A stretch of 33,725 nt of DNA. Source: Clostridia bacterium (GTDB lineage: Bacteria > Bacillota > Clostridia > Oscillospirales > SIG627). The stretch lies in NCBI GenBank assembly GCA_017517325.1, contig JAFWZW010000011.1:1-33725 (forward strand). Direction: 5' to 3'. Shown here piece by piece: positions 1 to 33,725 of the stretch. Both the position numbers and the translations under genes were made by a program. Numbering within the stretch: position 1 is the stretch's first letter; each line of letters starts with the position of its first letter. The notes under the pieces were generated by a model, which searched no databases, had not been told where the DNA came from, and worked only from the letters and a program-made list of their open reading frames with translations.

Positions 1-95
1 GTTTTTTGCCGTGATGGATGAATTTCTTTTGTACTGCATTCGGTTCGCTAAGGCGGCCACAGTATTGGGTTATTCTAAAACCAATCAAACGATAA
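1..95. repeat. Left copy of the 95-bp terminal direct repeat
   Basis: The first 95 bases are identical to the last 95 bases of the window (33631-33725). The copy starts in the loop of a hairpin whose left arm is only present at the other end (33618-33629). This is what a circular contig with an assembly overlap looks like, although a real direct repeat cannot be excluded from sequence alone. I see no third copy inside the window; only about the first 25 bases resemble 29155-29175. Confidence 0.97.
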
Positions 96-128
96 AAATG
101 CTCCGTACTTTTGGTACAGAGCATTTTC
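94..128. terminator. Bidirectional hairpin terminator-like structure
   Basis: An AAAATGCTC arm pairs with GAGCATTTT, with an inner GTAC/GTAC stem and a short loop, and A/T runs on both sides. It resembles the terminator after noc (25931-25963) in stem sequence. No gene lies directly next to it inside the window, so which transcript it ends is unknown. Confidence 0.55.
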
Positions 129-139
129 TTTATGCAAAC

Positions 140-400
140 CTTATCACTATGATCTATGAATATATTTCTATTTTTTTCAGTGCGAAGTTTCTTCGGTTCC
201 TTCTTTTCAAAGAAGGAACAAGTTTCTTTGCGGAAAGCGAGAAAATGACACGGGTGTCATTTTCGATGTCTTTTCGACCGCCGGAACCCGACTGTGCCGA
301 GCCGAATGGCGATGGCAGAGTCACGGTTCCAAGGTGTCACCTTCTTTTTCAAAAGAAAAAACGCCCGTGCGGCAAGCACACTCCCTGCAAGAGCAAAGAA
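140..400. repeat. Composite palindromic repeat, copy R1 (long form)
   Basis: This covers the non-coding stretch left of the DUF896 gene. It holds a CTATGAATATAT arm (central module), the GTTCCTTCTTT / AAAGAAGGAAC palindrome (196-219) and the extra 128-bp block (230-357). The open reading frames here are low-complexity products of the repeat, and I see no gene in 1-408. Confidence 0.8.
230..357. repeat. 128-bp structured repeat, copy 1
   Basis: It matches 15531-15658 in the same orientation with two mismatches over 128 bases. It contains a perfect 10-bp stem with a GG loop (242-263), then a longer hairpin at 283-330: GGAACC/GGTTCC, GACT/AGTC, TGCC/GGCA and an inner GCC-GAAT-GGC. The mismatch at base 323 falls in an internal loop, so it does not disturb the stem. 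The function is unknown; it may be an RNA or DNA structural element. Confidence 0.85.
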
Positions 401-427
401 AAAGAGCCTCATTGAGGCTCTTTTTTG
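398..427 (-). terminator. Intrinsic terminator of the pgm-DUF896 transcript
   Basis: AAAGAGCCTC pairs with GAGGCTCTTT around a 3-base loop, with A/T runs on both sides, so it could work in both directions. The stop codon of the DUF896 gene (409-411) lies inside the stem. Confidence 0.85.
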
Positions 428-627
428 TTTTGAATCAGCGGCGTAACACTGCCGTCGGGGTTTTGAATGTCAATGCGCCCAAGAGCGGCAAGGGTACTGC
501 GGCGGAAATCGGCAATGTACTCTTTTCGAAGGGCATCACGCTCTGCCAGCTCCGCTTCCGTCAGCCCTTCGGGGCTTTTTGCTTTTCTTGCAAGGGCATT
601 GATCCGATCGATTTTATCCTGCGTCAT
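409..627 (-). CDS. DUF896 (UPF0291/YnzC-like) family protein
   Basis: A 72-residue protein that starts with MTQDKIDRINALARKAK and continues with LTEAELAERDALRKEY and a FRRSTLAAL segment, then a DGSVTPL tail. This is the pattern of the small helical UPF0291/DUF896 proteins of Bacillota such as B. subtilis YnzC, whose function is not settled. Its ATG overlaps the TGA of the phosphohexomutase gene by four bases (ATGA), so translation is probably coupled. Its own stop lies inside a terminator stem. The family call is confident; no reaction can be assigned. Confidence 0.9.
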   Translation of the reverse strand: MTQDKIDRINALARKAKSPEGLTEAELAERDALRKEYIADFRRSTLAALGRIDIQNPDGSVTPLIQNKKEPQ

Positions 628-2135
628 GCCAAAAACTCCTTTAAGGGGGTAATATCAAGTCCTGAAACGGTCTCAAGGAAGGTGGCAAGCTTTGCCGCTA
701 AGATCTTGCAGCCGCCGGGGATATTGGATTCCACGTTCAGGGGCATCACGGGGTCGTGCACGGAAAGGCGCAGAAGGAACCAGCCGTCACCCTCACCGCC
801 GCCGAAGGCAATGCGTACACCCTCGAAGCTGTCGTCAGCCACGGCCCAGCCCTGCTCTTTGCCAAAGGCCTCCAGATCCCCGAGGATCCTTTCGCCCACA
901 GGTCTGAAATCGCTCTCGGTAATGTTAAAGCGCAGCTCAATGGACTCTGCGGGCTCCTCAAGCTTTTCAATAAGCTCTACCAGATCCTTCCCTGCCTTTT
1001 TCATTTTAGCCGCCTCGATGAGAATACGGGTGGCAAGGTAGGCGCCGTCATCCAGAAAATAGTTTTCGCGGAGCGCCGCGTGGCCGCTGGTCTCAATGGC
1101 AAGGGGGGTATTGATCCCCGCCTTATTCATTTCAATGGCCTTGTTGATCACGTTCTTGTAGCCGCGCTTGAAGCGAACGTGCTTTCCGCCCAAAGTCTCT
1201 TCAATAAAGGTCTTAAGGCCGGAGGAGGTAATGGAGTCGGTAACCACGGCGCCGCCTTCGTTCCCCTGCAGGGCGATGACGGAAGCCAGCGCAACCAAAC
1301 GGTTGCGGTTGATCTCACGGCCGGTGGAATCCACACAGCCCGCTCTGTCCACGTCGGTATCAAAAATAATACCCAGATCCGCACCTGCGTTTTTCACAGC
1401 GCGGCAGGCAAAGCCCATAGCCTCTTTGTTTTCGGGGTTGGGAATGTGGTTGGGGAAGGAGCCGTCGGGCTCAAGAAATTCAGAGCCGGAGGTTTCGGCA
1501 CCCAAGGGTTGAAGCACCTTGGAAACGTAGAAGCCGCCTGCGCCGTTGCCTGCGTCAACGGTGACGTGGAAGCCTGCAAGGGGCTGATCCCCGCCGCCCA
1601 CACCCTCGGTGATCTGAGCGCGCAGTCTCTCTGCGTAGGTATCCATATAGGAGACCTCTTCTACGGAGCCGCCTGCCTTGGCAGGGGCAAATCTACCTTC
1701 CTGACAAAGGGTCAGGATCTCCTTGATATCGTCACCCTCAAGGCCGCCCGTGGGCAGGAAGAATTTCAGGCCGTTGCGGTTCCAGGGGTGGTGAGAAGCG
1801 GTGATCTGAATGGCTGCGTCGGTCTTCAGATCCACCGTGGTCATAAACATAGCGGGGGTGGAGGCCAAGCCACAAAGCAGAATGCGAATACCTGCGGCGG
1901 AAAGGGTCTTTTCCAAGATCTTCATAATGCGGGGGCCGGAAAGGCGGCTGTCACGGCCGATGGCAACGGTCAGACTTTCCTTCTCCGTTTTGTCATACAG
2001 CCAAATGGCAAAGGCAGAAGCGATCTTTTCCACGATCTCATCGGTGAGATCCACGCTCTGTCCCTCCACGCCCTCCAGGGCGACACCGCGGATATCCGTT
2101 CCGCTTTTCAAATTCTTCCAGGGTTCCATCAGCAT
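624..2135 (-). CDS. Phosphohexomutase (phosphoglucomutase/phosphomannomutase family)
   Basis: A 503-residue alpha-D-phosphohexomutase, expected to interconvert hexose 1- and 6-phosphates in the cytoplasm. Visible motifs are the phosphoserine loop TASHHPWNRNG (Ser114; the usual form is TASHNP), the metal loop DTDVDR (259-264; usually DGDADR) and the sugar-binding loop ETSGH (348-352). The C-terminal phosphate-binding domain has EGVRIAFGGGEGDGWFLLR. The first ATG is preferred because GGAGG sits 8 bases before it; a second ATG two codons later is too far away. It lies 20 bases downstream of ftsK and is coupled to the DUF896 gene. The substrate (glucose, mannose or glucosamine) cannot be told from motifs. 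Confidence 0.92.
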   Translation of the reverse strand: MLMEPWKNLKSGTDIRGVALEGVEGQSVDLTDEIVEKIASAFAIWLYDKTEKESLTVAIGRDSRLSGPRIMKILEKTLSAAGIRILLCGLASTPAMFMTTVDLKTDAAIQITASHHPWNRNGLKFFLPTGGLEGDDIKEILTLCQEGRFAPAKAGGSVEEVSYMDTYAERLRAQITEGVGGGDQPLAGFHVTVDAGNGAGGFYVSKVLQPLGAETSGSEFLEPDGSFPNHIPNPENKEAMGFACRAVKNAGADLGIIFDTDVDRAGCVDSTGREINRNRLVALASVIALQGNEGGAVVTDSITSSGLKTFIEETLGGKHVRFKRGYKNVINKAIEMNKAGINTPLAIETSGHAALRENYFLDDGAYLATRILIEAAKMKKAGKDLVELIEKLEEPAESIELRFNITESDFRPVGERILGDLEAFGKEQGWAVADDSFEGVRIAFGGGEGDGWFLLRLSVHDPVMPLNVESNIPGGCKILAAKLATFLETVSGLDITPLKEFLA

Positions 2136-2155
2136 AAATTTATCCTCCGAATTTT

Positions 2156-4741
2156 TTATTGAATGGGGGTCTCTTCCAAAGCTCTCATTTTATATTCTGC
2201 GTAAAACTGCTCGCTCCACAAGACCTCACGGGGCTTGGAGCCTGCGTAATCCCCTACCACCTTCATTTCCGCCATAAAGTCAATGAGCTTGGCGGCGCGG
2301 GCGTAGCCAACGCTCAGCTTCCGCTGGAGAAGAGAGGTAGAGACCTTCTTTTCCGCAATGGCAATGTCAATGGCCTTTTCCAGAAGGGGATCCTTATCTG
2401 CAAAGAGGCCGATGGCGGTAGGATCGCTTTCATCTCCAAAATAGCTTCCGCCCTTCTTCTTTTCACCGCACTTCTGGGCTTCCCTCTCAATGAGGTTGGA
2501 GACGGCCTCGTCGTAAACGGCCTCTCTCTGCTGGCGGATAAAGTCGCAAACGGCCTCGATCTCCTTTTCGGAAACGAAGCAGCCCTGCACGCGCAGGGGC
2601 TTGGGACTGCCAACAGGTGCGTAGAGCATATCACCCAAGCCAAGGAGCTTTTCCGCACCTTGAATGTCAATAATGGTACGGCTGTCCACCTGGCTGGCAA
2701 CGGTGCAGGCGATACGGCTGGGCACGTTTGCCTTAATGAGACCCGTAATAACGTCAACGCTGGGGCGCTGGGTACCGATGACCAGGTGCATACCGGCGGC
2801 ACGGGCCTTCTGGGCAAGGCGGCAGATACTGGTTTCCACCTCGTCACGGGCGGTCATCATCAAATCGGCAAGCTCGTCGATGATAATAACGATCTGGCTC
2901 ATCTGCTTCTTTTCGGGGTCGCCGCGGGTGATCTCGTTATAGCTCTTGATATCACGCACGCCCACATCTTCCATTTCAATGAAGCGCTTTTCCATTTCCA
3001 GCACCGCCCAGTTCAGGGCACCTGCGGCCTTCTTGGCATCGCTGACCACGGGCACGATCAGATGGGGAATGCGGTTATACACGCCCATTTCCACCTTTTT
3101 GGGGTCAATGAGGATCATTTGCACCTCTTCGGGGGTGGCGTGGTACAAAATGGAAACGATCAGGGAGTTGAGACACACGGATTTTCCCATACCGGTAGCA
3201 CCCGCTATGAGAATGTGGGGCATTTTGGAAAGATCGCAGTAAATGGATTTGCCCGCCACGTCCTTACCCAAACAGCAATGGAGGCGGGATTTGTGATCGG
3301 AAAACTCGTCACGCTGGATCAGTTCCCGCACGTAGACCGTTTCTCTGGCCTTATTGGGCACCTCAATGCCCACGGCTTCTTTTCCGGGAATGGGCGCCTC
3401 GATTCGGATCCCCCCTGCCGCAAGAGAAAGGGCGATATCATCGGTGAGATTCACGATGGAGCGAACACGCACGCCTCTTTGGGGCTGCAGCTCGTAGCGG
3501 GTAACGGCGGGGCCTTTGGCAATGCCGCAAATACTGGTCTTAACGCCGAAGCTGGCAAGGGTCTCCACCAGCTTTCTGGCGGTGTTTTCCTGCTCTGCCA
3601 TGGAATTTTGAGCGCCTGCCAACGGGGCTTGAAGCAGGGAGATGGGCGGGAAGCGGTATTCGGGCTTTTCAGGCTCCGCAGGCTCGGGCTCCAAGGGGGT
3701 CTTTTCCACTTCCAATTCCTCTTCCCCGTGTTTTTCCGCAATATCCCCGCGGATCTCGGCTTCTGCAGAGATCAGCTCTGCCGCCAGCTCTTCCTTGGGT
3801 ATCTCGGGGGCGGCCTCCTCTTCACTGAAGATCTCTGCCAGCTCATCCTGCAAGCTGGGGAGCTGTTCCAGAGGAATGATCTCGGGCTCTTCTTCTACGG
3901 GCTCGGGCTCTTCCTCCACGGCGGGGTAGATCTGCTGATCGTCAGGCACGAAGTCCTCCCGCACGGGGCCGGTCACGTCTTCCCCATTTTCCAAGTTTAC
4001 AAGGCATTTTTCCTTTTTCTTGCGCTTTTTTTCTTCACGCAGGGCTTTTTCCTCTGCCTTTATGTTGTATTTTTCACGGGCGCGCTCCTCTGCAAGGCGC
4101 ATTTTCGCCTCCTCACGGGCCTGGCGATCCTCGGCCTGGCGGTCTCTCCGCTCTTCTCTGCCTTCCTTCATCTTGTCACCCAAGGGAATAAAGATCCCGC
4201 GGATCAGGTCGGCGGGGGTGGTGCCGAAGAGAAACGAGGTAAAGACTAAAACGGCAAGAAACGTGATCACGGGGGTGAAAAGCCCTACGGAAGCATCCAG
4301 CGCTTTGTGGAGAAAGCCTCCCAAAACGCCGCCGCCCTTGAGGGCAACGCCTCCCGACCAGTTTTCGTTTACGTTAAATACCGGCTCGTTACCGGAAAAG
4401 AGCCCTGCAAGGACACCCAAAAAGGTCAGGTCTCCCAAGGAGAACCAGAATTTATAAAGGTGGCTGCCTGCACCCAGATCCCTTTTATAGAAAATGGCGT
4501 GCAAGGTCAGGAGCAGAGGGGTAGCGTAGGCACCCCAGGAGAAGAGGCCCTGAAGAAAGACGCTGATCTTTCCCAAAAGACCCAGCTTTTCCTCACCCAA
4601 AAGGAAGCACAGGGCAAGGAACAGAGCACAGATCCCCAAAATATAGGGCATCAGTATATGGATCGCCCGATCCTCAGGCTTGCGGCGGGGCTTTAAGTCC
4701 CGCGGGGATCGCTTGGCTGTTTTCTTTTTTGCTGTTGGCAT
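2156..4741 (-). CDS. ftsK: DNA translocase FtsK/SpoIIIE
   Basis: An 861-residue, septum-anchored, ATP-driven DNA pump that moves chromosome DNA through the closing division septum. The N-terminus has four hydrophobic spans within about residues 28-175, then a charged Arg/Glu linker (about 185-370). The motor follows with Walker A GATGMGKSV near residue 515 and Walker B IVIIIDELADLM near 620. The C-terminal 70 residues form the winged-helix gamma domain (VSTSLLQRKLSVGYARAAKL), which reads KOPS/SRS-type sequences. Its ATG shares one base with the TAA of the RNHCP gene (TAATG), with GGAGG 6 bases upstream. FtsK and SpoIIIE cannot be told apart here. Confidence 0.97.
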   Translation of the reverse strand: MPTAKKKTAKRSPRDLKPRRKPEDRAIHILMPYILGICALFLALCFLLGEEKLGLLGKISVFLQGLFSWGAYATPLLLTLHAIFYKRDLGAGSHLYKFWFSLGDLTFLGVLAGLFSGNEPVFNVNENWSGGVALKGGGVLGGFLHKALDASVGLFTPVITFLAVLVFTSFLFGTTPADLIRGIFIPLGDKMKEGREERRDRQAEDRQAREEAKMRLAEERAREKYNIKAEEKALREEKKRKKKEKCLVNLENGEDVTGPVREDFVPDDQQIYPAVEEEPEPVEEEPEIIPLEQLPSLQDELAEIFSEEEAAPEIPKEELAAELISAEAEIRGDIAEKHGEEELEVEKTPLEPEPAEPEKPEYRFPPISLLQAPLAGAQNSMAEQENTARKLVETLASFGVKTSICGIAKGPAVTRYELQPQRGVRVRSIVNLTDDIALSLAAGGIRIEAPIPGKEAVGIEVPNKARETVYVRELIQRDEFSDHKSRLHCCLGKDVAGKSIYCDLSKMPHILIAGATGMGKSVCLNSLIVSILYHATPEEVQMILIDPKKVEMGVYNRIPHLIVPVVSDAKKAAGALNWAVLEMEKRFIEMEDVGVRDIKSYNEITRGDPEKKQMSQIVIIIDELADLMMTARDEVETSICRLAQKARAAGMHLVIGTQRPSVDVITGLIKANVPSRIACTVASQVDSRTIIDIQGAEKLLGLGDMLYAPVGSPKPLRVQGCFVSEKEIEAVCDFIRQQREAVYDEAVSNLIEREAQKCGEKKKGGSYFGDESDPTAIGLFADKDPLLEKAIDIAIAEKKVSTSLLQRKLSVGYARAAKLIDFMAEMKVVGDYAGSKPREVLWSEQFYAEYKMRALEETPIQ

Positions 4742-5076
4742 TACAAATCCTCCAAAGGTTTCGCAGTCAATGGGATGATCACGTCCACGTCGTCAGGATC
4801 GGCGCCCGTCAGCGCCGCCTTGTTTTGATGGAGCATCCCACATTTTTTACATCGGTAGATAATTTGAAAGCCCTTTTTGGGGTGGGGCTTTGCAGATACG
4901 GGCTCCAGTACACCGCGGCAGGGATTGGCGCGGTCACCGGGGTTGATATCCACGTGGAGACTGGAGAGGCACTTAGGGCAATGATCCCGACTGGTGACCC
5001 CGTTGGGCTTCACCTCGTAGCCGCAGACCACGCAGGTAAACCCTCCGTCGTTTTTCTGAAATCGTTTTTCTTCCAT
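4741..5076 (-). CDS. RNHCP-domain zinc-ribbon protein
   Basis: A 111-residue protein with two zinc-ribbon-like cysteine pairs near the start (CVVCGYE, HCPKCL) and another (CKKCGML) after residue 70. The SRDHCPKCLSSLHVD segment matches the RNHCP domain, a small bacterial family of unknown function. A longer reading frame runs back to 5205, but its extra 43 residues come from the composite repeat. The ATG at 5076 has AAAGGA 7 bases upstream and begins MEEKRFQKNDGGF, so I use that start. It is translationally coupled to ftsK. Confidence 0.85.
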   Translation of the reverse strand: MEEKRFQKNDGGFTCVVCGYEVKPNGVTSRDHCPKCLSSLHVDINPGDRANPCRGVLEPVSAKPHPKKGFQIIYRCKKCGMLHQNKAALTGADPDDVDVIIPLTAKPLEDL

Positions 5077-5095
5077 ATTTTTATCCTTTATATGC

Positions 5096-5295
5096 CCAGG
5101 CACGCTGGCCGCGTAGGCGCCCTCGCCGGGCAGGCCTCCTTTCTTTGAAAAGAAAGGAGCAAAGAAACTTCGCACTGAAATAAAAGTAATATGTTCACAG
5201 ATCATAGCTAAGAGCTTTGCACTATGAATCTATAAAAAATCCCCCATTACGAAAGTTTTGGGAGGTTTGGAACCTTTTTTCAAAAAGGTTCCAAG
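5096..5295. repeat. Composite palindromic repeat, copy R2
   Basis: It lies between the RNHCP gene and the PPTase gene. Module A is CTCCTTTCTTT / AAAGAAAGGAG (5136-5159). Module B is TTGGAACCTTTTT / AAAAAGGTTCCAA (5267-5294), which begins 6 bases after the PPTase stop codon. A degraded central module and GC-rich ends (CGCGTAGGC, CCGGGCAGGC) are also present. Confidence 0.85.
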
Positions 5296-5300
5296 AAATC

Positions 5301-5792
5301 CTAATAGGCGCAGGTAATGCGCGTGCCTTCCAGCACGAAGGAATCCAGATGAAATTCGGAATTTTCCAGCATGGCTCCCGTTGGGGTCAGGCGCACCTTC
5401 AAAGCGTGAGAAAGCCCCACACCCGTCAGCTTCGCCACCGCCTCCCGCCCGGTCCAGACCTGAGCAAAGGGGAGGGACTGCTCAAAGGGAGTAAAATAGC
5501 GCAAGGCAACCCGAGAGCGCACCGCTCCCTCCGGCTCCGCATCCACCCCAATGGGAAAGGGGGCAAAAGCAAAGAGAAGGAAAGAGCCCGTGTGGGTCAC
5601 GGAAAGGAAATGGCCGTGAAAGCCGGGAAAGTATGGCTTCCCGGCTTCGGTAAAATGTACTTCTTTTGGCTCGGCCCCCACCAAGCGGCAGTATTCCTCC
5701 ACTGCCACGGGGAGAAGCTTTCTTGAATCAAGAGCGGCTTCCCCCTTGGTGCGGTACCAAATATAGGTGATCTTATTCCTCGTCAGAAGCAT
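5301..5792 (-). CDS. 4'-phosphopantetheinyl transferase superfamily protein
   Basis: A protein of about 163 residues of the Sfp/AcpS superfamily, which moves 4'-phosphopantetheine from CoA onto a serine of acyl or peptidyl carrier proteins. Family signatures are SVTHTGSFLLFAF, the magnesium-binding GVDAEP, and WTGREAVAKLTGVGL, which corresponds to the W-x-x-KEA-x-x-K motif with Arg in place of the first Lys. The ATG at 5792 is preferred because GAGGA lies 8 bases upstream; a start at 5813 would have no clear ribosome site. The gene overlaps the end of gyrA by 20 bases in another frame. Its carrier-protein partner is not in this window. Confidence 0.85.
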   Translation of the reverse strand: MLLTRNKITYIWYRTKGEAALDSRKLLPVAVEEYCRLVGAEPKEVHFTEAGKPYFPGFHGHFLSVTHTGSFLLFAFAPFPIGVDAEPEGAVRSRVALRYFTPFEQSLPFAQVWTGREAVAKLTGVGLSHALKVRLTPTGAMLENSEFHLDSFVLEGTRITCAY

Positions 5793-8346
5793 CGTCTGCT
5801 TCCTCAATCTCATCCTCGGCTTCCTCGGTCTCGGGCAGATCGGGGATCTCTTCGTCGGAAAGCTCCTCGGTGGTCTCCTCTAAATTCTCTGCCTTGGCCT
5901 CCAGCTCCTCATCGTTGATGACGCGCTGAATGGAAATGAGGGTTTCGCCCTCCTCCAGGCGCATCACGTAAATACCGCTGGAGTTTCTGCCCACCTTGGA
6001 AATGCCCGCCGCGTGAACGCGCACCAGCTTACCGTCGGAGGAAATGAGCATCAGGTCGTCTTCTTCCTCTACCGCCTGAATGCCGATGAGGGAGGAGCCC
6101 GCCTTACCGCCCAGCTTCTGGCAACGCATACCCTTGCCGCCGCGGTGCTTTGCGGAAAACTCGTCAAATTCACTTCTCTTACCAACGCCGTTATCGGTCA
6201 TGGTCACAAGGGCGCGGCTCTCCCCTTGGGAAGAAATGGCAAGCGCGCCGCAAACGTATTCCCCTTTGCCCAGGCGCATAGCACGGACACCGCGGGCGGT
6301 TCTGCCCATCAGGCGGATCTCACTTTCGTGGAAGCGCACGGCGTTACCCCCGGAGGATGCAACGAACAGGTCCCCTGCCCCTTCGGTCTTGGAAACGTAG
6401 AGAAGCTCGTCATCCTCGTTTAAGGTAATGGCCTTCACACCGTCCTTGCGGATGTGGCGGAAGAGATTGAGGGGCGTGCGCTTCACAAAGCCCGAACGGG
6501 TCACGAAGGAGAGCACCTCGTCGGTGTTGATCTTGGCTACGGAAAGGAAAGCGGTGATCTTTTCGTTTTCCTTGAGAGAGAGCACGTTCACCAAGTTCGT
6601 ACCCTTGGCGGTACGGCTGGCTTCGGGGATCTCGTAGCACTTTTTCACGTAAAGCCTTCCCTGATTGGAGAAGAAGAACATATAGTTGTGGGAGTGGCTC
6701 ACCAGAAGATCCCGAATGGAATCCTCCTCCTTGGTGGTGAGGGCACGCATACCCTTGCCGCCGGTGTTCTGAGCCTGATAATCCGCCAGCTTCTGACGCT
6801 TGATGTAGCCCGCGTGGGTCACGGTGATCACAGCGGCGTGCTTTTCAATCAGATCCTCCAAAACGATATCGTCTGCCGCGGCTTCGATCTTGGTGCGTCT
6901 TTCGTCACCGAATTTGCGGCGGATCTCCAAAATTTCTTCCTTGAGAACGGCGTAAAGCTTATCACGGTTGGCAAGAATATCCTGCAAGCGGGCAACCAGA
7001 GCCTGCTTCTCTGCCATTTCCTCTAAGATCTTTTCAATTTCAAGACCGGCAAGACGGCCGAGAGGCATTTCCACAATGGCCTGACCCTGCACGTCGGAAA
7101 GGCTGAAGCGCTGGATCAGCGCCGCCTTTGCCTCACCCTGGGTGCGGTTGGCACGGATAATGCGGATCACCTCGTCAATGTTATCAATGGCGATCTTGTA
7201 GCCCTCCAAAATATGCAAGCGCGCCAAAGCCTTGTTCAGATCAAAGCGGGTGCGGCGCTCGGTCACCTCCACCTGATGGTTCAGGTAGTGGCGGAGCATA
7301 TCCTTCAGGGAAAGGGTCTTGGGCTCGCCTCCTACCAGTGCCAGCATATTCATGGCAAAGGTCTCCTGAAGGCGGGAATACTTGTAAAGGAGGTTCAGGA
7401 TCACCTCACGGTTGGCGTCGTGGCGCAATTCAATTACCACGCGGATCTTACCCTTACAGCTTTCGTCGCGCAGGTCCACGATTCCTTCAATGCGCTTGTT
7501 TTTCACTAAATCGGCAATGCCACCCACCATATCGGATTTGTTCACCTGATAGGGGATCTCGTCCACCACGATGCACTCACGCTTACCGTGGGTCTCAAAG
7601 TGGGTCTTGGCACGCATCAATACCTTACCGCGACCGGTGAGATACGCCTGCTCAATGCCGTTGGTGCCGTAAATGGAAGCGGCGGTGGGGAAATCAGGAC
7701 CCTTGACGAACTGCATCAGATCTCGGACCTCTGCCTCGGGGTGATCCATCAGATACACCACCGCATCGATCACCTCACAAAGGTTGTGAGGGGGAATGTT
7801 GGTTGCCATACCCACCGCAATACCCATAGAGCCGTTGCAAAGAAGGTTGGGGAAGCGGCTGGGGAGCACCGTGGGCTCCTGAAGCTTGTTATCAAAGTTA
7901 GGAATGAAATCCACCACTTCTTTTTCAATATCCTGCAGCATGGCGTTTGCCATTTTCGCCATTCTGGCCTCGGTATAACGGTAAGCGGCGGCTCCGTCAC
8001 CGTCAAGGTTACCGAAGTTACCCTGACCGTCAATGAGGGGGTAGCGCAGGGAGAACCACTGGGCAAGGCGCACCATTGCATCGTAAACGGCGGCGTCACC
8101 GTGGGGGTGATAATGACCCAGCACGTTACCTACCGTGGTAGCGGATTTGCGATAGGGCTTATCGTAGGTGAGCTTATCCTCGTACATCGCGTAAAGGATA
8201 CGGCGATGTACGGGCTTGAGGCCGTCGCGCACATCGGGCAAGGCACGGCCTACGATCACGCTGGCGGAATAATCAATAAAGCTGCGGCGGATCTCTTTAA
8301 CGATATCCACCTGATTGATCTTTTGACCTTCTAAATTCAATTCCAT
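5773..8346 (-). CDS. gyrA: DNA gyrase subunit A
   Basis: An 857-residue subunit of gyrase that breaks and rejoins DNA during negative supercoiling. The catalytic tyrosine is Tyr124 in [11 protein letters not shown] (usually AAAMRYTE). In the quinolone region [10 protein letters not shown], the position matching E. coli Ser83 is Ala85, and the Asp87 equivalent is kept (Asp89). The C-terminal DNA-wrapping domain has a degenerate GyrA box QNTGGKG near residue 530 and a second HRGGKGM motif. It ends in a strongly acidic tail (about 45 residues). AAGGA lies about 10 bases before the ATG. GyrB is just upstream, so this is gyrase rather than topoisomerase IV, despite the imperfect box. Confidence 0.97.
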
Positions 8347-8601
8347 AAATGGATTTTCCTTTCTGTTTCCGCTCCTTCCCTTTTCTGTTTCACACGCTCT
8401 GTTTCACAGAGAAGGAGCAGGGGACTTTTATGTGTTATTCTTTGGGGAATCCCGGTGGGATCCCATTTCCTTTGGGTGCAAAAAGCCTTGTAGTACGGGA
8501 CTTTTCAAACCCTCTGCCTTGTGGGTGGAATTTTCCACAGCCTTGTGGATAACTTGTGGATAACTCATAGTTTCACACAATTTCCACAGGGTTTTCCACA
8601 A
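8347..8601. promoter_or_regulatory. gyrB-gyrA spacer with a DnaA-box-like cluster
   Basis: Two exact TGTGGATAA sequences (the complement of the DnaA box TTATCCACA) lie at 8544-8552 and 8555-8563, with starts 11 bases apart. Relaxed boxes TTTTCCACA occur at 8531-8539 and 8592-8600, and a further one at 8615-8623 lies inside the end of gyrB. No composite repeat or convincing promoter was seen in this spacer. Confidence 0.75.
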
Positions 8602-10668
<2,067 letters not shown>

Positions 10669-10682
10669 TTAAAGTCTTATGT

Positions 10683-10886
10683 ATGCCCTCGCCGCGTAGG
10701 CCTTACTTCTTTTGAAAAAGAAGTAAGCAAGAAAACTTCGTAATGGGATATTTTTATGCATTCATAGTGCGAAGCTTTTGGCTATGATCTGTGAATATAT
10801 TTTTATTATTTCAGTGCAAAGTTTTTGGAGGTTTGGAACCTTTTTTCAAAAAGGTTCCAAGCAGGTCGTAGGGCGGCAGCCCTATC
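10683..10886. repeat. Composite palindromic repeat, copy R3 (complete form)
   Basis: It lies between remB and gyrB and shows all modules: a GC-rich end (CTCGCCGCGTAGGC), module A CTTACTTCTTTT / AAAAGAAGTAAG (10702-10727), a central hairpin ATTCATAG / CTGTGAAT (10760-10796), module B TTGGAACC / GGTTCCAA (10833-10860), and a TAGGGC-GGCA-GCCCTA hairpin (10869-10884) just after the remB stop. Confidence 0.88.
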
Positions 10887-10895
10887 AGATCGCAC

Positions 10896-11156
10896 CTACT
10901 CCTTTTCCGTAGCCAGAGCCTTGGCACTGCGGGCGGAGGAATAAAGGCTGTCTTTTCCGTAAGCGTTGCAAAGGATCAAGGAATTGACCTGCCGCAAGGG
11001 CTTTTTGGGTAAAACGGAATTGCCCTTTTCGCTCTGCTTCCGCAGAAAAGCGCGGGTGGTACCCTGAAGAGTGGCACTTTCCGCATTGAGGATCAAAACC
11101 ACCTTTTTTTGAGGAATACTGGTGCCGTCACCCAGATCTAAAAAGGGGAATTTCAT
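10896..11156 (-). CDS. remB: DUF370 (RemB/YaaB-like) family protein
   Basis: An 86-residue protein beginning MKFPFLDLGDGTSIPQKKVV, followed by an NAESA and TRAFLRKQ segment. This is the DUF370 pattern of B. subtilis RemA/YaaB (RemB), small DNA-binding regulators linked to biofilm matrix and osmotic genes. The location between recF and gyrB matches yaaB in B. subtilis. The ATG at 11156 overlaps the recF TGA by four bases; a longer frame to 11222 lies inside recF and is not used. The regulatory role is inferred from the family only. The C-terminal KALATEKE tail is not conserved as far as I know. Confidence 0.85.
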   Translation of the reverse strand: MKFPFLDLGDGTSIPQKKVVLILNAESATLQGTTRAFLRKQSEKGNSVLPKKPLRQVNSLILCNAYGKDSLYSSARSAKALATEKE

Positions 11157-12247
11157 CGGCTGAATACACCTGCCTTTACCTTGTGAATGCGATCTACGAA
11201 CCCAAAGGAATCCGGATCGCAACCGGTGAGGATCACCTGCTTGCCCGCAAGCCCCCCCGTAATATAGGAACGCCTGCCTTCATCCAGCTCAGAAAGCACG
11301 TCATCCAAAAGATAAATGGGGTCCTGCCCCGTTCCCGCACGGCTGATCTCCCCCTCCGAAAGCTTCAGAGAAAGAACGGCACTGCGCTGTTGCCCCTGAG
11401 AGGCAAAACCACGGGCAGGGTAGGAATCAATGGTAATGGCAAGATCGTCACGGTGCACACCCCGCTGGGTAAAGCCGTAACGAATATCACTTTCCAAATG
11501 ACTTTCCAGTAAGGAAAGGTATTGCTTCTCCATCTCTTCTGCAGTCAAATTCGGATCGTAAACGTCACTTTCGTAGGAAAGAGCCAGCGCCTCCCGTTCA
11601 CGGCTGATCCTGTGATAGTGAAGGGGCGCAAGCTGCGCTAAATTTTTAACGTAATCTGCCCTGATACAGGCAATTTTAACACTCACCGCCGCAAGCCTTT
11701 CCTCCCAGCAACGCATCAGATCCCGGGAGACGGTCTGCTTCATACTCTGCTTTAATAAAGCGGAACGCTGTGCCTCCAGCTTATTGCACTCGTTGAGAAG
11801 GGATGCGTAATACGGACGAAGCTGGCAAATAGCCGCATCTAAAAAGCTTCTGCGCTTTCCCGGCCCCTCTTTAATGAGAGACAGGTGCTCCGGGCAGAAC
11901 AGAACCACCCGAAAAAGCCCTAAAAATTCGCTGAGCCGCGTCAGCTTCACACCGTTTTTCAGGATCTCCTTCCCCTCTTTTTCCCGCAGGGTCATAGAAA
12001 GCTGAAAAGGAAGCCCTTCACCGGAAATATCCGCCTTGATCTTCGCCGTCTTTTCTCCGTGTCGGATCAGATCCCGCAGACGGGGGGAACGAAAGCTCTT
12101 GGCACAGGCAAGGAGATAGACGGCCTCAATAAGATTGGTCTTCCCTTGAGCGTTTTCCCCAATGAATACGTTGGTACCGGGGTGAAGCTCTACCTGCGCA
12201 GTGGCAATATTGCGAAAATCCGCAAGCTCGATGTGATCCAGTTTCAT
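11153..12247 (-). CDS. recF: DNA replication and repair protein RecF
   Basis: A 364-residue SMC-like ATPase that helps load RecA at gaps and stalled forks. The Walker A motif is GENAQGKT (30-37), the ABC-type signature region is FASQGQQRSAVLSLKL, and Walker B is IYLLDDVLSELDEGRR. The ATG overlaps the dnaN stop by four bases (ATGA). In B. subtilis a small S4-domain gene (yaaA) separates dnaN and recF; here it is absent and the two genes are directly coupled. Confidence 0.97.
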   Translation of the reverse strand: MKLDHIELADFRNIATAQVELHPGTNVFIGENAQGKTNLIEAVYLLACAKSFRSPRLRDLIRHGEKTAKIKADISGEGLPFQLSMTLREKEGKEILKNGVKLTRLSEFLGLFRVVLFCPEHLSLIKEGPGKRRSFLDAAICQLRPYYASLLNECNKLEAQRSALLKQSMKQTVSRDLMRCWEERLAAVSVKIACIRADYVKNLAQLAPLHYHRISREREALALSYESDVYDPNLTAEEMEKQYLSLLESHLESDIRYGFTQRGVHRDDLAITIDSYPARGFASQGQQRSAVLSLKLSEGEISRAGTGQDPIYLLDDVLSELDEGRRSYITGGLAGKQVILTGCDPDSFGFVDRIHKVKAGVFSR

Positions 12248-13374
12248 CCGTGAAGCTTCTGAGGATTCAGCGGCACCACCATATAGTAGAAGGAGCCGAT
12301 CTCAGGGCTGGTAATGACCATACCCGAAAAGGGCGAGGTCAATTCGAATACCACTTCCTCACAATCGGAGCCGGCGGCACCGCGGAGGGCATCTAAAAGG
12401 AATTTGTTGTTAAAGCCCATCAGCATATCCTCCCCTTCCACCTTACAGGGGATCTCTTCATCGATCTTGCCGTTGGCGGTGGTGCATTTTACCTGAATGG
12501 CACCGGGGATCACCTGCAGACGAATGGGGCTCTTGGCTCGCTCGTCAATGAGCAATGCACAGCGCTCAAAGCAATCAATGGTGCTCTGAAGGCTGACGGT
12601 CACGCGGGTCTTAAATTCCTTGGGCAGGCTCTTTTTGTAATCAATGTATTCTCCGTCCACGTAGCGGGAGAAGAAATAGAAATTTTCAAATACGAAAATA
12701 ATGTGGCGGCGTGCCAATTCAATGCGCACCGTTTCCTCTTCATCACCCAAAAGGCGGATCATTTCCTGCATCGTACGGGCAGGCACCACGAAATCGGAAT
12801 CCATGGTCAGACCCGAGATGCACTTTTCATCCCGAATGGCAATGCGGTAACCGTCACAGCTGCAAAGGCGCAGGGTATCCTCCCTTGCTTCAAAGAGCAC
12901 GCCCGTGAGCACAGGTCTCTGATCGGAAACAGCGCAGGCAAAGATCACCTGCTGAAGCATTTTCTTCAAAACGCCTTGAGATACGGTAAATTTCTTGTCA
13001 CCCGCCAGCATAGGCATTGCGGGGAAGGCCTCGCCGGGAATACCCAAAATTTCAAATTTGATATTGCCGGAGGAAATGGTGGTCACGTAATTGGAATCAC
13101 TGGCAATGGTAACCAGCCCGTCAGGCAAGCTTCTGACCATACTGCTCATTTTCAGAGCATCCAGTAAAACAGTGCCTTCCTCCAAAATTTCGGCTTCAAA
13201 GGAGGTCTTGACGCCCTTTACGGTATCGAAGGTGGTAATGGTCACCTTTCCCTCTTCCTTTACCGCTTTGAAATGAAGGCAAGCCAGCGCGGCATTGGCA
13301 CTTCTTGTGGCAATGGCACACATACAGGGTGCAATGGTTTCCAAAAAGGTTTTCTTTTCTACGCGGATAAACAT
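12244..13374 (-). CDS. dnaN: DNA polymerase III subunit beta (sliding clamp)
   Basis: A 376-residue ring-forming clamp that keeps the replicative polymerase on DNA. Three repeated clamp domains are visible, with family segments such as GIPGEAFPAMP and SDQRPVLTGVLFE. The C-terminal segment YYMVVPLNPQKLHG sits where most clamps have a Y-x-(L/I)-x-P-(M/L)-R-(L/I) ending, so the end is slightly extended. GGAGG lies 9 bases before the ATG. The 271-bp spacer upstream, toward dnaA, holds DnaA-box-like sites. Confidence 0.96.
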   Translation of the reverse strand: MFIRVEKKTFLETIAPCMCAIATRSANAALACLHFKAVKEEGKVTITTFDTVKGVKTSFEAEILEEGTVLLDALKMSSMVRSLPDGLVTIASDSNYVTTISSGNIKFEILGIPGEAFPAMPMLAGDKKFTVSQGVLKKMLQQVIFACAVSDQRPVLTGVLFEAREDTLRLCSCDGYRIAIRDEKCISGLTMDSDFVVPARTMQEMIRLLGDEEETVRIELARRHIIFVFENFYFFSRYVDGEYIDYKKSLPKEFKTRVTVSLQSTIDCFERCALLIDERAKSPIRLQVIPGAIQVKCTTANGKIDEEIPCKVEGEDMLMGFNNKFLLDALRGAAGSDCEEVVFELTSPFSGMVITSPEIGSFYYMVVPLNPQKLHG

Positions 13375-13645
13375 AAATCTCGTCCTCCCGGAGCTAAAAT
13401 GAATTTCTTTTATTTACTTAATTTCTTTCGTTGTAGTAGTAGGGGCGGTGAAATTTGTGGATAAGGTAAATTTCCCTTGAAATATAAGGCTTTTTCGCCT
13501 TTGTTTTAATGGGCGTAATTCTGTGAAATAAAAAGGCTCAAAAATGGAAAATCACAAGGGCCATTTTTCGGTATCGTTTTCAGCCTTTTATCCACTTTTT
13601 TTCAACATCCAATTCACCGCAAATTCACAGGGACACTGTGAATAA
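13375..13645. promoter_or_regulatory. dnaA-dnaN spacer with DnaA boxes; candidate oriC half
   Basis: An exact TGTGGATAA lies at 13456-13464. TTATCCACT at 13588-13596 matches 8 of 9, and TGTGAATAA at 13637-13645 fits the relaxed box TTWTNCACA on the other strand and abuts the dnaA stop. The spacer is A/T-rich with no composite repeat. In many Bacillota the origin is split on both sides of dnaA, and this would be the downstream half. I could not single out a dnaN promoter. Confidence 0.65.
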
Positions 13646-15100
13646 CTATTCCTGGATCTGATGGATCAGACCGGATACCTGCTCTTCAAATTCAGGGTTT
13701 GCCTCGATCTTCTTTTCTACGTTTTTAATGGCGGAAAGAATGGTGGAGTGGTCCTGAGAGAAGTAGCGGGCGATCTCGACGGAAGAAAGATCGGTGATCT
13801 GACGGAGAATGTAGGTTGCTACGTGGCGGGCGATCACGATATTGGCGTTCTTTCTCTTGCCCGTAATATCACCCACGCCCACGTTGTAGCGGTCACAAAC
13901 GGTCTGGAAGGTCTTTTCCACCATATGATCGACGCTCTTAACGGGGATCATATCGTGAATACAAAGGTTGACCAGATCCATATCCACCACTCTGCTGTAA
14001 ATGGTGGCGTAGCCGTGAATACGCTTAATGAGCCCTTCCAGCTGGCGAACGCTGGTCTTAATGTTTTCCGCAATGTACTGAATGATGTGAGAGGGGATCT
14101 CAAGATTCATAGAAGCTGCCTTTGAATTGGCAATGGCAATGCGAAGCTCCAATTCGGGGGGCTGGATATCCACCGTCAGGCCCGATTCAAAGCGGGTCAT
14201 CATTCTGTTATTGAGGTTTTTCAGCTCCTTGGGGGGGCAGTCACAGGTAATAATGATCTGCTTTTTCTGCTGATAAAGGGTATCAAAGGTGTGGAAAAAT
14301 TCCTGCTGGGTACTTTCTTTTCCCGCAATGAACTGAATATCATCAACCAAAAGCACGTCAACCTCACGGTAGCGCTCGCGGAAATAGTGCATGGGCTTTT
14401 TCTGCATCAGGTTATCAATGAGGTCGTTGGTAAAATCCTCACCCCGCACGTAGCGGATCCGCTTGGAGGGGTTGTGGCGGATGATCTCATTGGAAATGGC
14501 GTAAAGCAGGTGGGTCTTGCCCATACCGGAGGGAGCGTAAATAAACAAAGGGTTCCAAAGCTCCACGGGATTTTTAGCAATGGCCATACAAGCGTCGTGC
14601 GCCATACGGTTGGTCTCACCTACGATGAAGTTATCAAAGGTGTATTCCTCTCCGCGCACGGCGGGAATTTCCGATTTGATAAGAGTGCCCACCGGATCCT
14701 TGATCATTTTCTTTTCTTCAACGGAAAGGGGCGGCTCCTTTTTGAAATCCTCGCTGGGGCGCAGATTGCAGAAAACGTCCTCCGGCAGCTCCAGCGTGTT
14801 TTTGTGGTTTGCAATGATGGAGGCCATATTTTCGCTGTGTCTGTCTCTTGACAAAATGACGATCTCCACTCTGGCACCCAGGGTCTCGTAAATAGCGTCC
14901 TTCAAAAGGCGCTCGTGCTGCTTAAACACAAATTCACCCATAAAGTGCTTTTCTGCGGAAATGTATGCGTAACCGCCGTTTGCATCCAGCTCCTCCAGCT
15001 GAAGCCCGCGAAACCAGATGCTGAAGGTTGCGGGTGGAAAATCAGCCGTTGCGTGGATGTGCTCCAGCACGTATTTCCAAACGTTCTGATTGTTGTTCAT
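13646..15100 (-). CDS. dnaA: Chromosomal replication initiator protein DnaA
   Basis: A 484-residue AAA+ initiator that binds DnaA boxes and melts the origin. The N-terminal domain (FSIWFRGLQLEEL) is followed by Walker A APSGMGKTH near residue 193, Walker B VLLVDDIQF near 250, and the C-terminal DNA-binding signature with VEIARYFSQDHSTIL, where many DnaA proteins read GRDHTTV. The frame opens earlier at a TTG (15136) without a ribosome site. The ATG at 15100 has GGAG about 11 bases upstream and yields the normal N-terminus, so it is used. A strong promoter lies 79-107 bases upstream. Confidence 0.97.
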   Translation of the reverse strand: MNNNQNVWKYVLEHIHATADFPPATFSIWFRGLQLEELDANGGYAYISAEKHFMGEFVFKQHERLLKDAIYETLGARVEIVILSRDRHSENMASIIANHKNTLELPEDVFCNLRPSEDFKKEPPLSVEEKKMIKDPVGTLIKSEIPAVRGEEYTFDNFIVGETNRMAHDACMAIAKNPVELWNPLFIYAPSGMGKTHLLYAISNEIIRHNPSKRIRYVRGEDFTNDLIDNLMQKKPMHYFRERYREVDVLLVDDIQFIAGKESTQQEFFHTFDTLYQQKKQIIITCDCPPKELKNLNNRMMTRFESGLTVDIQPPELELRIAIANSKAASMNLEIPSHIIQYIAENIKTSVRQLEGLIKRIHGYATIYSRVVDMDLVNLCIHDMIPVKSVDHMVEKTFQTVCDRYNVGVGDITGKRKNANIVIARHVATYILRQITDLSSVEIARYFSQDHSTILSAIKNVEKKIEANPEFEEQVSGLIHQIQE

Positions 15101-15136
15101 AGGTATCGTTTCTCCGTTAGATAAAGTAATTTTCAA

Positions 15137-15423
15137 ATATAGTGACCGTAAAAGGGTATAATTATAGTAATATATATTATTATACTATATATTACCGTAA
15201 ATTTCAAGTCTTTTTGTGTGGAAAAAAGTCATCTTTTCCACAGGCTTTACCCTTTCTCCTTTCCTCGTTATTTTTAATAAAACCGTGTGGGATGGGGTTT
15301 CGATATTTCGAAATTGTCTGTAGTATAACATTGCCACATACTGCCACACAATGACCAGTTTTTAAACAAAGAAAAACGCAACGTTTTCGCACTATGTATC
15401 TATAAATTCATCCATTACAAAGT
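15137..15423. promoter_or_regulatory. Upstream dnaA region: A/T-rich tract and DnaA-box-like sites
   Basis: A run of nearly pure A/T lies at about 15151-15200. Two facing relaxed boxes follow, TGTGGAAAA (15217-15225) and TTTTCCACA (15234-15242), and two TGCCACA copies at 15332 and 15342. The layout would suit the second half of a bipartite origin, with an unwinding region overlapping the dnaA promoter. No gene is supported here. Confidence 0.5.
15179..15207 (-). promoter_or_regulatory. dnaA promoter
   Basis: On the minus strand, TTGAAA (15202-15207) and TATAAT (15179-15184) are separated by 17 bases, a near-consensus vegetative promoter. The expected leader is about 70 bases long. Confidence 0.82.
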
Positions 15424-15531
15424 TTTCTTCGGTTCCTTCTTTTCAAAGAAGTATCAGCGTTTGGTTTTAAGCAAAGCTAAAAAAACGATTGCAAATGAAT
15501 GTATTTTTTATTCCATTACAAAGTTTTCTTG
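15424..15531. repeat. Left arm of 108-bp perfect inverted repeat around murI
   Basis: Every base of 15424-15531 is the reverse complement of 16552-16659, read in the opposite order. Matching stops at both ends (T against G outside; C against G inside). The arms enclose 1,020 bases that hold murI. Confidence 0.95.
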
Positions 15532-15658
15532 CGGAAAGCGAGAAAATGACACGGGTGTCATTTTCGATGTCTTTTCGACCGCCGGAACCCGACTGTGCCG
15601 AGCCGAATGGCGATGGCAGAGTCCCGGTTCCAAGGTGTCAACTTCTTTTTCAAAAGAA
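15531..15658. repeat. 128-bp structured repeat, copy 2
   Basis: Same orientation as 230-357, with two differences in 128 bases. The 10-bp stem with GG loop falls at 15543-15564. The block sits between the murI inverted-repeat arm and module A of a composite repeat, as if inserted there. Confidence 0.85.
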
Positions 15659-15691
15659 GTAACAAAAAAATAACGAAATTTCGTTGCGAAT

Positions 15692-15729
15692 ATAAAAAAA
15701 AGACCAATCAAAAAATGATCGGTCTTTTT
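15692..15729 (-). terminator. Intrinsic terminator of murI
   Basis: On the minus strand, AAAAAGACCGATCA pairs with TGATTGGTCTTTTT (one G-T wobble) and is followed by a T run. It begins directly after the murI stop codon. Confidence 0.88.
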
Positions 15730-15731
15730 GA

Positions 15732-16499
15732 TTAAGAAAGAAGCTTTTTTGCCAGAGATAGGGTTTTTTCGTCGCCCTTGGAGAAAATAAATTCTACGGT
15801 TCCTTTTTCATTGGATTCCTTTTTCAGGCCCGCATTTTTCAATACGGTCTCCGTGTGTCTTGCTACGCCTTCACCGCCGTCGAACAGGGGCACGTTTTCG
15901 CCAAAATATTCTCGGATGGCGGGGGCAACGTGAGGAAAATGGGTGCAGCCCAAAACTACCCCGTCGGGGGTTTCAAGCCCCCAAAAAAGCTCCTTTAATT
16001 TTGCTTTCAAGGCTTCGTCGGAAAGGTGCCCCGTTTCGATGAGCTCAACCAGACCCGGGCAGGGCAACAGTTGAATTTCGGCACGCTTTTGAAAGCGCCG
16101 TGCCAGCGAACGGATCCGCTCCGTTTTCATTGCAAGGGGGGTAGCCATCAACAAAATTTTGCCACCGGGGAAGGCTTCTGCTGCCGGCTTTACCGCAGGC
16201 TCAATAGCTAAAATAGGAAAGCCCGAGTGGCGGCTTCGAAGTGCGTCTGCTGCTACGCCCGTGGCGGTATTGCAGGCAATGACCATAGCTTTACAGCCTC
16301 GTTCACGAAACAGCTCGTAGGCCTGTTCTGTCAGTCTTAATACTTCTTTTGCTTGTTTATTGCCGTAGGGTGCATTCTTTCGGTCGCCGAAGAAAATGTA
16401 GTCCTCCTCCGGCATTTGCTCCACCAGCCGTTTTAAAACGCTGATACCGCCCAACCCCGAATCAAACACACCGATGGGCGCTTTTGGATCTAAATTCAT
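15732..16499 (-). CDS. murI: Glutamate racemase
   Basis: A 255-residue cytoplasmic enzyme that converts L- to D-glutamate for peptidoglycan. Both catalytic cysteines are present: Cys76 in ACNTAT and Cys185 in GCTHFPH. The N-terminal PIGVFDSGLGG is the family signature. No convincing ribosome site precedes the ATG, and a composite-repeat palindrome (16527-16550) begins only 27 bases upstream, so the leader may derive from the repeat. The gene lies inside a perfect 108-bp inverted repeat and faces dnaA. Its own terminator makes it a stand-alone unit. Confidence 0.96.
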   Translation of the reverse strand: MNLDPKAPIGVFDSGLGGISVLKRLVEQMPEEDYIFFGDRKNAPYGNKQAKEVLRLTEQAYELFRERGCKAMVIACNTATGVAADALRSRHSGFPILAIEPAVKPAAEAFPGGKILLMATPLAMKTERIRSLARRFQKRAEIQLLPCPGLVELIETGHLSDEALKAKLKELFWGLETPDGVVLGCTHFPHVAPAIREYFGENVPLFDGGEGVARHTETVLKNAGLKKESNEKGTVEFIFSKGDEKTLSLAKKLLS

Positions 16500-16525
16500 A
16501 TGGTCACCGTTTTCGTTGCGTTATT

Positions 16526-16785
16526 GTTACTTCTTTTGAAAAAGAAGTAACCAAGAAAACTTTGTAATGGAATAAAAAATACATTCATTTGCAATCGTTT
16601 TTTTAGCTTTGCTTAAAACCAAACGCTGATACTTCTTTGAAAAGAAGGAACCGAAGAAACTTCGCACTGAAAAAAATAGAAATAGATTCATAGATCATAG
16701 TGATAAGGTTTGCACTATGAATATATAAAATCACCGTTACGAAGGGTTTTGAGGGTTTGGGAACTTTTTGCAAAAAGTCCCCAAG
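16526..16785. repeat. Composite palindromic repeat, copy R5
   Basis: It fills the spacer between the membrane-protein gene at 16793 and murI. Module A is at 16527-16550, the right inverted-repeat arm at 16552-16659, the central ATTCATAG / CTATGAAT hairpin at 16686-16722, and a module B variant TTGGGAAC / GTCCCCAA with one mismatch at 16757-16784, 8 bases after the stop codon. Confidence 0.85.
16552..16659. repeat. Right arm of 108-bp perfect inverted repeat around murI
   Basis: Exact reverse complement of 15424-15531. It lies within composite repeat R5. Confidence 0.95.
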
Positions 16786-16792
16786 AAAAAAA

Positions 16793-17287
16793 TCACAGGG
16801 CTAAAAAGTTGCAGAACACCAGTAAAACGGGGATGAGAGCGTAGACCAGCGCATCCACCAAGGACGAGGCAAAGGCGCGGTCGTGGCGGGGATCGGTATC
16901 GGGTCGGTAAAGAAAGAAGGCCTGACCGAACTGAGCGATATTGCCCCTTAAGGTAAGTAGATACGCTTCCGCCGCACAGCCTAAAATTATAAGGGAATTG
17001 AGTATTTTAAAGAAGAGCGCGGCAAAGGAAAACCAGCCCAAAATGAGATGGAGCACCAGCAGAATGAAAAGCCCCGCGTAATTAAAGAGATTCAAGGCAA
17101 AAAGCTTGGGGGAGACGAACTTTTTTACAGAAAGAAGCAAGTAACGGTTGGCACCGCCCCGTACCTTTTTATGAAAAGCGCTCTTTCCCATTTTGGCGCA
17201 AACGGTTGCAATGAGGTGTTTGCGGGTCAAAACCAAAAGTATAAAGGAATAGATGAGAAATACGATCTGTGCAAGATTTCTTGCCAT
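16793..17287 (-). CDS. Small membrane protein, four predicted spans
   Basis: A 164-residue hydrophobic protein I do not recognise. Likely spans are near residues 5-22, 65-88, 90-112 and 143-163, with a basic stretch (HKKVRGGANRYLL) after the first. It starts at an ATG with GGAGG 5 bases upstream and follows the next membrane-protein gene by 11 bases. Both probably belong to the transcript that begins with the ProXp-type deacylase. No motif indicates transport or enzyme activity. Confidence 0.78.
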   Translation of the reverse strand: MARNLAQIVFLIYSFILLVLTRKHLIATVCAKMGKSAFHKKVRGGANRYLLLSVKKFVSPKLFALNLFNYAGLFILLVLHLILGWFSFAALFFKILNSLIILGCAAEAYLLTLRGNIAQFGQAFFLYRPDTDPRHDRAFASSLVDALVYALIPVLLVFCNFLAL

Positions 17288-17298
17288 AGCACCCTCCG

Positions 17299-17772
17299 TT
17301 AATCCAGAATGCTCTTAAATTCTTTCTTTTCTTTGGGCAGGAAAATGGCTCTGCCCAATGCAGTAATCCACAAGGTAATGGGGTAAAACACAAAATAAGG
17401 CAGGGTATGCAGAAGGATCTGGCGGAAGGCCACCGTTTCCCCTTCCATCAGATAAAGGTAATTGAAGAGTAGATCCATAAAGATAAAATAAGCTACGAAG
17501 CCCAAAAGAAAATGGATCACCCGCAGAACGGCGCGGTTGGATTTTTTCTCCATCAGTCGGTTGAGAAAACCCAGGCACAGAGAAAAGGGAAAGATGCACA
17601 GGTAGAGCTTGCCGAAAACGTAGCTGAAGAACTGGAAAAAGCTCTGGAGGCCGCCGTGCATATTCTTTCCTATGAGTGCAAAGGTGCCGATATACACGAA
17701 GCTGATGAGAAAAAAGGCAAGGGTGGTGGTAAAGACCACCTTTTTTACAAATTGAATGGCAGATTCTTTCAT
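17299..17772 (-). CDS. Small membrane protein, four predicted spans
   Basis: A 157-residue protein with hydrophobic spans near residues 9-33, 45-70, 82-106 and 120-146, a short positively charged N-terminus and a charged C-terminal tail (PKEKKEFKSILD). AAGGAG lies 5 bases before the ATG. It is 9 bases downstream of the deacylase gene. I do not recognise the family; the size and topology resemble its neighbour at 16793, so the two may work together. Confidence 0.78.
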   Translation of the reverse strand: MKESAIQFVKKVVFTTTLAFFLISFVYIGTFALIGKNMHGGLQSFFQFFSYVFGKLYLCIFPFSLCLGFLNRLMEKKSNRAVLRVIHFLLGFVAYFIFMDLLFNYLYLMEGETVAFRQILLHTLPYFVFYPITLWITALGRAIFLPKEKKEFKSILD

Positions 17773-17781
17773 ATTATCTCC

Positions 17782-18303
17782 TTATTCTTCCACCGGGGGA
17801 ACGGTTACGAAATTGGGGGTGATGCCCATTGCGGGAAAGAGCTTTTCAAAAAGATCGTCCCGCTCGATGACCACCGTGCAGGTCTCATCCGATGGGTGAA
17901 AGCAGATGCGCTCTGCCTCCTTTAATTCCTCGTCCATGGAAAAGGCAATGACGTGCTCCGTATCAAAGATCAGCTCCAGAGGGCTCACGGAGCCGGAACG
18001 GGTGTGGAGCACTCCTTCCAAAATGCCGTCTTCCGCAAAGGAGAGCCTGCCCGTTGCCATTTGTCTGGAAACGGGGCCCGTTTTGAAGCGCTTGCCGAAG
18101 GGCATGGTCAACAGATAAAACTTGGTTTTTTGCCGATTGGCCAATACCAGATTCTTGCAATGGGTCGCGTTTTCAATGCCCGCTGCCGCATCGTTTAACA
18201 GCTTTTCCGGTAAGGTATCGGTCTTTTCGTGGGTGAACGCCCGATAAGGGATCCCCTTTTCATTGAGCCAGGCGAAGATCGCCTCTTTTTCTTTATTTTC
18301 CAT
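17782..18303 (-). CDS. YbaK/ProXp-type aminoacyl-tRNA deacylase
   Basis: A 173-residue protein of the YbaK/prolyl-tRNA-synthetase-associated domain family, which hydrolyses wrongly charged tRNAs such as Ala-tRNA(Pro). Family segments are HCKNLVLANRQKTKFYLLTM, GRLSFAEDGIL and the GSVSPLELIFD loop, then ERICFHPSDETCTVVIE. The PrdX/ProXp-ala group is the closest match I can see. Two ATGs are adjacent (18306 and 18303); the second leaves 4 bases after AGGGG and is used. The first is almost at the predicted transcription start. It heads a three-gene run with two membrane proteins. Confidence 0.83.
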   Translation of the reverse strand: MENKEKEAIFAWLNEKGIPYRAFTHEKTDTLPEKLLNDAAAGIENATHCKNLVLANRQKTKFYLLTMPFGKRFKTGPVSRQMATGRLSFAEDGILEGVLHTRSGSVSPLELIFDTEHVIAFSMDEELKEAERICFHPSDETCTVVIERDDLFEKLFPAMGITPNFVTVPPVEE

Positions 18304-18312
18304 CATACCCCT

Positions 18313-18341
18313 ATTTTAACAAAGATCCCCCGTTTGTGCAA
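18313..18341 (-). promoter_or_regulatory. Promoter of the deacylase operon, possibly giving a nearly leaderless mRNA
   Basis: On the minus strand, TTGCAC (18336-18341) and TAAAAT (18313-18318) are 17 bases apart. Transcription would start near 18306, at or next to the start codon. Confidence 0.6.
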
Positions 18342-18374
18342 GTGCTTTGCTATATTTTCCCCTTTTAGGCAGAT

Positions 18375-18606
18375 GTCCTCGCCGCCCTATGCCCTCGGCC
18401 GGGCAGGCCTTACTTCTTTTGAAAAAGAAGTAAGCAAGAAAACTTCGCACAAAAAAATATATTCATAGATCACAGTTTTGTTTATAGCAAAGCTTAAAAA
18501 CGATAGCGAATGAATCTATTTTTATTCTTTCAGTGCGAAGTTTCTTTACTCCTTTCTTTTCAAAGAAAGGAGGCCTACGCGGCGAGCGTGCCTGCCCGGC
18601 GAGGAC
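18375..18606. repeat. Composite palindromic repeat, copy R6, with terminal inverted repeats
   Basis: It lies between rplT and the deacylase gene. The unit starts with GTCCTCGCCG (18375-18384) and ends with its complement CGGCGAGGAC (18597-18606). Inside are module A (18409-18434) and CTCCTTTCTTT / AAAGAAAGGAG (18549-18572), plus A/T-rich centre sequence that is a diverged relative of the murI inverted-repeat arms. Apart from the deacylase promoter and the rplT terminator, I see nothing else in 18304-18656. Confidence 0.87.
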
Positions 18607-18612
18607 GTAAGG

Positions 18613-18648
18613 ACAAAAAAAGAAACAACCGTTAGGTTGCTTCTTTTA
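18613..18648 (-). terminator. Intrinsic terminator of infC-rpmI-rplT
   Basis: On the minus strand, AGAAGCAACC pairs with GGTTGTTTCT around a 4-base loop and is followed by a T run. It begins a few bases after the rplT stop. Confidence 0.88.
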
Positions 18649-18656
18649 CTTTCAAC

Positions 18657-19010
18657 TTATCTTGCGGCCTTTGCCTTTTCAACCAGGGCAGCGAAAGCTT
18701 CCTTGTCGTTCACGGCCAGCTCAGCCAGCATTTTGCGGTTCAGCTCGATACCGGCCTTCTTCAGACCGTTCATAAAGGTAGAGTAGTTCATACCGCAAAC
18801 CTTTGCCTGAGCGGAGATTCTGGTGATCCAGAGCTTGCGGAAATCTCTCTTCTTCTGCTTTCTGCCGACGAATGCATAGTTGCCGCTCTTCATTACGGCT
18901 TGCTTCGCCATCTTAAAATGCTTGCTCTTGGCACCCCAATAGCCTTTTGCGGCCTTCAAAACTTTCTTTCTTCTTGCGCGGGTTACTTTTGCAAATTTGA
19001 TTCTTGCCAT
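18657..19010 (-). CDS. rplT: Large ribosomal subunit protein bL20
   Basis: A 117-residue 23S rRNA-binding assembly protein with the usual basic N-terminus ([18 protein letters not shown]) and [20 protein letters not shown]. In Bacillota L20 represses its own operon through the leader RNA, and such a leader is present upstream of infC. The nearest good ribosome site (AAAGGA) is about 30 bases before the ATG, with a small GCGTT-TTG-AACGC hairpin between; I see no closer site. Confidence 0.98.
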
Positions 19011-19059
19011 TTTAACACACTGCGTTCAAAACGCTTATCCTTTCTTTGAAATTTTCCTC

Positions 19060-19257
19060 TTATGCGTAGGGAATGAGTCTCTTGATGTTCTTTGCGTTGG
19101 CTTCTGCCAGGTAAGCTGCCTTACGCAGTGCTCTCTTACGCTTGGTGGTCTTCAGGTGTACCTGATGTCTTCTGCCCTGCTGGGTCATCTTCACCTTACC
19201 GTTCTTGGTAACGGAAAATCTTTTGGCGGATGCCTTGTGAGTACGGATTTTTGCCAT
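19060..19257 (-). CDS. rpmI: Large ribosomal subunit protein bL35
   Basis: A 65-residue very basic protein with MAKIRTHKASAKRFSVTKNGKV and KRALRKAAYL, matching bL35 over its full length. AAGGAAG precedes the ATG at normal spacing. It sits 17 bases after infC and 49 before rplT, the conserved order of this operon. Confidence 0.98.
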   Translation of the reverse strand: MAKIRTHKASAKRFSVTKNGKVKMTQQGRRHQVHLKTTKRKRALRKAAYLAEANAKNIKRLIPYA

Positions 19258-19274
19258 TTTTCTTTCTTCCTTTA

Positions 19275-19793
19275 CTAATTATTTTTTTTGGGTGCGACAA
19301 ACATTGTCATAAAGCGCCCCTCAAGATGAGGCTTCTTTTCAACCGTTCCCATTTCTGCCACAGCCTCGGCAATTTTTGCCATCAGCTCAACACCGCGCTG
19401 GGTGTTATTCATCTCACGGCCGGAGAACATAATGGTCATTTTCACCTTGTTACCGGCAGAGAGGAAGCGGTGTGCGTGGGAAATTTTGGTATCGAAGTCG
19501 TGCTGACCGATGCGGCAGGAGAATTTGATCTCCTTGGTTTCAACGGTGACCTGCTTCTTGCGGGATTCCTTTTCCTTCTTACTGCGATCAAAGCGGTACT
19601 TGCCGTAATCCATGATCTTGCAGACGGGAGTGGGGCCGCCCGCGTTCATTTCCACCAGATCCAGCCCTTTCTCGTAAGCGAGCTCCAGGGCACGATCGGT
19701 CTTCATAACGCCAAGCTGGTTTCCTTCGGGGTCGATGACCCGTACCTCTGCGGCGCGGATCTTCTCGTTGATGGTCATTTCCTTTGCGGCTAT
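19275..19793 (-). CDS. infC: Translation initiation factor IF-3, probable AUA start
   Basis: IF-3 binds the 30S subunit and rejects initiation at poor start codons. The N-domain reads MTINEKIRAAEVRVIDPEGN and GLDLVEMN, the linker is Lys/Arg-rich (RSKKEKESRKKQ), and the C-domain contains EIKFSCRIGQHDFDTK. The frame continues upstream into the leader. A strong site GGAGGT (19801-19806) is 7 bases from an in-frame ATA (19791-19793), giving 172 residues. The only ATG (19776-19778) has AAGGA almost touching it. infC genes of other bacteria use rare AUU-type starts for self-control, so ATA fits; the ATG start would give 167 residues. Confidence 0.93.
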   Translation of the reverse strand: MAAKEMTINEKIRAAEVRVIDPEGNQLGVMKTDRALELAYEKGLDLVEMNAGGPTPVCKIMDYGKYRFDRSKKEKESRKKQVTVETKEIKFSCRIGQHDFDTKISHAHRFLSAGNKVKMTIMFSGREMNNTQRGVELMAKIAEAVAEMGTVEKKPHLEGRFMTMFVAPKKNN

Positions 19794-19928
19794 CTTTGCC
19801 ACCTCCAAAAAATAAAGTGCGGAGACAGAACGCTCCGCACAGAAATAGCCTGTTGGCAAAATTTCTATCAACACTGCCCGGCTCAAGGTCGGCAGGTGAG
19901 AACGGATCGTTCTACTTCCTTTTAGGTT
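19794..19928 (-). ncRNA. infC-rpmI-rplT leader with attenuator (L20-leader type)
   Basis: The leader of about 135 bases has a GAACG-ATC-CGTTC stem, a CTGCC / GGGCAG stem, and a terminator: GTGCGGAG pairs with CTCCGCAC (19817-19840) and is followed by TTTATTTTTT, which runs straight into the ribosome site GGAGGT. The position and layout match the L20-controlled attenuators of Bacillota. The competing anti-terminator fold was not worked out. Confidence 0.75.
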
Positions 19929-19933
19929 CTATT

Positions 19934-19962
19934 ATTATAACCCCGCCTTTATCCCTTGTCAA
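19934..19962 (-). promoter_or_regulatory. infC operon promoter
   Basis: A perfect consensus on the minus strand: TTGACA (19957-19962), 17 bases, TATAAT (19934-19939). It starts 13 bases after the end of ppa, and no terminator lies between them. Confidence 0.93.
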
Positions 19963-19975
19963 GGCTATTTACGAT

Positions 19976-20509
19976 TTATTTACAAAAAGAATCCACGTAA
20001 GAATCAATGGCCGCATGGATGATCTCAATGGCTTTGGCGCGGTCGCCCACCTCGTTGACGATGGTCTCCTTTTCCTCCAGCTGCTTGTAGACGGTGAAAA
20101 AGTGGTTCATTTCCGCAGAAATGTGATCGGGGAGCTGGCTGATCTCGGTGTAGTGGTTGTAAGTGGGATCTTCAAAGGGAATGGCGATGATCTTTTCATC
20201 GTTTCTGCCGTTGTCGATCATAGTGATTACGCCGATGGGGTAACAGCGCACCAGGGTCATGGGCTCGATCTCCTCACTGCAGAGAAGCAATACGTCCAAA
20301 GGGTCCTGATCGTCACCGAAGGTGCGGGGAATGAAGCCGTAGTTTGCGGGGTAGTGAGTGGAGGTATAGAGGATGCGATCCAGCCTTAAATAGCCCGTTT
20401 CCTTATCCAGCTCGTATTTTTTCTTGGAGCCCTTGGGGATCTCGATCACTGCCACAAAATCCTCAGGGGTGATGCGCTTGGGGTTCATATCGTGCCAGAT
20501 GTTACCCAT
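19976..20509 (-). CDS. ppa: Inorganic pyrophosphatase (family I)
   Basis: A 177-residue soluble enzyme that splits pyrophosphate to phosphate and drives biosynthesis forward. The magnesium-binding signature DDQDPLDVLLL is present, with the family segments VAVIEIPKGSKKKYELD and HYPANYGFIPRTFG. The frame also opens at a TTG two codons earlier, but AAGGAGG is 7 bases from the ATG at 20509 and nearly touches the TTG, so the ATG is used. It follows nrdR by 2 bases. Confidence 0.96.
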   Translation of the reverse strand: MGNIWHDMNPKRITPEDFVAVIEIPKGSKKKYELDKETGYLRLDRILYTSTHYPANYGFIPRTFGDDQDPLDVLLLCSEEIEPMTLVRCYPIGVITMIDNGRNDEKIIAIPFEDPTYNHYTEISQLPDHISAEMNHFFTVYKQLEEKETIVNEVGDRAKAIEIIHAAIDSYVDSFCK

Positions 20510-20511
20510 TG

Positions 20512-20976
20512 TCAATCCTCCTTGGTCTTTCTCTGCTGGAGTAGCCGTTCCAGCTCTTCCATAAAGGTATCGATATCCTGAAAGCGGCGGTAGACCGAGG
20601 CGAAGCGCACGTAGGCTACCTCGTCCAGCTCTCTCAGGCCTTCCATTACTTCTTCACCGATGCGGGCGGAGGAGATCTCGTTCCCCAATTCCCCTTCGGC
20701 GGCGCGCTCTACCCGGAGCACGATCTTTTCCATATCCTCGTAGGAAACGTGGCGCTTTTCGCAGGCGCGCACGATTCCCCCCAGAACCTTCTGGCGGTCG
20801 AAGACCTGGCGGGAGCCGTCTTTTTTTATTACCATTACGGGGTTTTCCTCCAGGCGCTCGTAGGTGGTAAAGCGCTTCTGGCAGGCAAGGCACTCACGCC
20901 TTCTGCGAATGGAATCGTCCGCAGGGCGGGAATCCAGCACTTTACTTTCCGAATGACCGCAAATGGGGCATTTCAT
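20512..20976 (-). CDS. nrdR: Transcriptional repressor NrdR
   Basis: A 154-residue zinc-ribbon and ATP-cone regulator that represses ribonucleotide reductase genes according to nucleotide status. The zinc ribbon has [19 protein letters not shown] and [12 protein letters not shown]. The ATP cone starts with [20 protein letters not shown] lies 8 bases before the ATG. No ribonucleotide reductase gene is in the window, so its targets lie elsewhere. It is co-transcribed with ppa. Confidence 0.97.
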
Positions 20977-21001
20977 AGGCTTTTCTCCTTGTTTTTTTAG
21001 A

Positions 21002-21240
21002 TAAGCGCTCGCCGCGCAGGCGTTACTTCTTTTTAAAAAGAAGTAACCAAGAAAACTTTATGCCGGAAAAATAAAGATATATTCAGTGATCGTAGCCGAA
21101 AGCTTCGCACTATGAATCTATCAAAAATTCCCCCATTACGAAGTTTCTTCGGTTCCTTCTTTTCAAAGAAGGAACAAGTTTTTGGGGTTTCAGACCCTTT
21201 TTTCAAAAAGGGTCTGAGCCTGCCCGGCGAGGGCGCATGC
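21002..21240. repeat. Composite palindromic repeat, copy R7
   Basis: It lies between the MORN gene and nrdR. Module A is a perfect 24-bp palindrome (TTACTTCTTTTT and its complement, 21023-21046). A second palindrome GTTCCTTCTTT / AAAGAAGGAAC is at 21162-21185. Module B here is CAGACCC / GGGTCTG (21201-21226), with both arms changed relative to the GGAACC form so that pairing is kept. GC-rich ends are present. Confidence 0.88.
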
Positions 21241-21246
21241 TTGACC

Positions 21247-22056
21247 TTATGCGGCGGGCTGTTCTCCGTAGGGCTGGGGATCGATGATCCCTTCCTTGAA
21301 GTAGCCGGTGTAGACACGGGGCTGGGTACCCTCTTCGGCGGCCCAGGTATAGGTGCCCTTGCCGTGGAGCTTGCCGTTTTGGAAATCGCCCTCGTAGCGG
21401 TCGCCGTTTGCCCAAGTGTAGGTGCCGGTGCCGGTGCGGACGTCGTTGACGAAATCGCCCGAATAAACGTTGCCGTTTGCCCAAGTGTAGGTACCCTTAC
21501 CGTTTTTCATATCGTCGGTAAAGGCGCCTTCAAAGCGGTCACCGTTTGCGTAGGTGTAAATACCGGTGCCGTTTTTCATATTGTCCACGAAATAGCCGGT
21601 GTAGCTGGAGCCGTCGGCAAAGGTATAGACCCCGTGGCCCTGGTGCTTGCCGCCCTTCCATTCACCGGAATAGGTGTCACCGGAGGTGTAAATGGCGGTG
21701 CCCACACCTTCCTTGACCCCCGCAAGCCAAGCGCCCTCGTAAAGGTCACCGGAGGCGTAGGTCATTTTGCCGTTTCCATCGGGCAGAAGATCCTTCACGT
21801 CACCCACGTAAACGTCACCGTTTTCGTAGGTGAGGGTCTTGGTTTCCCCGTTGTATTTGGCCTTCAGCTCCGTAAAATACGCCGTTCCCTTGTAGGGCGC
21901 GCCGTCACGGAAGCGGCCGAGAAATTTTGCGCCGCTGTCAAGGGTAGAATAGCGCAGGCCGAAAACAAACCCCAAAAGGAGAATGATAACGGCGGCAACG
22001 ATCAGCCCCAGTACCAACACCACGGGCAGGGCGTTTCTTCTTTTTTGTTTGGTCAT
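21247..22056 (-). CDS. Membrane-anchored MORN-repeat protein
   Basis: A 269-residue protein with a basic N-terminus, one hydrophobic span (about residues 10-33, LPVVLVLGLIVAAVIILLLG) and then about seven or eight MORN repeats of roughly 23 residues (pattern YEG-x-F/W..G..-G.G.Y...G). The repeats form an elongated beta structure, probably outside the membrane. The ATG at 22056 has AAGGAG 5 bases upstream; a start at 22083 would overlap the upstream gene's stop region and lacks a site. It follows a small membrane-protein gene by 16 bases. The role is unknown; bacterial MORN proteins are often linked to envelope or lipid binding. Confidence 0.88.
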   Translation of the reverse strand: MTKQKRRNALPVVLVLGLIVAAVIILLLGFVFGLRYSTLDSGAKFLGRFRDGAPYKGTAYFTELKAKYNGETKTLTYENGDVYVGDVKDLLPDGNGKMTYASGDLYEGAWLAGVKEGVGTAIYTSGDTYSGEWKGGKHQGHGVYTFADGSSYTGYFVDNMKNGTGIYTYANGDRFEGAFTDDMKNGKGTYTWANGNVYSGDFVNDVRTGTGTYTWANGDRYEGDFQNGKLHGKGTYTWAAEEGTQPRVYTGYFKEGIIDPQPYGEQPAA

Positions 22057-22072
22057 AACAGCTCCTTTTTCC

Positions 22073-22534
22073 TTACATCCCAAAGGGATTCAGGCTTTCC
22101 ATAAGTTTTAGAACGGAGGGCAGGAAGTAATAGGCAAGTACCATAATAAGATACGCGCCCAGCACTTCTAAAAATAAGAGGTACAGCTTGGTGCCGGAGG
22201 CCTTCATAAAGTACTGCGCCTTTTTTAGGTGGGAATCCGGCAGGTAGTAGCGGGTGGGTGCCCCCTCCTCTTTTACCTTTTCAATGAGCCGATCGCGGGA
22301 TTCCAGCGCACGCTTTGAGGCACCGGGAAGCGCCCCCGCTTCCTTTGCGGATCGGGGATCGGTACAGCCGCCGTTTATCAGGGCGCGCAGAGTTCTGCCC
22401 AAGGTCAGACGGCGCAGAGTCAGGTAGATCACGGTACCCGCCACCGCCAAAAAGACGCACCACACCGTCATAGCCGTTTCATCCCGCCAGGGCGGGATCA
22501 CCAGAACGGATAGGGATTCTAAAATTTGTTCCAT
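22073..22534 (-). CDS. Membrane protein, two predicted spans
   Basis: A 153-residue protein with hydrophobic spans near residues 21-42 (AMTVWCVFLAVAGTVIYLTL) and 112-136, and a charged middle with LIEKVKEEGAPTRYYLPDSHLKK. The ATG at 22534 has AAGGAG 5 bases upstream; the longer frame to 22591 runs into a repeat palindrome and is not used. It probably shares a transcript with the MORN protein. I do not recognise the family. Confidence 0.8.
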   Translation of the reverse strand: MEQILESLSVLVIPPWRDETAMTVWCVFLAVAGTVIYLTLRRLTLGRTLRALINGGCTDPRSAKEAGALPGASKRALESRDRLIEKVKEEGAPTRYYLPDSHLKKAQYFMKASGTKLYLLFLEVLGAYLIMVLAYYFLPSVLKLMESLNPFGM

Positions 22535-22560
22535 AGGATCTCCTTTGTTGTCAGAGCTTT

Positions 22561-22745
22561 TTCTTGGAACCTTTTTGAAAAAAGGTTCCAAACCTCCAAA
22601 AACTTTCGTAAAGGGGAATTTTTATATATTCATAGTGCAAAACTTATGGCTATGATCTATGAATATATTTTTATTATTTTCGGTGCGAAGTTTTCTTCGG
22701 TTCCTTCTTTTTCAAAAGAAGGAACGCCAGCCCGGCGAGGGCGCC
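22561..22745. repeat. Composite palindromic repeat, copy R8
   Basis: It lies between serS and the membrane-protein gene. Module B TTGGAACC / GGTTCCAA is at 22564-22591. The central hairpin has a perfect 12-bp stem ATATATTCATAG / CTATGAATATAT (22624-22635 with 22657-22668). Module A GTTCCTTCTTTT / AAAAGAAGGAAC is at 22700-22725. A GC-rich end (CCGGCGAGGGCGCC) faces serS. Confidence 0.9.
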
Positions 22746-22775
22746 TTGTGCAGTGTAACGAAGTCGCAACCGATT

Positions 22776-24065
22776 TTACTCGCAGTATTCTTTGAAGCCC
22801 ATGTAGGGTTGCAAAGCCTTGGGAATGCGAATGCGGTACTTGCCGTCTACCATTTCCAGATTGTTTTCAAGAAGGGCAATGAGCATACGGGGCGGTGCCA
22901 CAACGGTGTTATTCAGGGTGTGAGCGTAGTATTTTTTACCGTCCTCCCCTTTCACACGGATCCCCAAGCGGCGAGCCTGCGCGTCGCCTAAGTTGGAGCA
23001 GGAGCAGACCTCAAAGTACTTCTGCAGTCTGGGGCTCCAAGCCTCCACGTCGTAGCTCTTCACCTTCAGATCCGCAAGGTCACCGGAGCAGCACTCCAGA
23101 GTGCGAACGGGTACGTCAAGACTGCGGAAGAGATCCACGGAGAAGCGCCACATCTTGTGGAACCAATCCATGCTTTCTTCGGGCTTGCAGATGACCACCA
23201 TTTCCTGCTTTTCGAACTGGTGAATGCGGTAGATTCCGCGCTCCTCAATGCCGTGCGCACCCTTTTCCTTGCGGAAGCAGGGGGAGTAGCTGGTCATGGT
23301 CATGGGAAGCTGTGCCTCGGGGGTGAGGGTGCCGATGAATTTGCCGATCATAGAGTGCTCACTGGTACCGATGAGGAACAGGTCTCCCCCTTCGATCTTA
23401 TACATCATCGCTTCCATTTCCTCAAAGCTCATAACACCCGTTACCACCTCGGAACGGATCATAAAGGGAGGAATGTAATAGGTAAAGCCCTTGTCGATCA
23501 TAAAATCACGGGCGTAAGCGGTCACCGCGCTGTGGAGACGGGCAATATCACCCATCAGGTAATAGAAGCCTTCCCCTGCCACTCTGCCTGCGGCTTCCTT
23601 ATCAATGCCGTTGAAGTAGGCCATAATGTCGGTGTGATAGGGGATCTCAAAATCAACCTTGGTCTTTTCACCGAAGCATTCCACTTCCACGTTCTCTTCG
23701 TCGTTCTTGCCAATGGGTACGGAGGGATCGATGATGTTGGGGATCTTCATCATCTTTTCCTTCAGCTCTGCGGAAAGGGCAGTTTCTTTCTCCTCCAAGG
23801 CCTTCAATTCCTCGGCCTGATCGGAAACCAGCTTTTTGATCTTTTCAGCCTCTTCCCGTTCGCCCTTTGCCATAAGCATACCGATCTGCTTGGAGATCTT
23901 GTTGCGGTTGGCGCGCAGCTCCTCCGCACGCTTCTGTGCGGCAAGCTTGCCGTCGTACAGGGCAATGACCTCGTCTACCAGAGGAAGCTTTTCCTCTTTG
24001 AATTTCTTTCTGATGTTCTCTTTCACCAGCTCGGGGTTCTCTTTGATAAACTTAATATCCAGCAT
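22776..24065 (-). CDS. serS: Seryl-tRNA synthetase
   Basis: A 429-residue class II synthetase that charges tRNA(Ser). The N-terminal helical tRNA-binding arm (about residues 25-105, Lys/Glu-rich) is followed by the catalytic core with LIGTSEHSMIGKF, motif 2 SPCFRKEKGAHGIEERGIYR and IHQFEKQEM, then CSCSNLGDAQARR. Motif 3 reads HTLNNTVVAPPRMLIALLEN, where most bacterial enzymes have [20 protein letters not shown]. The motif 2 pattern TSEH with a FRKEKGAHG loop also differs from the usual EAGSAGRDTRG. It follows parB by 40 bases, a known Clostridia arrangement. Confidence 0.95.
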   Translation of the reverse strand: MLDIKFIKENPELVKENIRKKFKEEKLPLVDEVIALYDGKLAAQKRAEELRANRNKISKQIGMLMAKGEREEAEKIKKLVSDQAEELKALEEKETALSAELKEKMMKIPNIIDPSVPIGKNDEENVEVECFGEKTKVDFEIPYHTDIMAYFNGIDKEAAGRVAGEGFYYLMGDIARLHSAVTAYARDFMIDKGFTYYIPPFMIRSEVVTGVMSFEEMEAMMYKIEGGDLFLIGTSEHSMIGKFIGTLTPEAQLPMTMTSYSPCFRKEKGAHGIEERGIYRIHQFEKQEMVVICKPEESMDWFHKMWRFSVDLFRSLDVPVRTLECCSGDLADLKVKSYDVEAWSPRLQKYFEVCSCSNLGDAQARRLGIRVKGEDGKKYYAHTLNNTVVAPPRMLIALLENNLEMVDGKYRIRIPKALQPYMGFKEYCE

Positions 24066-24105
24066 TTCCTTTTCTTCCTTCTGTTGTAATTTATTGTAAA
24101 GTGAT

Positions 24106-25005
24106 TTATAAATTCAAAAGAAAATCTTCACCGCAAAGGGTGCAAAGGACTTCCTCTAAATCTTTGGAATCGAAATATTCCAGGGTGATCTTCCCTCTTC
24201 CGGAGCCGTCATCCTTAATGGCCACCTTACGGCCAAGGCTTGCGGCGGCGCGGTTGGCCACCTCTTTCATCTGTGCCAAAAGCACCTCGTTTTTGGCCTT
24301 TTCACGGCTGACCTTCTGAATGGGAGCGCCTCCCTCTAAAATGTTCCGAACTGCTTCCTCCACCTGACGAACGGTCATTTCCCGATCTACGATGCAAAGG
24401 AGCATATCGTTGATGGCGCCTTCATCCTTCAAGGGCAAAAGAGCCCTTGCGTGACCTGCGGTAATGATCCCCTGCTTCAGCATACTCTGGGCGGAAACGG
24501 GGAGATTCAAAAGGCGCAGAGCGTTGGCAACGGCTGCGCGGCTCTTGCCCAGCTGACGGGCGGCTTCCTCCTGAGTCAGGTTGAAGGAGCGCATAAGAAC
24601 GGCGTAGCCGTTGGCCTCGTCAATGGGGTTCAGATCCTCACGCTGAAGGTTTTCGATGAGCGCCGCTTCCTGAGCAGCCTTGGCATCCAGATCGCGCACG
24701 ATCACGGGCACTTCCTTCAGCCCTGCCAGCTTGGATGCGCGATAGCGCCGTTCACCGGAGATGATCTGGTAGCCCGCGCCGAATTTGCGCACCAAAAGGG
24801 GTGAGATCACACCGTGAATGGCAATGGAATCTGCCAGCTCCTGCAGGGTATCGTCGTGAAAGATCTTGCGGTGCTGTTTTTCATCGGGATATACCTTTTC
24901 AATGGGAGCGGAAATGATGATCTCGCCCTCGCGCACAGCCTCTTCTTCGGGGGGCGGCGCGAACAGGGCGTCAAGCCCTTTTCCCAGCGCTTGCTTCTTT
25001 GCCAT
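24106..25005 (-). CDS. parB: Chromosome partition protein ParB/Spo0J
   Basis: A 299-residue CTP-dependent DNA clamp that loads at parS and spreads along DNA to position the origin. The start LGKGLDALF is typical. The CTP-binding box has ISGERRYRASKLAG, followed by ENLQREDLNPIDEA and the helix-turn-helix (LTQEEAARQLGKSRAAVANALRL). The C-terminal dimerisation region has GSGRGKITLEYFDSKDLEEV. Soj lies 2 bases upstream, and two perfect parS sites lie 90-150 bases before soj. Confidence 0.97.
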   Translation of the reverse strand: MAKKQALGKGLDALFAPPPEEEAVREGEIIISAPIEKVYPDEKQHRKIFHDDTLQELADSIAIHGVISPLLVRKFGAGYQIISGERRYRASKLAGLKEVPVIVRDLDAKAAQEAALIENLQREDLNPIDEANGYAVLMRSFNLTQEEAARQLGKSRAAVANALRLLNLPVSAQSMLKQGIITAGHARALLPLKDEGAINDMLLCIVDREMTVRQVEEAVRNILEGGAPIQKVSREKAKNEVLLAQMKEVANRAAASLGRKVAIKDDGSGRGKITLEYFDSKDLEEVLCTLCGEDFLLNL

Positions 25006-25007
25006 AT

Positions 25008-25766
25008 TCAGCCTCTTTTCTTCATCAGCTCGCGGGCGATCTCAAGGTAAGCCAGCGCGCCTTTTGAGTTTTTATCATAGTATAGAACGGGCTTTCCGTG
25101 GCTGGGAGCCTCGGAAAGGCGCACATTGCGAGGTACGGTGGTGCGAAAGATCCGATCCGGGAAGTATTTTCGGATCTCGGCGGCAACTGCAAGGGAGAGA
25201 TTCAGCCTGCCGTCGTACATCGTCAGGATCACCCCTGCCAGCTCCAGCTCGGGGTTATACATCTTTTTTACAAGCCCAATGGTATAAGTCAGCTGGCTTA
25301 AGCCCTCCAGCGCAAAGTATTCGCACTGCATAGGCACGATCACCCCTTTGGCGGCGCAAAGGCCGTTGAGGGTCAAAAGCCCAAGGCTTGGGGGGCAATC
25401 CATAATTACGTAATCGTAGCCACTTACCTGATCCAGCGCTTTTTTCAGAACGGATTCCCTGCCGTTTACTGCAGAAAGACCGATCTCCGCGCCCGCTAAA
25501 TTCATGGTTGCGGGCACGCACCAAAGCCCCTGATAGGGCGTTTTTTGGGTTGCTTCGCTGATGCTGATTCCTTCCAGAAGCACATCATAGGTGGAATAGG
25601 GCGCCTTGTCCTTATCAATGCCCACGCCGCTGGTGCAGTTGCCCTGGGGGTCGAGGTCAATGAGAAGCACCTTTTTACCCAAATGCCCCAAGGATGCGGC
25701 AACGTTAATGGCAGAAGTGGTCTTACCCACGCCGCCCTTCTGGTTAGCAAATGCCAGAATTTTCAT
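25008..25766 (-). CDS. soj: Chromosome partition ATPase ParA/Soj
   Basis: A 252-residue deviant Walker ATPase that moves ParB-parS complexes and, in B. subtilis, controls DnaA. Motifs are QKGGVGKTTSAINVA at residues 9-23, LLIDLDPQGN and the later YVIMDCPPSLG. It has no N-terminal DNA-binding extension, as expected for a chromosomal Soj. Its promoter is a perfect consensus and lies just downstream of a parS site, which suggests control by ParB. Its spacing to the ribosome site (AAGGA, 12 bases) is long. Confidence 0.97.
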   Translation of the reverse strand: MKILAFANQKGGVGKTTSAINVAASLGHLGKKVLLIDLDPQGNCTSGVGIDKDKAPYSTYDVLLEGISISEATQKTPYQGLWCVPATMNLAGAEIGLSAVNGRESVLKKALDQVSGYDYVIMDCPPSLGLLTLNGLCAAKGVIVPMQCEYFALEGLSQLTYTIGLVKKMYNPELELAGVILTMYDGRLNLSLAVAAEIRKYFPDRIFRTTVPRNVRLSEAPSHGKPVLYYDKNSKGALAYLEIARELMKKRG

Positions 25767-25805
25767 TTATATTTACGTTCCTTTTTATCTTTATATAGTT
25801 CTATC

Positions 25806-25834
25806 ATTATACCCCGTAGGCACCGTTTTGTCAA
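25806..25834 (-). promoter_or_regulatory. soj-parB promoter
   Basis: On the minus strand, TTGACA (25829-25834), 17 bases, TATAAT (25806-25811). The parS site at 25857-25872 ends 22 bases upstream of the -35 element. Confidence 0.92.
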
Positions 25835-25856
25835 CGAAGAGGCTGAATTTTCTCAT

Positions 25857-25872
25857 TGTTTCACGTGAAACA
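25857..25872. promoter_or_regulatory. parS site 1
   Basis: The exact 16-bp palindrome TGTTTCACGTGAAACA, the Bacillota parS consensus. The symmetry extends to 20 bases (25855-25874). Confidence 0.98.
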
Positions 25873-25903
25873 ATATATATATGCGCTCTGTTTTACAAAC
25901 AAA

Positions 25904-25919
25904 TGTTTCACGTGAAACA
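25904..25919. promoter_or_regulatory. parS site 2
   Basis: A second exact TGTTTCACGTGAAACA, 47 bases from the first, start to start. Both lie between soj and noc. Confidence 0.98.
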
Positions 25920-25930
25920 ATTCGCAATAC

Positions 25931-25963
25931 AAAAGGTGCTCCGTACGCTTGGTACGAAGCACC
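25931..25963 (-). terminator. Intrinsic terminator of noc
   Basis: GGTGCTCCGTAC pairs with GTACGAAGCACC (one mismatch) around a short loop, with a T run on the minus strand. It begins just after the noc stop codon and lies between noc and parS site 2. Confidence 0.85.
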
Positions 25964-25969
25964 CTACCG

Positions 25970-26806
25970 TTATGTTTTGGAGGTCTGCCCGTATTTGGGC
26001 ACCCGAATGGAATAAGAAATATAGTTCTCTTCGTCAACTTTATCCGCTTCTATGGAAAAGCCTGCCTCCCGTATATGAAAAATGGCCTTGTCAACGGAGT
26101 TGACGAAAAGGCGCACGTCCTTTACCACCAGCTTCCGAACGGGCTTCGGTGCTTGTGAGACCTTACCCGAGACCAAAAATTCATCCGGGTGCGACAAAAG
26201 CGCTTCCACAAAGGCTTCCGATTGCCCAACGCTGTAGCCACGGTCGATTATGAATTTCAGGGCGAACAGCCGAGTATCGGAATCCTGGATCCGCAAAAGC
26301 GCCCGTGCATGCCGCTGGGTCAGGCCGTTTTCCGTTATGAGCAGGCGCTCCTGAGAATCCAGCTTGAGTAGACGGATCTTGTTGGCAACGGCGCTTTGAC
26401 TTTGCCCCAAGCGATCGGCTAATTCCCCTTGGGTATAGTGAAACTGGCGGATCAGACGATCCATTGCGGCGGCCTCCTCGAAAAAATCAAGATCCGCCCG
26501 CTGTAGGTTTTCAATGAGGGTCATTTCCGCTCCCATACGGCCGTTCACGTCCAGAATGCGGCAAGGTACCTCCTCCATTTCCAGCATCTTGGCGGCGCGG
26601 AGTCTGCGCTCTCCCAAGAGCAGCTGGTAGCCGTCGCCCAGCTTTCGCACCGTTATGGGGCAAAGCATTCCGTAGCGGGCAATGCTTCCTGCAAGGCTTC
26701 TCAGCTCCTCCGTGGAAAAGCGGCGTCTTGCGGCATAGGGGTTTGGGTCAATGAGATCGGGCTTCAATAATTGTATTTTTTCCTGCTTCTTTTTGCATTT
26801 CCACAT
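25970..26806 (-). CDS. noc: ParB-family nucleoid occlusion protein Noc
   Basis: A 278-residue ParB paralogue that in Bacilli blocks division-ring assembly over the chromosome. It has LLGERRLRAAKMLEMEEVP (CTP box), ENLQRADLDFFEEA and a helix-turn-helix with YTQGELADRLGQSQSAVANK. The N-terminus is rich in Lys (MWKCKKKQEKIQLL), as in Noc proteins that bind membrane through this end. AAGGAG is 8 bases before the ATG at 26806; an earlier start at 26830 is less likely. Position upstream of soj-parB matches Noc, but I have not matched its DNA-binding helix to a specific site. Confidence 0.88.
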   Translation of the reverse strand: MWKCKKKQEKIQLLKPDLIDPNPYAARRRFSTEELRSLAGSIARYGMLCPITVRKLGDGYQLLLGERRLRAAKMLEMEEVPCRILDVNGRMGAEMTLIENLQRADLDFFEEAAAMDRLIRQFHYTQGELADRLGQSQSAVANKIRLLKLDSQERLLITENGLTQRHARALLRIQDSDTRLFALKFIIDRGYSVGQSEAFVEALLSHPDEFLVSGKVSQAPKPVRKLVVKDVRLFVNSVDKAIFHIREAGFSIEADKVDEENYISYSIRVPKYGQTSKT

Positions 26807-27057
26807 AAAATTCGCTCCTTTCCCCATCATTTTAGCCTTTTCAAAGGGCGAAGTTTGCCGAAGGGTGGTGGTGGATTCCGTCTACTTTTATCGAATTTTG
26901 TATTCATTTTACAATAAAACGAATTTTGTGGGAAGCGGAGAGGGGAAATGTCATTGACGAAAAGGGAATTTTGTGATATAATATATGCTACCTATCCCTA
27001 TATGGGTTTTAAACAGATATTTTCGTTTTTTATGATGGATATAGATTAGGAGTTAAG
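26807..27057. promoter_or_regulatory. Divergent noc / dnaD-like intergenic region
   Basis: This is the only divergent gene boundary in the window. It contains a strong plus-strand promoter (26954-26982) and a repeated CGAATTTTGT motif near 26890 and 26920. I found no TTATCCACA box here. A noc promoter is probable on the minus strand but no clear one stood out. Confidence 0.5.
26954..26982 (+). promoter_or_regulatory. Promoter of the dnaD-like and helicase-loader genes
   Basis: TTGACG (26954-26959), 17 bases, TATAAT (26977-26982). Confidence 0.88.
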
Positions 27058-28047
27058 ATGACGTACCGATTTGGAAAATCCTATCCGGATTCTTTCCTGA
27101 CTCTGCCGGAAAGCGTTCTGGATCACGTGGATAAAGCGGGTGAGGGGGAAGTGAAGCTCCTTCTGCACCTTGCAGGGCTCTTGCGCTTCGGCCCCATGGA
27201 GGAGGAAGAGTTGCTCATCGCCTTGGGGGAAGCCTTCGAGCAGGAGGAGATCCGCCTTGCCTTGGCCTTCTGGCGCGGCTGTGGGGTGATCTCCACCACC
27301 CAGAAAAAGCCCGCCCGCCAAAAGCTTTTGCCCAAAGCCCCCGCCGAGCCTGAAGAGCCTGCCGCGCCCGTAGCGGAAGAGCCTGCAGTCAAGCCCCGTG
27401 TGGATGCAGACGAGGCCCCCTTTTATTCTGCCAAGGATCTGGCGGATGCCGCCGAGGCCGTGCCCGATTTTAAAAATTTAGTTGCCTTTGCCGAGGGAAG
27501 GCTGGAAAAGGTGATGAATACCAGCGAATTGGCAAGGCTCTATTCCTTCCTTGATTATCTGAAAATGCCCCTTGACGTGGTGATGCTGGTCATTGAGGAC
27601 TGCGTCTCCCGCGATAAAAAGAGCCTTCGGTATATTACCAAAATGCTCACCACCTTTCAGGATGAAGGGATCGATACCTACCAAAAGGCCGAGGCTTGGG
27701 TCTCTGCCCGTCAGGATCAAAACGTTTACGAGCGCATCGTAAGGCGGCTTTTCGGCCTTGGTGAACGAAAGCTTACCGCCGCAGAAGACCGGATCCTGCG
27801 GAGCTGGCGCCTGAATTTCGGCTACGGGGAGGAGATCCTCAACGCCGCCTATGAAAAGACCGTGGCCTCCGCCAAGAATCCCTCCATTAAATATATGGAC
27901 AAAATTTTGGAGGGCTGGCACCGTGATGGGGTCAAGACCCCTGACGATATCGGCAAAAAGGTGCCCGGGGGCAAGGCAGAAAAGAGCTACGATGCCGACG
28001 ATTTCTTTGAACAAGCCGTTTCCGTTGGAAGAAAGGATCTTTCGTGA
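27058..28047 (+). CDS. DnaD-domain replication protein
   Basis: A 329-residue protein of the DnaD/DnaB-like primosome family of Bacillota, which bridges DnaA or PriA to helicase loading. The N-terminal winged-helix region (LDHVDKAGEGEVKLLLHLAGLL) is followed by a Pro/Glu-rich linker (about 90-130) and a tandem of DnaB_2/DnaD helical domains, with YITKMLTTFQDEGIDTYQKAE and YMDKILEGWHRDGVKTPDDI as typical W-x-x-xG-I/V segments. AGGAG lies 5 bases before the ATG. It is coupled to the DnaI-like gene by overlapping stop and start, as in other Clostridia. Confidence 0.9.
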   Translation: MTYRFGKSYPDSFLTLPESVLDHVDKAGEGEVKLLLHLAGLLRFGPMEEEELLIALGEAFEQEEIRLALAFWRGCGVISTTQKKPARQKLLPKAPAEPEEPAAPVAEEPAVKPRVDADEAPFYSAKDLADAAEAVPDFKNLVAFAEGRLEKVMNTSELARLYSFLDYLKMPLDVVMLVIEDCVSRDKKSLRYITKMLTTFQDEGIDTYQKAEAWVSARQDQNVYERIVRRLFGLGERKLTAAEDRILRSWRLNFGYGEEILNAAYEKTVASAKNPSIKYMDKILEGWHRDGVKTPDDIGKKVPGGKAEKSYDADDFFEQAVSVGRKDLS

Positions 28048-29036
28048 TGTATAGCCGTGAGAATTTTGATAAGGTAAAGGCCCGCTTTTCGGAAAAAGCC
28101 CGCCGCGCCGAAGAGGAAGCACGCGAGCGTGCCCGTCGCGCTGAGGAGAAGAACCCCGAGCTGCACCGCCTTGGCCTTTTGATCCGCGCCACCGCCGTGC
28201 GGGTCTTGGAGGAGAGTATGAAGGGCGGTGACGACCTTGCCGACCGTGTGAAGGCCATCGGCAGGGAGACCCTGCGCCGTCAGGAGGAATACGCCGCAGA
28301 GCTTCGGAAAATGGGGCTCCCCGCCGACTACACCAAGCCCCGTTTTGAATGTGCCCTTTGTGAGGATACGGGGATCGTAGAAGGAAAAATGTGCACCTGT
28401 ATGAAGCGTGAGGTGGTTTTGGAGGGGTACCGTGCCTCCGGCATTGGCAAGCTCCTTGAAAAACAGCGCTTTGATAATTTTGATCTTTCCTATTATTCTC
28501 ACGTGCTTCTGCCCGATAAGCCCTATAGCCCCCGTGACGTGATGACCTCCATTTTTCAGGAAATGCGTGACTGGGCGGAGAATTTCTCCCCCGAGACCTC
28601 GCCCTCCCTTTTGTTTATCGGCGGTACGGGCTTGGGCAAGACCCACCTTTCCACCGCCATTGCGGGGAAGGTGATCGAAAAGGGCTTTGACGTGGTATAC
28701 GAATCGGCCCCTGCGGTGGCTTCTCTCTTTGAAAAGGATCGCTTCGGCAAGGACGAGGCCGTTTCCGAAAAGCTGCGCCGCATTTTCGAGGCCGAGCTTC
28801 TCATTTTGGACGATCTGGGTACCGAGCCTACCTCCCAGACTACCTCCTCCGCTTTCTATCAGCTGATCAACACCCGCGCTTCGGTGATGGGTCTGCCCAC
28901 CATTATCAGCACCAACCTCACCCACCATCAGCTGGAAAAGCAATACGACACCGCCACCCTTTCCCGCCTTTTGGGTGACTTTAAGGTGAAGCTCTTTTTA
29001 GGCAGTGACGTTCGCCGCGCCAAGCTTTCGATGTGA
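28047..29036 (+). CDS. DnaI/DnaC-like helicase loader ATPase
   Basis: A 329-residue AAA+ protein that loads the replicative helicase. The N-terminal helical, Arg/Glu-rich region is followed by a zinc-binding motif CALCEDTGIVEGKMCTC, typical of DnaI-like loaders. The ATPase core has Walker A GGTGLGKTHLS and Walker B LLILDDLGTE. The ATG shares one base with the TGA of the DnaD-like gene; a GTG one codon earlier (28044) is also possible. A composite-repeat palindrome begins 6 bases after its stop. An IstB-type transposon helper is unlikely because of the DnaD partner and the absence of transposase. Confidence 0.92.
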   Translation: MYSRENFDKVKARFSEKARRAEEEARERARRAEEKNPELHRLGLLIRATAVRVLEESMKGGDDLADRVKAIGRETLRRQEEYAAELRKMGLPADYTKPRFECALCEDTGIVEGKMCTCMKREVVLEGYRASGIGKLLEKQRFDNFDLSYYSHVLLPDKPYSPRDVMTSIFQEMRDWAENFSPETSPSLLFIGGTGLGKTHLSTAIAGKVIEKGFDVVYESAPAVASLFEKDRFGKDEAVSEKLRRIFEAELLILDDLGTEPTSQTTSSAFYQLINTRASVMGLPTIISTNLTHHQLEKQYDTATLSRLLGDFKVKLFLGSDVRRAKLSM

Positions 29037-29040
29037 GATT

Positions 29041-29205
29041 CCTTGGGAACTTTTTTCAAAAAGTTCCCAAACCCTCAAAAACTTGTTCCTTCTTTTTCAA
29101 AAGAAGGAACCAAGAAAACTTCGTAATTAATAAAACGTTTTCATCCATCATAGCTGTTGCCGTGATGGATGATTTATATTTCAGCGTGAAGTTTTCTTGC
29201 AAAAC
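29041..29205. repeat. Composite palindromic repeat, copy R9
   Basis: It lies between the helicase loader and the GH28-like gene. Module B TTGGGAAC / GTTCCCAA is at 29043-29070. Module A GTTCCTTCTTTT / AAAAGAAGGAAC follows at 29085-29110. The central hairpin has a perfect 10-bp stem TCATCCATCA / TGATGGATGA (29141-29150 with 29163-29172). Confidence 0.9.
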
Positions 29206-29224
29206 TTATTTTTTGTGGTATACT
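29197..29224 (+). promoter_or_regulatory. Promoter of the GH28-like gene
   Basis: TTGCAA (29197-29202), 16 bases, TATACT (29219-29224). The -35 element overlaps the end of composite repeat R9. Confidence 0.65.
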
Positions 29225-29258
29225 TGAGACAAAAGAGATCATACGTGGAGGACAACAA

Positions 29259-30593
29259 ATGATAAACTGCAACGTTAAGGATTTCGGTGCGGTGGGGGAC
29301 GGTAAGACCCTGAGCACCGTGGCTATTCAGGCCGCCATCGACCATTGCGCTGCCCACGGCGGCGGTCGCGTTATTTTAGAGGGAGGGCACTTTCTCTGCG
29401 GCAGGATCGATTTAAAATCGGGCGTGGATCTGCACCTTGAGCGGGATGCCGTTTTGCTGGGCTCCACGGATTATCAGGATTTTCCCGAGATCGAGACCGA
29501 CGCCTGGAAAACCGATTACGCACCGCGCTTCAATCGCCGTTGTATGATCTACGCGGAAAACTGCGAGGATATTGCCATTACCGGTCGCGGCAAGATCGAC
29601 TGTCAAGGGGAGGCCTACGTGGTTCCTATGACCCGGGAGGAAATGGCCGCCCGTCCTCATATGTCCTACCTTCATAAAAAAATGCCGCTTCCCGAGGATT
29701 TCGTTCCCATGGAGAAATCGATCAATTACGTGGGCTCCTACCCTCATAATCTGGATCCCCGCATTACCAGCCTTGCCCCTGCCAGAGTGGTGTTCTTCTT
29801 CGGATGCACCAACGTTTTGGTGGAGGACGTTTCCATGTTCAATCAGTTTGGGGGCTGGGGCTATTGGATCTGTGCCTGCACCTGCGTCCGCTTCGATCGG
29901 GTGCAAATCCGCTCGGCGGTGGATATCCCCAACAACGACGGTATCCATATCAACTGCTGTACGGACGTGAATATCTCCAACTGTAATATTACCAGCGGAG
30001 ACGACTCCATCGTTATTCGCGCCCTTGGGAGTCTTTTACATCACCCCATGCCCTGCGAGAGGGTTACCGTTACCAATTGCAACCTGACCAGCCACACCTG
30101 CGGGGTGCGCATCGGCTATATTGACGATGGCGTGATGCGAAATATGACCTTTTCCAACCTGAATATCACCCATAGTTCTATGCCCCTTTGCATGCGTCTC
30201 CCCGGAAATACCTCGGATCTTCGTATGAGCGATCAGGGAGTAGAGGACAGCTTCATCGAGAACATCTCCTTTTCCAATATCATCATCGATCAGTGCTACA
30301 ACTTTCCCGTGCGTGTAGAGATCGAGGAGCATTGCCGATGCAAGGCCATTCAAAACGTGTACTTCAGCGGTATCCACGCAAGCGGAGCCAAAATGCCGCG
30401 GATCAAGGGAAGGCCCGATTGCCACATCCGAAACGTGTATTTCAACGATTGCCACTTTACTCACGTGCCCTATTCCGAGATCCCCACCAAATACGCCGCC
30501 CGTATGGACGCTCTGCAAAAGCCTATGACCTGGCCGGACTTTTCCTGCGTGGACAATCTGGTTTTGAGCAATACCTTCTTCAATCTGCTGTGA
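29259..30593 (+). CDS. Intracellular GH28-like (polygalacturonase-family) protein
   Basis: A 444-residue right-handed beta-helix protein. The start VKDFGAVGDGKTLSTVAIQAAI is the typical pectate-lyase/GH28 entry, and repeated CxNV...N.. coils follow. Putative catalytic acids are Asp227 in PNNDGIH and Asp248-Asp249 in SGDDSI. The GH28 HG and RIK motifs are not clear: the matching places read SHTCGVRIG and CMRLPG. There is no signal peptide, so it acts in the cytoplasm, perhaps on imported oligosaccharides. GGAGG is 7 bases before the ATG. The substrate is unknown; activity outside standard polygalacturonase is likely. A sugar operon lies downstream on the other strand. Confidence 0.87.
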   Translation: MINCNVKDFGAVGDGKTLSTVAIQAAIDHCAAHGGGRVILEGGHFLCGRIDLKSGVDLHLERDAVLLGSTDYQDFPEIETDAWKTDYAPRFNRRCMIYAENCEDIAITGRGKIDCQGEAYVVPMTREEMAARPHMSYLHKKMPLPEDFVPMEKSINYVGSYPHNLDPRITSLAPARVVFFFGCTNVLVEDVSMFNQFGGWGYWICACTCVRFDRVQIRSAVDIPNNDGIHINCCTDVNISNCNITSGDDSIVIRALGSLLHHPMPCERVTVTNCNLTSHTCGVRIGYIDDGVMRNMTFSNLNITHSSMPLCMRLPGNTSDLRMSDQGVEDSFIENISFSNIIIDQCYNFPVRVEIEEHCRCKAIQNVYFSGIHASGAKMPRIKGRPDCHIRNVYFNDCHFTHVPYSEIPTKYAARMDALQKPMTWPDFSCVDNLVLSNTFFNLL

Positions 30594-30617
30594 TCCCTCG
30601 GAGCGGTACTCGCCCCA

Positions 30618-30823
30618 CGGGCACGCTCGCCGCGTAGGCGTTACTTCTTTTGAAAAAGAAGTAACCGAAGAAAACTTTATTCCGAATAATAACAAAAATA
30701 ATAACATCCATCATAGCCGAAACTGTGATGGATGTTTTTTTCTATATTCCCCATTACGAAAGTTTTGAGGGTTTGGGAACTTTTTTCAAAAAGTTCCCAA
30801 CGGGTCGCAGGGCAGAGCCCTGC
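30618..30823. repeat. Composite palindromic repeat, copy R10 (complete form)
   Basis: It lies between the convergent GH28-like and fructokinase genes. It holds a GC-rich end (GCTCGCCGCGTAGGC), module A (30641-30664), a central hairpin (30704-30735), module B TTGGGAAC / GTTCCCAA (30773-30800) and a GCAGGGC-AGA-GCCCTGC hairpin (30807-30823) that ends 2 bases from the fructokinase stop. Confidence 0.9.
30704..30741 (+). terminator. Terminator of the GH28-like gene, formed by the repeat's central hairpin
   Basis: ACATCCATCA pairs with TGATGGATGT and is followed by a T run, giving a standard intrinsic terminator on the plus strand. Confidence 0.75.
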
Positions 30824-30825
30824 AC

Positions 30826-31788
30826 TCAATAATACTGCTTTTGGGTCTCCAGTACCTCGGCGAGGGGGGGTACGCTGGAAATGCCGCCGGGCTTGGCGGT
30901 GGAAAGACCTGCGCCTGTGCAGGCAAAGGAGGTAACGGCGTAAAGCTCATTTTCGTTCAGCTCTTCGGGGGCCTTGCCGATCTGCAGCAGCTTCCACACG
31001 GCACTGCCGCCGAAAATATCCCCTGCGCCGGTGGTATCAATGCGCTTCACGTGGGGAAGGCTGGGCACCTTGCCCTCAGCCTTGGCGTTCTTGAAAATAC
31101 AGCCGTCGCCGCCGCAGGTAACGAATACCAGCTTCACACTGTAGTTCTGAAGAATGTGCGCGGCGCCCTCTTGGGGATCAAGACCGAAGAGAAATTCCAC
31201 CTCGTCCTCACTGATCTTCACCACGTCTGCCTGAGAAAGACCCCAAAGCAGCTGCTTTTTCGCCTCTTCCAGATTTGCCCACAGGGGCTTGCGCAGGTTG
31301 GGATCGTAGGTGACAAGCTTCCCCTTTTCCTTTGCGTAGGCCACCGCCTTGTAGGTGGCGGTGCGGGCAGGCTCGTGGGTGAGAGAAAGGGTACCGAAGT
31401 GAAAGACCTTGGCGCTGTCGATGAGGGAAAGATCCAATTCCTCAAAGGAGATACAGGTATCGGCACCGGGCTTGCGTGCAAAGGAAAATTCACGGTCACC
31501 GTCAGGCGATAGGGTCACGAAGGCCAGGGTGGTGAATACGTCGTCGGCCTTAACGAGGCCTGCGGTCTCGATCCCGGCTTTTTGCAGGGTACCGGTAAGG
31601 AGCGTTCCGAAGGTATCGGCGCCCACCTTTCCCAAAAGGGCGGTCTTGGCACCGTAGCTTGCCAGCGCCGCAAGGAAATTGGCAGGAGCACCGCCGGGGT
31701 GCGCCGCCATGGTGGGGTATCCGTCTTCATCGGCTTTCGTGAAGGTGAAGTCAATTAAAAGCTCACCAAGTGCTACAACGTCGATCAT
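30826..31788 (-). CDS. PfkB-family fructokinase
   Basis: A 320-residue ATP-dependent sugar kinase. Family signatures are VALGELLIDF at the start, the substrate loop GGAPANFLAALA and the C-terminal catalytic motif DTTGAGDIFGG. The fructokinase (ScrK-like) group is the nearest match; a related sugar is possible. AAGGA is 7 bases before the ATG, and the gene follows the epimerase by 12 bases. It would trap the ketose made by the isomerase of the same operon. A repeat hairpin ends 2 bases after the stop and may end or protect the mRNA. Confidence 0.9.
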   Translation of the reverse strand: MIDVVALGELLIDFTFTKADEDGYPTMAAHPGGAPANFLAALASYGAKTALLGKVGADTFGTLLTGTLQKAGIETAGLVKADDVFTTLAFVTLSPDGDREFSFARKPGADTCISFEELDLSLIDSAKVFHFGTLSLTHEPARTATYKAVAYAKEKGKLVTYDPNLRKPLWANLEEAKKQLLWGLSQADVVKISEDEVEFLFGLDPQEGAAHILQNYSVKLVFVTCGGDGCIFKNAKAEGKVPSLPHVKRIDTTGAGDIFGGSAVWKLLQIGKAPEELNENELYAVTSFACTGAGLSTAKPGGISSVPPLAEVLETQKQYY

Positions 31789-31800
31789 AATTCGATCCTT

Positions 31801-32676
31801 TCAAAATACGGTAATGGTGTAATGGGTCTCGAAGAAGCCCCCCGCCTCTGCGATCACAAGGTCGCTTTTGGCGGTAAATTCCTCGTGGATATCCTGACGG
31901 CCGGGCAGGGAATGCCAAGGCTCCAAGCACACGTATTCCGCCGTGGTATTGGGCCAGTGCCAGATACCCAGATAGGGCATTTTGGGGTAGGAAAGGGCAA
32001 CGCCTCTGCCGCTCCTTTCCGAAACAAGCCTGAGGGCGCGGGGTACGTTCTTCAGGATCACCGCATCCTTTTCAAAAAGGCTGTGGGAAAGGGGAAGAAT
32101 GCAGTCGTCCTTCAAGGGGTAGGGCAAATCCTCCCCGCTGAGCAGAATGTTTTCCGTAAAGCCAACGCGGTCCGGCTTGGCAGGCACGGCAAATTCCACG
32201 CGGTAGTCCTCAAAGTCCTCGCCCTCCAAAAGGGGTACCCGAAAGCCGGGGTGCGCACCCAAGCCGAAGGGCATCCGTTCACTGCCGTGGTTTTCCACAC
32301 GGTAGGTGGTGGTAAGGGTTTCGCCCTCTAAACGGAAGGTTACGAAGAAGGAAAAATCAAAGGGGAAGCTTGCCCGGGTGGTCTCGTTTGCACGGAGCAC
32401 CAGAGTCAGCGCGTTCCCTTCGTGGGATACGAGGCTGAACTCCGAAGAGGAAGCAAAACCGTGCTTGGGCATTGGGAGCTCCTTACCCAAATAGCGGTAG
32501 CGCCCATCCATCAGCCTTCCGATAAAGGGGAAGAGAACGGGGCTGGTTTCAGGCCAGATGGCAGGGTCAGCCTGCCAAAGGTATTCGACTCCGTCACGGG
32601 AGACGAGACTGCGCATCTCCGCCCCGCGGGCGGCCACCTTCAGGGTCAGGCTTCCGTTTTGAATGACGTATTCCAT
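31801..32676 (-). CDS. Aldose 1-epimerase family protein (LacX-like)
   Basis: A 291-residue beta-sandwich mutarotase-like protein, which would speed conversion between alpha and beta anomers. Matching segments are GAEMRSLVSRDGVEYLW near residue 18, PVLFPFIGRL, PKHGFASSSEF, and LGAHPGF with the catalytic-site His, plus CLEPWHSLPGR with the putative catalytic Glu. The ATG shares one base with the TAA of the isomerase gene (TAATG), so the two are translated together. The sugar is not set by motifs; the operon suggests a lyxose or mannose type. Confidence 0.88.
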   Translation of the reverse strand: MEYVIQNGSLTLKVAARGAEMRSLVSRDGVEYLWQADPAIWPETSPVLFPFIGRLMDGRYRYLGKELPMPKHGFASSSEFSLVSHEGNALTLVLRANETTRASFPFDFSFFVTFRLEGETLTTTYRVENHGSERMPFGLGAHPGFRVPLLEGEDFEDYRVEFAVPAKPDRVGFTENILLSGEDLPYPLKDDCILPLSHSLFEKDAVILKNVPRALRLVSERSGRGVALSYPKMPYLGIWHWPNTTAEYVCLEPWHSLPGRQDIHEEFTAKSDLVIAEAGGFFETHYTITVF

Positions 32677-33365
32677 TATTTTGCCTCGGGGTATTCGGTA
32701 CAGAGCAGACGGTAGGGGGGCTCATCCTCCTCAATGGCGGGGAAGCGGCCGTTCAGCTCGGGGTTGAAGCGGTTGTCGTTGTGGTCGTCGTTGCACTGGC
32801 TCACCTCGCCCAAAAGCACGGGGCCCGTGCCCTCTTCCACCTCAAAATCGTGGTAGAGATACTGCTGAATGTGAATGCTCTCACCGGGGGTCAGGCGGAT
32901 CTGGGTGCCTGCGGGTACGGTGTAGGTGCGCCCGTCGGTATGTACCGTAACGGGGGATTCCTTGTCCATGGATTCATCGGGGAAGGAATTGTAAACGCGG
33001 ATCAGAACGTTGCCGCCGCCGCGGTTGATGATATCCTCCGTTTTGTACCAGTGGAAGTGGTTGGGGGAGTACTGACCCTCCTTCAGGTACAGAAGCTTTT
33101 CTGCGTATACCTTGGGGTATTTATCTGCCATTTGCAGGTTTCCGTTGCGAATGGTAATGAGGGAAAAGCCCATCTTGTCAAAATCGCCCATACCGTAATC
33201 GGTAATGTCCCAGCCCAGCTGGCACTCGCGGACCTCGTCGTACTCGTGGCCAAGGCTCTTCCACTCTTCGGGGGTGAAGTGGCAGAAGGGGGGGAGGTAG
33301 CAGCAGTGCTTTTGGCACATAGCCTCCAATTCCTTTAATGCGCGGTTGATCTCAGAACGTTTCAT
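32676..33365 (-). CDS. D-lyxose isomerase family protein
   Basis: A 229-residue cupin-fold isomerase of the D-lyxose ketol-isomerase family, which converts D-lyxose to D-xylulose and often D-mannose to D-fructose with a divalent metal. Metal ligands are in PNHFHWYKTEDIIN (His, His, Glu) with a further His in LYHDFEVEEG. The gene heads a three-gene operon with a consensus promoter. GGAGG is 4 bases before the ATG. The fructokinase at the operon's end fits the mannose-to-fructose route; I see no xylulokinase in the window. Confidence 0.88.
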   Translation of the reverse strand: MKRSEINRALKELEAMCQKHCCYLPPFCHFTPEEWKSLGHEYDEVRECQLGWDITDYGMGDFDKMGFSLITIRNGNLQMADKYPKVYAEKLLYLKEGQYSPNHFHWYKTEDIINRGGGNVLIRVYNSFPDESMDKESPVTVHTDGRTYTVPAGTQIRLTPGESIHIQQYLYHDFEVEEGTGPVLLGEVSQCNDDHNDNRFNPELNGRFPAIEEDEPPYRLLCTEYPEAK

Positions 33366-33430
33366 ATTTCCTCCTTATCAAATACGTCTGCTTCTACAAG
33401 CAGAGCGCGCTTCTCATTTTTTCCATTTCC

Positions 33431-33459
33431 ATTATAAAACAGTTGCCGCCCCTTGTAAA
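33431..33459 (-). promoter_or_regulatory. Promoter of the sugar-isomerase operon
   Basis: On the minus strand, TTTACA (33454-33459), 17 bases, TATAAT (33431-33436). The leader is about 60 bases long, and I found no operator. Confidence 0.85.
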
Positions 33460-33527
33460 TAGATGATTTCTCCAAAAAAATGGTTCGATTTTTTGATTTT
33501 GTGCTCATTCTTCGCATTTTGGCTCGT

Positions 33528-33660
33528 TGCAGGGCTGCCGCCCTACGTCCCGCTTGGAACCTTTTTGAAAAAAGGTTCCAAACCTCCAAAAACTTTTGCA
33601 CAAAAGAATAAAACGCTTTCATCCATTACAGTTTTTTGCCGTGATGGATGAATTTCTTTT
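33528..33660. repeat. Composite palindromic repeat, copy R11
   Basis: It holds an AGGGC-TGCC-GCCCT hairpin (33531-33544), module B TTGGAACC / GGTTCCAA (33554-33581) and a central hairpin TTCATCCATTAC / GTGATGGATGAA (33618-33629 with 33641-33652, one wobble). The rest of 33366-33725 holds the operon promoter and the terminal repeat; there is no gene. Confidence 0.87.
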
Positions 33661-33725
33661 GTACTGCATTCGGTTCGCTAAGGCGGCCACAGTATTGGGT
33701 TATTCTAAAACCAATCAAACGATAA
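33631..33725. repeat. Right copy of the 95-bp terminal direct repeat
   Basis: Identical to 1-95. It starts in the loop of the R11 central hairpin and runs to the last base of the window. Confidence 0.97.

What the first reader, a model, noticed from the sequence alone, without database searches (positions are those of the whole stretch)
140..33660. A family of composite, three-palindrome repeats occupies almost every operon boundary
About eleven copies (R1-R11) share an ordered set of modules: GC-rich end, module A (CTTC-T-run and its complement), central ATTCATAG or CATCCATCA hairpin, then module B (GGAACC or GGGAAC around T and A runs), and often a short GGGC-GCCC hairpin. They occur in both orientations and are absent from within operons. 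The order of modules and the size suggest a non-autonomous mobile or REP-like family rather than chance terminators. I know of no named family with this layout.
Basis: partly seen in the sequence, partly recalled or inferred. Interest (0 to 1): 0.75.

Follow-up and report, generated by a model that had tools for sequence, protein, structure and literature searches.

The report
Repeats with triple-helix-capable ends
Between many genes of this gut bacterium sit short dispersed DNA elements whose inward-facing ends keep, through three-way matching changes, the sequence needed to fold into DNA triple helices, which suggests that the triple helix itself may matter for how these repeats spread or persist.

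Summary
In detail: eleven elements lie in 11 of 15 intergenic gaps of at least 100 bp. Plan: GC-rich flank, end unit, variable centre, inverted end unit, flank, with end types and centres swapped between copies. Each A- or B-type end is a palindrome with a T-run/A-run tip plus an inward linker that mirrors the palindrome arm. Tip and linker run lengths agree in 90 of 96 units, and arm and linker types change together (51 unique combinations, 0 of 20,000 permutations as good). This recurs in other families of the order (32 of 126 palindrome sides match, against 6.8 after flank swapping). It is what an intrastrand DNA triplex needs, as in the E. coli BoxC/PIT repeats; B-type ends would need a strand-switching triplex. 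Neighbouring units face inward in 36 of 44 pairs. Relatives lack the element at four of six junctions inspected. No Y1 (RAYT-type) transposase was found in this incomplete genome. Best reading: a non-autonomous dispersed element with triplex-capable ends. Triplex formation and mobility are inferred, not shown.

The parts
97..363 (.). Element R1: C3 centre (95-127), A-type end (palindrome 196-219, linker on its low side) and, in tandem, a D-type end (220-363: an A-type end with about 120 bp between palindrome and linker)
5119..5300 (.). Element R2: A-type end (palindrome 5136-5159), C1 centre, inverted B1 end (5267-5294)
10685..10885 (.). Element R3 between gyrB and hyp2: A-type end (10702-10727), C1 centre, inverted B1 end (10831-10862), GC-rich hairpin flank; no element there in G001 and in RGIG5579
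15380..15665 (.). Element R4: A-type end with a mixed palindrome (15432-15455), then centre and D-type end (15521-15665)
16510..16790 (.). Element R5, double: A end (16524-16553), mixed A end (16628-16651), C1 centre, inverted B2 end (16757-16784)
18380..18610 (.). Element R6 between ybaK and rplT: A end (18409-18434), centre, inverted A end (18549-18572); a separate terminator-like hairpin lies at 18618-18647
21000..21235 (.). Element R7 between nrdR and the MORN gene: A end (21022-21047), C1 centre, inverted A end (21152-21175), inverted B3 end (21190-21217); no element there in G001
22558..22745 (.). Element R8: B1 end (22564-22591), C1 centre, inverted A end (22700-22725), GC-rich flank
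29036..29215 (.). Element R9: B2 end (29043-29070) and A end (29083-29112) in tandem, C2 centre (about 29142-29175), right side with a linker but no palindrome
30606..30815 (.). Element R10: A end (30640-30665), C2 centre (30703-30736), inverted B2 end (30773-30800), GC-rich hairpin flank
33535..33725 (.). Element R11: B1 end (33552-33583), C2 centre, cut by the contig end
22592..22607 (+). Example of the linker of a B1 end (CCTCCAAAAACTT), the proposed third strand for palindrome 22564-22591

Best explanation
The repeats are dispersed, non-autonomous intergenic elements of about 180-290 bp. A full copy has two end units in inverted orientation around a variable centre. An end unit is a palindrome with a T-run/A-run tip plus an inward linker that can lie on the palindrome's hairpin as a third strand. 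In A-type ends the linker mirrors the purine arm (AAAAGAAG...GAAGAAAA): purine motif on one strand, pyrimidine motif on the other. In B-type ends (GGAACC/CCTCC, GGGAAC/CCCTC, GGAACCC/CCTCCC, GAAACC/CTTCC), read on the strand where the linker is 5' of the hairpin, the third strand would bind the right-arm purines in parallel (T.AT, G.GC), skip one base at the purine/pyrimidine junction, then bind the left-arm purines antiparallel (A.AT, G.GC). Proposed working: when the DNA is single-stranded (replication, repair) the two ends fold into triplex-locked hairpins facing each other; these are what an unidentified recombination or transposition activity recognises, or what provokes template switching that copies the element and exchanges ends and centres. 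Shown here: anatomy, three-way covariation, inward pairing, presence/absence between relatives, near-identical copies. Inferred: that the triplex forms, that it is DNA rather than RNA, that the element moves, and by what enzyme.
For: Exchange of ends and centres in 48 hairpin clusters listed from the window and 20 own-genome stretches, 28 of them with two or more non-terminator hairpins. T-run and A-run lengths equal in 90 of 96 units over lengths 3, 4, 5 and 6. Arm/linker matching: 51 unique combinations, score 209.5 against 105.0 (sd 9.6), 0 of 20,000 permutations; also 0 within A (17) and within B (34); taken apart, arm block 8 and run length 6 of 20,000 within A, 0 and 0 within B. De novo test not conditioned on the linker motif: sides with a matching third strand 39 of 130 (own), 35 of 156 (genus), 9 of 56 (other genera of the family), 32 of 126 (other families), against flank-swapped means of 7.1, 5.7, 2.4 and 6.8. 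14 third strands in the window, 0 in 60 Markov sequences. Inward pairs 17 of 22 in own stretches and 19 of 22 elsewhere. No element at four junctions in relatives; at rplT-ybaK a terminator-like hairpin is separate and present in all three genomes compared (by eye). D-type block: 8 further long copies at 94-99% identity.
Against: No biophysical data. Only 39 of 65 own-genome T/A-tip palindromes (35 of 78, 9 of 28, 32 of 63 elsewhere) pass the third-strand threshold, and the arm-reversed control still gave 11 hits in the other families (against 32) and 4 in the genus (against 35). The stretches outside the own genome were mostly chosen because repeat searches had hit there, so they are enriched for linker-bearing units. 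The rule allows one skipped base and two letters over C-G pairs; permutation and swapping allow for this, shared ancestry is not removed. In A-type ends 0 of 6 left-arm A positions fit, in B-type 28 of 43. On the opposite strand B-type ends would put C over C-G pairs, not a usual triad. Some distant units break the rule (L172 and L183 GGGGAC with CCTTC, L178 GGGGAC with CCCCC). In seven D-type copies read, run lengths are equal in four, unequal in two and unclear in one. Holder et al. did not find the E. coli motif as a stable triplex in vivo. Two of six junctions are not evidence of absence: hyp5-serS is occupied in G001 too, and the racemase-side junction could not be compared; G001 also has units upstream of dnaA, where the window has R4. 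No target-site duplication seen by eye, no transposase identified, no close strain with an empty site.
Confidence: 0.58

Rival explanations
1. Host-function reading: the elements are kept because the triplex hairpins do something for the chromosome, such as slowing or marking replication near the origin, so that they are domesticated sites rather than parasites.
For: The window is the origin region (dnaA, dnaN, recF, gyrAB, parAB and two TTTCACGTGAAA sites). In this genome 25 of 33 A-type hits (E <= 1.1e-5) lie on five small contigs that make up 8% of the assembly, and the 11 stronger hits that I listed for the 299-kb contig C9 lie in its last 51 kb. Polymerase block in vitro is reported for E. 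coli PIT elements (passage citing earlier work).
Against: Occupancy is not conserved: four junctions lack it in relatives. In G001 the listed hits are spread over many contigs. The contigs and threshold were chosen after seeing the data; a weak A-type hit lies at C9:108515 (E = 0.0026), and 19 of the 54 B-type matches in G000 were not listed. The positions of C4, C9, C11, C16 and C20 relative to the origin are unknown, and repeats themselves break assemblies into small contigs.
Confidence: 0.15
2. RNA-level reading: the repeats are transcribed between operons and work as bidirectional terminators or 3'-end protectors.
For: Strong folding (DNA parameters, z = -5.96 for R8), intergenic position, and C3 centres that look like ordinary bidirectional terminators.
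Against: In A and B ends the T-run lies inside the palindrome tip, not after the stem. At rplT-ybaK a separate terminator-like hairpin is present with and without the element. B-type triads need purine-motif parts, which are stated not to form in RNA. Rfam has no match at gathering threshold.
Confidence: 0.12
3. Ordinary MITE or REP family: only the palindromes matter, and the linker match is inherited by descent within a few subfamilies.
For: Subfamilies exist (A, B1, B2, B3) and copies within them are alike. REP and BOX families show a similar intergenic spread (passages).
Against: Matching arm/linker pairs come in several different forms in five other families of the order (with some mismatches; tested), and arms and linker change together in length and base. 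No Y1_Tnp match in the own genome.
Confidence: 0.15

Closest known systems
Intrastrand triplex motifs of bacteria: BoxC / PIT elements / TM-ECO (Holder et al. 2015, PMC4666352; abstract, sections 10, 15, 16 and the first parts of sections 3 and 20 read, plus passages)
   Same: Dispersed intergenic hairpin plus mirror-symmetric third strand in one DNA strand; no known function; inverted (palindromic) occurrences mentioned
   Different: TM-ECO is a G/C-rich purine motif counted there in 262 proteobacterial genomes; here the ends are A/T-tipped, in Clostridia, placed in inward pairs around a centre, and B-type ends need a strand switch that does not fit the four classes described there
BOX elements of streptococci (PMC3049150; passages only)
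   Same: Composite, modular, intergenic repeats, modules permuted between copies, proposed parasitic
   Different: boxA-boxB-boxC order; no triplex feature in the passages seen; sequences not compared here
REP repeats and RAYT transposases (PMC3733652; abstract and passages only)
   Same: Short palindromes dispersed in the genome, possibly mobile
   Different: GTAG or CGTC tag and REPtron association are the hallmarks there; no Y1_Tnp match in the own genome and no units near 14 family Y1_Tnp loci
MITEs such as Correia elements (recalled; named in a passage of PMC3049150)
   Same: Inverted ends, about 100-250 bp, no gene
   Different: No target-site duplication or parental insertion sequence found here; other transposase families were not searched

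Membership tests
Intrastrand triplex (PIT/TM) repeats | Hairpin plus third strand obeying triad rules in one strand | tested here: met
   A-type ends by a mirror rule, B-type by a strand-switch rule, on sequence alone
Intrastrand triplex (PIT/TM) repeats | Homopurine/homopyrimidine arms of one of the four published classes | tested here: inconclusive
   A-type read as class II (class IV on the other strand) by inspection; B-type arms mix purines and pyrimidines; the published program was not run
Intrastrand triplex (PIT/TM) repeats | TM-ECO consensus sequence | tested here: not met
   the end-unit alignments differ from the published consensus (by inspection)
Intrastrand triplex (PIT/TM) repeats | Triplex shown by CD/NMR | not testable with these tools
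   needs oligonucleotides
REP/RAYT | Y1 tyrosine transposase in the genome, next to repeats | tested here: not met
   0 matches in the own genome (81% complete, so absence is not certain); no units in 14 family Y1_Tnp loci
REP/RAYT | GTAG or CGTC tag at one end | not tested
   some flanks read GTAGGGC...GCCCTA, no systematic test
MITE | Inverted ends around a centre | tested here: met
   36 of 44 adjacent pairs inward; many single ends exist
MITE | Target-site duplication and empty site | tested here: inconclusive
   no element at four of six junctions inspected in relatives, no duplication seen by eye, relatives too distant
BOX | boxA, boxB, boxC sequences | not tested
   no BOX sequence was compared
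Intrinsic terminator | GC-rich stem followed by a T-run | tested here: not met
   A and B ends have the T-run at the tip; C3 centres do look like terminators

The most novel reading that the evidence does not exclude
A class of transposable elements whose ends are defined by DNA triple helices, including a natural strand-switching triplex, recognised by an unknown enzyme as REP hairpins are by RAYTs; three-way covariation would then be an evolutionary record that triplexes form in living bacteria.
Probability: 0.25. Interest if true: 0.88.

Novelty: new variant of a known kind. Interest (0 to 1): 0.65.

Why it matters
Whether intrastrand DNA triplexes form and matter in bacterial cells is open: the E. 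coli motif folds in vitro, but the published in vivo footprint did not support a stable triplex. Three-way covariation between two hairpin arms and a third strand, seen in several families of one order, is an evolutionary argument of the kind used for RNA structures, and it makes the question testable. The B-type ends also offer natural candidates for strand-switching triplexes.

Tried and rejected
RAYT/IS200: searched and not linked. Known RNA family: no Rfam match at gathering threshold in the window. tRNA: none in the window. Phage or plasmid carriage: two exact patterns in viral contigs gave 0 each, and blastn of R8 alone against plasmids and phages gave no match. Watson-Crick pairing of the linker with its own hairpin arms as the cause of the match: rejected, because the linker is a mirror, not an inverted, copy of the arm (by inspection). 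The arm-reversed control gave 0, 4, 0 and 11 hits. Compound transposon around the racemase gene: the 108-bp inverted copies are identical, but a racemase homologue (53% identity) also sits near hyp4 and ybaK homologues in G003, so a fresh insertion is unlikely. Origin clustering as a general property: not supported in G001.

Literature: seven searches. PMC4666352 is the only title on intrastrand triplex repeats in bacteria in these listings; others that hold the term (PMC7015867 and PMC8044849 among them) were seen in the listing only. The main text of PMC4666352 has no hit for Clostridi, Faecalibacterium or Ruminococc; its supplement and database were not read, and they cover thousands of genomes, so A-type motifs may be listed there. 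PMC2267715 was seen in passages only. Strand-switching triplexes are recalled from oligonucleotide chemistry; one search returned no paper on such repeats in genomes.

Rows dropped: 10 poly-T units of G001 were left out of alignment A1 (56 of 66 used) and 1 spurious row out of A2 (40 of 41); the 91 looser B-type candidates were not used beyond that. One of 96 parsed units was dropped and one parse corrected for the statistics. Alignments A1 and A2 required an AAACTT-type linker; one search did not. One search had a script error (a variable was overwritten), so its zero rows are void; one search replaces it. The rule was formed on own-genome, genus and L015 units and by reading 19 loci of other families before the formal test. 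The order and class samples are partial draws (296, 197 and 391 genomes). On re-checking, the number of own-genome places was corrected to 48 clusters, D-type run lengths were added, and confidence went from 0.60 to 0.58 because of the D-type mismatches; the ordinary-MITE rival went from 0.13 to 0.15.
Full report
WHAT WAS CLAIMED AND WHAT IS THERE. The window is contig C10 of a 24-contig, 1.74-Mb, 81%-complete genome. It holds the origin region: gyrA, gyrB, recF, dnaN, dnaA, two parB genes and parA, with two TTTCACGTGAAA sites (parS is recalled as their name). The repeats are real. I count eleven elements, in 11 of 15 gaps of at least 100 bp (one search supports the small gene assumed between rplT and infC).

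GRAMMAR. Listing palindromes with their surroundings in the window and 20 fetched own-genome stretches gives 48 clusters, 28 with two or more non-terminator hairpins. They share a plan: GC-rich flank, end unit, centre, inverted end unit, flank. End units come as A (GTTCCTTCTTTT, GTTACTTCTTTT, CTCCTTTCTTT), B1 (GGAACC), B2 (GGGAAC), B3 (AGACCC) and D. The D type is an A-type end with about 120 bp between palindrome and linker; it has 8 further long copies at 94-99% identity, three of them at contig ends, and one shorter match. Centres come as C1 (ATTCATAG), C2 (CATCCATCA), C3 (a terminator-like hairpin) and others. Ends and centres occur in many combinations.

THE LINKER IS PART OF THE END. In A and B types the inward linker mirrors the palindrome arm: AAAAGAAG then GAAGAAAA; GGAACC with CCTCC; GGGAAC with CCCTC; GGAACCC with CCTCCC; GAAACC with CTTCC (the last by reading). 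Tip T-run and linker A-run lengths agree in 90 of 96 units, over lengths 3 to 6. Of the 6 exceptions, two are parse errors (one linker misread, one taken from the wrong side). With 51 unique arm/linker combinations the match score is 209.5; permuted linkers give 105.0 with sd 9.6, and 0 of 20,000 reach it. Within A alone and B alone it is also 0 of 20,000; taken apart, arm block and run length reach the observed value 8 and 6 times of 20,000 within A and never within B. Permutation does not remove shared ancestry. In seven D-type copies read, run lengths are equal in four, unequal in two and unclear in one.

INDEPENDENT FAMILIES. A covariance model of B-type ends finds matches in 47 of 296 genomes of the order (28 of 148 genera) at E <= 1e-4, own genome included. 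In a class-wide draw it finds 3 of 391 at E <= 1e-5, of which only G303 (E = 8e-6) lies outside the order. The A-type model (sequence only) finds 9 of 197 genomes of the order at E <= 1e-5, mainly G000 and G001. In 81 stretches (1.41 Mb; and the window), most of those outside the own genome chosen because of hits, I took all palindromes with a T/A tip without asking for a linker motif. Sides with a matching third strand: own 39 of 130, genus 35 of 156, other genera of the family 9 of 56, other families 32 of 126. Swapping flanks among palindromes gives means of 7.1, 5.7, 2.4 and 6.8 (200 swaps; maxima 15, 14, 6 and 12). Reversing the arm gives 0, 4, 0 and 11. Many palindromes do not match (26 of 65 in the own genome, 43 of 78, 19 of 28 and 31 of 63 elsewhere), and some distant units break the rule.

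WHAT THE MATCH MEANS. A mirror copy next to a hairpin cannot pair with it by Watson-Crick rules but can lie on it as a third strand. A-type ends are the textbook case: R.RY on one strand, Y.RY on the other. For B-type ends the letters fit best on the strand where the linker is 5' of the hairpin: T.AT and G.GC parallel to the right-arm purines, a one-base skip at the purine/pyrimidine junction, then A.AT and G.GC antiparallel to the left-arm purines. The triad table for B (alignment chosen to fit the rule, so optimistic) shows left C with linker C in 49 of 54 cells, left G with C in 69 of 72 and left A with T in 28 of 43. For A it shows left T with A in 42 of 42, left C with G in 23 and C in 13 of 37, and left A with T in 0 of 6. 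The A positions are thus the weakest. Strand-switching triplexes are known to me from oligonucleotide work (recalled); I found no natural repeat family of this sort in the listings. That the triplex would be DNA and not RNA rests on a statement that purine-motif triplexes do not form in RNA.

PAIRS FACE INWARD. Of adjacent units less than 300 bp apart, third strands face each other in 17 of 22 pairs in own stretches, 7 of 10 in the genus, 1 of 1 in other genera of the family and 11 of 11 in other families (threshold 3.5). The composite plan is thus shared, although single units are common (18 of 59, 28 of 47, 18 of 20 and 29 of 51 unpaired).

GAIN AND LOSS. Gene order is shared with G001, whose contig C20 has the same length as that of Oscillospiraceae bacterium SIG619 (59,643 bp). 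Six junctions were printed and read by eye. At hyp2-gyrB the window has a 257-bp gap with an element, while G001 and RGIG5579 have about 40-50 bp without one. At nrdR-MORN and RNHCP-hyp1 G001 lacks it, and at rplT-ybaK G001 and G003 lack it; there a terminator-like hairpin is present with and without the element. At hyp5-serS both G000 and G001 have units; the racemase-side junction could not be compared with G003. G001 also has units upstream of dnaA. This shows turnover, not a dated insertion. No duplication was seen.

WHERE THEY CLUSTER. In this genome 25 of 33 A-type hits at E <= 1.1e-5 lie on five small contigs that make up 8% of the assembly, one of them the origin contig, and the 11 stronger A- and B-type hits that I listed on contig C9 lie in its last 51 kb. 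The contigs and threshold were chosen after seeing the data; a weak A-type hit lies at C9:108515 (E = 0.0026), and 19 of 54 B-type matches in G000 were not shown. Near-identical copies break assemblies, which favours small contigs. The other contigs could not be placed relative to the origin, and G001 shows no such clustering in the listed hits.

MOBILISER. Y1_Tnp: 0 in the own genome, 9 of 23 family genomes, no units beside the 14 loci in the flanks held. Other transposase families were not searched. Two exact patterns in viral contigs and one element against phages and plasmids gave nothing.

VERDICT. The family is real and its anatomy is now clearer than in the finding. The anatomy and three-way covariation are the firm part. 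Triplex formation is the simplest reason for them. Dispersal by an unknown activity is the likeliest history. It works like, and in A-type ends looks like, the BoxC/PIT intrastrand triplex repeats; B-type ends and the inward pairing around an exchangeable centre make it a new variant.

Noticed in passing
1-95 and 33631-33725: The first and last 95 bases of the window are identical and in direct orientation, and contig C11 of the same genome starts with much of the same sequence; most likely an assembly overlap at a repeated element centre, not a circular replicon, since the contig holds dnaA, gyrAB and ftsK.
   Followed up: partly
15424-15531 and 16552-16659: Two 108-bp copies, 100% identical and inverted, flank an Asp/Glu racemase gene; a possible invertible segment.
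   Followed up: partly
24106-26830: Two parB-like genes flank parA, with two TTTCACGTGAAA sites just upstream of parA.
   Followed up: no
95-127 and similar C3 centres: Element centres of type C3 look like captured bidirectional terminators; a related stand-alone hairpin is seen at G000 C9:261820-261857.
   Followed up: no
15432-15455 and 16628-16651: Mixed palindromes whose two arms resemble different A subtypes, as if copies had been exchanged at the hairpin tip.
   Followed up: no
G000 C4, C9, C10, C11, C16: The D block (about 145 bp, 94-99% identical copies) sits at ends of contigs C9, C11 and C16 and near the start of C10; it looks like the most recently spread part and may fragment the assembly.
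   Followed up: partly
G001 contigs C11, C20, C23, C25, C29, C8: A further end type with a pure T-run arm (GTTCC plus T6, linker CGAAAAAACTT), which fits the same rule by eye but was left out of the statistics.
   Followed up: no
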